A stretch of DNA of 64,000 bases from Rapana venosa (taxonomy: Eukaryota; Mollusca; Gastropoda; Neogastropoda; Muricidae), in the NCBI GenBank assembly GCA_028751875.1, contig CM054134.1, positions 40,991,830-41,055,829 of the forward strand, given 5' to 3'. This document shows, piece by piece, positions 1-64,000 of the stretch. Each line of letters starts with the position of its first letter. Position 1 is the stretch's first letter. The notes under the pieces were generated by a model. It had not been told where the DNA came from, searched no databases, and saw nothing but the letters and a program-made list of their open reading frames with translations. The translations under genes were made by a program, and so were the position numbers.

Positions 1-47
1 GAACATACACGCCTGTGTTTTCTATTATATAAGGTAAAAAGGTAAAG

Positions 48-320
48 GTGTCCCATAACCTATAAGGTCGTAGGGGAGCGAGGCGTCAGAGACTTCACTT
101 CTCTAGGGGCCAGCATATTGAGGGCGGCGCCCATGTCCTCTCTCCCTCGCTGCTTTACCTTCCCTGACCCTAAAGAGGGCAGGTACCCATTTACAGCTGG
201 GAGACTGTACTGAATCCAAGACGCGCAAACGGTCACCCATCCAACTGGTAACCACGCTCGTTGCTGCTTAACCTTAGCTGGGGAAAGCGAGTGCTCTGAC
301 CATTGAGCTAGCCCGTCCCC
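48..320 (-). mobile_element. SINE with tRNA-like A box and 5S rRNA-like segment, copy 1
   Basis: Read on the minus strand, the element opens at about 320 with GGGGACGGGCTAGCTCAATG, which holds a tRNA-type A box (TAGCTCAATGG). About 40 bases later, at 273-231, it runs GGTTAAGCAGC...GTGGTTACCAG and then TTGGATGGGTGACCG, closely like the 3' half of 5S rRNA. A unique core of about 180 bp follows, ending at GGTTATGGGACACC. A second copy in the same orientation lies at 41,091-41,383, which shows that it is a dispersed element. Pol III transcription is expected from the promoter boxes; the tRNA/5S chimera is an inference from resemblance. Confidence 0.7.
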
Positions 321-2318
321 AATAAAAAAAAAATTTTAAATATAGCGTGTGGATTATCTTCGTCTGAGACAAGTTTCGAGCAGAACATCCTGTGTTCTCT
401 GTCAAAGGGCAAAGCAAACCCTCTGAAGCCACGGTCTGGCTGCCTGTTGGGCAAAACATTTTCAAACAGCTAGCCACACATGCAAACTTTTCACTGAGTG
501 TGTACAAGTGTACAGTCGCACAGTGACACTACGTGGGATGAGTGAGACAGAGAGCATATTCTGGGTGACCCCTCACGAGTGCTAAGCTGGGGAACGCTCA
601 ATAACAACAACAACAACAACAACACCAAGTTGTATGTATGCTGCTTGAGTATGTGTGTGCGGTGTTCGTGTGTAAACACTGGCAAATTATGAAAACGCAC
701 GCGCGTGCACGTGGTGTGTGTGTGTGTGGTAGGTGGGTAGGTGGGAAGGGTGGGGGGTTGCGTGCGCAATCCCTTGATGAAACTTCAAAAAGTTCAAAAA
801 CCACACCTACCAATTTATTTACGCTATCCCTGTTTATCCTTCAGTCTCTCTGCTGGTTTCTAACCAAAAAAATATTTATCCTTTCTTATTCGTGTGATTA
901 AAAGTTTATGAATGACCAGTCATTGCCCAGAGTTCTTTTCATGCTTCCACATGGTGGTATGTCCTCTGCGTTTCTGTATAATGTGCTGATTCTTGTCAAT
1001 CTTTTGAAATGGCTTTCAACCACCGCCGGTCCATTTTAATGTTTTTTATTCACATACATTGCTAGGCTCTAACAGTTAAGCCTCTTTCTTCACCCGAGGT
1101 GTGTCGTTCCTCACTGAAGAGTTGTGGTTGATGTGGTTGATGTATGTCAGCATGTTTTTCCCCTCTGTGTGTGTATGTGTGTATATAGATGTATAGATAA
1201 AGAGATAGATGTTTGTGTGTATGTGTGTGCGCGCGCGTGCGTGTGTAGTTCTTGTTTTGCCGTTGTTTCTATTATGTTATTGGAATCGGAAACGTCTAAG
1301 GCTTTTGCAATGAAATTATGTACCGGCTATTCTTTGTTATTACTGTTTGATATCAGTAGCTACATGCATGTATTTTGTGTGTATGAGTGGGCGTGTAAAC
1401 AGCACATTTTCCACAGTACTATGAACAGTTCAACTTTTACCGTCATCGGTATTTGCTCTATGCATACAGCAATACAACAACACGTGTACTCCCACCCATT
1501 CACATGTAAGAACCAACCTGAGCTAGACAATAACATCACCACCACCACCATCACCACCAACAACAATAACAATAACACTTCCTAAAACTTTACTCACCTG
1601 GAACACAAAAGGAACCGAAGCCCAAAACCGAGGAACTCTCAGGGTACCACAGGAACAACAGAGCGAAAAAGAACAAGCTCCGACACTTCCCCCAAATCGC
1701 CCCCCACACTTCACTCAAGTTCGCATAAACCGTGTTCGATCTCTCGCCTCCTCAGGTGACTGGCTTCGATCTCTCTCTCTCAATGCCCCCTCTCTCTCTC
1801 TCGCTCTCTTTCTCAAAGTGACCTGTACAAGCCAAGTTCTGTCACTCGTGCCGATAGGACTATCTCACACGCCCCCCCTTTTACTTTTCCTGCTCTCGTC
1901 TGCTCTGTCTGTCTGGCACAGGCTGAGTAAGTCCGACAAGTCTTCCTTTTCTCCCGTAGCCTACCAGCGAAAAGTTAAAAGAGGAAAGAATGGAGAACAG
2001 ACGTGTCGAACAAAAGCTGATGTTCCAGGGAAATTATGTGTCGGGACAGCAATTTCACCTGGGTGTGAAGGCAGTAAAAGACGTGCACCTTTAGCTAAGG
2101 CTCTCTGGGTTGTCGTCTGCTTTTAGAGAGAAGCAGACGACGTCACCGCGCGGTGTGGGGATTTTTTTTTTCTTTTTTCTTTTTTTTCTTTCTTACCTCC
2201 AACGGTGTGTTCGGAGCAGTGCGTGCATGTCTCGGCCTGCTCGCGTGCCGTGCTTTGCCACTACAATACTGTCATGCTGGGCGTAGGGGGGGTGTGGAAT
2301 TCGCCCCTCAGATTTATC
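321..2318. other. gene-free stretch with small microsatellites
   Basis: No supported gene. It contains a (CAA)n run at about 600-626, short TG tracts around 715-730 and 1165-1250, a (CAC/CAA)n patch at 1537-1577, CT-rich sequence at 1771-1815 and a T-rich tract at 2161-2190. An open frame at 1,818-2,126 has no recognisable domain and no clear start. Confidence 0.5.
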
Positions 2319-2497
2319 CAGGAGGGGGGGGGGGGGGGGGGGATGTGAGAGATAGGGGTGCGTAAGGGGAACAGGGTGAGAAGGGGTGGGGAAGTGTGTG
2401 TGTGTGTGTGTGTGTGTGTGACAGGAAGAGAGAGAGGGAGAGAGAGAGAGAGAGAATGAATGAATGAATGAATGAATGAACGAATGAATGAATGAAG
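2319..2497. repeat. compound microsatellite: G run, (TG)n, (GA)n, (GAAT)n
   Basis: A G homopolymer of about 20 bases (2322-2341) is followed by (TG)n at 2394-2420, (GA)n at 2427-2455 and (GAAT)n at 2455-2496. Four motif types lie within 180 bp. Confidence 0.9.
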
Positions 2498-2639
2498 TCT
2501 GCAAGGATAGAGATTCTACGCGAAATATATTCTAAACCATCTTTCCTTGTAAGCACGAAGGCATCAAAACACACGGGAGAGAGAGGGGTGGAGGGGGGGC
2601 AAAACAATAAGGGCAAGCTCAAAAGATATGGACATGCAT

Positions 2640-2840
2640 GACATTCTGCATGTATCTTACTTAACACCCGATGAAGAAAACTGTCACCAACAGTGTCCAC
2701 AGAAGATGTGGACCATGAACTGGATGTGAAGGAATGGACACAAGACTATCATTATGCCAGACCTGCCTGCAGCTGCCCGGTAAACAGGGTCATGGAGACA
2801 AGTCTGCTGCAGACGTCCAGTGCCCTTGATGACCACATGG
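2640..2840. repeat. possible degenerate dispersed repeat
   Basis: The phrase AGTCTGCTGCAGACGTCC followed by a GATGAC motif recurs in near-identical form at about 11,165-11,215, with surrounding similarity. It may be the end of a decayed retroelement. Family and borders are unknown. Confidence 0.35.
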
Positions 2841-2849
2841 GTCAGGGGG

Positions 2850-2850
<1 letters not shown>

Positions 2851-2928
<78 letters not shown>

Positions 2929-2973
2929 TGATGTGGTGGGTGTGTGGTGTTGTGTGTGTGTGTATTGGAATGT

Positions 2974-3052
<79 letters not shown>

Positions 3053-3067
3053 TGTGTGTGTGTGTGT
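2851..3067. repeat. (TG)n microsatellite, two long blocks
   Basis: Near-pure TG dinucleotide blocks at 2851-2922 and 2977-3067, separated by an imperfect GTGG-rich spacer. A (CTC/CTT)n triplet tract follows at 3107-3140. Confidence 0.95.
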
Positions 3068-3506
3068 TGCTCAGGCGAATATTTACGCTGGGAGAAACAG
3101 AATCTTCCTTCTCCTCCTCCTCCTCCTCCTCCTTCTTCTTCGAATGTTCAGACATCAACTATTGCTATATGAGCAAAAAATGCATGGCGCGGTCATTAAA
3201 CGCCTGACATGTCAGGCCCACCGCACCCCAATTTGCCATGGGAGAGAATTGTTATCATTTAACCAATTTAAACTTCTAAAGATCTGATTTAGAACTTTCA
3301 GTTTGAAGATTTTCTTTTTTCATTCCTCTGTCAGAGCTCTAAGGTTTATCAATGGAGAGATTTCTCTGCATATACGATCAAAACTGTTTGCCCACCCATT
3401 AAGGTAGCCTAGGAGATGAAGAAGTTAACAATTCATTTTGCTCCGTGAGAAAAATAGTGTAGGGATTTAACAATGATTCCTCGACTCCCTGCTGTAGAGG
3501 GCAGCA

Positions 3507-4113
3507 GTAGGTAGGCAGGCAGGTAGGCAGGTAGCAGGCAGGTAGGTAGGTAGGCAGGTAGGCAGGTAGGCAGGTAGGCAGGCAGGTAGGCAGGCAGGTA
3601 GGCAGGCAGGCAGGCAGGCAGGTAGGCAGGTAGGCAGGCAGGTAGGCAGGCAGGTAGGTAGGTAGGCAGGCAGGTAGGCAGGCAGGTAGGTAGGTAGGCA
3701 GGCAGGTAGGCAGGCAGGTAGGCAGGCAGGTAGGTAGGTAGGCAGGCAGGCAGGTAGGTAGGCAGGCAGGCAGGCAGGTAGGCAGGTAGGCAGGTAGGCA
3801 GGCAGGCAGGTAGGTAGGCAGGCAGGCAGGTAGGCAGGTAGGCAGGCAGGTAGGCAGGCAGGTAGGTAGGTAGGCAGGCAGGTAGGCAGGCAGGTAGGTA
3901 GGTAGGCAGGCAGGCAGGTAGGCAGGCAGGTAGGTAGGCAGGCAGGTAGGCAGGCAGGTAGGTAGGTAGGCAGGCAGGCAGGTAGGCAGGCAGGCAGGTA
4001 GGCAGGCAGGCAGGCAGGCAGGTAGGCAGGCAGGCAGGCAGGTAGGTAGGCAGGTAGGCAGGTAGGCAGGCAGGTAGGCAGGCAGCCAGGCAGGTAGGCA
4101 AGCAGGCAGGCAG
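3507..4113. repeat. (CAGG/TAGG)n tetranucleotide array, about 600 bp
   Basis: About 150 tandem tetranucleotides alternate irregularly between CAGG and TAGG with almost no other interruption. The plus strand carries a GG doublet every four bases, so stacked two-tetrad G-quadruplexes are conceivable. The long minus-strand open frame of Leu-Pro-Ala-Cys/Thr-Tyr repeats is a by-product of the array. Confidence 0.97.
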
Positions 4114-4221
4114 GCTTACTACCCCTGTAAACTGCCGCAAACGCTGGTCACCTGAGCCGCTAATGGGTCTGATTCGGCCACCCCCTCCTGTACCGCCCTG
4201 CCTGACCCGAGCCTACAGTAG

Positions 4222-4252
4222 TGCTTGCTTGCTTGCTTGCTTGCTTGCTAGC
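4222..4252. repeat. (GCTT)n microsatellite
   Basis: Six tandem GCTT units close to the preceding tetranucleotide array. Confidence 0.85.
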
Positions 4253-4290
4253 TTACTCCTGTGCCAAGGAGACTAGGAGGGTTTGGGGTC

Positions 4291-4862
<572 letters not shown>

Positions 4863-5319
4863 AAGTTTTTCGCGTTGTTCACCCAGCTGATTCAGAAAAT
4901 GATGGCACAGGTGACACAACTGGTACCAGATAGTACCACCACAATTCTATTACCATGGGGCCTGCTGCCTGGGCCCACTGACCAACAGAAGGATGCCAGC
5001 AGAATTATCACAGACATGTCAACTGCCTGCCACTCCATCTCTAACTGCAGTCCAGACTTTTCCGAACAATATTGACGACTGATTCCTCTTCAATAGTTGC
5101 CATTGATTTCAGGTCAATTGTTCTGGAATAGTCCTCATTGATTTCATGTCAGTTGTTCTTCGACATTCGTTGCAGGTCGATGTTTATATGGCAGGTCTAT
5201 ATGAATCGTTTAGATCGATGTCTTTTGGACTGTTCGCCTTAGTGGAGGTAGCAACCTCACTTGCTTCATGTGATTATTTTTTGTATAGAAATGAAGTTTA
5301 CGTATGCACGTATGAATTT

Positions 5320-5360
5320 ACACACACACACACACACGCACGCGCGCGCGCGCGCGCGCA

Positions 5361-5390
<30 letters not shown>
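5320..5390. repeat. (CA)n(CG)n(CA)n tract
   Basis: CA repeats flank a pure CG alternation of about 24 bases (5337-5360). This is the most favourable dinucleotide arrangement for left-handed DNA. Confidence 0.93.
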
Positions 5391-5393
<3 letters not shown>

Positions 5394-5394
5394 G

Positions 5395-5730
5395 GAGGGC
5401 GAGATAGCCAAGTGGTTCGACTGCTGCGCTTATGATCTGATGGCCAGGGTTCGAGACTATCGTCAGATATCCCATGTGCGACGCACATAGAACATCTTGC
5501 GAACATGTTAAAACCCGTTCTGCCTTTCCGGAGAGCAGGCCATTTCGTGCTAGCTGGAACAAATGATAAAATTCAAAAAAGAAAACAAAAACCGCATGCA
5601 CAGTGTGTTGTGTTTAGGCATCATCCCCGAAATCGGAATGTGGCTACCTTTATGGTGGGTTAAAACGGTTGCATACGCAAAATCTCACCATTGGTGAACC
5701 TGGGAGCTCTAGCCGAGAATAATAAAGAAA
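5395..5730 (+). mobile_element. tRNA-headed SINE with conserved tail
   Basis: The head carries an A box (TAGCCAAGTGG) and a B box (GGGTTCGAGAC). The body includes AGAACATCTTGCGAACATGT and GAGAGCAGGCCATTTCGTGC, shared with copies at 22,520 and 35,400. The tail has CTACCTTTATGGTGGG and TCACCATTGGTGAACC, shared with 23,100-23,210. The copy is old but nearly complete and abuts the AC/GATA microsatellite. Confidence 0.8.
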
Positions 5731-5740
5731 AAAGTACGAA

Positions 5741-5741
<1 letters not shown>

Positions 5742-5799
<58 letters not shown>

Positions 5800-5848
5800 T
5801 AGCTAGGTAGGTAGGTAGGCAGGTAGATAGCTAGGTAGGTAGGTAGGC

Positions 5849-5927
<79 letters not shown>

Positions 5928-5943
5928 CAAGTAGGTAGGTAGG

Positions 5944-5998
<55 letters not shown>

Positions 5999-6014
5999 TA
6001 GTAGATAGAATAGG

Positions 6015-6071
<57 letters not shown>
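5742..6071. repeat. (AC)n followed by (GATA)n/(GGTA)n array
   Basis: AC repeats (5742-5791) run into GATA units with GGTA/GGCA variants. Two GATA blocks of more than 60 bp each lie at 5847-5930 and 5945-5998, with a third at 6015-6071. Confidence 0.95.
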
Positions 6072-9000
6072 CAGACCTGTGTGTGAAGCCAAGCTTATAT
6101 CAAATAAGAAATCTACATGTGCTGTATAATTATGCCTGTGTAGTTCTTTCCTTCTCGTGGATAAAATCAGCTGCTATCTTCCCGCTAAACGCATATAATT
6201 ATATACGTAGAGGAAAAATGTACTTACACCTCCATCCCCTGTCATATTCTAACCACCATTCTCACGGGTCAGAATGAACACATACGTCCCAATATGTCTG
6301 TCTATCTAAGCTGCAAGCTCTGCATAAATAAATAAATGTATGAACGTGAGTGTGCGTGCGCGTTCGTGTGTGCGGGGGTTTTCGCATGCTTGCATGGAGG
6401 CTGTCTATGATCAACTGAATGCCCATGATCTCTGTGCTGTTCCTAACTGTAAGCCGTTTATCAAGGATTAAGTTATTTGGAGCACTGTAATGCTGTAGGC
6501 CAAGACTCAGTGTTTCCCGCTTAACGAGCTTAGTTCTGCCTAGTGTCAGTGTAAACAGAGGTGGAGCAGACGGAGAGCGGAACAGCGGGTGGGTTCCAAT
6601 ACTAGTTTCCTTCAAGTTCGTGTCTCGGGTATCATTGGCCAAGCTTAGAATTATGCGTTCAATTGGGATTATGACAAATACTGGCTTCTTTGGAAAACAT
6701 CATTTCAGAAACCAGTCAACTCCTCGTGTGGGTTACACTTATGTTTTATTCAATCAAAACAACATAGCAGCAGAGGACATAATGTATGAGAATAACACGC
6801 CTACGCTTATAATGAGTAGGCCTACTCTAACCAATAGATGAATTAATAGGCTGCAGACAAAGAAGATCATACTTGAATCTCATTTGAAAGTGGTTTTCAT
6901 TAATCTTGTTATGAATGAAAAAAAATCATAAAAGCTATTTCATTTTTTAAAAAACGTCTAAATAAACAATTACAAACACAGTTTTTGCTCTTGTACACAC
7001 TTAAGCAAAATATTTCATAGAAATTAAGAAATATCAAAACATTTTATAGAATGAAGTAATGTCCCTCTATCCAAAATTCGCAGTTACTGAAATGAAATCC
7101 AAATAGTGCTGCTTCCACAAAATATGTGTGAAATTAACAGAATTATACCTTGATTAAAAAAAAAAGTAACTTTAGTTAGATAGTTTATCAACATTTTTTT
7201 TTATAAACCAAACAGCATGTCGTTTTGAGAATGGACAAGAGACTGATAAAACACACATACTGTGCGCTTTGAAGCACAGAAATAAGGCCCTACTTGTTCT
7301 CTCAGGTTTACCACTATCACCCCGCCCCCTTTTCCCCCACTCCCCATTAACCCCTCCTCCCTCCTCCATTCCCAGGTACCCCTATCACTCCAATCTTGTT
7401 CAGCGGTATCATCCATCTCGGATTGTTCTATCAGCTGAGGAGTCTCTTGTTCTTGGGAGTAGCGGCCCCTTTCTACAAATCTCCGTTTCCATAAGCGTTC
7501 AATACCGCAAATTGCTCACGGGGAAAATATATGCATGCTGCAAACTTGATATGTCTCAAAACAGCAAGCGTTCATGCCATGGGAACTGCGATTGAAGGAA
7601 CAGCTACCTCTATTGTTTCTAGTGAAAGATGATATTGACTAGAATGCGGAAGGAGATAGCTGTATAATCAATGTGTTTTCACATGAATAGAGTGCCCTGT
7701 GGAGCAATTGACTATGTCGTTATTCAGTATTTGGTGTTCACCAACCCTGTAACAGGCTGTGCACATACAAAGTATGCACACATACTGACTTCTCTTGTTC
7801 AGTTTGATCTGACTTTTTCTCCAGTTCTGTTTATTTATAAGTTTGATGCTTATTTACAATGGTGGGTTGGGGTGTTTTTTTCGCAATTATCCTTGCACGA
7901 ATTGAAGTCAGTACGATGTCAAGTTAATCTGACAATTACAGCCTGTAGGTGAGGAGGAGGAGGAGGAGGATAGCAACGTGTTAGGGAAAAATGTTATTTT
8001 AAAGGAAAGAAAAAAGCTTGCTGATGTTTGGTACAGTGCTCTTTACCCTCCCTCTCCCCCTGTCCCATTTCTCCCATCTTTTTATCGCATGGTGGCGCTA
8101 CGATCACATCAAAGGGTACAGGAATTTCCGTATACTTTACAACATATCCCCCTCTTCTACTGCTCATTAGCTTAATCTCCATCGCTACAGGAGTGATTTA
8201 GACAATAAAATATACCTATTCCTGTCATGGATATAAATACTGGGTGGAGGGGATGAACGCAAGAAATCTATTCATTCCTTTGTTCTTTCATTCAGTCATC
8301 AACCAAAAATAGAACTGGGCGTGTTTATTACACATCTGAATGCATTCTGGTAGAGCAGTGTCGTGTTTTACACGGGACCCTGACCCGGCCCGCCAGACTA
8401 ATCTCCTGGTATCAGTGATCATCCCCGCTTGCCAAAGCATGAGCACGATCGAGTGGCGGCGTTAAACAGGAATGAAAAACCAATCAGACGGTTCTATTAA
8501 ATAAGGCTAGGACCGTGGTGTCGCTGAGTGGTTGTTGTGTCGTCAACTGGTCAGACTGCCTGGACAGACAGAGATAAGAACTTGTCTACTAACCCCTCCC
8601 AGTTCTGGACACTGGGTGTGGAATGCCGCCTACAGTGTTTGGTGAAGGAAGTGTGTGCCTTCAGCTCACACTGCCTCACTCTCCACCTCCTCCAAATCGC
8701 TAGATAAACGATTCCGAGCTTGACAAGTCCCACAGGCCGTGCGAATCAGGTCAGACTCTATGGATTTTACCGGTTAAGTACGCGAGTAGGCCTACACTTG
8801 TATGTCCCCAGTCTCCAATGAGTGTTTCTTCGATATATGTTCTTTTTTATTGCCGTTCTTCAGGGACGTGTTTGCATCTGTGTTGGTATGAAGACAATGT
8901 GCTAAGCACTATAAAGATAAATTCCTGGTTTCTTATGGACCGGGTTCGCGCAGTAGAGCGTCCTGTATCAGTTTGGGACAAGAGGCCCACTTAAGGACAC

Positions 9001-9311
9001 CACAGGGGACCACCAGCATAGCATGCTTGACAGAGTCCATGCAAGCTTGTTCATGTCTGGAACCGACAAGAGAGGGCCGTTAAAAACAATGATAGTCATG
9101 TGTTGTTTTGCTGAACAGGTTGGGGGAGGGGGGGGGGGGGATCAGTCTTGTTGTATTTACAGCCACAGGTACCAGAGGTATCTGCCGTGCATAATAGCCT
9201 GAGGAGGTGCATGAGCACAGGCATAATTTTATATACCTTTGCTTATGTCTGCGGGTATCCACGAAGCGAGCACGTGTGCACGAATGCATGACTCTCTCAG
9301 GGAGGGGTGGT

Positions 9312-9312
<1 letters not shown>
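6072..9312. other. gene-free spacer
   Basis: No supported gene on either strand. The composition is mixed, with an AT-rich section at 6840-7200 and a small GGA triplet tract at 7950-7970. A patch at 8345-8475 has a repeat-like look, but I could not assign it to a family. Confidence 0.4.
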
Positions 9313-9385
<73 letters not shown>

Positions 9386-9386
9386 G
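9313..9386. repeat. (CT)n microsatellite
   Basis: About 35 CT units with one CC interruption. Confidence 0.95.
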
Positions 9387-9839
9387 ATATAACTACATAT
9401 TTTTTGGCATTCATTAAATTTGATTCTGCTTGAAAAATGAGAGCATACCAAGCAAGTTGTTTTAATTAAAGATTTCTTGCGCTGGAGCAAAACAACTATG
9501 TGGCGGTGGGGTTTGGTTGTGCCATTGTTAGATACAAAAGGCACTAGTTCCAGTGAACTTTGCCCTCTTTTTTCATCATTAGGGGGTTTAAACAATAGGG
9601 TAAAAGCAAACATGTACATCCATTTCATTAAACAGCTTTAGAATAATTACGATTGGCAGTACTCTTCCAGACACCCGCCTGCCATATCCGCTGGTATGGC
9701 ATGGGTGACAAGAGCATACCTAGCATGCACCTTACCACCTGGAGGAGGTTGACTCTGCTAGGTTCAACTTTCCCATGACACCTTCAACTTTACCTTCCTT
9801 CCTTCCTTCACCTTCCTTCCTTCCTTCCTATCCTGAAGT

Positions 9840-10200
9840 CTGGCTGACCGTTTGTGGCACCACGGAAGATGTTGCAACCAGCTTCCTCCACTCCTCGCGG
9901 TTCTCAGCTTTCTGTACTATGGATGCCAGTCCAATCTCTGATGTCGTCTTCCCATCGTTTTCTCTGTCTGCCTCTTCGTCTCAGTCCTTGTACTGTTCCC
10001 TGTAGGACGTGCCTGTACCACTTTATTTTGTCTTTTTTTTTTTTTTTACTTAAGTCAGGAGGTTTTTAATTGGTCCGATAGCATTTTCAATTCTGGTTTT
10101 CAGTTCTTCATTAGTAATGTGACCTCTGTGTGAGATACCCAGAAGTTTGCAGAAGCATCTCCTCTCCGCTGCCTGCATCCTGAGTTTGGAGCTGATGGCG
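9840..10200 (-). pseudogene. degenerate non-LTR retrotransposon, C-terminal reverse-transcriptase ORF fragment
   Basis: The minus strand first encodes RCFCKLLGISHRGHITNEEL (within 10,165-10,060), then a lysine-rich low-complexity join, then a segment with LQGTVQG, RRRGRQRKRWEDDIRDW and, after a frameshift, EEWRKLVATSSVVP. This order (RCF-KLLGI, HITNEE, W-H-V, RKRWEDNIREW, W-LV) is typical of the region behind the RT domain in many invertebrate LINEs. A stop and a frameshift make it a relic. Its 5' side is cut off by the minisatellite at 10,219. A second relic of the same region lies at 63,700-63,975. Confidence 0.75.
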
Positions 10201-10218
10201 ATGGCGCAAACCCTCACC

Positions 10219-10746
10219 CATGACACAATGCCTGACACATGCCTGACACATTGCCTGACACATTGCCTGACAAATGCCTGACACACTGCCTGACAATGCC
10301 TGACACATTGTCTGATACATTGCTTGACAAATTCCTGACACATTGCCTGACACATTGCCTGACAAATTCCTAACACAATGCCTGACAAATTCCTGACACA
10401 ATGCATGAAACACTACCTGACAAATGCCTGACACATTGCCTGACACATGCCTGACAAATGCCTGACACATTGCCTGACAAATGCCTGACACAATGCCTGA
10501 CACAATGCCTGACAAATGCCTGACACATTGCCTGACACATGCCTGACACATTGCCTGACAAATGCCTGACACACTGCCTGACAAATGCCTGACAAAATGA
10601 CAAATTCCTGGTAAAATGACAAATACCACAACATAATGCCTGACAAATTCCTGACACAATGCCTGGCAAATGCCTGACAAAATGACAAATGCCTGACAAA
10701 ATGACAAATGCCTGACAAAATGACAAATGCCACGACATAATGCCCC
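10219..10746. repeat. minisatellite with unit near TGCCTGACACA
   Basis: About 45 tandem units of 11-12 bp built on TGCCTGACA plus A, CA or AA. The variants NNATTCC and AAATGAC cluster toward the right end. All frames stay open for long stretches because the unit lacks stops, but the peptides are purely repetitive and not credible proteins. Confidence 0.93.
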
Positions 10747-11463
10747 AACGACTCCTCAAGAAGTTCAGGGGGGGAAATCAGTCAAGTTCAGGTGACAAAG
10801 TGAAATCTGTGTTCTAGATGGCTGGACATATGTAAACAACGTTTCCTCGCTAAAGGATGACCTAAACCTGTGACAGCACAGCAAGGAAAGAACAGCCAGC
10901 CTGTGGCCGGCCTGTTTCAGTCCCACCCTTGTGGAAAAACAGTCCCACTTTTTGCTCTGCGAACAGTGAGCCACCATGACCACTCACACAGTTGATGTGT
11001 CATAAATCTTTGACACATCATGCCTTCAAAGTAGCAAGCTTGATGGAATTGTAGACAAAATCTCTCAATGTCCAATCTGTTTCTAGAGCATTGCCACAGT
11101 TCATCCAGGCTGTGTTGTTTTTCTAGATCTCACTCAACACAGTTCAGAATGAAGAACTATTCCTGGCAAAGTCTGCTGCAGATGTCCGGTGTCCCCAATG
11201 ACCTTCGGTCAGGTAACTGAGACAGTGAGGAAATAGGAATGAAATAAACCCAGTTTTAAATCAAATCCCTGATACCGGAAACAGCCAACAATGAAGCCAT
11301 TTTGTTCTTTCTTTTCTCCAAACTAGAGTACATAGGACGTATTATAGCGTCATAAGTCCATAAATGCCGTTTCATCTGGTTTAAAGAGTCACTGTTTCTT
11401 AACAGAAATTCGGTAGAACATTCCACTGGTTTGTCGAGAGTGGAATGAGAGATTTACCATACT

Positions 11464-11466
<3 letters not shown>
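10747..11466. other. gene-free spacer with probable decayed repeat
   Basis: No supported gene. The stretch at 11,160-11,215 matches the phrase seen at 2,790-2,835, so part of this interval is probably an old transposon remnant. Confidence 0.4.
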
Positions 11467-11519
<53 letters not shown>

Positions 11520-11610
11520 TTCTCTCTCTCTAATAAAGAATTATCTCTTTACCTTTTTTCTCTCTAAATTAAGCAAAATCTCTCTCTCCTCTCTCTCTCT
11601 AATTAAGTAA
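11467..11610. repeat. (CT)n patches
   Basis: Pure CT at 11,467-11,505, then CTTT-interrupted CT tracts to 11,531, and a further patch at 11,578-11,601. Confidence 0.9.
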
Positions 11611-11867
11611 TGATTACCATTCCCCATCTCACTCGGTCTCAGCGTTACACAGTCACCCCTCAAACAAAGCACCCAAGCCACGCAGGGTGGTCACATTCAG
11701 CCGCTGCTAATGGAGCGGTTGTTAACAGCCGGCGTTATGCAAGGCCCGGGAGAAAAAGAGCATAATACCCTGTGAAAATAATGTAATGCCACATAGAGGT
11801 AGCAGAAGGCCTTATGACAATACCCAGGTGTTTGACTAAAGGCTCAGGCCGGCTTTTGTATCGGATG

Positions 11868-12012
11868 TTTTGTGTGTGTGTGTGTGTGTGTGGGGGGGGG
11901 GGTGTTGTTGTTGTGGAGTGTTTTGTGTGTGTGTGGAGTGTTTGCGTGTGTGTGTGGGGGGGGGGGGGGGGGGTAGAGGTTGTTGTTGTGGAGTGTGTGT
12001 GTGTGTGTGTGT
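11868..12012. repeat. (TG)n and G-homopolymer compound tract
   Basis: TG blocks alternate with two G runs (about 11,891-11,902 and 11,957-11,973) and GTTGTTGTGGAGTG repeats. Confidence 0.9.
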
Positions 12013-12254
12013 CTGCCGATGGGTGCGTCGGTTTTTGCAAGCCTGTGTGTAAACATGGATGGACATCTCTGTTGTTTAAACATCTTTAGCTGTATATATA
12101 AATTATGTAAGTATCCAGAATAATGGTTTGCTGACAATATAATAATGATTTGTGTGCTATTTTTTTTGTATGATACATGGTGACTTTGTCTTTCTTATTT
12201 TTAAAACAAATGCTTGTGATCCTCACGAACCTCTCTTGTTTGTTTGTTTTTTAG

Positions 12255-12411
12255 ATTTTAAAAAGAAGGAGGGTTTGCATGCCAGTGCCGCTGGCTTCAA
12301 TGGCAATCCCTCGTCAAGAGTCCAGACCCCACACCATCTCACGTGACCCCACAGAAGCAGACGAGAAACTGAAACTGGTCACTGTTCAACCAAAACAAGA
12401 GCGTTGCTCAA
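12255..12411 (+). CDS. candidate orphan internal exon, function unknown
   Basis: A 157-base interval lies between a strong acceptor (a T-rich tract ending TTTTTTAG at 12,254) and a plausible donor (CAA|GTAAAT at 12,412). One frame is open throughout and reads from ILKRRRVCMPVPL through SRPHTISRDPTEADEKLKLV to KQERCSS. It starts in phase 0 and ends with one base over. The charged, non-repetitive composition with RRR and DEK clusters is unlike the surrounding low-complexity DNA. I do not recognise the family, and no flanking exon was found within several kilobases. If real, it belongs to a gene with long introns. It could equally be a chance open interval, because splice-like signals are common. 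Confidence 0.35.
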
Positions 12412-12833
12412 GTAAATCGGATATATTTTTGCGTTTGTTGAAATCGAACGGTGATGAGGATGATAAAACAACCAAAACCTACTTTCAAAGGGTGCCTTGC
12501 TTTAAGACTATTCAGATTTTAACAAGGCTAAAATCATCTCCCCTTCTTGTCATATTTGGCTGTGTTTTTAAACAGGCCCAGATGATATAAATGTGGGTAG
12601 ATAGATATATTGTTAATGTTGACTGATACAGTGATGAGCTGTTGACACTCGGTACATCTGTCAGTCAAACAATTTGAGCAACACTATTAAAACCGTACCT
12701 TTAAAGTGGATTATTTGTGATTGTGGTCACACAAACATTCTGCAGTTGTTTTAAGATTCTGACCAAAAATGTATATCCCTCTCTGCCATTCACCATTTGG
12801 CTAAACTACAGGAAGTCAGCGGTGTGTATAAGA

Positions 12834-12835
<2 letters not shown>
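12412..12835. other. gene-free spacer
   Basis: AT-rich unique-looking sequence; nothing recognised beyond possible intron sequence behind the orphan exon. Confidence 0.4.
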
Positions 12836-12876
<41 letters not shown>

Positions 12877-12911
12877 TGTGTGTGTGTGTGGTGTGTGTGT
12901 GTGTGTGTGTG
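12836..12911. repeat. (TG)n microsatellite
   Basis: About 36 TG units with two GG interruptions. A small (AAC)n tract lies at 12,989-13,007. Confidence 0.93.
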
Positions 12912-13149
12912 CCAGCGTCAGTGCTGGCAAAACCAGGGCACTGACCGTTCAGTTCACCCAAAGCAGGATCCTGACCATTGACCTTACAACAGCAACAACA
13001 ACAACAAAGACAAAACCCACCCCACACAAGAACGGCTAGACACAGCCTATTCCTATACGACAGTAGCCCTGCAGAGGTAGATTAAGCTGTAACAAACTCT
13101 GGTGGCCAAATGCTCCCTGAGGCTTTTATTTTTTAACTGTTCTTGCTAC

Positions 13150-13330
13150 AGCCCAGCTTAGCCAAGTGGATCAACAGCGATATTAGTTCATCATTACGGC
13201 TCTGAAGTTGAGGGTGGCGGGTTCACATCTCGGCGAATCAAATCTCTAAATCGACTGTAGCAGATCTGTATATTCAGGCTGACGACAGACCACAATCACC
13301 TAAACTGTCACATGTAGCCAACATGAAACT
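13150..13330 (+). mobile_element. tRNA-derived SINE head, truncated
   Basis: A box TAGCCAAGTGGATCAAC at about 13,160 and B box GGCGGGTTCACATCTCG at about 13,216 sit 45-50 bases apart, as in tRNA-headed SINEs. The downstream core is not clearly recognisable, so the 3' limit is approximate. Confidence 0.55.
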
Positions 13331-13795
13331 TCCGCATAGGCCACACAGAGAGGCTGCCTGTGCAAGCCTGGCAGCCAGACAACAGAACCTGTGCTGCAGT
13401 CCTGCCTGCTACACGAGGCACCCGAAAGAGGATCTGGCCTGACAGCAGCCCCAGTAACCCAAAACCTCTCGAAGGACCTGCAGCATGCAGCTGCCTTTAT
13501 CGCAGAGACTGACTTGTCCATCTGACAGATGAAATAGATATCTCGGTGGTGGCTACTGCAGGGATTTCTTTTTTTTACAATCTCCCATTCAACCAATAAG
13601 CAGATCTTCCGGACCTTTGTCTTCCCCGTGTATTTGCAAATGCCAGAGATCAAGAATGCATAGTTATTATATGACAGATCCTGTTCTTCGTATCAGTTTG
13701 TGGTGGGTTACAGAAGCCTCCCAAATACCCAACACACACCCATGGCTTCACCAGCCAGCACCTCGGATTTTGTTGCTGGTCAAGCTGGTCAGTCT
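13331..13795. other. gene-free spacer
   Basis: No supported gene. A minus-strand open frame (13,300-13,653) runs through CTGCAG-rich sequence but shows no domain and starts inside the SINE-like region. Confidence 0.35.
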
Positions 13796-13873
13796 CACAC
13801 ACACACACACATTCAAAACACACACACGCGCATGCGCGCGCGCGCGCGTGCACACACACACACATTCAACACG

Positions 13874-13904
<31 letters not shown>

Positions 13905-13905
13905 C
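13796..13905. repeat. (CA)n/(CG)n/(CA)n alternating purine-pyrimidine tract
   Basis: CA repeats flank a CG-rich core (about 13,826-13,853) and are followed by a second CA block (13,875-13,904). Alternation continues for most of 110 bp. Confidence 0.93.
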
Positions 13906-14095
13906 ACATTTGAGACAAAGTACAACACATCAGAAAATGAATCAGAGGGATGTCTTACACGCTTAGTGGGGTTCTATTCAGCTGATGCCATTACTGCCCA
14001 GTGGACCGTGGGGGACGACAAACAAACAGTGTGGCCCAGCTCTGCTCTGTTCTGCTGTTGTATTGTCAGTCAGACTTGACAAGCATCCTGCGCTA

Positions 14096-14147
14096 CTATG
14101 CCATGCCATGCCATGCCATGGCGCATGGCATGCCATGCCATGCCTGC
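14096..14147. repeat. palindromic (CATGC)n cluster
   Basis: CCATG pentamers run inward from both sides of GCCATGGCGCATGGC and can pair into a hairpin with arms of about 20 bp. Confidence 0.8.
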
Positions 14148-14227
14148 ATCATTGTATCATGTGTGTACAGGCTGTCTGAAGCGTCGTCATTCGTTTTGCT
14201 CAGCAGGACGGACACTTTGCACTGGGC

Positions 14228-14430
<203 letters not shown>

Positions 14431-14439
14431 TTATACACA

Positions 14440-15121
14440 TCTATCCATTCATCAAGAGAGACAGAGAGACAGACAGAGATCCATCTATCTATCTGTCTGT
14501 CTGCCTGCCTATCAATCCATCTATCACAGATTCATTGAGAAGAGAGACCCTGAATTGTTTACATCACACTGCTAAAAGAGATACTGTTTATCGATTATGA
14601 CAATCCCTTCTTGGAAAGGAGGTCAGCCCATTTACATGGTTATATCCAGGTGTTCCATTGATGATGACGATGACGACGGCGATAATGTTGATTTTTTAAA
14701 AAAAGTCAAAGATCCGGGAGAGGAGGGAGGGGGGGGGGGAGAAGTAGAGGAGGGACATGTGTGGCCAGCACAGCGCCACAGCGCCACAGCAGTAAGCACG
14801 GGCATTCGTTGTTACGTTAGCAGTAGGGCAATGTCCCTCATTCTTTTCAGATTGGACGGAAATGTAGTGGTCTCCCTTCGGTAGTCTGTGACAAGGGATA
14901 TCTGATATGATCCACAGAGCCATTGGTGTGGATGACAGGGCTGTAGGGAGGGATGGAGGGAGGGGATTGGGGAGCGGTATTGAATAGATGTTTGTCCACC
15001 GCCAAGGCTGTTCCTTTTATAAAGCTGTGCTGGGATGAATAAGATGTCATATCCTGATTATATGCCGCGCCAATGGAAAATGGATTGATCAACGGCATTG
15101 GTATGGGATGTGGAATTCCTC
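14440..15121. other. gene-free spacer
   Basis: Short CAGA/CTGT runs at 14,460-14,530, a GATGAC tract at 14,660-14,685 and a G run at 14,731-14,740. No supported gene. Confidence 0.4.
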
Positions 15122-15135
15122 GTGTGTGTGTGTGT

Positions 15136-15175
<40 letters not shown>

Positions 15176-15376
15176 GTGTGTGTGTGTGTGTGTGTGTTGT
15201 GGTGTGTGTGTGAACGAGATGTGGTGATGATGATTCTGGTGATTCTGATGAATCTTATCCTGATTCTGATTCAGTCTGTCTGTTCGTCCGCTTGTCTGTC
15301 TGTCTGTCTGTCTGTCAGTATGTCTGTCTGTCCGTCTGCCTGTCTCTCTGTCTGCCTGTCTCTCTGTCTGTCTGTG
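15122..15376. repeat. (TG)n and (CTGT)n arrays
   Basis: TG repeats at 15,122-15,212 with TTG breaks, then CTGT tetranucleotides at 15,272-15,376 with CCGT and CTCT variants. Confidence 0.92.
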
Positions 15377-15596
15377 GGACAGTTCAAGACTTGTAGTTCT
15401 GACACTTTTTTTTTAGTGCCGCCAACAAAAGTATCAGCTATTACCAATTCTTCAACATCTACAATAATCACCCTTACCACAATTGTCTTATTGAAATTAA
15501 CAACAACAGCAGCAGCAACAACAGCAGTGTGGTGGCAGTAGCGTCTCTCTGTCATCATAACTTCTATTCTGTTGTTGCTGTTGGGCGTTCCTCATT

Positions 15597-15907
15597 GTTA
15601 ACATCCAGGGGACCATCCAGAACATGCACTCTGTCTCACTCCTCACACCTGGAAATCCCTGTGGGAGTGCACACTGGATGACACGTTTGCAGGTGTGGCT
15701 GTCTTCAAGTCCCTCGTTTCATCAGCAGCCATACTCCGACTTCAGGAAAAATGTTTTTCTGTTCTTGTAAAGAGTGCAGGTCGCTATGCTAAGAGCCTGT
15801 CATGGGGAAGACAACCTCAACATAGCGTTTTAAATGATGGCACCATTTTCACGTGAGTGTTGGCATTCTGCTTCCTTCAATAACTGACAGGGCCTTTGGT
15901 CTGGGCC
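15597..15907 (+). repeat. dispersed repeat family X, copy 1
   Basis: Starting at GTTAACATCCAGGGGACC and ending at TTTGGTCTGGGCC, this interval aligns along about 310 bp with 60,745-61,048. Shared phrases include ACATGCACTCTG, GGCAGCCATACTTC-like sequence, GAGTGCAGGTYG, CTTGTCATGG-like sequence and GGAAGACAA. No coding capacity is visible. The class is unknown. Confidence 0.75.
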
Positions 15908-15989
15908 AAATGTACATTATATAAACAGCAGCAACTGCACTGACAGTGGTATAGCGTGTGAATGAGCCTGACAACGGGAACACGTTGAT

Positions 15990-16240
15990 CGTGGAGCTAG
16001 GTTAAAACGGATAGGGCCGCCAGCTTCTAATCCTCGTGCCACAGAATTGCAGGCAGCGGGTTCAGACCTCGATGGTGTTTGGTGCCATGGATTAGTTACG
16101 GGGATTTTTTCTGCTTGCCAAGTCCAGTAATGTGCAGCCTTGTCAGTGCCTTATTGCGTGTATAACCGGCAGTCTATTTTGCTTCTTGTCCAGTTACCAC
16201 AGAAAAGTACAGGCAGGCCCTATTTGATTTTTAGTCTATC
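15990..16240 (+). mobile_element. tRNA-derived SINE head, degraded
   Basis: A degraded A-box region (GATAGGGCCGCCAGC) is followed by a B box, GCGGGTTCAGACCTCG, at about 16,058. The body downstream is too diverged to place. Confidence 0.5.
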
Positions 16241-17400
16241 GCTGTCTGATCTTGTGTATACCATTCGCATTTCTTATAGAACGTTTCCAGTTGATGAGAA
16301 TGAAGCAGATGCTCAGCAACACGTACACGTTTCTGCATTAGGTCCATCTAGGCCTACCTTTGGTGTGAATTATCTTGCAGTGTTTAAGCTCTCCCTATGC
16401 ACGGCCAGATTTATCTCTATCACAAAAAAACGATCATCTTTCTGAGATAAGGAACTATTCCTTGCCTGTAAGGGTATGAAAAATAACAGTCTTCAGTTAA
16501 CTTTTTGGATACGTTAGCTATTTCAGGAGTATGTTACATGTAAAATCTGGCATTAACGCTGACTCGGGAGTCTGGTCAACAAGCTGATTTAGAAATAAGC
16601 AGGCACTGGGTGTATTTAACTGTACTGATTTACAGCCTTCACCTGCTGTCATCGTCTGACTGCTATTTCTGTGGAGGACTTAGCGAGGTGCCATGAACCA
16701 GGCCTTGTTTATTTTCTTCAGCTGGAAAGTCAATACGCCATAACCTTTCCCACTGGGTTTTTGTTTTGTTTTGGGTTTTTTTCCCTGTGGCTTAAGTCGC
16801 CACCCAGTATGGTGATTAAGCCGATTGGAATAATCATCCTAGGAACTTGGGGAAAGGGGGTGGAGGGGAGGGGAGGTGCTATAACAGAACACTGGGCCAC
16901 CTCAACAACAACACGCTAATCGGATGGACATGGAAATACCTCTGTTATTGGGGGGTGACCCACAGCTGAACTTACCACCTTCTCGCCCCTGAACAACACG
17001 GCAAGTAGAGCGGCCACACTCCACCAAACTAAACCGGTGTTACAGAGATTTGCTGACTGTGTAGAAATGTCCCTCCATGGTTAAATTTTGTTTCGTTTGG
17101 CTTTGGTGCACAAAAGCAGTTTCAGATTTCTTCCTGGAACAAGTCAATTCAAACCCTGTAGAAATCTGATGCTATTTACCTTCCTGTATAACATTGCGCC
17201 AGGGAGTCAAATGTATGCAGGACAATTATTATTATCTGGGTAACACCACCACTCATGCATGCAGCCAAGCTCTCATCATCATAGTGTGTTTCGAATTTCT
17301 AACGCTTTCATCTAGGGTGGGACATGGGACAGATAGTAGAACACTGACAGTATGAGGCTGTTCTAAATGTAGCAAGTATTACCTACAAAAACAACAACAC
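16241..17400. other. gene-free spacer
   Basis: No gene or clear repeat recognised. Several T/G-rich homopolymer patches occur around 16,760-16,880. Confidence 0.4.
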
Positions 17401-18028
17401 CACACACACACACACACACACACTGATATCCTGTCATAGAAAACGCCATACCTCCTGCTGCTCACTGAGTGGACTGTGCTGGGGTAGCATGTCTGCTAAA
17501 CTAACAAGTTAGAAAAACAATGTTGCATTTCGTTATAAGAGTCTTCCACGCACTTGCACGCGCACTCGTGTGTGTGTGTGTGTGTGTTATTGCAGTTGCA
17601 GGACAGGACAGGACAGTAGCCTGTGAGGCTATTCCATGGCACCCGCCTGTGCAAACATGGCTTTCACAGTCAGGCATATTGGCATTGACATGGGCACGTT
17701 CATACCCGCAGGCACACACCAAAGAGCGTGCATGCGTGCGCGCACGCACACACACACACACACACACTGATGCACGTGCATTAAAAAATACATGTGTGTG
17801 TTCATGCAAGTACACGCACGCACGCACGTACACAAACACGCACGCACGCACACGTACACACATACACGTATGCACACATGTATGTATGCGTGTGTGCGTG
17901 CGTGAGTGAGTGTGTGTACTAATAGAAAGGAGTATTTTGTTTTGATTCTTGTTTTATTTGTTTGTTTGTTTGCTTTTGAGCAATGTGCAATGATAGTGTA
18001 GTTTGCATGACAGAATGATTAAATATAG

Positions 18029-18071
<43 letters not shown>

Positions 18072-18190
18072 TGATTGATTGATTGATTGATTGATTTGTA
18101 TGCTGCATTGTAAACTGATCGTGCGCACAGCCGAAGTCTGGCCGTCAATATCCAATCAATCAATCAATCAATAAACCATTCCCGATCCCT
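17401..18190. repeat. scattered microsatellites: (AC)n, (CACG)n, (TTTG)n, (CT)n, (GATT)n/(AATC)n
   Basis: AC at 17,401-17,423, TG at 17,570-17,587, CA/CG patches at 17,737-17,880, TTTG at 17,955-17,975, CT at 18,031-18,067, GATT at 18,071-18,097 and its complement AATC at 18,152-18,170. The last two can pair as an inverted repeat. Confidence 0.85.
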
Positions 18191-18689
18191 GATCACATGT
18201 GGCCCCTGTTAGGCTTCTGTGTCAGTCAGGCGTTACTGAGACATTCCTATTATTAGCACTGCCCAATGGTTCATAGAGAAAATGGAGCACAGTGGAAGCT
18301 TTCATAAAACGTTGGCTCCAAAAGGTTTGTAATATTTGAATTCCTATTTCACAATTCTTATCAACTCATCTATGGTGCCCCTTGTGTCGGGAGAACTACA
18401 GGATACGTAATGCCACTCCACCTTCTCCTTTTTATCTGTAAGATCTACAGTTAATCAAGTGTGCTTTTGAAGTGTCCTGTCACATTGTGCTCTGTTGGTT
18501 GTCACTCCTTCGATCTCTATCTCTGGCCCATCTACTGGGAATGAATTCCCCTTTTCTTTTTTTCTTTTTTCCAAAAGCCTTCATTCAATCGTTTCAAAAC
18601 TGGCTGGCTTTTGCCATCTTCAACGCCCTTTCAACATCTTCTGTCTTTGTCCATGTCCTGCATGCACAGTCCGCTCAGGAAGGAATGTG

Positions 18690-18875
18690 GCAGGAGGGGC
18701 TACACATTCACCTGCCTGACAAGCAGACCATGAGGTTCTGAGTTCGACTCCCAGCCTTGCCCTCTCTTCTAAGTTTGACGGGAGAAATCGAATTCAATGT
18801 CAAGTCTTTCGGAGGAGACTACAGCAGTGAGACACGTGTGCTTGTCACATGGACCCACCTGACTTTCTCTATGTT
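18690..18875 (+). mobile_element. tRNA-derived SINE, 5' part
   Basis: A degraded A-box region (GGCAGGAGGGGCTACACATT) and a B box (TGAGTTCGACTCCC) are followed by TCAAGTCTTTCGGAGGAGAC. The minus-strand copy at 51,750-52,125 carries the same head and TCTTTCGGAGGAGACT. Confidence 0.7.
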
Positions 18876-19277
18876 ATTATTTTAACAATGAGGAACCAGC
18901 AACAGTCAAGGTTAAACTCTGAGCATTTTGCCTTTATACTTTTATTACAGAGAAACCTATGAGTAAAAGGGGAAGGGGTGGACGTGTCATCGTTGTAGTT
19001 TCAGTTCTGTTGGTGCAATTCCACTCGCACTTGACAGCTCACTTCAAATTTTCTGCAATGCATGCAATGTTTGATTTTTTTTAAACCCTGCTAGGACGCA
19101 TTTGAATGGCCTGACATGACATGACAGTGCTGACCAGGACAGAAAGAGCCTCTGTGATTTCAAATTCTGCTGTTCTGTTACTGAATTAGGGGACTTCTGC
19201 ATGGAAATGCTATGGTCTTAGTCAAGAAGACATCGTCTCGTAGAGGGCAGTTGCCAATTTAATGAGACAGAACAGAC

Positions 19278-19511
19278 ATGGCCTTCTTGGCATCTGGATA
19301 TTTTCTTACAGTTTGTATTATTTTCCTCATGTTACAGGAGTGCCAAAGCATGAAATACAGTCCCAACAATGAACCAGAAATTGTTCAAGCAGCACAACCA
19401 TTAGCAATCACTAGAACCGGAAACACTGTAATGGACTGTTACGAGAATTCTACTTTTAATGCAACGGAACAACAGAAAACAAACATGCACTACCGATACA
19501 AGCATATCTGA
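19278..19511 (+). CDS. candidate small secreted peptide precursor (77 aa), unknown family
   Basis: The ORF starts in a favourable context (ACAGACATGG) and ends at TGA. The first 24 residues form a plausible signal peptide: a short polar start, a hydrophobic core YFLTVCIIFLML, then QECQS as a candidate cleavage site. The remaining 53 residues are polar and carry two possible N-glycosylation sites (NST, NAT) but only one cysteine, so it is not a disulphide-rich toxin type. No domain or paralogue is recognised. A TTACAG at 19,334-19,339 could also be a splice acceptor, giving another structure. A SINE lies downstream at 19,600. Single small ORFs with a hydrophobic start also arise by chance. Confidence 0.35.
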   Translation: MAFLASGYFLTVCIIFLMLQECQSMKYSPNNEPEIVQAAQPLAITRTGNTVMDCYENSTFNATEQQKTNMHYRYKHI

Positions 19512-19609
19512 AAACCTTTTCTCAGAGCTAGAAATCGAACCATTGCACAAGTGGAATGACGCTTGTAGTCTGTGGCCGTGGATGTTGACAGAGAGGAGAG
19601 ACTGAAACA

Positions 19610-19862
19610 TGAAGAAGGAAGGGTGGCTGAATGTCAAAGTCCTTCGGATGAGACTATAAACCGAGGCCCCGTGTGCGAACGCATGCAGAACATCTTGCGC
19701 ACACGTTAAATCCTGCTCCGCTTTTTTGAAGAGTAGGCCACTGTGTGCTGGTGGGAACAGATGACAAAATTTACAAAACCGCATTCACACGGGGACTGGA
19801 TGTAAAAAAAAACCCATGAGTGCTTATTCCATTGTCCTCGATATTTATTTTTTTTTTTAAGT
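19610..19862 (+). mobile_element. SINE 3' part (ATGAGACTATAAACCGAGG family)
   Basis: It carries the family block GATGAGACTATAAACCGAGG, then CACACGTTAAATCCTG, GTGGGAACAGATGAC, GGGGACTGGATGTAAAAA and the end motif CCTCGATAT. Other copies are at 30,480, 40,166, 56,596 and 63,400. Confidence 0.85.
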
Positions 19863-19918
19863 CATCTGAGCGCTTAGATTTGTTGCTGTACAAGATTCAG
19901 TGCTATATAAATTCCATA

Positions 19919-19919
<1 letters not shown>

Positions 19920-19998
<79 letters not shown>
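19920..19998. repeat. (TTA)n microsatellite
   Basis: About 26 TTA units with one TATTA slip. Confidence 0.95.
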
Positions 19999-19999
<1 letters not shown>

Positions 20000-20568
20000 A
20001 TCATTATCATCATTAACAGAGCCATTCACGAGATAAACAGGCATGTATGTACACAAAGTCCCCTTAGTTCCCAGGGAGGCCATTTTTCATCTGCTTTCAG
20101 GCTGGTCAGGCATGTTATTGGTCTCGCTTCAACAGACACTAAAAACGGCCCAGTATGTTTGATCAATTGACTATCAAGGAAGACAGTGGGTAAACTTGCT
20201 GGGGGAAGCGGGTGGGGGAGGGGGGGGGGGGGGCGAGATAGATTTCAGTCCTTTCCTCATATCTTTGCTTTCACCCCAGTGTAGTCTGCCTGTGGAAAGA
20301 TTGTGATGACGTTTGCCTCTGTTTGTTTTACCACTACAAGCAGACAGATAAGCTACCAGAGCCTAACGTGGCTTTAGTACACGCCCTTTCAAGTTTGCAG
20401 GGGTCCCAGTGCCCTATTGATGACAATAAAATTGATGACATACCTACTAGTCTAGACCAGCTGTAGTAACAGGACGATTCAAAGACAAACAATTCGATAA
20501 CAGACGTAGCAGTCTGGACCTGCCACAGTAACGTAATTAAAGTCTGATTTGAAGTAACTGTATTGCAG
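19999..20568. other. gene-free spacer
   Basis: No gene. G-rich run at 20,219-20,234. TAGTCTAGACC-AGCTGTAGTAACA at 20,449-20,471 recurs in degraded form as AGTCTGGACC-TGCCACAGTAAC at 20,511-20,532, next to the minisatellite. Confidence 0.4.
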
Positions 20569-21412
20569 CACAGAAACGTGGCTTACAGAGTGGCACACAA
20601 ACATGGCCTCCAGGGTGGCACAGACACATGGCCTCCAGGGTGGCACAGAAACACGGGCCTCCAGAGTGGCACAAAAACACGGCCTCCAGAGTGGCACAGA
20701 AACATGGCCTCCAGAGTGGCACAGAAACGTGGCTTACAGAGTGACACACAAACATGGCCTCCAGGGTGGCACAGACACATGGCCTCCAGAGTGGCACAGA
20801 AACACGGCCTCCAGAGTGGCACAAAAAACACGGCCTCCAGAGTGGCACAAAAAAACACGGCCTCCAGAGTGGCACAGAAACATGGCCTCCAGGGTGGCAC
20901 AGAAACACGGCCTCCAGAGTGGCACAAAAACACGGCCTCCATAGTGGCACAGAAACATGGCCTCCAGGGTGGCACAGAAACACGGCCTCCAGGGTGGCAC
21001 AGAAACACGGCCTCCAGAGTGGCACAAGAACACGGCCTCCAGAGTGGCACAAAAACACGGCCTCCAGAGTGGCACATAAACACGGCCTCCAGAGTGGCAC
21101 TCCCACCCCCCACCCCCACCCCCAAAAAAACACCAAAAAACCGTGGCCTCCAAAGTGACACAAAAACGTCCTCATGAGTGGCACAAAACCAGCAACTTCC
21201 AGAGTGGCATAAAATAAAATAAAATAAACCACGGCCTCCAGAGTGACACAAAAACATGGCGTCCAGAGTGGCACAAAGACACGGCTCCAGAGTGGCACAA
21301 AGACTCGGCTCCAGAGTGGCACAATCATAATTATGACTCTAGAGTGGCACAAAAACATGGCCTCCAGAGTGGCACATCAACATGGCCTTTAGAGAGTGGC
21401 ACAGACACATAG
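20569..21412. repeat. 25-bp minisatellite
   Basis: About 33 tandem copies of a unit near GTGGCACAGAAACATGGCC plus TCCAGA. Variation is concentrated at the A-run (CACAAAAAC, CACAGACAC) and at AGAGTGG/AGGGTGG. Copies decay toward 21,180-21,412, where a C-rich/A-rich insertion (21,100-21,140) breaks the array. The 25-bp period is not a multiple of three, so the long frames through it are repeat artefacts. Confidence 0.96.
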
Positions 21413-21599
21413 CCTTGATAACTGGTATATGATAGACTGAGGAAGAGAAGCAAGAGGGGAAAAAACAACTTTCATTGTTCTGCCTTGGAAAAAAATACAG
21501 GATTTGCAATGCTTTAGAATAATCATAGACCTAAGTGCCCATCAAATACTGAAACAATTGTTTGCCGATTTCAGCAAGATTCACTCTGCAAGTTTCTTT

Positions 21600-21780
21600 G
21601 TGTCTTTGTTTCCTTCTTGGGGCTGGTTGTTTTGTTGTTGTTGTATGGTTGTGTTTTTGTTTTGTTTGGGTTTGTTTTGGGGTGGGTTTTTTGGGGTTTT
21701 TTTTTTTTTTGGGGGGGGGGGTGGGGGTTGTTGTTGTTATTGGGATAGGGGGTGTTGTTGTTTGTTTCTTTGTTTTACAA
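21600..21780. repeat. T/G homopolymer-rich tract
   Basis: Runs of TTGTTTTG, a T run of about 14 and a G run of about 10 followed by TTGTTG repeats. Low complexity only. Confidence 0.85.
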
Positions 21781-22105
21781 TTGGCTGAGATTTACAGCTT
21801 ATGTTTTAATGGCAGGCTCGGAATTTGCTTTGGTTAAAATGTAATGTCAGTGCCAAAATTTAATATTCTCTGAAACCGGCCCCTTGTTGTAATAGTTAGT
21901 AGAACTGTTATTGAGAAAATTCAAACGGAAGAGATTTGATTGTTGGTATCAGGAAAGGAAACATTGTGGTCACATGAAACTGGAGCTCAGAGAGGTAGGT
22001 ATGTCTTTGCTGAGATACCATCTCAAAGGGATTTCCTCAAGTTATTCAACTGTGACTGAACAACAAGACAAAGCTTGTACCGTTAAAATGGTGTCAAGAA
22101 TACCC

Positions 22106-22116
22106 TGTACGGAGAG

Positions 22117-22154
<38 letters not shown>

Positions 22155-22365
22155 TTATATTAGGCATATCCGTGTGTGTGTGTTTGTTTGTGTGTGTGCG
22201 CGCGAGCTTGCCTATGTGTGTGCGTGCGTGTGTGTGTGTGTCGGGGAAGGAGGGGTGGGGGAGAGCGCACGCGCGTGTGTGTGTGTAAAAAAGTGCATGT
22301 GTAAGTTCTTGCATATGTAAACAAGCTCAAAATAATGCATTTGTGTCTTTATATGGAACAGACGT

Positions 22366-22409
<44 letters not shown>

Positions 22410-22410
22410 A
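22106..22410. repeat. (GA)n and (TG)n microsatellites
   Basis: GA at 22,110-22,154, TG/CG alternation at 22,171-22,240 and 22,268-22,287, and pure TG at 22,366-22,407. Confidence 0.9.
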
Positions 22411-22524
22411 ATAGGTGAGGCATTATTAATTTTGGTGGGGGCGAGGGATTCTGGATGAATTTGATGGTACTCAGAATCCAGGTTAATAATGCTCTGCGTT
22501 CCAGATAACCTAGCCTACCAGTCC

Positions 22525-23215
22525 TTTTAAACCAAGGCCCCGCGTGCGAACGCACGCAGAATATTTGCGCACACGTTAAAAACCCGTTCCACCTGACCTT
22601 TCACAAGAGTACAAATAGGTCACTTCGTGCCAGCAAGAACGAATGACGAGACTGGAAAAAAAAACCTCCAAAAAACCCACCAACCCCAAACGGCATTGTA
22701 TGTTTGTCCGTCGTGTCCGACGATGACCTCCAAAACAGCAGAGGAGGCAGCTGCTGTTTCGGAAATTGGGCAGAAATTTGATTATAGTGGAGATGCCTTG
22801 CCCACAGTATATCCCCACTCTCTCGACCAAGTGGGCATAAGGACAATCAGCGTTGGAGATGTTCTCCAAAGGCCAACTAGCCCCCAGGGCTGCAGCACAT
22901 AGGGACTGTGCAAGTCAAGCCTCCTAGTCAGAGAGTCATAGTCATCACTAAAGACCAAGCTGTAAAGTGGAATTCCATGAGTGAAAAAGCCACTGGTCAT
23001 ACAGCCTCTCACTTTGCTGTTGCCCCCAGCGTCAATGGTTTAATTAAAAAAACTGTGACGGCATGCACACAGGTGTGTTTAGTTAGACACCATCCTCGCA
23101 GTCGGAAATCGGCTGGGCCTACTTTAAAGGTGGAGAAAATTGAAAACGGTCACACACGCATGATCTCACCATTGGTGAACCTTGGAGTTCTAGCTGAGGA
23201 ACAAAAACAAAATAA
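22525..23215 (+). mobile_element. SINE split by a nested repeat insertion
   Basis: The left part (22,530-22,665) carries the family block CCCCGCGTGCGAACGCACGC and CACTTCGTGCCAGCAAGAAC. The matching tail (CACCATTGGTGAACCTTGG and a diverged CTACTTTAAAGGTGG segment) resumes at about 23,060-23,210. In intact relatives (5,395 and 35,400) these parts are contiguous, so about 390 bp was inserted here. Confidence 0.7.
22693..23055 (+). repeat. nested dispersed repeat inside SINE
   Basis: A GC-richer block beginning GTATGTTTGTCCGTCGTGTC and containing GATGCCTTGCCCACAGTATA and GGCTGCAGCACATAGGGACT. Its edges are inferred from the interrupted SINE. Class unknown; open frames on both strands show no domain. 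Confidence 0.5.
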
Positions 23216-23487
23216 AACAACAACAACAGAAAGAGATAGGCCTACTAGTGCTTTACAAGCAACACCCCCCCCCCCTTCCCCCCACCCCACCCCTGCAAAA
23301 GTGAATAATGAATAAATTTATTTGCACAAATCTGTCGAAATGCATATGATTCATTGCATTAGCAATAGCGTTTACACATAGGCGACAATTTTTGTAAGGA
23401 ATCGGTTTTCAGTTACAGGATAGTTCAGCTTGCCAACTGACTCTGTAAGTCTATGCCAATTATGACTGTAGTGATAATTGCTCACAA

Positions 23488-23509
23488 GATGGTGGTGGTG
23501 GTGGTGGTG

Positions 23510-23540
<31 letters not shown>

Positions 23541-23640
23541 CGCACGCGCGCGCATGTGTGGTGTGCGTGTGTGTGTGTGTGTGTGTATGTGTGTGTGTGT
23601 GTGTGTGTGTTTCGCGTGCAGGTGCAAATGTGTGCACGGT
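23488..23640. repeat. (GGT)n and (TG)n tract
   Basis: GGT triplets at 23,490-23,512, then TG blocks with a CGCACGCGCGCGC break. Confidence 0.92.
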
Positions 23641-24914
23641 GCACAAACCCGTCCAAGCATGCACGCAGCATGTGCTATTTGCGCACCTGTGTATGTGTGT
23701 TGGGCTTAGCCCAATGAATACCAGTATGTAATTATTCCAGTTTGTGCGAGCATACTCATACGAAAAGGTATACAGGTGTATTTTATAACTCAAAACGGGA
23801 GTGCTGAAGTTGGAAAACAGAAAACAACGGGGTTGACGCATATTTTGCTTGTGCTCTGTGGATTTTTTTTCTTTGCCTTCTCTCTCCACTCCCCTACGAC
23901 CACCCCCTCCCCCATCCCCACCCCTCCCCGCTCCAGCATTCACCCCTTTTTTAATGTCTACAGAGCTTTGCAATGATCCGAAGACTTGCAAGAAACAGCT
24001 TGCCCATTAATGGGTGGGTGTGGTGGGGAACGAGTGTGGGTCGAAAGCACTTTCTCTTTCATTCGAAGTGTTTCGGTCTGCCAGCCGGTTATCAATTAGT
24101 GATCGAAGCAACAACACTGAGTGATATTGATCATCACAGAATTGATCTGCTTACAGCTTTATTGAGGTGCTGGAACTGGTCAAACCGAAGCGATGATGTC
24201 GAGACGAGCGGTTAATTACCCCTGGAACTGGCCGTGGTAAAGCAATTAGGCTACGTGAAGATCAATCGTTCATGACTGAGGCCATTACATCGGGCTATAG
24301 CCATAGCCAATGCAGCTGTAACATGCTATTCCACGTGGGTCAAAATAAATAACCAGGCAGAGTGACTATAAAGTCTGGAACTACGGGCGGAATTGAATAA
24401 GCCTGGATTTTGCTCCACAAACGAGAAAGTCTACCGCCTTTTACTGAAGATTTCTGTACAGGAATTGAATGAACAATAGCCATCAGAAGCGCCACTGACG
24501 CAGGACCCAGCACAAGGACTGATGTGACAACACATACAGATGTTCGATCTTCACTGAGGAATCGAACTCACACATGCAAATGAGGTATTTAACGATCTGA
24601 GGGGTGGAGGGCTATGTAAATGAGCACGTGCAAATACTGATGTAGTGGAATCGCTGGCGTCATTGCTCTACTACCACATTTCCATCTTTACCTCAGAATC
24701 GTAAAGATGTTTTTTTTTTAAAAGGTGAAAATTGTCCTTCTGATCCTGAACTGCTATCTACCTTGCAGTTTTATAGGTTGTCTTGCTTTTAGTTCCTTTG
24801 TGTGAGCACGCAGCTTTAAGGACCTAAGTATGGACGGATTTACCATAAAGTTCCACATGCCCATGATTTTAAACACAGGTACACAGAATACGAGGTGAAA
24901 AAGGAAGGACACAG
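23641..24914. other. gene-free spacer
   Basis: Unique-looking sequence with no supported gene or assigned repeat. A C-rich tract lies at 23,888-23,935. Confidence 0.4.
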
Positions 24915-24978
<64 letters not shown>

Positions 24979-25053
24979 GTGTGAGTGTATGTGTGTTTGT
25001 GTGTGAGTATGTGTATGTATGTGTGTGTACATGTGTGTATGTGTGTGTGTGTA

Positions 25054-25089
<36 letters not shown>

Positions 25090-25097
25090 TGTGCGCA

Positions 25098-25137
<40 letters not shown>
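24915..25137. repeat. long (TG)n array
   Basis: TG blocks at 24,915-24,974, 25,019-25,086 and 25,103-25,136, broken by TGTATG, TACATG and CGCACGCACG. Confidence 0.95.
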
Positions 25138-25138
<1 letters not shown>

Positions 25139-27113
25139 AGGGGGAGGGAGAGGATGCAGTGTGTGCATGTGTACAGTTATCAGCTCTGGAGTAAACATTC
25201 TGGGAACAGGGAGAATAAATTGAAGGCTCAATCTCTGAGCTAAGCTTCACACACACATACAGAATATCAGATCCCACATTCAAACATGCATACCGAAACA
25301 ATCTGATTAAAACTTCTTTTCATTTCAATATAACTTTTATTTACAGAAACAGAGGGGTATGCAATTTATGGATAAAAACAAAACAAAAGAAAACAGGCCC
25401 ATCACTGGAGAACATCCACTACCAAGTACCAATTGCATCCATTCAACAACAGGCCACATCAGGCCTGCTACCCAACTGAAGACAAAAACCCATATTAAAA
25501 AAATCACTCAGCACAAAACAAAACTTCCCAGCCCTGAAATGATCATTCAATAGTTCACAGAAGACCTACCTGGTCTAAAGTCTGTCCAGAGAAACAATGA
25601 CTACTGTTATTAGGATCCCTACTTCCTAGCTGTAGAAATCCTGTGATACAAGTTTCCTCTTTTCTACACATTGCTCTTTCTTTCTGTTTTTGGTGAATAT
25701 TTTGCACTTCATATCTGTAAAGTCACATTGCACTGAGGAGCGGGGAAAGTGGTGGTGGTGGTGAATTTTAATGTATATGATTACATTTTATTCAAAATCA
25801 AACCAAAAAGAAAAAAGAAATAGGAACTATCATAGGAGAGAAGAAAGAAGAAACACTTCAAGGAGTAACAATGAAGAAATTAGCTGCAAACAAATCTTTC
25901 TCCTTCAGTACTGTCAAAAGGGCTCCATTACAAACATAATAAACATTCCCCCTTAATTCTGGTGACCCCTTTCTCTGACACATAGAAAAAAACACATGTG
26001 AACATGATATATGTATGATAATCGAACTCCAGAAATTGGACACAACTGCCTTTCATATTGTTGTTAACTCTTCTCTTGACTGGACGTCTTCAAAGCTTAC
26101 TACTGGTAATTTTACTATCCCAAAACACTATTACTCACTTCCATATAATGATATTCACGTCATTTTCCTCAGCTCATAGAGTTGTTGTTTTTTTTTTAAA
26201 AATCTCTTTCCAGACAACTGCAGAACTCCAGAATGTTTTCTAAGTCTGAGAGACAAAACAAAACTGATTGCTTTATTTGCAGAAAAATTACGGTTTTCTC
26301 CACTTGAGGTTTGACACAGATCTCAATTTTTAAAATGTACAGATGTATGCACATACATGCATCCAGCACTTTTGATGAGTTCTTTAATTGTCACCAAACC
26401 AAGTCCCAGAATGTACTAATGCTCTTTTCAAACAAATTCTGGTTGGGGGGGGGGGGAGGGGGGGGATAAGGGGAAGTGCTGTTTCATCAGAATGAATATT
26501 GTGTTCATAAATACACATTACTCAATTATGTTAAGAGTTTTTCTTTTGTACACAAACAAGCCATAATCTCAGTGAACTGACAGTGACTTGTTTATGACCC
26601 TCAAGGTTATTTGCAGAACTCTATGAATAGCAGTTACTTAGAAAGGTTGCACTAACTTATATCTTTGACCACACTTTATGTATGCATAGAGCCTGAGACA
26701 AGATTTCTGTTCTTTCCGTCAACATACAACCTATCTACTAGGAAAGAGTCGGCTGAAATCACTTACAGCATTAATGATGACCACAATGCCAGGTATTGAG
26801 CATTTTTCATGGGTTGGTTGGTTGGTTGAGGTTAGTTTGGTTTGGTTTGGTTGGCTGGCTTTTTGTTGAAAGTTGTTTTGTTTTGGGTTGGGTGTGGGTT
26901 TTTTCAAGAGTTGTGGGGTGGAGGTGGGGTATAGCTGCTCTATTTTGTGATGTCCATCAAAATGCAATCACACATTGTATCACACTTCCAAATTACACAC
27001 AGACCACAGGCCAAGGACAAAGAACCAGAGACCATATAAAGGGAAGCAACCCACATGCTTGCGATTCAACAGCAGAAACTATAATCATATCAAATATATG
27101 ATGAAAACCAAAA

Positions 27114-27185
<72 letters not shown>

Positions 27186-27562
27186 GAATTATGATTTCTA
27201 TAATTTCTATTAGGTACTTATCTAAAAAATCAATGCTGTGCTTGCATATAACACCACCACCACATTCCATTTTTGTAAGTTTAAAGCATTCTCTTTGGTC
27301 TCATCAACCATGTTCAAGAAAAATAAAAATCACCACTAAACTATTCTGGGGAAAAACAACAACAATTTTCACAACATCATCTATCATACATTTCTAACAG
27401 ATATGATAACTACATTTTTTACTCAAAATGTAGTCAAGTCCTTGTCCCCAGTATTGTGTCTGATATGTATTGAGTCCAAGATGATCTGAACTAGAATCGT
27501 CAAACTGAATTACTTTTTACAAAGTTGGTATACAGAAATTGTGACCACCTTTAACTCGGTAT
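25138..27562. other. 3' flank or 3' UTR of gene A
   Basis: AT-rich, repeat-poor sequence downstream of gene A's stop on the minus strand. Candidate poly(A) signals on the minus strand (AATAAA) lie at 26,277-26,272 and 25,341-25,336. It contains a G-rich run (26,442-26,466) and an (AT)n microsatellite at 27,118-27,184. No other gene seen. Confidence 0.4.
27118..27184. repeat. (AT)n microsatellite
   Basis: About 33 AT units, about 380 bp beyond gene A's stop codon. Confidence 0.95.
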
Positions 27563-28561
27563 TCATGAACTTTCCTGATTCCGGAGTGTGTCATTCTCCA
27601 GTAATTCATCTTTTATCCCATCTAATATCTGATTCACTTTCAGCCTATCATTTTTTCTGGGCCGTCCTATGGTGGGCACTGTGCTGTCATCGCTTTCTCC
27701 CTGTCTTCTGTACATGCTGGTGTCAACAACAATGCCGTGTTTTGACTTCAAGTGTGTTCTCAAGGACACCCGAACAGTGAAAGACTGCCCACACTGATCA
27801 CACACATACGGCTTTTCTCCTGTATGTTGACGCATGTGGACGCGCCTGGCGTTACTCTTGGTAAATGAGCGTGAACACACAGAACACTGGTACGGCCTTT
27901 CCCCAGTGTGTGACAGGACATGAGCTCTCAGCTGTGCCGCATTGAAGAATTTCTTTCCACACCAGTCACATAAATGACTGCGAACCTTATCGACAGTGTG
28001 AGCGGCCTTTACATGCATGTTGCGATGTGAGCTAGATCTAAATGTTCTGCCACAATGAGGACACTTGTAGGGTTCTTCTCCAGTGTGTTTTCTCATGTGA
28101 TACTTCAGTCTGCACTGCTGTGGGAATTCTTCATGACAAAACTCACACGTGTAAACTTTCTTTCCTTTGCCCTGTTGTGAAACCGCTTTGTGTTGCTCAT
28201 GTTTGTGAACTGCCAGTCTCATTTTGCACTGAAAAACGGCAGTGCAGCCATCAATATCACAGGCATAGGGCTTAGCCTGATGGCTTTGGACCATATGACG
28301 GTAGTAGACAGTTCCCTGCAAAAACTGCATGCCACACTCTGAGCACTTCCATGGGGCTGGGACCTTGTGCTCCAAAATCTTGTGTGTTTCACAAACCCTG
28401 GCGAGGGCAAAGTCTTCACCACACATGTGACAATGATGGAGTTTTTCCACAGTCTTCTTTGTAGATAACAGCAAATCTCTGTCTGATGACACAACAAACC
28501 CTTTGACTGCTGCAGACAGAATCCTCTGGCTCTGCTGTCCTGTTGCTGGCTTTCCACGTTT
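27563..28561 (-). CDS. gene A exon with all eight C2H2 fingers
   Basis: The exon opens after a strong acceptor (TTTCCTTTGTTGCAG, ending at 28,562) and runs 332 codons to TGA. Every finger keeps C2H2 spacing: 1 and 2 are C-x2-C-x12-H-x4-H, 3 is C-x4-C-x12-H-x4-H, and 4-8 are C-x2-C-x12-H-x3/4-H. The linkers after fingers 4, 6 and 7 are TGEEPYK, TGERPYQ and TGEKPYV. The 5-6 linker is atypical (TVDKVRSHL), which usually means a break in continuous major-groove reading. The tail after finger 8 reads GIVVDTSMYRR, then PTIGRPRKND and a charged end with DELLEN. This terminal exon is well supported by frame, splice site and paralogy. Confidence 0.95.
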   Translation of the reverse strand, partial: KRGKPATGQQSQRILSAAVKGFVVSSDRDLLLSTKKTVEKLHHCHMCGEDFALARVCETHKILEHKVPAPWKCSECGMQFLQGTVYYRHMVQSHQAKPYACDIDGCTAVFQCKMRLAVHKHEQHKAVSQQGKGKKVYTCEFCHEEFPQQCRLKYHMRKHTGEEPYKCPHCGRTFRSSSHRNMHVKAAHTVDKVRSHLCDWCGKKFFNAAQLRAHVLSHTGERPYQCSVCSRSFTKSNARRVHMRQHTGEKPYVCDQCGQSFTVRVSLRTHLKSKHGIVVDTSMYRRQGESDDSTVPTIGRPRKNDRLKVNQILDGIKDELLENDTLRNQESS

Positions 28562-28735
28562 CTGCAACAAAGGAAACAATAACTACATCAATGTCAAAGT
28601 GACCACCAACAAAAAAACCAACAACAACAAAACTCACCAGCTGACAAAATATTTGTACAGGAGAAACTGAAAATAAACATAAATACATGTATAAAGAGAT
28701 CACACTTTATAGACAAACTACAAAAATAATCAAGT

Positions 28736-28766
<31 letters not shown>

Positions 28767-28980
28767 CAGAGATACTTGAAGTCAGACACACCCTAAGACT
28801 GGAGCTGAGACCAAAACAAATCATGAGGAAAAGAGAGTGCAGAGGGGCTTAGTGAACAATGAAACACACTTATCACTAATCTGGAAACATAATTCACATA
28901 TTACATGCAAGACAAACCTGTAACTAAATTATGCAAGTAAGCACATGGCTGTTCATTAATATCCATCAGTATGCAAATTA

Positions 28981-29033
<53 letters not shown>

Positions 29034-29564
29034 ACAGACATTAAACCATATATATAGTACATATGCAAGACTAATATATATACAGCAGAACATTTTTCAG
29101 CCACATAAGAGACTCACTGACAACACTGCCATGTATATATAAAATTATGTATAACAAATAATTTGTAACGTCTATTCTGACTGGGTCAAGTGTGTGAAAA
29201 TCAAATAATTGGTAACAAATGGCAGACATAACTCGCAGTTTTATAATAATCAGTTTCTCCTACTATATAATTTATAGTAATAAAATCTGGTTGAAGTCTT
29301 AAAATGAAACTATCTAAAAACATTACAATCAGTGCTGAGAAAATGTTCATGAACAAAACCACCCAACAACATAAGCAATTCCATTCCCCCAAATAATTTC
29401 CAGGGGAAAGGGAAAGAAAAAAGCCATAAAATCTCTAACTGGAACAGAATAATTTCCAGAGGAAAGGGAAAGGAAAAAGCCATAATTTATAATCTCTAAC
29501 TGGAACAGAAGAAAGTCCTGAGTCAAAATCTAAAGATACACTCCACAGTTTATTAAAACTACTC

Positions 29565-29607
<43 letters not shown>

Positions 29608-29670
29608 TGCATGCTTGAGTGTGCACACAATATATATCTATATATACACATGTACATACATGTATTAGTA

Positions 29671-29745
<75 letters not shown>

Positions 29746-30002
29746 ACACACACCCATATTATAATGAGAAACTACTGTAAACTTACACATGTGTGCATAA
29801 AATTCTTTGTGTAATAAAAAATTTCTGTTAATCTGACAAAACTAACCTTCACTGAACTGAGGCCAATGCTTTGGTCATCTTCATAATCTCCAGCAGCATC
29901 CATCTCCTGGCTGTCCATAGTGTCTATGTCCTGCATGGTTTCTGGACAGGATTTCTCCAAGGCTGTTACAGTAAAGGGCAGGAACTGAACCTGGTCTTCT
30001 CC
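27563..30002 (-). CDS. gene A: eight-finger C2H2 zinc-finger protein (at least 384 aa, 5' end open)
   Basis: Two supported exons (30,002-29,847 and 28,561-27,563) join in phase 0 across a 1,285-bp GT-AG intron. Architecture: acidic N-terminal segment (about residues 1-52), shared G-F-V block (about 73-85), fingers 1-3 (96-117, 125-146, 153-176), fingers 4-8 (191-327) and a tail with GRPRK at 351-355. Such proteins are normally nuclear DNA-binding regulators; the target is unknown. No FLYWCH exon was found upstream. The nearest paralogue is gene D, with the same finger number and a shared C-x4-C finger 3. The start codon is unresolved: an in-frame stop lies immediately before the first exon, so either an upstream exon supplies the start or translation begins at an internal Met (residue 23 or 30). 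Confidence 0.88.
28982..29032. repeat. (CT)n microsatellite
   Basis: About 25 CT units in the gene A intron. Confidence 0.95.
29392..29508. repeat. tandem duplication, two copies of about 56-61 bp
   Basis: AATAATTTCCAGRGGAAAGG through CTCTAACTGGAACAG occurs twice in a row (29,392-29,447 and 29,448-29,508) with few differences and a 5-bp length change. Confidence 0.9.
29565..29743. repeat. (TG)n and (AT)n microsatellites
   Basis: TG at 29,565-29,605, TATATC/TACATG patches, then a (TA)n run at 29,676-29,743. Confidence 0.93.
29847..30002 (-). CDS. gene A upstream coding exon, acidic N-terminal segment
   Basis: A 156-base interval lies between an acceptor-like CTTAG (30,006-30,003) and donor AAG|GTTAGT. 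It is open for exactly 52 codons and joins the finger exon in phase 0. The peptide begins GEDQVQFLPFTVTALEK and continues with an Asp/Glu-rich stretch (METQD-type residues, then DAAGDYEDDQ). It has no zinc ligands. VQFLPF resembles the junction blocks of D (VQFYSP), B (SQNFVP) and C (YQNYVP), which supports it as coding. The acceptor's pyrimidine tract is weak, so the 5' boundary is the least certain part. Confidence 0.65.
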
Positions 30003-30479
30003 CTAAGGTCACAGTAACGCCATGACACATTACAATTAGGCAAAACCTCAGTTTCTATTTTATTTCATAGCAATAGCAACTGCTAACCTTTGGAGAAGAA
30101 AATTATTGGAAAAGAAAATTAGTCATGATCACTTTAGGTTTTCACTTGTCACATGTGATGCTATGAACTTCCTAGCATTATATATATCAAAACCCAACCC
30201 AAACTAAAAGGAATGGTACTGTCATGGCTGTGCTCCTGGTCATGGCTGACTCAGTGACTGGATAAGCCTTTCATTAGCACATAATCATATGCATGATTCT
30301 GGGGATTAGTGGGGTTAGAGCATCAAACTCAGGATCTCAGATCTAATCTGAGAACGTGAGAAAATGGGCATGGGAACTGAGGTCTTTGTTCAAGAGGGCC
30401 TAGTGTGTGCATGCTGGTGCATGTGTATGTGTGTATGTGTGTGCATGTGTGTGTGAGTGGGTGTTATTTATCTATTTAT
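30003..30479. other. gene-free stretch upstream of gene A exon
   Basis: No further exon of gene A recognised. TG-rich patch at 30,425-30,460 and TTTA repeats at 30,465-30,490. Confidence 0.35.
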
Positions 30480-30706
30480 TTATTTATTCTTTTATATCGA
30501 GGATAATGGAATAAGCACTCATGTGCTTTTTTACATCCAGTCCCCGTGTGTATGCGGTTTTGTAACTTTTGTCATGTTTCCACCGGCACACAATGGCCTA
30601 CTCTTCCAAAAAGCGGAACAGGATTTAACGTGTGCGCAAGATGTTCTGCATGCGTTCACACACGGGGCCTCGGTTTATAGTCTCATCCGAAGGTGTATGC
30701 ATGCGT
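30480..30706 (-). mobile_element. SINE 3' part (ATGAGACTATAAACCGAGG family), minus strand
   Basis: Reverse complement of the family block: it starts with TTTATATCGAGGATAATGGA and ends with GGTTTATAGTCTCATCCGAA. It has no tRNA head, so it is 5'-truncated. Confidence 0.85.
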
Positions 30707-31221
30707 GCATGCGTGCGTTTCTCACTTTCTGTCACTCCATCAGTCCATGTGTGTGCATGTTTTGCACATGTATGTATCATCACAACCTGTGTGCATACTT
30801 TTAAAAAAAACAAACATTATCTTTAATCAGATTCAACAAGAGCACATAAATACATGTATAATATTTGAACCAGCACTGTCTGAATCAACACCATTGAGGT
30901 CAAATGGTTTCACAAACAGACCCTTGTTTCAGTTGTTACTTTCCCAAAGTCTGAAAGTGGTGTCATTACCCACACTTTCTTCCCAGATTCATCTACTGAT
31001 CTAGTCTTATTTCCAATTTGTGACATAGCCCTTAGTGAAACAGAATGAAAGTAAGTCTATTTGAACATTAACTAAATGAATAAGCGTTGGAAGTACTGAT
31101 GCTGATAAGTACACACAGAGACTGAGCAAAGTTGGAATTCATCAGTACTCCTTATAACATGTACGTACACCTCAGTTTTGGAAACTTTTGCAGTCATTTA
31201 TAAGTAATTACTATGTGTGGG

Positions 31222-31290
31222 CCTAGTCACACGGAAGTTTTTTCGGAAGGCGCTGCGCCACTGTTTATAGGTTATACAGTTATAAACAGC
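31222..31290 (-). promoter_or_regulatory. possible gene A promoter region with two CGGAAG motifs
   Basis: Two CGGAAG cores lie 12 bp apart (31,232 and 31,244; CTTCCG on the minus strand) next to GGCGCTGCGCC, in a locally CpG-richer patch. ETS-type sites near start points are common in animals. A hairpin (CTGTTTATA ... TATAAACAG) follows at 31,261-31,289. Position about 1.2 kb upstream of gene A's first recognised exon is compatible with a promoter; there is no direct start-site evidence. Confidence 0.25.
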
Positions 31291-32915
31291 AATCAAGAAT
31301 AAATATCGCTAAGAAACCGAAAAGTTAACAAGCAGAACTACCTGTACATGTGATGCTTCAGGAAGAAAAAGTGTTTCTAGGAGGTAAACATACCAGTGTG
31401 ACGTTGGCTTTACGGGTTATAAAGCTTCTTCCTGTCAACGAGTTCTTGATCCTGAAAGATGGTCATACACCAGAAATGCAATACCGAAATGGTAGTAAGA
31501 ATGATACAAATTATTGGCTGTGCCTTGTTCATATCTACTCCGTTTCTTCTGGCAGATAAATTGTAACCTACATGATCGTTACAAAATGACTGCTTTTAGC
31601 TATATTGTTTCTGCGAAGTTTCTCCCAGCAGAAAAAAAAATTGCAACATAAATATATATATTTTTAACAGAAGACTGAAAGGGTGCATGCATACTTTGTG
31701 CATTAGTTCTGAACGTGAGATTAATCATTGCAAAAGTTAGTAACTATAACAACAAACAGAGTTGGAGAAAGAACATCATGACTGTGGGAATGGTTAATTC
31801 TATGATTCAGTGTCACTACCACCCTTTCACTCAGTCACTGTGCAGCAGACGCTTGTGGCCGAGGTACCGTATGACCCTTCTCCCTTTTTATAGGCAGGAC
31901 TGACTTACATCAGCAGATTTCCAATCTGACAGTACTTCGCCAGTTTCCAGTGATTTGTCAAAACAAAACAAAAAGTGGTGGAGGTCAGGACTACTTCAGG
32001 TGCACTAGCTGCTTTATGTTGCAGTGTCTGAAATTTTACTTACAAGTATGCATGTCTTCCAGTAGTTAAAACGTGTATTTACTGAGATAAAGAAATCCTC
32101 AGATGGTTATGTTCCTGTGAATCAATGGTGGATGTCTTCAGCCTCTCAAACTGTTCCTGGCCTTTCTAATTATTGCAACAACAACAAAAAGTTTAGGAAG
32201 CAAGTTTGTTTATCAGTTCTGTAATCGGGCTCCAGCGGGTTTCAGTGTAAAATACCATCACTTTGTTTTTGAACTAGTCCATGGTTTTAAGGTCGTGTCT
32301 CATTACAGTGTTGAAAGTCTTCAGATCATGGAGCTTATCTGTGTTGAATTCTCCAGGGGCTGTGGAAAGGCTGTTGTACTTCTTTGAACTTGATGTTTCA
32401 AAGATATGTCAGCAGAATCTAGATGTTAGCTGCAGCTAGCCATACCCCTTTTTCCTACATTCCATTCTGTGACAGTTGTATTGAACAGTCTGGAGCCGCA
32501 TGCATCATTAGTCATCACTAAAACCTCAATTTTTCTGCATCTTTCATTTCTTTTTTATTTGGGGGGGGGGGGGGGTGATTTTTTATTTGTATTTTTTTTT
32601 TAAATAAAGGATGGAGAAAATGCTGAGGCTCAGATTAGGCAACCAGGTTGGTGGTAGCTAAGCTTTACCTTCAGTATCTTCCAAGCTGCATATTATAGAG
32701 TGTGTTGACAGACCTTCGGGTCCGTTTACTCCCCCTCCCCCCTAATTTTTTTTCTTTCTCTCTCAGTAATACCAACAGATTATGAGACATTTTCTGTATC
32801 ATCAATGATAAAAGAATATCTGGAAGAATCAGAGCAGGATTTTTCAAAGATAAGTCAGCAGATCAGGGATCTCAGCTGAAGGACCATCCATTCCTAGGAT
32901 GTGGACTAGAGGCCT
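31291..32915. other. gene-free interval between genes A and D, part 1
   Basis: Unique-looking sequence with no supported exon on either strand. G run at 32,561-32,575 and T runs at 32,580-32,603. Confidence 0.35.
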
Positions 32916-33210
32916 TGTGGTGACGCAACCAACTAGCAATGAAATTTCTATCTGAAGCTGAAGTTTTCTCATGTCCACTAGGCCATGCGGGGTAGTCTGG
33001 ATGCTTACTTTTCAGACAAGACAAGTTGAGGACCTGCTTTCAACATACATTTCTTGTACATGAAAGATCCCATGGCAACAAGAGAGTTGCCCTTGGCAAA
33101 ATTCTGAAGAAAAAAGGGAAAGCCACTCTGATAGGAAACAATGAAGCTGTACATATGATGTGCTCTATACCCTGGCAGAGCACCCTGAATTTCATGAAAA
33201 ATCCAATATG
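32916..33210 (+). mobile_element. old SINE copy (GGCAACAA...GGCAAAATTCTG core)
   Basis: The segment 33,056-33,200 has GAAAGATCCCATGGCAACA, CCTTGGCAAAATTCTGAAGA, CCACTCTGATAGGAAACAAT and a CCCTGGCAGAGCACCCTGAATTTCA-like end. Reverse-strand relatives sit at 45,028-45,385 and 55,265-55,545. Confidence 0.6.
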
Positions 33211-33839
33211 ATGCAACAAGTAACTTCCAAACTAGACAATGACCTCATGAAATTGAATGGTGGAATTCACATGTTGAATGCTGGAGTCTTGTTACTTGGC
33301 TCATAAGACACTTCAATAATGATCAGTGTTTTCTAAATGCTTGGATAGAATTTTGTTTTAAAAGACAGAATCTAGTCATAAGACCCTTTGGCTCATGTGA
33401 CTGATTACCTAGTTATTTCAATGGTTTTCTTCAGTTTAAGGAGTGTATTGATATGTTGGAATGCCCAATGCCTATCATCTCATTCTCACTTGTCCATTTT
33501 CTTCATACAGTACAATGCCATGCCAACAAAACAAACAACAGATGTAGTTTTCAGTTCAGACAGATTTATTTTCCTTTGGTCCCCCAACCCCATGTTTTTT
33601 TCGTTTTTTCCCTTCTTCTGTATCTCTTTCCTTTTTCTTTTTTTTAACCCTTGATGTCTGTCAGTAGCTGGAGTGGTGGAATGTGCAGGAGGAAGAAGAA
33701 ACACATGTTGACTAGCTCAAGCTCACAAGTGGTCTAATCAACTAAGTTCACACACACACATGGGATAGGATTTCCGTGCTTGATATCCTATACTAGATTT
33801 GATCAGTTATTTCAGTATACAGCTCAAAGAGGTATTTCA
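33211..33839. other. gene-free interval between genes A and D, part 2
   Basis: T-rich sequence (33,590-33,645). No exon or assigned repeat. Confidence 0.35.
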
Positions 33840-34275
33840 ATACTTGGTCATACATTTTTTCTCTCTGTGTTCCCTTTCCAGGTAGGGTGTGTTGTGCCTG
33901 GTCTTTCTCTGTGCACGTGACTTTGCAGGAAGCCTGCCCGCTGGCCTCAGCCGACATATTCTGACTTGTACAGGTTGTATCTGGGTATGTTTGTATTCCC
34001 ATAACCCACCAAACATTGACATGAGTTACGGTATCTTTAACATGCATATTTTGATCTGCACATGTATAATACACAAAGGAAATGAAAGCACTGGCAGGTC
34101 TGCACTTGATGTTGACCTGGAAGATAGTAAAAATATTAAATTACCTTAATTCACAAAATATTGAATTACCTTAATTCACCAGATGTCAACACCAAGATTC
34201 AAACCCAGGACTTGACGGACCCATGGGATCGCAGCCAAAAGGTCTTGACCATACTGCTATAGTGTCTGTCAAAGT
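33840..34275 (-). mobile_element. tRNA-headed SINE with conserved core, minus strand
   Basis: Read on the minus strand, a head near 34,265 (A box TAGCAGTATGGTCAAG, B box TGGGTTTGAATCTTGG at about 34,205) precedes a core with TTAAAGATACCGTAACTCAT and TTGGTGGGTTATGGGAATAC. I recognise this type of core from molluscan SINEs. It ends near the CTACCTGG at 33,880. Confidence 0.75.
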
Positions 34276-35395
34276 GTTATACAATTGCAATAAAATGATG
34301 TATGGCTATTACATTTTATCTTGTACAGCCAATCTCTGAATCAAAACTTGGTTCTAAACAACTCTCAAGCTATCAAAATTAGTTGTTCCTTTCTTTTTTT
34401 GTCAAAGTGTCTTATTATTCCATACCTAAACTTGCTGGAAAACACAAAAGCCATAAACAATAATAATAATAATTATATGCTCATTCTTTTTATTTAATTA
34501 TTATTTCAATTTTCATTTTATCACAGTATCAACTCTGTTTTGACAGAAACACAGAAACTGCATCAAAAGGGTCAGTCTTACATCACTACATTTATCACCA
34601 ATGACCCCCATAAAACGAAAACAAGAAAACAAACAGAACAACATCCTTTTACCCCCTGCTTCCTTCCCCCCCTCCAAAAAAAAAAAAAAAAAATCTACAT
34701 AATTCATCAGTTTATCATAACAAAAATAAAAAGATAGGAATGATATACACAACAAAATGAGGTAATTCACACATCCCAGGTAAAAGAGAGAAAAAAAACC
34801 CACCAAGAAACAAACAAAAAAATGAAAAGAAACTACCAAAAGCCAACCAACCAAGTTTCCTCTATTTCACCTCACCCACAAAGAGAATTTCATGAACAAA
34901 TTCAGGTGAATGTATTGATCAATGAAAGAGGAAGGCAGGTCCGACAGATATGACAGGAAAAAGAAAAAAATCACAACCAAAAAGATTGACCAATAAAAAA
35001 GAGAACAATTCTAGAACAAACCATCCAAAAAGCAGGAAAATCAAATTTACACAGGACAAGCCCTAAGCACAATATATCTTAAGGAAAACTTCTACATGAA
35101 CAGGAAAACTTCTGCATGAACAATCTAGAAAAGGAAGAATCCCTTTTCTACTTTTCATTCTACACTTCTAAGCAAAATAGATTTCCTCCCTGATTTCTAG
35201 TTCAAAAGACAACTCAAACAACTCCAACTAAAAGTAAAAGCAGATAACAGGAGTCATGTCATTGGGCACATTTCTTTTCAGTATCAAACATATTGCAGCA
35301 CACAAAATAAACTTACATGGCTCTGATTAATCTTAATATGCCACTCCTTTCATGATTTTATTAGTGCCGAGGAGGATGGGGGGGAGCAGGGAGTA
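34276..35395. other. gene-free interval between genes A and D, part 3
   Basis: AT-rich; A run at 34,676-34,692. Repeated short phrase AGGAAAACTTCTRCATGAAC at 35,081-35,119 (two tandem copies). No exon recognised. Confidence 0.35.
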
Positions 35396-35812
35396 GAGGG
35401 GAATAGCCAAGCTATTAGAGTGTTGCTCATGACTGACGCCCGGGATCAAGCCACTAAGGAGGCGCCGGTTTTAAGGAATTTTACCCTGGAGTTAATATCA
35501 GACTCCACTTCCTCAAAAGTCCTTCATAGGAGACTATAAACTGAGATCCCATGTGTGTATGTATGCAAAACATCTAGTGCACATATTAAGAACCTGTTTT
35601 GCCTTTCAGAAGAGTAGGCCATTTCATGCCAGCAAGAACAGATGACAAGTTTTTGAAAGTGCATGCACAGAGGTGCCCTGTTTAGATGTCATCCCCAAAG
35701 TCGGACTGCAGCTACCTTAAAAGAGGGTAAAAAACCCAAACAACAACAGTGACCTGCAAAATCTCATCTTTGGTAAACCTTGGAGCTCCAGCTGAGGTGC
35801 ATAAAAAACCAA
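35396..35812 (+). mobile_element. tRNA-headed SINE, near full length
   Basis: Head with AATAGCCAAGCTATTAGAG and CCGGGATCAAGCC, then TTACCCTGGAGTTAATATCA, GAGACTATAAACTGAGATCC, GAGTAGGCCATTTCATGCC, CATCCCCAAAGTCGGACTGC and TTTGGTAAACCTTGGAGCTC. Same layout as 5,395-5,730. Confidence 0.8.
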
Positions 35813-36226
35813 ACAAAATTAGCACCAAATATTGGCATTAAATAATCTTCTTAAGAACGCATTATATTCTTTTAAATAAAAAAGCAAACAATGCTTAATT
35901 TCAACTCAAGTAGGTTCTGCATTGTAAACAACAATTCATTCATTCATAAGAAGTTTTAAACAGCTTTTACTTTATTTCTCATGCTAATCACTATGTGAGA
36001 TTTCCCCTGCACACAAGTTAAGCTACACCTTAACTATGCGATAGCTACTTGTCTGTTTTGAAGCCCGTTCTCTGCAGCTGACATCCAAACCACAGTATAA
36101 TACTAATGTCACAACTTGCTCAGACCCTGTCAGTAAGGCTGAGAAAGATTACTGCATTGTGTCAACTATGATCAATTCTCAAAATAACAATCAACCAACC
36201 CACACGAGACTCCAAGATGGAGTTAG
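35813..36226. other. spacer downstream of gene D
   Basis: No supported gene. A minus-strand AATAAA lies near 35,970. Confidence 0.35.
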
Positions 36227-36410
36227 CTACCAGTGAAGTGACCGTAGGATTTTGCTGAAATCTCTTTTTCCTTCATTATTATTGGCAGACTCGGACACAA
36301 TTTCCTTGATTCTTTGTCTGTACATGGGAACCCTGGGACTCCTCAATGCCGTGTAATTGACATGACACACCGGAAAGTAAGATGGGCTAACAAAACCTGA
36401 CCTGAAAAAT
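36227..36410 (-). CDS. candidate terminal exon or small ORF downstream of gene D, unknown
   Basis: The minus strand has acceptor-like TTCATTTTTCAGGTCAG near 36,400, followed by an open frame reading VSPSYFPVCHVNYTALRSP, then a basic stretch (MYRQRIKEIVSE) and ending KILRSLHW. The composition looks protein-like and is not repeat-derived. It lies about 370 bp past gene D's stop on the same strand, so it could be an alternative last exon, an unrelated gene's end, or chance sequence in D's 3' UTR. No family recognised. Confidence 0.25.
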
Positions 36411-36777
36411 GAACAAGGGGGATCAAGGAAACCTGATAAATAAGAACACAATGCAGTCAGGCTGGGTGATTCAATCAGAAGTTTATCAGTTAATTAACAG
36501 CCAGAATAAGTGCATATGCTTTAGTGACATGCACTGTTTATCTTTGTCAGTCAAATCACGCATCATTCTGTCATCCCTGAAAGACTAACACTGCAAAACA
36601 CAACAATTACTGAATTAGGCGCGTATCTGAACAGGGGTCAATCTACACATCCTACAAATCAGAACAGATCACTTGTTTCTTATTTATTCCAACATAACCC
36701 ATTGACAATAAACATTTCCCTTAACATTTTAATTAACTAACCTAAGCACTAAATCTTGCTCCCCCTATGTTTAAATT

Positions 36778-37722
36778 TCACTGTTTCACTTTCACTATAT
36801 CTTTTTTTCTTGGCCTCCCAATGGGCGGTAAGCAACTGTCTTCAGGTTCTTCAGGTCGTCTATACATACTGGTGTCCACAACAATACCATGTTTAGATTT
36901 GAGGTGTGTTCTCAAGGACACCCGAACAGTGAAAGACTGCCCACACTGATCACACACATAGGGTTTTTCTCCTGTATGTTGACGCATGTGAACTAGCCTA
37001 GTGTTGCTCTTGGAGAAGGAGCGTGAACAGAAGGAGCAGGGATATGGCTTTTCACCTGTATGCGAACGAGCATGCCTCCGAAGCTGGTCTGCACTGATGA
37101 ATTTTTTCCCACACCAGTCACACAGATGATTTCGATGCCTGACATGGAAAGTGCGCACATGTTTTGTGCGCTCTGAACTGACCCGGAATGCTCTGGGACA
37201 ATGAGAACATTTGAATGGTAGCTCTCCTGTATGTTTTCTCATGTGGTAAGCCAGTTTACACTGATGAGGATATTCATTTGGACAAAAGGGGCATTTATAC
37301 ACAAATTTGTCCTCTAATATTCCTTTTGTTGACGACAAATGCTGCTGATGCTGTTGTTTGTGAAAGGTCAGCTGGACTCTGCTGTAGAAGATAGCAAAAC
37401 AACCTTTGTAGGCACAAATGTGAATTCTAACATTGTGGCTGCGTACCATATGAAGACTGAACAGTGACCCATGTATAAACTGCATGCCGCATTTGTCACA
37501 CTTCCAAGGTGCTGGGACCTGATGCTCCAGCATCTCATGTGTTTCACAGACTCGGGCAATGGCAAAGCTCAAGCCACAGATGCTGCACTGATAGCGTTTT
37601 TCAATATCCTTTTCCTCAGACAGCAACAAATCTCTGTCTGATGCAACCACAAACCCTCTGACAGCGGCAGATAAATCCTTGTCATTGAACTCTTCTGGCC
37701 TCACCGATACAGGGCTGTAAAA
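36778..37722 (-). CDS. gene D exon with all eight C2H2 fingers
   Basis: The exon follows acceptor TTTCTTTTTCAG (ending at 37,723) and runs 314 codons to TGA. It begins FYSPVSVRPEEFNDKDLSAA. Finger 3 is C-x4-C-x12-H with histidines three and six residues later (HKQQHQQH), an irregular end. Linkers after fingers 4, 6 and 7 are TGELPFK, TGEKPYP and TGEKPYV; between 5 and 6 it is VRHRNHL. Finger 8 has the same protein sequence as gene A's finger 8. The tail reads GIVVDTSMYRR, a Pro/Glu patch, then PPIGRPRKKD. The open frame continues upstream into CA-repeat sequence, but the acceptor and paralogue comparison place the exon start here. Confidence 0.95.
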   Translation of the reverse strand, partial: FYSPVSVRPEEFNDKDLSAAVRGFVVASDRDLLLSEEKDIEKRYQCSICGLSFAIARVCETHEMLEHQVPAPWKCDKCGMQFIHGSLFSLHMVRSHNVRIHICAYKGCFAIFYSRVQLTFHKQQHQQHLSSTKGILEDKFVYKCPFCPNEYPHQCKLAYHMRKHTGELPFKCSHCPRAFRVSSERTKHVRTFHVRHRNHLCDWCGKKFISADQLRRHARSHTGEKPYPCSFCSRSFSKSNTRLVHMRQHTGEKPYVCDQCGQSFTVRVSLRTHLKSKHGIVVDTSMYRRPEEPEDSCLPPIGRPRKKDIVKVKQ

Positions 37723-38348
37723 CTGAAAAAGAAACACACGTGGGCACACATCCGCGCACACACACGCATGTGCACACGCACACACACCTGAGTCAGTACC
37801 AACAGTCAGATGCATTATCTTTACTTTTTTTATATTTTTAGGTTGTGTATGTGCATGCATGTATTCATGTATGTGCATGTGTGTCTGTGCATGCATGAGA
37901 AAAAGAGAAAGAGAGAGTCCAGGCGTGTGTGCGTGTGTGTGTATGTCAGTATGGGTGTACTGTGTGTGCATGTTGAGCAACTATTACTGCTTGCACTCTT
38001 AGCCGTAACAACATTCATAGATACTCACCTATAGTAAGTTTAAGATGTTTAAAATTTTTCTAGGTGCTTGAAATTAAATCCAATTCTTTCTCCATACACT
38101 GATACAGTCAAAAATCTTCACAGCCCATAGGAACCCTTGTCTTGACTTTATTTATAGTTTATTACCTGTGGTCATATATATGTTATAATGTATCAGAAAC
38201 ACAGAAAGGCCAGCAATTAATCAAACATTGAAAAATGCATGGAATATTGATCACTGTCAGTTTCTACAGTCTTAAGTCACCAAGATTTTTACTGATGTTA
38301 ATCTTTACTCACCTGAACTGCAGAATATTGTTGCATGGTCACAGGCAT
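36778..38348 (-). CDS. gene D: eight-finger C2H2 zinc-finger protein (about 326 aa)
   Basis: Two exons (38,348-38,313 and 37,722-36,778) joined in phase 0 over a 590-bp GT-AG intron give what appears to be a complete coding sequence. Architecture: short N-terminus (1-28), shared block with GFVVASDRDLLLS (about 35-47), fingers 1-3 (58-79, 87-108, 115-137/140), fingers 4-8 (156-290) and a tail with GRPRK at about 314-318. It is predicted to be a nuclear DNA-binding regulator. It is closest to gene A; base-contact residues differ in fingers 5 and 6, so target preference has probably diverged. A minus-strand AATAAA at 36,688-36,683 lies 90 bp past the stop and would give a very short 3' UTR. It is transcribed away from gene B, 6.4 kb to the right. 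Confidence 0.88.
37723..38312 (-). other. gene D intron
   Basis: Donor CAG|GTGAGTAAAG, acceptor TTTTTCAG. Contains short CA/TG-rich patches (37,745-37,790 and 37,850-37,950); no other feature. Confidence 0.6.
38313..38348 (-). CDS. gene D first coding exon with two in-frame start codons
   Basis: A strong donor (CAG|GTGAGTAAAG) ends a short open stretch reading MPVTMQQYSAVQ in the phase required by the finger exon. The inner ATG (38,336-38,334) has the better context (GTGACCATGC); the outer ATG (38,348-38,346) has TTAATGC. Not detectable as an ORF on its own. Support comes from the donor, the phase match and the junction VQ|FYSP, which parallels SQ|NFVP in B and YQ|NYVP in C. Confidence 0.6.
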
Positions 38349-39955
38349 TAATAAACTCTGGCCCTGTATACTGCTTCAGCATAAAACATTAAAGGCGGCT
38401 AAATTCAGTTTCAGGCCTGTATTTTTTGTGGGGCAGATGTAAGATGATATTAGTTCAGGAAATATATCCTCTGGAGTTCTCCAATGCTATGGTCACCAAT
38501 CTGTAGATCTCTCTCAGTCCCTGCGCCGAGTAAACACATAAATACATTTGTAGTGCATCCAAAACAAAATATAACATGCTGATCATTATCAAAGACATAC
38601 TACAGTCTTGACATCATTGACAATAACCATGAAATAAATTAAGTCAACAAATAGTAATAATTATGAAAGTATAACACTATTAACAGATGAAACTGAAATC
38701 AGCATAATAGAATACTAAAAATAAAAAGTATAATACAGACTTTAAACAAAAGTAAAGTGATAGACCACTGATAGGAAAGTATAAAAACACACAATTGAGC
38801 TTGCTTGCGGTAATTGTTGGCCAAAATTGGCAACACAGTATCTGAGTATGCCATTGTAGATCTGACTTCAATTTGTATTAGAACACGTGTAAAGTATGAT
38901 ATCTGATCACACAAGAAGAAGCAATCAATCCGTTCAACCAGTTTGCTACCAATAGTATGTCAGCTGATGTCCCAGTTAGCAAAGTGTTTCTCTAGTGGCT
39001 ATAGAACATCAGCTGATTTCCTCAATTTAAAAATTATTCCAAATTTTCGCAAGTTCTTGACTGGTCCAAAAGTGAAAATATAATCTCACAGTTACAATAG
39101 GGTAGCAGCTAGTCTAAATCAGGAGTGGAATCCCTGTGTCACAGCCAACATCATTTGCTTTATAGTGCTAATTCTGACTGGCTCAAACATTGCGTGTGTA
39201 ATCTGAGCAACATGTGGCAAGATCGATTCTCAATCTTTGTGCTTGACAGTCAACCAGCTGTCCACTTCATGGAAAATGTACACCACTCTGCAAGCACTGC
39301 AGATGATTTTTTTTTTTAATCGAAGTAATGATAAGGAAGGTGATGATCCTTTGTCTGATGATTCACTTGAAAATAAGAAATGATAGCAATGTGCAACACT
39401 TACTGGATTCCTGGATGCTATGTGACAGATGAAATTTTTAGCAGATGAGTGTACTCCTGATTAGTGACAGTGAGGCCACTCACAGTTCTAGAGAGGAAGA
39501 GGTCAGAGTAGGCAGGAGGGGGTGTGGCCAAGTCAGCACGGTCAGAAAATTGAACATTTATATATATACATGGCCTGCTTAATCAAACTGGTAAACATGA
39601 TCCCCAAAGAGTAGCATTTTCGCTCTTTTTGATGCTTTGTCTTGCATATCTTGTCTAAGAAATCTGCTTTAGTCATTAGTTAATTTTGTGTCTGGCAAAA
39701 ATTTGCATAAATCATAATTTTCAATGTGGCATGTTGTGTAACATAGTCAATTTTTTTAAGATTCAAAGAAATAACAACCATAATTGAAAATATATATGCC
39801 ACAAGGCTTAAGCTTGATTAGTCAAGTTATACAATACTGAGCACACTATTAATAAAGTATTATGACTAATTGACTATGGCTATGACTATGACTATGAGTG
39901 AGTATCAGTATGACTGTCAGTTTTACTTTAACTTTAAGTAATGATAGCTGCGCAT

Positions 39956-39957
<2 letters not shown>
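38349..39957. other. divergent interval between D and B, part 1, presumably containing gene D promoter
   Basis: No TATA box or CpG island stands out. TTTAATGTTTTATGC just upstream of the start is AT-rich. No other exon supported on either strand. Confidence 0.35.
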
Positions 39958-40010
<53 letters not shown>

Positions 40011-40147
40011 CTCTCAATCTCATGCATGAAATTCCAGACACATTGGAGTTCCTGCTTGTGAGTCACTAAAAAAACCCAGTATTTATGATAGTTTTCTCTC
40101 CCCCCCCCCACCCCCCCACCCCCCTCCCCCCCCCCCCCCCCCCCCCT
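39958..40147. repeat. (CA)n and long C homopolymer tract
   Basis: CA repeats at 39,958-40,005; C runs interrupted by A/T at 40,101-40,147. Confidence 0.93.
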
Positions 40148-40165
40148 CCTTCACATCACACACAC

Positions 40166-40395
40166 ACCCCTTCTGATGAGACTATAAACCAGGTCCCTGT
40201 GCAACGCACGCAGAACATCATGTGCACACGTTAAATCCTGTTCGGCTTTTCGCAAGAGTAGGCCATTGTGTGCTGGTGGGAGCAGATGACAGAATTTACA
40301 AAACCGCATTCACACAGGGACTGGATGTAAAAAAAAAAAAAAGCACATACGTGCTTATTCCGTTATCCTCGACATAAAAGAATTATTTCTTTTTT
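40166..40395 (+). mobile_element. SINE 3' part (ATGAGACTATAAACCGAGG family)
   Basis: GATGAGACTATAAACCAGGT to GGACTGGATGTAAAAAAA and CCTCGACATAAAAGAA. 5'-truncated, with the missing part replaced by the C-rich tract. Confidence 0.85.
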
Positions 40396-40770
40396 AAATA
40401 GTCGTTCACTTTTACCGTAGTATAAAATTATTTGCTTTTAGTTCAGTCTGCTACAAGCATGAATGGCTATCACTAGTATCTGGGAGTATTGCTTCTATGC
40501 CAACGAAAACACTAGCTTTCCTGTGACTGAGGAAAATAAGTATCATCATCTGAACTGCAATCATACCTTCTGTTTTCTTCATTTGTTTTATCTAGAGTGT
40601 AGAACTTGCACAATAAGCAACACTAATTCCATGTCTAATTTCTGGCGATCAGCATGGTCGTCTGCTGTGACTGTAACAGTAGGCTAAGAGGAAGACCAAC
40701 TTCTGAATGACCTTGACCTTAATCGGCAGTTTGGTCACAATCCGCAAAACAAAATTGTAGACTCAGTAAC

Positions 40771-40815
40771 CCCCCCCCCCCCCCCCCCCCCCCCCCTCTC
40801 TCTCTCTCTCTCTCA
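40771..40815. repeat. C run and (CT)n
   Basis: A pure C run of about 26 followed by CT repeats. Confidence 0.93.
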
Positions 40816-41090
40816 TAAAGACTGGTACATGTGACAGTAACATCTGCTCGACAAGACTGACTGAATTTCTTTGATTAATTAGGGTCCCAGCGGAGTTACC
40901 GACTTAGGGACGGTATGCGGTATGGACTGTACCAACCAACCACCCCCTCCAAGCCCTGAGAGACTCCATAACAGGGCACACTTGTTTTTGATTATTTAGA
41001 TTTACACCCCAGCGGAGATTTCCGATTTAGTGAGAAAAAAAGGGATGGAGGGGGGGTACACATGGTGGACTCAGTATATTCATCAAGGGG

Positions 41091-41383
41091 GTGTCCCATA
41101 ACCTATAAGGTCGTAGGGGAGCGAGGTTCAGAGACCTCACTTTTCTAGGGGCCAGCATATTGAGGGCGGTACCCATCTCCTCTCCCTGCTGCTTTACCTT
41201 CCCTGACCCTTAAGAGACAGGTACCCATTTGCTGCTTGGTGAACTGAGGGGGGGGGGGGGGGGGGGGGGGTTGACTGAGCCAAGGTGGCAAACGGTCACC
41301 CATCCGAATGGTAACCACGCTCGACGCTGCTTAACTTGGCTGGGGGAAAGCGAGTGCTCCGACCACTGAACTATCCTGTCCCC
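41091..41383 (-). mobile_element. SINE with tRNA-like A box and 5S rRNA-like segment, copy 2
   Basis: Aligns end to end with 48-320, including GTGTCCCATAACCTATAAGG, GGGGCCAGCATATTGAGGGC and CGGTCACCCATCC. A G run (41,251-41,270) has expanded inside the copy. The A-box region is degraded (GGACAGGATAGTTCAGTGG on the minus strand) but recognisable. Confidence 0.75.
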
Positions 41384-42617
41384 AAATTCATCAGACATTG
41401 CAGAAAATAATATAAAGTACTCAGTCATTACCTCCCTCCCCCAGCCCCACCCCTTCCTTCCCGGTCAAATGGTAGACCATCATCTTTCAAAGATAGATCT
41501 AGGCTCATTTGGATTGGAATAGGTCTACAATTGGCTGTTGCAAACTTATGTATATTATTATTATTATTATTATTATTATTTAAACCTGGGCAGGCCTATG
41601 CTAATGCATCACCCATTGCGCTGAGCCGACTTTGCAATTTGCGGAGTTTAGCCAAAACTGCGGAAAATGGCTGACCAGATTCCCAGATCTGTGAGAAAAC
41701 TTGCTTATCAGTGCTCTTAGTTTCTAGATCACCTAAGCAGCCCTGTTTGGTTTACCTCAGCCTTGACACTGATGTTATGTAAATGCACTAGTTAATGAAT
41801 ACCATGCTTAAAGGCTGTTGCAAAGTCGTTGCAGTGTTGATGGCACTTGGCAGTGAGGAATGATGCATTTTAAGTTAACAAAATTCGACTTAAGTTATAC
41901 CAGTTATAGATATAATACTGTTTTAGTTGTACACTACAGTTATACATATAGAATACTAGTAGTTATAGTCTCTTCTAATCTGTTTATCATGTGTGACAGA
42001 TCCTTCCTTGAACTAATTTTTATGACTGTAATGATAATAATAATGATGATGATGATGTAGTGGTTAATCTTTATAGAGCTTTGGAGAAGTTTTCTGTTTT
42101 GTTGCAGTGGGGTGGGTGGGGGTCTTCAATTAGCATTTTTGCACATTTTGATTGGTTGATGGATCATAATCAGTCCCAACACTTACTAGCTTGAAGGTGT
42201 AGCCTGGTGAGTACATTAACTGTTGTCTCAGTCTCTAGTCAAGCAGCTTGCATGTACTATTGTACTGGCATGGAGATCATAATACAATGCTCATCATTGC
42301 AGGGGACATGATCTTGATCATTAAATAATCATGACAAAGCAAATGAAACTTGATGATTAGTTAACTATTAAAGACAAACCAAAGAAAAAATAAAAGTAAA
42401 AAGCAGTTGTCTGATGCTGTGAAGCTAATAACTAATAAGATATCATAAGGTGGTTATAATGTATTTTGAAAATCTTAGAGGAAAAAAGTTAGTGATAAGA
42501 AATTGCTTGACATATTGAATTGCATACTTAATTAATTTTATGCTTTGAATTATACTTAAGACAAGCAGTAACATAATCTAATGTTGAAGTGGCTCACTCT
42601 TGTTTGTCTTTCACTGA
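41384..42617. other. interval between D and B, part 2
   Basis: (ATT)n at 41,556-41,580 and (ATG)n at 42,035-42,056. No supported exon. Confidence 0.35.
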
Positions 42618-43162
42618 TTAAGGTTAGACACGGGTCTAAAAGGGGCCAAAATTATGTTTTTGTAGAATAAAAAATTGCTAGATGCAAATATGGAGATTTC
42701 CCTGCTTGAATTTAAAGAATTTAGGTTGTAAAACATGTCTGAAGAAATAGGTTTATCATAACTCTTATAGATAAAAACACTTAGAGTTTGAAACATTTAG
42801 TTTTGGCAGCCATTAGGTGGGACATGAGGGTCAAAACTGAGAAATTTTGTTTACAAGCTCATGTTAGAAGTTGTACGATAAATTGAAAGGGCATCACTTG
42901 TAAGTGCTAAAAATCTATAAATTACTCATTTTTATGCATTGTTGCCATGGAAACAGTCCAAAATGGCTGCCAAAACTAAATGTTTCAAACTCCTAAGTGT
43001 TTTTATCTATAAGAGGTACAAGAAACCTGTTTCTTCAGACATGTTTTACAAGCTAAATAATTCTTTAAATTCACGCAGGGAAATCTCCATATTTGCATCT
43101 AGCAATTTTTTATTCTAAAAAAAACGATTTTGGCCCATTTTAGACACGTTGTCTAACCTTAA
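42618..43162. mobile_element. foldback MITE-like element with about 190-bp inverted arms and TTAA ends
   Basis: The left arm (about 42,622-42,812) and right arm (about 42,950-43,158) are near-perfect inverted repeats. Both begin GGTTAGACA read from the outside and share GCTAGATGCAAATATGGAGA, ACATGTCTGAAGAAA, TTTATCTATAAG-type sequence and AAATGTTTCAAACT. The element is flanked by TTAA on each side (42,618-42,621 and 43,159-43,162), the duplication expected of piggyBac-type insertion. A central spacer of about 140 bp contains no ORF, so it is non-autonomous. Confidence 0.85.
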
Positions 43163-44466
43163 GGATTATATTCTTTTAAACTGTTAACAGCCAGCAGTCA
43201 TTTTCTATTGCAGTCTAAGTCTTTCAACTCTTTTTTCAGATCAAATCTCAAACTCGTCAAAGTGTGACAGCAGTTTTATAATCTTTAAGTTAAAAAGACT
43301 GCTTTGGGATAAAGTCATCAATCAAAATTGGTCCAGGTATTTTTACTGATTTAGTCCACAGTTGACGTGACCCTCATGGCTCATGTTATTATTTTAAATT
43401 TCATACTCATCTTAAACATGTCTTCACTCTTTGTAATGTTTCAGTGTTGTGGGGGTTTTGTCACTTGTTTTTATTTTCCTTTATGATTTTTATCAGTACT
43501 GCAATCACGTCAAATGGAGTGTGGAGGTTTTGCTGTTTTATAAATCATAGAATGAATGATAGATTAATGTACATTCATTCATGAAGAATCATGATTCATA
43601 CTGGATAGGAATTATTTTTTGCTATGATTGTTCACCATATTGCATTCAGTGTGCAAGGTTTTTAAAACAAAACAAAAAAAGTTTATTCTTGTTTTCAGTG
43701 ATTTCACACAAATGTTTACAAGTCTTCCAACAAAATCTTGACACCACTGCCATCTTTCTGTGCCCCATTTGCTACCCCCCCAAAAAAAAAAAAAAAAAAA
43801 ATGCTGCTTGGCTTTTTTTTTTTAAAGTGTGTCATTTGTTGACCATGAACCTGTGAATCACAAACCCTCTTGCATAGTGTTGATAATCAGCAAGATAACC
43901 AACTCGAACACATGCTGTTCAGTGCCCAAAAGTTGGAAAATGGGTATGCTGTTTTTATAATATGGCCTGCAGTTTTTGACATTATACACTATAAAAATCA
44001 ATAGTCTCAAATTAACTTACAAAGGTTTGTTTCCATCTCTGAAATTTGAGTTCAGATTTAGCTATATTTAAATATTTACAGCATCCTACCAATTATTTAT
44101 GGCATTGTATGCCACTTAGTTAGTTAATATGTGTTGCATTGTTTCATAAAAGCACCTTGACTTATGCAACCAGCTGTACCGGCATGTTTCATCTTACAGT
44201 ATTCCAGATTCCAAACCTCAGTTGACAGTTGTGTAAAATACGTCTATTCTACAATAGTTGCATTAGGATTAATCAACATAATGTGTAATGATTATGATTC
44301 TTTTAATATGCCTATTGCCTTTGGAAAGTTTTAAAAGCATCTAAAAAATCTAAAAATATCGGGGAAGGGGAGTTGTTTTTTATGTGTTTAAAAAGTCTTT
44401 GATAAATGACAGAGTTTATAAAGGTTTTGAATTAGGCTTTGTTTAACTTTTAAATCATAAACCAGG
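43163..44466. other. interval upstream of gene B
   Basis: AT-rich. A run at 43,784-43,800. No upstream exon of gene B recognised. Confidence 0.35.
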
Positions 44467-44581
44467 ATCCCCCCCCCCCCCCCCCCCCATCCCAATTTTT
44501 TATAGTGGTGAAAAATGCAAAAGACTGTTCATCTACAAAGTTTACATGCACGTACAGTGACAGACATATATTTAAACACAT

Positions 44582-44616
<35 letters not shown>

Positions 44617-44645
44617 CTCTCTCCCCCCCCCCCCTCCCCCCTCTC
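44467..44645. repeat. C runs and (CT)n just upstream of gene B exon
   Basis: C run at 44,469-44,489, CT repeats at 44,582-44,623, further C runs at 44,625-44,640. They end about 60 bp before the FLYWCH exon and may extend its upstream pyrimidine-rich region. Confidence 0.92.
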
Positions 44646-44706
44646 TGATCTAGTTATAGATAATGTTGAAAAAGATTCATTAATCAAAGATATATTCTTT
44701 TCCTAG

Positions 44707-44958
44707 GCAACCAGCTCTGTATCTGCCATGGAAGAACCGTTCAAGCTGCAAGACCTGCTCCGCTACCGTGCCACTATGATATGGGATGGCTACGTCTACC
44801 AAAGAGAGAGAATCGGGAACAACCGCAGCTGGTGGCGCTGCCGTAGAAATCGTCCCCGGGACAAAGAAGCCAGAATGTGCATGGGCAGAGCAGTGTTCAA
44901 GAACCAAAAGCTGACGGTCACAGTGGAGCACAGTCATGGACCTGAAACGAGGAGTCAG
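44707..44958 (+). CDS. gene B FLYWCH exon
   Basis: Acceptor TATTCTTTTCCTAG precedes 84 open codons; the donor is CAG|GTAGAC, which is not ideal. The domain shows the family pattern: a hydrophobic start ATMIWDGYVY, then SWWRC, then MCMGRAV and finally VEHSHGPE. The Zn ligands are C38, C51, H68 and H70 when numbered from the internal ATG at 44,728. That ATG has a strong context (GCCATGG) and would give a 503-residue protein. The seven preceding codons read ATSSVSA and match PTSKVSA in gene C, hinting that they are also translated. The exon is 252 bases, phase 0 on both sides. Confidence 0.9.
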
Positions 44959-47900
44959 GTAGACTTTAGAATTAGGTTCTACAGCTTTCAAGAATTTATT
45001 TTTTTTAATTGAATTTTTTTTTATTATGTTATACCACTTTAAGTCATGGCAGATTTCTCTGCATGAAATCAGGGCTGCTCTCCCTGGGAAGTAATACCAC
45101 AAGAGCAGCACCCCCACCCCCCTTTATTTTTCCTCATTTTTCTTGCCCCTTCTCTCTGGATCAGCACAGATTCTTTCAGGGGAAAGAGCGAGGAGGGAGG
45201 AGTCTCCAACCTCGCTTAGCAGCTGGCCTGGAGCATACAGGACTGGGGGACTGTCTCTAGGAGCTTCTTTTATTTTCCTGTCTGCAACTGTATTTGTTTT
45301 CCTATCAGAGTGGCTTTTTTCTACAGAATTTTGCAGGAGACAACTCTCCTGTTGCCGTGGGTTCTGTTATATGTGCTAAATATGGAATGGAAATTTTTTT
45401 CTGCTTTCTTTTGTTATGATTCTTCTTTTTATAAGTCAGAATCATATTGCTAATGCTGAAAGATTTCTTATTGAAACATTTTTTTTAATAGTCTTTATGG
45501 ACCTGTAGAATTGCAAGTAATAAAATCTGGTATATAACTTACGCAGTAGATAAAGATTTGTTCACAATGAAACTTGGTGTCTTACAAGTGTGTACACCTG
45601 GAAAAAAAAGAGGAAAAAAAAGCACAAAGAAATGTATAATGTTGCAAGTTCATTAGTTCAGATGACCCTTGTAGAGTTGTGATATATGTCTATCCATTAG
45701 ATCTGTTCATGAATGAAAGCCTGTCTTTTTCATGATCCTTTAGACTCTTTAGTTGATAATGGCTACAATGAGGACGCATTTAATTGACACTGGACAGAGA
45801 ACTTTTTTTTTTCATTACTCCTATACATTGCTCATACATCACTTGCCTTTGATATCTCAAAGGTTTGGGGGTTTGTTTGTTTTTTGGGGGGTTGGGTTTT
45901 TTTCATTTAATAAAGGCATGTGTTTCTCCAAGAGATTTCATTCAGCGTGTGATTTTCAGCAGTTAAGTGGAACTTGAGCATTGCCTTAAATGATTACATA
46001 TAATACAAAATACAGAATTAAAGAAAGAAAGAGAGACACAGAGAGAGAGAGAGAAGTATATGGTTATATATTGATGTTCAAATTACCAAATAATGGAACC
46101 AGCTGTTTTCTTTTTTAATTACATGTTTTTTTAAAAGCAGTAAGCTTTATTTAGTATGCTTATTATATAATATACTTGGTAAAGAAGTCTGCTGACAAAG
46201 AGATATAAAGTTACACAAGTCATTTCTTATCATTTATGATTAGGTATGTGATGTTAGTATGTCTGATGTTCATTTTTTAAGTTTTAACAGATTGTAATAC
46301 ATATATCACTCATTTTTAGATTATGTATGTATTACATGAATTTATCCATAGTGTACATTATTATGATTATATCAGATTGTATTTAGGTGACTGTTTACTC
46401 TTGTCCTTGCAGAACACACACTCACCTTCAAGCCTGCATTAATTCTCTTTGGTCTGACTCTTGAGTGAGAACACATACATATGCAGGAACACACACCCAT
46501 AAGAAACAAAATATCTCTCTTTCTCCCTTCCTCCCTCTCTCCTTCCCCCTCTCCCTCCCCCCCCCCCCCCCCCCCCCCCCCCACACCCCACCTTCCCCCT
46601 CTACTCTCTCTCTTGCTTTCTCTCTCTCTCTTTTGGTTTCTCTCTCTCTTTTTCTCCTCTCTCCTGCTCCCCTGCTCTCTCTTTAAGACACAGGTGAGGC
46701 TGGAGCATTGCAATAATCATGAACAGTGAGGAACACAAATGAAATTAGATGCACAAAACTGAGAAGTAACCATTTCACATGATTTGCAATGCTTTCTTTG
46801 TGTACTTTTGTTCGTTTTTTTAAGTGTTTATCATGTTGTTTTTAATGTATTACTTCTATCTTCTGAAGTTGTTTGACATAATATTTTATGTCTGTCAGTA
46901 CTGCCTAAGTATTGCTGTGTTTGTTAACTGTAATCTTTTTTTTTTGGTCTGGTTTCATTTTCAGAACTTTGTTCCGTGGCATTGTAGACAGTCAAGTAAT
47001 AAGGATTCATTGACAGCAGTGAAAGGCTTTGTGTTGCCAACTGACCAAGCTTTGCTACAATCAAAGGTAACTGATGTGGTTAAACATCACCAGTGTGATC
47101 TCTGTGGAATGAAATTTGCCATTGCAAGAGTTCTGGAAACCCACAAAATGCTAGAACACCAGGTTCGTGCGCAGTGGAAATGTAGCGAGTGTGGCATGCA
47201 GTTTCTGCAGGCAGAAAGCCACGATCGTCACATGAACATAAGTCATTCCCTTGTAAATTATGAACATGACTCTGCAAGCAGTTTTTTCATTGCTCCAGAG
47301 GATTCTGAAGAGCAAACCGAAGTACACTTGAAAACAAGTGATTGTTGTGAAAAATTATCGGAGCCAGAGGCTAGTGTGGAAGCAATGGAAAAGAAGCCAC
47401 CGTCAGGCTTGGAAACAAACAATATCAATCCACTGACATGTTTAGAGAAGGATTCAGAGAATAAGGCAGAGCTTAAAAAGGAAAAACTACCAAAGGAAAA
47501 GAAATGTGTTTATAAATGTGAGTATTGTTCGGAGGAATTTCGCCATCCGTGTAAACTAAAAGTTCACATACGAAAGCACACGGGAGAGACCCCTTACAAG
47601 TGTACACTCTGCCCCAGATCATTTATATCTAGCTCCACTCGAGGTGTGCACATAAAGAACGCACACCTCAAAGTTCGCAAACATTTGTGCACATGGTGTG
47701 GGAAAAAATTCAGCTTGCCAAAGACACTGAATGAACATATGCGTACACATACAGGTGAAAAACCGTACTCCTGTCCTTTCTGTTCCAGACAGTTCTCAAA
47801 GAAAAATGCCATGGTAGTTCACACTCGCCAGCATACTGGTGAAAAGCCTTATGTGTGTGACCAGTGTGGTCAGTCATTCACCGTCAATGTGTCTCTTCGA

Positions 47901-48245
47901 ACACACCTGAAGTCTAAACACAATATCATCATTGACACTAGCATGTACATGAGACAGGTGAAACCAGGAGAAAGTAATTTGCCAACAATAGGTCGACCAA
48001 AACGAATAGAAGCAGAAAAACAGCTGCTACCAAGCAAAGAGAATGGAATGGTTGAGAAAGAAACTGCTCATGTTACTCGGAAAACTGTGAACACTGAAAG
48101 TGAAATGAACACGACTTTCCAGCTCGATAATTTCAGCGTGTTGAACGCTTTCAGTGCAAATGCTTCCTATGTTATGCCTGACACGGCTCCCACTGGTGCT
48201 GTCTTTCCCATCCCTAAAAGTGAACCTCGCATGTTTTTGTTTTAA
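44707..48245 (+). CDS. gene B: FLYWCH plus seven-finger C2H2 protein (at least 503 aa)
   Basis: Two exons (44,707-44,958 and 46,965-48,245) join in phase 0 over a 2,006-bp intron. Numbered from the ATG at 44,728: FLYWCH domain about 13-72, GFVLPTDQALLQS block about 98-110, fingers 1-2 (121-142, 150-171), a 90-residue charged linker (172-261), fingers 3-7 (262-396), an AT-hook-like GRPKR (420-424) and a C-terminus with PTGAVFPIP. FLYWCH domains are Zn-binding modules used for DNA or protein contact, so a nuclear regulator with two DNA-binding modes is likely. The nearest paralogue is gene C. Candidate poly(A) signals are AATAAA at 49,321 and 53,813. An upstream coding exon may exist, because similarity to gene C continues ahead of the ATG. 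Confidence 0.9.
45028..45385 (-). mobile_element. old SINE copy, minus strand, in gene B intron
   Basis: Contains GGCAGATTTCTCTGCATGAA, GGGCTGCTCTCCCTGGGA, TTTTTCTACAGAATTTTGCA and GACAACTCTCCTGTTGCCGT. Same family and orientation as 55,265-55,545, but placed differently relative to the FLYWCH exon, so the two insertions are independent. Confidence 0.7.
46512..46685. repeat. CT-rich tract with long C run
   Basis: CT and CCT repeats around a C homopolymer (46,558-46,582). Confidence 0.9.
46965..48245 (+). CDS. gene B exon with seven C2H2 fingers
   Basis: 426 codons then TAA. It begins NFVPWHCRQSS. Fingers 1-2 are joined by QVRAQWK. The linker between fingers 2 and 3 is Glu/Lys-rich with no C-x4-C finger, where A and D keep one. 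Fingers 3-7 read through linkers TGETPYK, LKVRKHL, TGEKPYS and TGEKPYV. The final finger is CDQCGQSFTVNVSLRTHLK and so on, one residue different from A and D within the finger core. The tail NIIIDTSMYMR aligns with GIVVDTSMYRR of A and D. The open frame extends upstream to 46,824 through a T-rich intron end; that part is not coding. Confidence 0.97.
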   Translation, partial: NFVPWHCRQSSNKDSLTAVKGFVLPTDQALLQSKVTDVVKHHQCDLCGMKFAIARVLETHKMLEHQVRAQWKCSECGMQFLQAESHDRHMNISHSLVNYEHDSASSFFIAPEDSEEQTEVHLKTSDCCEKLSEPEASVEAMEKKPPSGLETNNINPLTCLEKDSENKAELKKEKLPKEKKCVYKCEYCSEEFRHPCKLKVHIRKHTGETPYKCTLCPRSFISSSTRGVHIKNAHLKVRKHLCTWCGKKFSLPKTLNEHMRTHTGEKPYSCPFCSRQFSKKNAMVVHTRQHTGEKPYVCDQCGQSFTVNVSLRTHLKSKHNIIIDTSMYMRQVKPGESNLPTIGRPKRIEAEKQLLPSKENGMVEKETAHVTRKTVNTESEMNTTFQLDNFSVLNAFSANASYVMPDTAPTGAVFPIPKSEPRMFLF

Positions 48246-49330
48246 ACTAGAACGTTTGAGTCCTGTTGTGAATGTATAAAATTGATTTGTTCTTCTGTAT
48301 TGAAGATCTATTACAAGTTTGAAAGGGCAGTATAAAGAAAATGAATTCAATTGTGTTTTTGTGAAATGTTGAAACTGTGTACTGGTAATTCATATATATT
48401 AAGTTCTATAGTCTGTTTTTGTTACATGCTGTGTGAGAAAGTAACTAGTTGAATGGAGAAGCAAAAGTTTGAACAGTGACTGTGAAATATACATATGGCA
48501 TATATACATGTGTCTTTTGTGCTTAGAATTTACAATATATACAGTCACATGGTCTTCTTAAAATGAATGTACTTATTTTACACTTGCTGGATTCTGTTTG
48601 TCAGTTTGCTTGTAGCACTACTATTTAACCCCTAGCCCCCTGCCCAAACAAACACACACACAATGTATATCCACTGGATATTCCAGGACTTTTATACTTT
48701 TTTAGGGGGAAGGACGAAGGAGTTCTGTGGTAACACTTACAGCAATAAGCAAATATATGCATTCACAATATGTACAGAATAACTATAAAACTTATCGACT
48801 GACAGCAGGCACATATTTTAATTCACTGGAAGACTACATGATTATGTTTATATTGACAGAAAGTAACAAACATGTAATTGATTTTTTTCTCTTTTCCAAT
48901 TGAGAACATTTTTAGAAAATTGCAGCACATACAGATTTTTTTCTTTGTATGGCTTAATTTATTTTTTAGAAAGCAGTGAATAGATAAGATCCTGAGGTTT
49001 TGGATTTAAAATGCAGATGTTGTGATGAAACATTACCCAGACTGGAATGCCTGTGTCTGTATTTTGTTTAAATTGTATCTCTTTTTCTTTTTTATTTTGG
49101 GCATGCATACAAAAATGTCACTGTATGTAAGTAATATTGACTGGAATTGAGACATGAGGCTCTTTTTTCAGTGGGGTAGGATTGTTGGTGTATTTGTTCT
49201 GAGGCTTATGTACTAAGAATTTTATCAAGCTGGTGCATTGTGCTACTGTTGTAATATTTACATCAGAAGGGGAGCAATGCATTGCTGCATGCCTTTGGGA
49301 AAGTAACATCTAAGTTGATGAATAAATAAT
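48246..49330 (+). other. gene B 3' UTR candidate
   Basis: AT-rich and repeat-poor after the stop, with the first AATAAA at 49,321-49,326. A longer UTR reaching AATAAA at 53,813 cannot be excluded. Confidence 0.45.
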
Positions 49331-49794
49331 TGATAAATATGAACACATCAGGATATATGTGTTTGAGTGCGAATCCTGTATTTTCAGAGATTTTCCTTTC
49401 TGTATAGTTTTTGGGTTTTCTGTTGGGTTTTTTTGTTGTTTGTTTTGTTGTTGATTTTTTTTTCTTTTTCTTTTTTTTTTTGGGGGGGGGGTGCTTTGTT
49501 TTTCACTTAGAAATTGGAAGAGGAATGTGTCATGTTCCACTGGCCAATAGGTCCAAAAACTCAGTTGAAGCTGTGTCATAGAAAACTCTTGCATTTATTA
49601 TATATATTGTAAAAAGATGAGTTGAAATATAGTAGGAGCTATGCATTTATGTTGAATGTTTGGTGTTTTTTTAATGGTGAAATATAGCAAGGGCTATGTA
49701 TTATGTCAGACATTAAAAAGGGATGTTTGAAATGTAGGAAGGAACATGCTCAGGCCTCTTGCTTCTGCAGTTGGACACATGTATGTATGTATGC

Positions 49795-49826
<32 letters not shown>

Positions 49827-50163
49827 TATATAGATATATATATATGAAGCCAGATTTGCACCATGTAACATAAAAACCATTTAAGAATCTTCACATTATT
49901 AAGTTATTTCCTTTTATTGACAGACTTCTGACAGACAGAGCACCATTTAAAATGGCTGGGTTTCATTTTGATCCGTTGTCTTCCTCATTTTGTTTTGGTG
50001 TTTAAACAGTGTGGATCATGTTGTATTTTTTTCAACAGTACAATAGAAATCTTTGCATCTGTGCAGGTTCAGAATGTTTTAAAAGGTTTGGGGTGGGTTT
50101 TGTTTTTTGGGTTGTTTTGGGGGTTGTTTGGGTTGTGTTTTTTTGGGGTTTTTTTTTTTTTTT

Positions 50164-50194
<31 letters not shown>

Positions 50195-51348
50195 GATGGT
50201 TGTTGGGTTTTGGGTGGTGGGGTTTTTTTTGTTTGTTTTTTTGGGGTGTGTGGGGGGGGGTGATGTTGCATTTCAAAACACAGTTTGATCATAGATCCTA
50301 TAAAAAAAGAAATGTTTGCACATGATTTTGACATGTCCCTTCCAGAATAGCATTTGACAAGGGTTCTGTGAGAGCAAATGTTTATAAATGCATTGACAAA
50401 AATGAAGATTCTGCAGGCAGAAAATATTCATCTTTACAGTTGGTTAAAGCTGTGCAGCAGCTCAATATGGGTTTTGAAAGCATGTTCAGCATGATTTTAA
50501 CACCATTGTGTCATAAGAAATTTAGATGAGTGTTTACCTTGAGAGGGAAAAATGTGTGTAAAGAATGTGTGGATTTTCAAAGATGCTGAGATACATAAGA
50601 TGAGCATGTTGAATATGATTTAACTTTAGGTTTAATCAAAGCCAACAAGATGATCTGGAAGAGATGAGATTTCAACTGAGAAACTCGAGATCATGTAGGA
50701 ATTATACATAAACCTCACATTCCCATGATAAAGACTTGTTAAAGCAAAGTTTCTGATTCTATATTTTGTGGTTTTACCAGGAACAAAATAATCTTTGAGA
50801 TATTGATGTAATTTACATTAGGATGGTTTTGTAGGATCTACTTCATTGAAATCAGATGTATTGATCGATTCAGACAAAATTCTGCATTGCAGGACTTGAT
50901 CTTTTGCAAAATCTTTATCAGTTATTGTTTTTTCATACCAATGCAAACTTGACCTGTGAAAAGTCAGTTGTATGTACATAAATAATCTGATGTAAATAGA
51001 TTTTGATGAAATATTCCTGTGGACTCTAGCAATCTTTAAGGGTCCCCTTTTTGTAGGATTGTTCTGCTTTTGTAACCGGGCATTGTTAGGTTCAAGAAAT
51101 GTTATGTGATAAGGAAGAGTGACTGCATTTAGTTGTGATGTAAATGTGTGAACAGGTGTTATAAGCTGTAGTTCATCCAGAAGATCCATATGGGTCACTG
51201 AATTAAATGCACACTTTCAGGCTTTGGTTTGAAGTCAGGAGAGACTCATGTGTTATGGAAGAGAGAAACCACCAAATTCAAAGAGAAATGAGATGAAAGT
51301 AGCACCAAACTTTGATGTGTTGAGGCATGCTGTAAATTCTGTGTGTGA

Positions 51349-51387
<39 letters not shown>

Positions 51388-51655
51388 TATGATTTATCTC
51401 TCAGCAACATGGTTTGTCTTAGATAATACGTGCATTTTCATCTTGATGCCCTGTCATTCATACTTTGATTTGTTCAGGCTGAAAGGTGGGATATTGTTTT
51501 AGCTGGGGGTGCGGGGTTTTTGTTGTTGGGTGTTGTTTTGTTTTGGGGTTTTTTTAGGGGGAGGGGTGTGTGTTTGCATTGGTTTAAAAACACTGCTGTT
51601 ATTTTGGAGGTAAAGATTTCTTTGATATGGATGAATAGGAAGGATGGCAAAGAAC
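49331..51655. other. spacer downstream of gene B
   Basis: T/G homopolymer tracts at 49,425-49,495 and 50,095-50,262 (T run of about 26, G run of about 18), (AT)n at 49,796-49,845, and GT/GA repeats at 51,341-51,386. No gene supported. Confidence 0.4.
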
Positions 51656-51689
51656 ACACTTAATGTGTCTGTAGTTCAATCTTTGTGAG

Positions 51690-52125
51690 AAGGGCAAAAA
51701 GATGTTGATGAAGACCAGCTATCATTTTTTGTTCCAACGTTGTTGTTTGTTCCTCAGCTATAGCTCCGTGATTCACAAATGGTGAGAGTTTTGCATGTGT
51801 GACCTTTCTTTTTATCCCATCATTTAGGTAACCACTTTCCAACATTGGGAATTGAACCTTCCAATTTTTCCCATGACAGTCAGGAAGTACCTCCCTGCTC
51901 TTTCCAATCTTCAGCTGTTGTGGGTTCTTTTGATGTGCCCTAGTCTGTAAGCACATGGGTCTTACTGGTTTAGAGTCTCCTCCGAAAGACTTGACATTCA
52001 GTTCAATTTTGCCATCAAACTAGGAAGAAAAGGCAAGGCTGGGAATTGAGCCCAGAATCTCACAGTTTACTTGTTGGGCAGGTGAATGTCTAAACCATCC
52101 TGCCACCTTCCTTCTTGTTCAGAGC
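51690..52125 (-). mobile_element. tRNA-headed SINE, minus strand
   Basis: On the minus strand the head near 52,115 (GCAGGATGGTTTAGACATTC, B box GGGCTCAATTCCCAG) is followed by GTCAAGTCTTTCGGAGGAGA, then a tail with TCACCATTTGTGAATCACGG and AGCTATAGCTGAGGAACAAA. Confidence 0.75.
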
Positions 52126-53506
52126 TTAAGATAATAAGATCATGTTCACAAGGTTATGGGTTTTGTTGTTTGAATTTCGTTGAGAACAGATTGATTTAGT
52201 GAAATTTGTTCCGAATGCTGAAAATGTAAGATCTAAAACCAAATAGTGTTGCATTTAATGACTGCACTCATGTCTAGCCTGATTGTTTATGAATTCATTT
52301 GGATTTGGGGCAGCAGTTTTGTTGTTTTTTACACACAATGTTTATTTTATATGCATCATACTTACCATATCAGACATTTACCCCAAGTCGCCAAAAAATC
52401 TCCCCAAACGAAGTGTTCTCCAGAGAAAGACCCCCCTGCCCCTTCTGGTTCCTGCCACACTATAACTTGGTCATCTTGTCTTTGATTTGATTTTTGCCAA
52501 GACTTTGTTCAGATTTATGATTAGATTTTAGCTAACAAAGAATGGCGTGGAGATTTTGGGGGAGGAGGGCTGAGAGAGGAAATCACCTGTTTCATTCTGA
52601 ATAGTAACTCACTGTATAAGTATCAACCAGTTTTAGCTCAAATACTGTCTCAACAAACCAGCATCGCAGAAGCTTAATTGGTTTGAAGTTAACATAGCCA
52701 ACATGATTTTTAGACTCTGGTGATTCTATGTGCATATGGTTTTGCTCTGAACTAGCAGACTTGTCAAATCTGGCTCAGCCATTCAAAATGCTTTGCTTAA
52801 CATGTTCTGGCAGCTATCCATATTTTTATATGTATTTCATCTGCACATTACGTGCACATGTCGTAGTATGACTTATTAGCTGGCTGATTGGTTAAAAGAG
52901 AAAGAGAGAAAAAGAAAGAAAGCAAAAAGCAACTTGAAATTTAGTTTTTATTTGTATTTGTAAAGTTCTCCATGCAAGTTTTTATAGAGTTAGTAAGAAC
53001 ATTTGTTTCCTTTTTTATAAAGCTTATTTTAAATTTAGATTTAAATATGGTTTTGTTAAGCTTGATGACTTGTCTTCTGAGACCTGTTTTTATTTGCTGT
53101 ATTTTTTACCAGAGCAAGTGTACTGCAGTCTGTGACAAGTTGTGAGCACGCATTTTGGACTTGAGAAGTTTGTGATAATGTTGTATCAGTTTGCAAGTCA
53201 TTGTTGAAGATTTGTGATCAGGATATGAATATATGGCTGTTGAATTGTTTTTCTTGAAGGAGGTGTCAGTACTGATTGAAATATTGTTTTATTTGATCTA
53301 AAGATAATATATTGTTTTGCTAATTTTCTACTTTTTTATCATTTTGCTGCTTGTACAGTTCATGTTACATAAAGGTGTAGGTCATTTATATTAATCAAGA
53401 TATTCAGTGTTTAGATAGCACATTTTCTTTTCCAGGGGTTTACTTCTGAGATTATTGTACATTTTAAGCTGGATGTTGCATTTTTTTATCTACTGTAAAT
53501 CTTCTC

Positions 53507-53543
<37 letters not shown>

Positions 53544-55264
53544 CTCCTTCTCTCTCTCTCTTCTCTCTCTCTCTCTCTGTGATATGTCTAGGTGCATGTA
53601 TGTATGCATGCATTTGTGTGAAAGAGAAATGAAAGAATACCCATGTAGCAAAAATATTTGGTTATGTATTAATTTTCTGATTTTACTGTTCAGTTTTCAG
53701 TATGTGGATGATCGTTTTGCATCTCAAAGAAAGTTGTGAACACATTTTAGTGTCTACTTATTAATGCAGAGTGGGATGTTTGATGAAGTAGCAGCAGAAA
53801 TTGTGTTATGATAATAAAATAAGCATGACTTTGGGAATAATACCCATGCTTTACATTCTTGTTGACATACTTTTATGACAGCAAGACTGTTTTAACATTT
53901 AGTGTGGCTTTATTTTTTGATGTATGAAAAGTTTGTCTGCATAGGAAAATGGGTAGGGAGCTGCCCAACCCATCTGGATTAACACTCTTTGTGCGCCATG
54001 ATCCATTGAAAACACATTTTTCAATGTCACTTCTTACTTGGGTTGTACTTTTTCTAATGTTATTCTTTATGTCAGTTGCTGGATGTACTATTTGTTTCAT
54101 ATGTTCATGTGATAATGATAATTTCCCATATAGTGCAGAAACATTGGCAATGAGTGAATGACTAAATCAGAATGTATTGTGATAGGGGAAATAAAAAGCT
54201 GATGTAGAAACAATACTATTTGTCAACTGTGATCTCCAGTGGTATGAACAAGTGTTTATGTGCACTTTCTTACAGACATCGGCATGATCTTACAGCTGTG
54301 AAAAGGCAATGTGGCACAGAAACACTATTTCAGAAAACACAGATGAATAATGAACGTGCTAAAAGAGTGCTGTTGAATCTTATGAACACATGTTCGTCTC
54401 ATTGGACTCAAAGAATGAATTTTGCTATGCTTCCACTGAGATTTAAATTTAAAAAATGTTTTCATTGTGAAGCATTTTTTTGTGTTTCATTTGTTAACAC
54501 TTAATATAATGCTATAATTAATAGCTGTGTAAATTTCTTGACTGATGCAGTGATGGAATTTTCACTTTTCTTTTTCCTTTTTTTCCCCCAATGGGTACAG
54601 TACACTAGACAAATGAGTGTAATCCAAATGGATTTGAAGTTGAGAGGTTGAATCTTGCCATCCCCCTTTTTGCAACTTCCCAGGTCAAGAATTTTCTCGA
54701 GGGTTTATAATTTATTCCTCTTTTTAGTATATCATTTGTCACAAATTTATTCAAATTAAGATGCTACTTCCTAATGTTTTTGGGGTTTTTTAACTTTTAA
54801 AGTTGAACTGGGAGTAGAGAAAGTATGATTTTTTTTCTTAAACTCATATTAATTCTTATGCTGGCTATTTGGTGAGATTCTTGATACAGAAAAGGTTTCT
54901 CCCCCAACCTGGAAAAGTTACTATTTAGGTTCATCACTCACTTCTTGGTCATTTTCTTGCAGTAGAACAGCTTCTGCAAGACTGACCAACCCCAAATGTG
55001 TGAAACCTTATGACCATTTTGTTTTGTCCCTGACCTTCCTCATGAGAAATGTAAGATAAAGTTCAGAATTAAATCATGAAGTTTATTGTTTAAAAAAACA
55101 AAGAAAGGCTACAAACATATTCCACCTGGGTTGGCTTTCTGGCTTCACTCTCCGAATCAAGCTTGTTGAATAAAGACTATGATGGAGCTCAAAGCTGATC
55201 ATGAGAATGACTACACAGTGTTGCAAATGAAAACAGATTGTTAACTTGTTGTTTATTGTTGTTT
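52126..55264. other. spacer between genes B and C
   Basis: Repeat-poor apart from CT repeats at 53,505-53,578. A degraded tRNA-like head may sit near 54,590-54,665 (GAGAGGTTGAATCTTGCC). Small ORFs at 53,949 and 54,220 are unsupported. Gene C's missing first exon may lie in or before this interval. Confidence 0.35.
53505..53578. repeat. (CT)n microsatellite
   Basis: CT repeats with three TTCT interruptions. Confidence 0.93.
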
Positions 55265-55545
55265 TTACCACTTTCAGTCACAGCAGATTTCTCTGGGTGG
55301 AATTCATATTGCTCTCCCTTGGGATAGTGTATCGCCACAGGAGCCATGCCACCTTTTTTTCCATCTTACTCGTAGTGTGTGTGTTTCCCTGAGTGTGGCT
55401 TTTTTCTACAGACGTTTGCTGAGGACAACTCTCATGTAGCTGCGGGTTGTTTTACATGCGCTGATTGTGTGTTGCACATGAGATCTTGGTGTATTGTCAC
55501 ATCTGAAAGACAAGCACCCAGACCAGTATTCATGGTCTAGAGGAT
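55265..55545 (-). mobile_element. old SINE copy, minus strand, upstream of gene C
   Basis: Contains CACAGCAGATTTCTCTGGG, TATCGCCACAGGAGCCATGC, TTTTTTCTACAGACGTTTGC and GACAACTCTCATGTAGCTGC, paralleling 45,028-45,385. Confidence 0.7.
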
Positions 55546-55564
55546 GTAGGGAAAGTTTGGGATC

Positions 55565-55669
55565 AAGGTTGAACTGACATTTTTGTTTAATCAGATAAGG
55601 TTAAACTGACATTTTTGTTTAATCAGATAAGGTTGAACTGACATTTTTGTTTAATCAGATAAGGTTGAA
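55565..55669. repeat. 32-bp tandem repeat, three copies
   Basis: AAGGTTGAACTGACATTTTT plus GTTTAATCAGAT occurs at 55,565, 55,597 and 55,629 with one substitution, plus a 9-bp partial copy. Confidence 0.95.
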
Positions 55670-56087
55670 GCCACATTGTCTTCAATGTATTCCACATTTG
55701 TCAGTATCGCTTACCAGTGTCCAGTTTGGAGACAGAGGACAACAGACTTTTCAACATTTGTTGACCAGTCACTAAGTAAATGCAACTTGACATGATCATC
55801 TTGATATTTTTTGCATGCACAAGTTTGTGTAGTTTAATTCTTTCTGTCACCTATTCTTTTCCTCTGTATGTGTGCGTGCATGTGTATGTGTGCGTGCGAG
55901 TATTGATATAACACTCATCTATTGTATAGATCTATCATTTATGAATACAAATTGAGCATACGTATGTGAGCAGGCAGATTCCTGTGAGCAAGATTTTTAT
56001 TCGAAATTTATCAGCTTTGGTGTGTCCACTTGTGTATACTTACATCAGTAAAGTCACGTACAGACTGCACCCTTTTTCTTTTACCAG

Positions 56088-56363
56088 CCGACTAGCAAAG
56101 TAAGTGCGGATGAATGTGGCGGTGTGGGGGAGCCGCCCAGCAAACGGCCCACACTGCCAAACTACCGCTCAACCATGATCTGGGATGGCTTCATGTATCA
56201 CCGGGAGAGGATCGGCAAGAAGTGTAGCTGGTGGCGCTGCCGAAGGAACCGACCCCAGGACGGGGAGAGCAGACAGTGCTTTGCCAGAGGCGTCTTCGAG
56301 TTCTCCGATCAGGAGCTGAGGATTACAGTGAAGCACACTCATGGTCCAGAGTCCACATATCAG
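56088..56363 (+). CDS. gene C FLYWCH exon
   Basis: Acceptor CTTTTTCTTTTACCAG; 92 open codons; donor CAG|GTAATG. The peptide starts PTSKVSADECGGVGEPPSKR and contains the FLYWCH signature RSTMIWDGFMY, SWWRC, RQCFARGV and VKHTHGPE, with Zn ligands C51, C64, H83 and H85. The exon is phase 0 on both sides (276 bases), like its counterpart in gene B. The insertion DECGGVGEPPSKRP relative to B lies just ahead of the domain. A GTAAGT sits 12 bases into the exon and could act as a cryptic donor. Confidence 0.9.
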
Positions 56364-56959
56364 GTAATGGTTGGGGAAGGAGTTTCCAGGTGCCTCCCTG
56401 TTCCACACATGATAGGAATAGTAATCATAACTAATCATCAATAACGTAATATCGATCAAAAGGTCATAGTAGTGTGCGTTTCTTGTCCACAATCTTAAGT
56501 AAGTCGTAAGTGTTAATGATAAATCATATGTAAAAAAGTATATATAAAAAGTTACACATGCACACATGCGCGCACATACACACACACATGCACACGCATA
56601 TATATGAATCTTCGGATGAGACTATAAACCGAGGTCCCGTTTGCGAGCGCACGCAGAACATCTTGCACACACGTTAAATCCTGTTCCGCTTTTTGTAAGA
56701 GTAGGCTATTGTGTGCCGGTGGGAACAGATGACAGAATTTACAAAACCGCATACACATGGGGACTGGATGTAAAAAAGCACATGCATGCTTATTCCATGA
56801 TCCTCGATATAAAAGAATAAATAAAATAAAATAAATGTACACATTCATACATGCATACAAACACGCACACACACACACTCACATACATACATACACACAC
56901 ACACACAAATAGAGATAGATAGATATATACGTACGTATATATGTATGTATATGTGTGTG

Positions 56960-57009
<50 letters not shown>

Positions 57010-59487
57010 GGATGAGCAGAAAATAGGCACCCATTACTAGAGGGGAAACTAGCGTGAGAAGATCCACTTTTGGTCTGACATGATGAGATAGTTGCAAGAT
57101 ATTTGAAAAGGTAATATTGATCCAGCTAAGATCATTCTTGGCAGTCAAATCAGGGTTACCTTCAAAATCCACTAACTAGTTTTATCTGTTTTTAAAACAG
57201 TATTAAATTCCGATGAACTGTGATATAGCTTTGATTCACAAAAATTGTTATAGAAAGAAGTTGATAAGGAATTCTTCCATATGTCAATCATTGGACATTT
57301 GCAGTATGAGCACTTATTAATATATTATAAGCTGATCATGTAGCTCTATAGATATCATATACATGAAGTACTGATACTATTTTCTCTGCTATTACCAACC
57401 CAATCTTACATGTCCTGACGTACAAGCATAAGTTCACTGGCCATAGTATACTGTGATTAAGTAACAGTTCACATATAATGAACATTATGGGCATGCAAAT
57501 CCCATAATTTTTCCTGTCCATGGAAAAATCTCAGATATACAAACTCACCATTTTTTACAAATTTTCATATAGCAATTGCTTGACTTCTCTGGCTATGGAT
57601 GGGGGGGGAGTGGATTTTGCCCGTATGTGATAGCCTTGTGATCTGGTGGATTTGGTCAACTAAATGACCAAAAAGTTCTGAATAATTTATGTGTCAGCAT
57701 ATTTCGTTTTGAAATGCCACAAAATGCTATAAACAGAGAGAATCAAAGTAAATTTCTGCTGAGAATTCTGACCAGTTTATGCAAATGAATAGTGCTACCT
57801 TCTTCAGTATAACAACAGTTTATTTTAATAGAATTCAAATCAATGCAAATTCATTAGTTGGATTAATTCAATGTCTTATTCCTAGAAAATCTAAGAAGAT
57901 GAAAAGAAAATTTGTTACTGCTTTGTAGTTTATTTGCAGGTCTGAATCCTCCAAGGTGAAATTACCCTTACTTAAATTTGTCTAGTTATCCCTGTCTTTC
58001 TCAGATATGGAAAACCTAAATGAAGAGCCCCTACCCACCCACCCCAGTTTTGGGGTTTTGTTTTACAGCCAATAGATAACATCTGCTATTTGTCACCAAA
58101 ATAACTGAATATAATATTGTCGTCAGCATAGAGAGAGGTATGTCAATTCTAAAACACATGAAATCCTTTTATTTAACATGGTAATACTGAGTGATTCAGT
58201 CATAAGATGTTCATGCTTCTTTTTCAGAACTATGTTCCCCCGCCATGCGGACCAAGTAAAAAAGACTCAGCAGCTGTAGTGAAAGGCTTTGTGTTGCCAA
58301 CTGACCAAGCTTTGCTACAATCAAAGGTGACTGATGTGGTGAAGCATCACCAGTGTGACCTCTGTGAAATGAAATTTGCCATTGCAAGAGTTCTGGAAAC
58401 CCACAAAATGCTAGAACACCAGGTTTGTGCGCAGTGGAAATGTAGTGAGTGCGGTATGCAATTTTTACAGGCAGAAAACCATGATCATCACATGAGACTT
58501 AGCCATCCATCACCTGATGATGATCCACATGATGTGGCCACTGCCTCTGACACTGTGGGTGATACAGTCACTGCCCCCAAAGATGAAGAAATGGTGCTGG
58601 ACATGAACACTGAGGAAGAGAAGAAAATGGTGGAGCCATATGCTGACATAGAAGAAAGAATCATTGAACTTTTGACTGTTGGGGAAGAAAACTTGTTAGA
58701 AACAAAATCAGGTGAGAAGATAAAGACAGAGAAGTTACCTAAGAAGGAAAGACAAATGCATAAATGTGATTATTGCTCTGCAGAATTCCGACACCCCTGC
58801 AAACTGAAGATGCATGTCAGACAACACACAGGAGAGAGGCCCTACACGTGCACCATGTGTCCTAAAACATTTGCGTCTGGGTCCAGACGAGGGGCACACT
58901 TTAAGTTTGCTCATGCCAAAGTTCGCAAACATTTGTGTGACTGGTGTGGGAAAAAGTTCACAAAGCTGGAGGTCTTGAATGAACATGTTCGGACACACAC
59001 AGGTGAAAAACCCTTCTCGTGCCATATCTGCTCACGACAGTTCAGAAAGAAAAACGCCATGACGGTTCACATTCGCCAGCATACAGGCGAGAAGCCTTAC
59101 GTGTGTGATCAGTGTGGTCAGTCGTTCACTGTGAAGGTGTCACTGCGGGCTCACTTAAAGTCCAAACACAACATCATTGTCAAAGCAGAACTGCCAGGTA
59201 GGACAGCACCATCTGGAGACAGCAGCATTCCCAGAATTGGCCGACCAAAAAAATCCGATGCTGAAAAGCAATTGTTCAGAAACTTAGAAAATGGGGATTT
59301 GGACAGAAAAGATGAAAAGCTGAACAGTGTCCTCAGTAGTTCCACAGAAAGAAAAGATAATCATCTGAAGCTGAACAATGTGAATGCCAGCTCCTCAGGA
59401 ATCCTTGACTGCAGTGTCTTCACTCTGCCAGTGTCTGACTCGGACGTTATTCCCACTGGTGCATTTTGCTCCATTCCTCAATTCTAA
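56088..59487 (+). CDS. gene C: FLYWCH plus seven-finger C2H2 protein (at least 511 aa, 5' end missing)
   Basis: Two exons (56,088-56,363 and 58,228-59,487) join in phase 0 over a 1,864-bp intron. Numbered from the first visible residue: FLYWCH about 26-87, GFVLPTDQALLQS block about 112-124, fingers 1-2 (135-156, 164-185), an acidic linker (186-271), fingers 3-7 (272-406), GRPKK at 430-434 and a C-terminus with IPTGAFCSIPQF. Architecture and role parallel gene B. No in-frame Met precedes the FLYWCH domain inside the exon, so a first coding exon must lie upstream. AATAAA at 60,645-60,650 is a good poly(A) candidate. Fingers 4 and 5 differ from B at base-contact positions, which suggests different target sites. 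Confidence 0.9.
56596..56825 (+). mobile_element. SINE 3' part (ATGAGACTATAAACCGAGG family) in gene C intron
   Basis: GGATGAGACTATAAACCGAG through GGGACTGGATGTAAAAAAGC and CCTCGATATAAAAGAATAAA, ending in a TAAAA-rich tail. Confidence 0.87.
56959..57006. repeat. (CT)n microsatellite
   Basis: About 24 CT units in the gene C intron. Confidence 0.95.
58228..59487 (+). CDS. gene C exon with seven C2H2 fingers
   Basis: 419 codons then TAA. It begins NYVPPPCGPSKKDS. Fingers 1-2 are nearly identical to gene B at DNA level, linked by QVCAQWK. The 86-residue linker is strongly acidic in its first two thirds (PDDDPHD, KDEEMV, NTEEEKK, IEERIIELL) and basic at its end (KIKTEKLPKKER). Linkers between fingers 3-7 are TGERPYT, AKVRKHL, TGEKPFS and TGEKPYV. 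The final finger carries FTVKVSLRAH. After it, the DTSMY motif of the other three genes is replaced by KAELPGRTAPSG. The stop codon lies in a segment that is duplicated downstream. Confidence 0.97.
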   Translation, partial: NYVPPPCGPSKKDSAAVVKGFVLPTDQALLQSKVTDVVKHHQCDLCEMKFAIARVLETHKMLEHQVCAQWKCSECGMQFLQAENHDHHMRLSHPSPDDDPHDVATASDTVGDTVTAPKDEEMVLDMNTEEEKKMVEPYADIEERIIELLTVGEENLLETKSGEKIKTEKLPKKERQMHKCDYCSAEFRHPCKLKMHVRQHTGERPYTCTMCPKTFASGSRRGAHFKFAHAKVRKHLCDWCGKKFTKLEVLNEHVRTHTGEKPFSCHICSRQFRKKNAMTVHIRQHTGEKPYVCDQCGQSFTVKVSLRAHLKSKHNIIVKAELPGRTAPSGDSSIPRIGRPKKSDAEKQLFRNLENGDLDRKDEKLNSVLSSSTERKDNHLKLNNVNASSSGILDCSVFTLPVSDSDVIPTGAFCSIPQF

Positions 59488-59586
59488 CCAGCAGTGTTTC
59501 ATTGTCCTCTCTCTGCCTGTGTGTGACTGATGTTATTCCCACTGGTGCATTTTGCTCCATTCCTCAATTCTAACCAGCAGTGTTTC
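59424..59586. repeat. partial duplication of gene C's coding end and stop
   Basis: A perfect 55-bp repeat at 59,446-59,500 and 59,532-59,586 (GTTATTCCCACTGGTGCATT through CCAGCAGTGTTTC). Weaker similarity extends upstream (CTCTGCC...GTGTCTGACT). The second copy lies in the 3' UTR. Confidence 0.95.
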
Positions 59587-60650
59587 TGTGTTCAGGTGAA
59601 GGAAAACATTGTGTTTGGACAGTGAGTAGCCAAAGGTGGCCTCAGCTAGCATTATTTCTTGCCACCCTACCTTCAGAATCTATGCAGAGATCTAAGCATA
59701 TTGCACAAAAACTGACAGAAACAGGTTTCATTTTTATCATGAGATATATCAGTTGCAACAATGGCCAATGCTCACTGCAGGGAAGAATCACCTCGGATTG
59801 ACACCTGACCTCAACAGGGGCTTGAACCTGCAGTTACCAACAGATCATGAATTCCATGCTCTGACCATTAGACTATCCTTCCCCTGCACGTCTTCAGCAA
59901 TCAGTCACACATGAAAGAAAGCAGAGTTATTCAGTGTTTGTCTTTTTCATCTGTTTGTGTGAACAATATTTTTTCCAGGAGAGGAGAGAAATTCAGCTAC
60001 AGACTTCAAAGTTTCATCCTGTGTTAGAATAGAGTATTAGATACTGGGGAAACATTTCAGAAGATTTTTTTATGTCACTGAGCCAGTAATGCTGTAAGGA
60101 AAAAATTACTTGACTGTCAGTGTAGATCATTAATCAGACAACTACTTGCCATAGAATCTGATGGCCATACTACCAACCCATGGAGTCTGTTAAACCACCC
60201 AGATCTAGGGAGTGACAGGGGGAAAGTTGCATGTCGTTTTCTGATAGGTGGCGGAGCCTGAGGAAAGGATTGAAAGACATGATACAAATATCTGTTTTCA
60301 AGATCAAGGCTATAGTATATGGTCACCATCAGCAAAAGGCCATTGTAATCAGTTTACAGAATTATAAAAGGAGTTCATTTCTGCTATGTCTTGAAGACTT
60401 TACTTTCATGTGAAAAAATGCTCAGATTTGAAAACAAAACATACACAATGTAACTACCACTCGTCCCATAATTCAGTGCCACATTTCAGTGTCATTTTCT
60501 GACAGTTTTGTGACTTTGCTTTTGGATGCTGTGTGCCTGCTCCATTATCAGTTTCTAAAGCTGCCCCTTCCACTTTGTTCAGTATCATATGGGTTGTTAT
60601 TTTGAAAATGATTGTTGCAATCAATGCTCATTATTATCTTGTTTAATAAA
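59488..60650 (+). other. gene C 3' UTR candidate
   Basis: From the stop to AATAAA at 60,645. It includes a minus-strand tRNA-like SINE head at about 59,790-59,890. Confidence 0.5.
59785..59890 (-). mobile_element. tRNA-derived SINE head, minus strand
   Basis: On the minus strand: GGGAAGGATAGTCTAATGGT (A box) and GCAGGTTCAAGCCCCTG (B box). It lies inside gene C's presumed 3' UTR. Confidence 0.65.
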
Positions 60651-60744
60651 CTGCTCATTCTTTTTGGAAAATATCCTTTTAACAGCCACCAGTGTGATCT
60701 ATGAGTTATCTGAAGATTTTATTATTGTAGCGGTGCAATCCCCA

Positions 60745-61048
60745 GGTTAACATCCTGGGGATCACCCAGTACATGCACTCTGACTCACTCATCCCACCTG
60801 GGAATCGCTTCAAATATGAAAGTAAACACTAGATGAGAAGTTTGAGTGTATGACTCTTTTCAAGTACCTCACCACATTGGCAGCCATACTTCAACTTCAG
60901 AGCATTTTTTTAGCATTTAAAGGAGAGTGCAGGTTGATACTGTAGGAGCTTGTCATGGCGGAAGACAATCTTGGCATAACAGCATTCTGATGTGGGCCTT
61001 AGCACTTACAGCTTACATCAAGAACTGATCAAGCTTCTGGCCTGGACC
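60745..61048 (+). repeat. dispersed repeat family X, copy 2
   Basis: Aligns with 15,597-15,907 from GTTAACATCC to CTGGCCTGGACC. Confidence 0.75.
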
Positions 61049-61379
61049 ATGACGTTTTTGTTTGTTCTTCCTTCTCTCATTTTGGGATGGATGATAACAT
61101 GAAATATGTTTGATGTATTCTAACCCATTACTTTATATGACACAATGAATATGATTTAAACTGTTTCAGGTTTGTCTTATTGGTTCTTTGTTTGTGCATG
61201 TACATGTATATCTCAGGTTTGGGCAACAAGTTATAATTGATTAGTACGAATCAAATCTCCCAAGTAGTTTATTGATAAGTGTTTGGCTGATGTGAAATGA
61301 TATTTTCAAGCACTGTTTTGCAGACTGTGATTATGTGGAGTTAGTACTGATGTTAACACCAAGGGAAAAATCCCCTTGA

Positions 61380-61465
61380 ACAGGTGTATTGGTGGTGGCT
61401 CAATCCTGAGGTGTCAGATTACAAGCACAATGTGCAAACCACTAGGCTATCCCACCCCACTCCTA
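61380..61465 (-). mobile_element. tRNA-derived SINE head, minus strand
   Basis: On the minus strand: GGGGTGGGATAGCCTAGTGG (A box), then CTCAGGATTGAGCCACC in the B-box position. Confidence 0.6.
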
Positions 61466-62185
61466 ACATGAACTTTCAAAGTTGTACGAGTTGGAAAAAT
61501 GGGTGGAATAGGTAAACCTGCAGTTGGGGCTAGGATGTATTCCAGAGGAGAGAAAAAGTGGTTTGTGGATATCTGTTGAGATCATGTTTGTTTTAACATT
61601 GTTCTCATGGTATGCCTCAACAACTTGTCTAGAATTCATTCATTCATTGACAAGCTGTAAAAAAAAAATGGTTTCAACTTTTTTCAAGACTACAAAACAG
61701 GGCCTTTTAAAAAAAAAATATATATATATATTAAATCATAGTGTTATAATGGAGAGTTCATCTGTCCATTTTCTCCCATTTCTATTATTTTAAAGTGTAT
61801 GAAAAGCAGAGAAAGAAAATAAAGGAAGCGGGGTGGAGGAGGGGTGGGCTTTTTTTGTGTACCACCCCCACCCCTTTTTTTGTTTTTTTTTCTTTGGGGG
61901 TGCTAGATTTTTTTGGGGTTTTTTTTAGGGGAGGGGAGGTGAGGAGGGGATTGATGCTTATTTTGGGGTTGTTCTTTGTTTAATGATGGTGTCTAATGTT
62001 GTTGTTGTTGATGCAGTAAAGCAATCTGTGTAAAGTGTTGGTATGAGTAAAAAGATAGGAGAGGAAAGACAGCACTCTGTCCTCTGCATGCGTCTGCCCC
62101 TCTACTCCCTCCTGAAAAAGTGTGTATGAAAATCGTCATCATTCACACCCTATACGCAAAACGCATTTTATTAATCAAGACATGG
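61466..62185. other. gene-free spacer
   Basis: G/T homopolymer-rich block at 61,828-61,978. No supported gene. Confidence 0.4.
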
Positions 62186-62245
<60 letters not shown>

Positions 62246-62275
62246 TGTGTGAGAGACAGACAGAGAGAGAGAGGG
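62186..62275. repeat. (TG)n and (GA)n microsatellite
   Basis: TG at 62,188-62,251 then GACA/GA repeats. Confidence 0.93.
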
Positions 62276-62465
62276 CATAATTGATATTGTGCATAATTGT
62301 TTTTTGGAAGCATGTTTTTTTGTTGTTGTTTTTTTTAAATCAATTTCACTCTACTAGTTTTTAAAAACTTTCATGTAGAAAAGCCAGCATATGGTAAGTT
62401 CATGAAATTATTGTGTGCTTTTGATTGAGTTGAAAGGAATGGTTACTGGCTGTCATGTGATTTTA

Positions 62466-62491
62466 TTATATATATATACATATATACACAC

Positions 62492-62558
<67 letters not shown>
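62466..62558. repeat. (TA)n and (CA)n microsatellite
   Basis: Short TA run, then CA repeats at 62,500-62,558. About 650 bp of spacer follows with smaller TG patches at 62,679-62,702 and 62,836-62,887. Confidence 0.93.
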
Positions 62559-62560
<2 letters not shown>

Positions 62561-63270
62561 ATTCTTTGTCTCTCGTGTCAGTATGACTGTCAAAAACTGA
62601 GCATTGTTTCGAATGTTTTGTCAATAAATAATAAAGTTGTCAAAATATTTTTCTTTCTAAGAGTTAACCTTGATGAGCGTGTGTGTGTGTGTGTGTGTGT
62701 GTGATGTTTTCCGATTCTAACTGTGTGTCATTGTATGTTGATACAAAATATGTCATCTCTCATATCTGCAGTCAGAGTGAGTCATGTTTTCATCTTGCTT
62801 TGGTTGTCTGCCAGTGTCTCTTGTCTCTTTCTTTTGTGTGTGTATGTGTGTGTGTGTGTGCGCACGCACTTGTGTGTGTGTGTGTGTAGTTAATTTTTCA
62901 GAAGTTTTCTTCTACAAAAACACATTTTATCAAGAACATTCATATCAATTGTTTCTGTGGATAAAAACTTAAAGTTAACTCATTTCTAATCTTTTTTGCC
63001 CTACCTTTAGTACATGTCTCTAAACAAAGAACATAGAAGTGCCTACAATGTAAACCTCATCATCTGGTAATGTTGAGGACAGACTGAACCTGTTTTCATT
63101 CCTTCCCTTTGAGGAAGCACATGGGCACTGCACTGTATTTGCTCAAGCCGAGTTTTGTAGGGAAAATAAACTTGTCAGAAGCCATCCTTCAAGACGTAGC
63201 AGGATGCATGCTGGGTATGTTCATGTCCTCCGTGCCTCTGGCCATAGCTGGCCTACTCTGCTAGGAAAGA

Positions 63271-63615
63271 CGGGGGACGGGATAGCCTAGTGGTCAGAAC
63301 ATTGCGCTCGCAATCTGTCGACCCGGGTTCGATTCCCGTTCAAGGGGGTATTTTCCCCTGGAGTTAACATCAGTGCAGACTCCACTCTCCCCCAAAGTCC
63401 TCCTGATGAGACTATAAACCGAGGCCCCGTGTGCGAACGCACGCAGGACATCTTGCACACACGTTAAATCCTGTTCCGCTTTTCGTAAGAGTAGGCTATT
63501 GTGTGCCGGTGGGAACAGATGACAATTTACAAAACCGCATACACACGGGGACTGGATGTAAAAAAAGCACATAAGTGCTTATTCCATTATCCTCGATATA
63601 AAAAAAAAAAAGAGT
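63271..63615 (+). mobile_element. near-complete tRNA-derived SINE
   Basis: The best-preserved copy of the ATGAGACTATAAACCGAGG family. Its head has an A box TAGCCTAGTGGTCAGAAC and a perfect-looking B box GGGTTCGATTCCC about 40 bases apart. It continues with CCCCTGGAGTTAACATCA, the family block, GTGGGAACAGATGAC, GGGGACTGGATGTAAAAA and CCTCGATATAAAAAA. It defines the full length (about 345 bp) against which the truncated copies can be read. Confidence 0.9.
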
Positions 63616-63626
63616 GGGTTTTCAAC

Positions 63627-63692
63627 ATGAGGGCAAGATGCTCTGCATGCGTTCGCAGATGGGACCTTGATTTATGGTCTCATCCCAAAGAC
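63627..63692 (-). mobile_element. SINE fragment, inverted, next to full copy
   Basis: GCAAGATGCTCTGCATGCG through TTTATGGTCTCATCCC is the reverse complement of the family block, so it faces the copy ending at 63,615. Confidence 0.7.
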
Positions 63693-63699
63693 ACCGAGA

Positions 63700-63975
63700 G
63701 GGGTGGAGTCAGAGTCCTCCACCTTCACCTATTCCTTAGTTCCATATACCTCGGGGGCACCACTGAAGATTTTGCAACCAGCTTACTCCACTCACCATGG
63801 TCTTCTGCTTTCCGTAGCAAATCGTTCCACTCAAGGCCAGTCCACTCTCTGATGTTGTCTTCCCATCATTTCCTCCGCCTGCCTTTTCGTCTCCCTCCTT
63901 GTACTGTTCCCTGTAAGGCAGTCTTGGCCAGTCCAGATGTTCGTGTGACGTGCCGTACCACTGTAGCTTGCTAAT
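63700..63975 (-). pseudogene. degenerate LINE reverse-transcriptase C-terminal fragment
   Basis: The minus strand reads VTRTSGLAKTALQGTVQGG, then RRKGRRRK, a stop, then WEDNIREWTGLEWNDLLRKA and EWSKLVAKSSVVPP. Relative to the 9,840-10,200 relic it keeps the QGTVQGG...WED-I-W...LVA block. An internal TGA and an upstream frame break mark it as dead. Confidence 0.75.
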
Positions 63976-64000
63976 TCCAGGGAGGGAAATCCCCTGGAAC

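What the first reader, a model, noticed from the sequence alone, without database searches (positions are those of the whole stretch)
27563..59487. Four-gene cluster of FLYWCH/C2H2 zinc-finger paralogues
Four genes in 32 kb share one protein plan: G-F-V block, two fingers, variable middle, five fingers, near-invariant last finger, GRP tail. Two of them add a FLYWCH zinc finger. Combining one FLYWCH domain with a seven-finger C2H2 array in a tandem cluster is not an arrangement I know as a named family. It could be a lineage-specific regulator expansion comparable in style to other clustered zinc-finger expansions. Function is not shown by the sequence.
Basis: partly seen in the sequence, partly recalled or inferred. 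Interest (0 to 1): 0.8.

Follow-up and report, generated by a model that had tools for sequence, protein, structure and literature searches.

The report
Snail FLYWCH plus C2H2 regulator cluster
A snail-like genome carries four neighbouring genes for DNA-binding zinc-finger proteins, two of which add a second kind of zinc finger (FLYWCH); the same genes exist in other sea snails, so this is an old but unnamed regulator family, and two of the genes may be spliced together into one protein.

Summary
Four intact C2H2 genes lie in 32 kb (two on -, two on +), and two FLYWCH exons (Pfam 34.0 and 29.6 bits, cutoff 23.6) sit upstream of genes 3 and 4. Correction: genes 1 and 2 have eight fingers (3+5); only genes 3 and 4 have 2+5. 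The FLYWCH exons belong to these genes: Nucella lapillus and Babylonia areolata proteins join FLYWCH to the same array at the same residue, and a Littorina saxatilis protein keeps a diverged FLYWCH-like segment plus eight fingers. The fusion is therefore old within caenogastropods, not a species-level expansion. My searches found no named family.

Most novel point: the Babylonia protein has two FLYWCH domains because the gene-3 zinc-finger exon is cut at an internal point and joined in frame to the gene-4 FLYWCH exon. The window has an in-frame donor there (47066|47067) and the acceptor (56088), and gene 4 shows no start codon before its FLYWCH domain. Genes 3 and 4 may be one locus with alternative zinc-finger ends. 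That is inferred; I had no RNA. Most likely role: sequence-specific transcription regulators.

The parts
29847..29936 (-). gene 1, likely first coding exon (30 codons, acidic, no FLYWCH; donor AAG|GTTAGT)
   Evidence: weak tblastn match to the N-terminus of Nucella P0017 (E 0.22); frame and donor; ATG position counted by hand
27563..28561 (-). gene 1, zinc-finger exon (8 C2H2 fingers, GRP tail, stop)
   Evidence: 88% identical to Nucella P0017
38313..38348 (-). gene 2, candidate first coding exon (12 codons, donor CAG|GTGAGT, 9/9 consensus); speculative
   Evidence: best of 3 rows at 7/9 or better; no homologue seen
36778..37722 (-). gene 2, zinc-finger exon (8 C2H2 fingers, GRP tail, stop)
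44728..44958 (+). gene 3, FLYWCH exon from its likely ATG to the phase-0 donor (FLYWCH-A)
   Evidence: Pfam PF04500 34.0 bits; 92% identical to the Nucella FLYWCH; junction
46965..48245 (+). gene 3, zinc-finger exon (7 fingers, 2+5)
47064..47072 (+). internal in-frame donor-like site AAG|GTAACT inside the gene 3 zinc-finger exon (last exon base 47066), 8/9 consensus; its use is inferred
   Evidence: the join in Babylonia P0004 is at the matching residue
56088..56363 (+). gene 4, FLYWCH exon (FLYWCH-B), phase 0 at both ends; first in-frame ATG is at 56175, at the first residues of the FLYWCH domain
   Evidence: Pfam PF04500 29.6 bits
58228..59487 (+). gene 4, zinc-finger exon (7 fingers, 2+5)

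Best explanation
This is a small, old family of DNA-binding regulators of caenogastropod snails. Each protein reads DNA through a C2H2 array encoded in one exon. In genes 3 and 4 a FLYWCH domain encoded by a separate upstream exon is spliced on in frame, adding a second zinc-binding module for DNA or a partner protein. Fingers 1, 7 and 8 are nearly alike in the four window genes and probably read a shared core site; fingers 2, 5 and 6 differ between paralogues and probably give each its own targets. Genes 3 and 4 may also form one splice-linked unit: a transcript can go from an internal donor in the gene-3 zinc-finger exon to the gene-4 FLYWCH exon, giving a protein with two FLYWCH domains and the gene-4 array. 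Shown: open genes, domains, orthologues, conserved junctions. Inferred: DNA binding, targets, regulation, and use of the internal donor. The confidence given is for the family and the FLYWCH-array joining; the splice link between genes 3 and 4 is rated apart in the section on the most novel reading.
For: Pfam hits. Nucella P0001 (500 aa) joins FLYWCH to the gene-3 array; Babylonia P0004 (616 aa) has two FLYWCH domains. Littorina P0015 has a related segment (tblastn E 1.1e-11 to FLYWCH-A; C, C, H, H kept) and 8 fingers. The FLYWCH-array junctions of genes 3 and 4 are phase 0 and read Q|N. Tree: g3+Nucella 99/97, g4+Babylonia 100/99, g1+Nucella+Babylonia 99/97, g2 with these 100/99. Contact residues (-1,2,3,6): g1-Nucella 30/32, g3-Nucella 26/28; paralogues g1-g2 14/32, g1-g3 16/28; finger 8 is VVST or VVSA in 16 of 16 sequences compared. 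Selection: g3-g4 fingers 4-7 dN 0.21, dS 2.05, the latter near saturation. Splice link: Babylonia P0004 reads ...ALLQSK|QTSNV...FLYWCH-B; window donor AAG|GTAACT at 47066 and acceptor at 56088 are both phase 0.
Against: No RNA. The Babylonia model is an annotation whose transcript support I could not see; Nucella P0001 shows only the single-FLYWCH form. Contacts of gene 4 are no better kept with its Babylonia orthologue (19/28, finger 6 0/4) than with paralogue g3 (19/28); g1-Babylonia keeps 24/32. Across the 16 sequences fingers 1 and 7 are less fixed (6 and 7 contact sets) than in the window. Pfam does not call FLYWCH in Littorina P0015 even at E 1. The model of FLYWCH-A is weak (pLDDT 62.3) and Foldseek gave 0 matches at E 0.001 or better of 397 at E 10 or better; human FLYWCH1 is not among the 50 shown. 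In Nucella the gene-1 and gene-3 orthologues are on contigs of different length (1.54 and 3.00 Mb), so clustering is not shown there. An in-frame ATG at 56175 could let gene 4 start within its own FLYWCH exon. Donor-like sites of 8/9 occur 46 times on both strands of the window, 0.36 per kb, so one in an exon is not rare; the matching position carries the argument.
Confidence: 0.7

Rival explanations
1. Four independent genes. Gene 4 has its own promoter and either a short first exon that I did not recognise or a start at the in-frame ATG 56175, and the Babylonia two-FLYWCH protein is a false fusion of neighbouring genes by the annotation program.
For: First coding exons here can be short (gene 1: 30 codons). 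Nucella P0001 is a single-FLYWCH protein. Six candidate first-exon rows (four donors, 7/9) exist between genes 3 and 4, and the ordinary FLYWCH-A donor scores only 6/9, so my donor cut could miss a real exon. An ATG stands at the start of FLYWCH-B (read). False fusions of neighbours are a common annotation error (own knowledge).
Against: The Babylonia join is not at an exon end but at an internal point of the gene-3 zinc-finger exon, and the window has an 8/9 donor in frame at the matching point. No ATG-started candidate with a phase-0 donor of 8/9 or better, up to 400 bases long, lies between 48246 and 56080.
Confidence: 0.5
2. A transposon-silencing zinc-finger arms race in the style of KRAB or FiNZ zinc-finger genes: clustered copies that change their DNA contacts to follow mobile elements.
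For: Clustered C2H2 copies with an N-terminal module in its own exon, as described for KRAB and FiNZ genes (passages of PMC10547256). Contacts differ between paralogues. With Babylonia the contacts are less kept than the rest of the finger core: g4 19/28 against 46/56, g1 24/32 against 52/64.
Against: Four copies in the window, old enough for orthologues in other snail families; with Nucella the contacts are kept about as well as the rest of the core: g1 30/32 against 62/64, g3 26/28 against 50/56. The number of copies in the whole genome is unknown, since the genome search did not complete.
Confidence: 0.15
3. The FLYWCH exons are leftovers of Mutator-type transposons or belong to other genes and are not part of these proteins.
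For: FLYWCH domains are linked to Mutator transposases (passages of PMC10027918 and PMC6446971).
Against: Annotated Nucella and Babylonia proteins carry FLYWCH, and a Littorina protein a FLYWCH-like segment, fused to this array with an N[FY][IV]P join; FLYWCH-A is 92% identical to Nucella and 86% to Babylonia. I noticed no Mutator transposase in the ORF lists, but those ORFs were not scanned with Pfam apart from the six.
Confidence: 0.03

Closest known systems
Annotated gastropod relatives without a family name: Nucella lapillus ACOMHN_054404 and ACOMHN_046793, Babylonia areolata LOC143287849 and 'zinc finger protein 711-like', Littorina saxatilis 'zinc finger protein 892-like'
   Same: Last-finger pattern in 5 of 5, GRPK tail in 4 of 5 and strict G-F-V pattern in 4 of 5; FLYWCH or FLYWCH-like segment in 3 of 5
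   Different: Their source names do not mark them as one family; Babylonia LOC143287849 has two FLYWCH domains
mod(mdg4) and lola of Drosophila (BTB loci with many alternative FLYWCH or C2H2 ends)
   Same: Works like, if the splice link is real: one 5' part joined to alternative zinc-finger ends (passages of PMC4667647 and PMC11426971)
   Different: No BTB match in the six window ORFs scanned; FLYWCH is N-terminal to the array here; the proposed splicing is between exons in order on one strand, not trans-splicing
FLYWCH1 (vertebrates), FLH-1/2/3 and PEB-1 (C. elegans)
   Same: FLYWCH domain; FLYWCH-A matches human FLYWCH1 (2rpr) by sequence at E 0.0025
   Different: As I recall these lack a C2H2 array; recalled, not tested here
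KRAB and FiNZ zinc-finger genes
   Same: Clustered C2H2 genes; FiNZ is encoded in a single exon upstream, as KRAB genes are built (passages of PMC10547256)
   Different: The module here is FLYWCH; four old copies in the window against hundreds of fast-changing ones

Membership tests
FLYWCH domain proteins (PF04500) | PF04500 match above the curated cutoff | tested here: met
   34.0 and 29.6 bits against 23.6, genes 3 and 4 only
FLYWCH domain proteins (PF04500) | Zinc ligands C, C, H, H in place (ligand pattern recalled) | tested here: met
   C38, C51, H68, H70 invariant in the 5-row alignment including Littorina
FLYWCH domain proteins (PF04500) | Predicted fold matches a solved FLYWCH structure | tested here: inconclusive
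   Model pLDDT 62.3 with five strands; 0 of 397 Foldseek matches at E 0.001 or better
C2H2 zinc-finger regulators | Tandem C2H2 fingers with intact ligands and TGEKP-type linkers | tested here: met
   7 or 8 fingers per gene
C2H2 zinc-finger regulators | Sequence-specific DNA binding | not testable with these tools
   Needs binding assays
mod(mdg4)/lola type loci | BTB domain in a common 5' exon | tested here: not met
   No BTB match in the six ORFs scanned nor in P0001, P0004 or P0015
mod(mdg4)/lola type loci | Common 5' exon spliced to alternative zinc-finger ends | tested here: inconclusive
   Babylonia P0004 model and matching in-frame sites in the window; no RNA
KRAB/FiNZ zinc-finger families | KRAB N-terminal domain | tested here: not met
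   No KRAB match in the six window ORFs scanned with Pfam
KRAB/FiNZ zinc-finger families | FiNZ N-terminal domain | not tested
   No FiNZ sequence was compared

The most novel reading that the evidence does not exclude
Genes 3 and 4 are one composite locus in which a duplicated FLYWCH exon and an internal splice donor inside a zinc-finger exon let one promoter make proteins with one FLYWCH plus array A or two FLYWCH plus array B: a snail counterpart, of separate origin, to the alternative-end loci mod(mdg4) and lola.
Probability: 0.37. Interest if true: 0.6.

Novelty: new variant of a known kind. Interest (0 to 1): 0.42.

Why it matters
It gives a testable case of a FLYWCH domain fused to a C2H2 array that has been kept across snail families, with FLYWCH missing in one pair of paralogues and one finger missing in the other. 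If the splice link is real, it shows another way for one locus to mix DNA-binding modules, on one strand and without a BTB domain.

Tried and rejected
FLYWCH upstream of genes 1 and 2: searched, none found. Recent species-level expansion: rejected on the orthologues. FLYWCH as a stray transposon piece: rejected on annotated relatives. Fold confirmation of FLYWCH-A: weak model, no useful match. tRNAs and Rfam families in the window: none at the default thresholds. Widening the family by FLYWCH-centred searches: one search gave 4 proteins of 68 candidates, one search gave only the query itself of 199; these searches need shared five-residue words, so distant relatives can be missed. First exon of gene 2: only a speculative candidate. 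In the first tree three long rows (P0034, P0075, P0077) were unsure; the second tree dropped them and gave the same groups for the window genes. An earlier wording of mine, that the FLYWCH-B exon has no start codon, was too strong: there is none before the domain, but an in-frame ATG stands at its first residues (56175, read); I lowered the probability of the novel case from 0.40 to 0.37 for that.
Full report
What is there. Stop-to-stop ORFs give four C2H2 exons, two on the - strand (27563-28582, 36778-37980) and two on the + strand (46824-48245, 58195-59487), and two FLYWCH ORFs at 44707-45012 and 56052-56444, upstream of genes 3 and 4 (Pfam 34.0 and 29.6 bits, cutoff 23.6). Splice sites read directly: FLYWCH-A ends CAG|GTAGAC at 44958 and the gene-3 array begins TTTTCAG|AAC at 46965; FLYWCH-B runs from ACCAG|CCG at 56088 to CAG|GTAATG at 56363 and the gene-4 array begins TTTTTCAG|AAC at 58228; these junctions are phase 0. 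Gene 1 probably starts with a 30-codon exon, 29936-29847, with no FLYWCH. Genes 1 and 2 have eight fingers, genes 3 and 4 seven.

Relatives. A search with the gene-3 ORF returned 3664 proteins at E 0.001 or better, of which 120 were listed; I read the sequences of 14. Three of the 120 match a FLYWCH profile built from six FLYWCH copies, four of which come from those same three proteins, so that count is partly circular. Pfam independently finds FLYWCH in Nucella P0001 (28.6 bits) and Babylonia P0004 (36.2 bits, two stretches) but not in Littorina P0015. Littorina rests on a tblastn match to FLYWCH-A at E 1.1e-11, on the four kept ligands and on the NYVPP join. Seven of the 120 hold the strict G-F-V pattern and ten the last-finger pattern. 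Babylonia and Nucella are Neogastropoda, Littorina is Littorinimorpha, and all three are Caenogastropoda. The Babylonia gene-1 and gene-3/4 proteins come from a sequence of the same length (102,942,266 bases), so probably one chromosome; the Nucella ones come from contigs of different length.

Age and history. The 16-row tree groups g3 with Nucella P0001 (99/97), g4 with Babylonia P0004 (100/99), and g1 with Nucella P0017 and Babylonia P0029 (99/97), with g2 next to these (100/99); the 13-row tree without three long rows agrees. So the duplications that made the four genes are older than the split of these snails. No gene-2 orthologue was seen among the 120 listed. FLYWCH is in g3, g4, P0001, P0004 and (diverged) P0015, and was not found for g1, g2, P0017 or P0029; for the unnamed rows the upstream exon is unknown, though P0006, P0007 and P0009 begin with the same QNY[VI]PPH join as if read in from an intron. 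One loss on the g1/g2 side is the simplest reading, and likewise one loss of finger 3 in the g3/g4 group. P0034, a long and unsure row, also has seven fingers and would be a second loss. The trees are unrooted, so gain and loss are inferred.

Gene conversion. Between g3 and g4 the stretch from the G-F-V block through finger 2 keeps the same codon at 52 of 62 identical residues (M and W left out), against 40 of 72 in the next fingers (Fisher p 0.0007; dS 0.38 against 2.05); between g1 and g2 the last finger does so at 26 of 32 against 32 of 67 (p 0.002). I made 12 such tests, of which these two were below 0.05, and chose the blocks after seeing the alignment, so these are indications. DNA identity shows the same for g3-g4: 87% over 282 bases against 75% over 418.

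How it works. In the four window genes the contact residues are nearly alike in fingers 1, 7 and 8 and differ in fingers 2, 5 and 6, with finger 4 between. Over all 16 sequences compared only finger 8 stays that fixed (two sets; fingers 1 and 7 have six and seven). g1 and g3 keep almost all contacts in Nucella (30/32, 26/28); g1 to Babylonia keeps 24/32; g4 to Babylonia keeps 19/28, with finger 6 fully changed, no better than g3-g4 (19/28). This suggests a shared core site with paralogue-specific additions; it is an inference from the C2H2 recognition pattern (own knowledge).

The splice link. Babylonia P0004 reads FLYWCH-A, NFIPSHC...ALLQSK, then QTSNV... FLYWCH-B, NYVPPPC and the gene-4 array; its first FLYWCH is closer to window FLYWCH-A (86%) than to B (63%), and its second closer to FLYWCH-B (72%) than to A (64%). 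In the window the gene-3 exon has CAATCAAAG|GTAACT at the matching residue, in frame with the FLYWCH-B acceptor; it is one of two 8/9 donors in that exon and the only one in phase 0. Gene 4 has GTGACT there, also 8/9; genes 1 and 2 have no 8/9 donor. Such sites are not rare in the window (46 on both strands, 0.36 per kb), so the position, not the mere presence, is the argument. There is no in-frame start codon in the FLYWCH-B exon before the domain, but one stands at its first residues (56175; read). No ATG-started exon of up to 400 bases with a phase-0 8/9 donor lies between 48246 and 56080; at 7/9 there are six rows with four donors. The known FLYWCH-A donor is only 6/9, so this test could miss a real exon.

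Comparison with print. Papers holding FLYWCH and mollusc: 3. I saw passages, not whole texts, of PMC10027918, PMC6446971, PMC10547256, PMC11426971, PMC4667647 and PMC12506669, and only listings for the rest; the passages seen do not describe a FLYWCH plus C2H2-array family. That I found none in print is limited to the searches in an open-access library, four of which listed only part of what they matched (15: 30 of 44; 21: 20 of 290; 50: 10 of 48; 51: 10 of 376).

Noticed in passing
window 19635-19844, 30483-30699, 35475-35673, 40163-40398, 56610-56821, 63393-63610 (partial matches near 5453 and 22528): An interspersed repeat of about 210 bases on both strands; five copies are 84-93% alike and the one at 35.5 kb is 71-79% like the others. 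Looks like a short mobile element; no Rfam or tRNA match in the window.
   Followed up: partly
window 59412-59586: A tandem duplication of about 88 bases (91% alike) spans the stop codon of gene 4, so the 3' end is repeated just after the stop.
   Followed up: no
window 20568-21415 and 10221-10744: Minisatellite arrays with 25-base and 12/23/35/92-base units; they stay open in several frames and mimic long ORFs.
   Followed up: no
window 47-322 and 41090-41385: A dispersed pair of about 300 bases at 80% identity, origin unknown.
   Followed up: no
window about 27736-27802 and 36888-36954 (last finger, genes 1 and 2): Possible gene-conversion patch: the last finger shares codons far more than the fingers before it.
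   Followed up: partly
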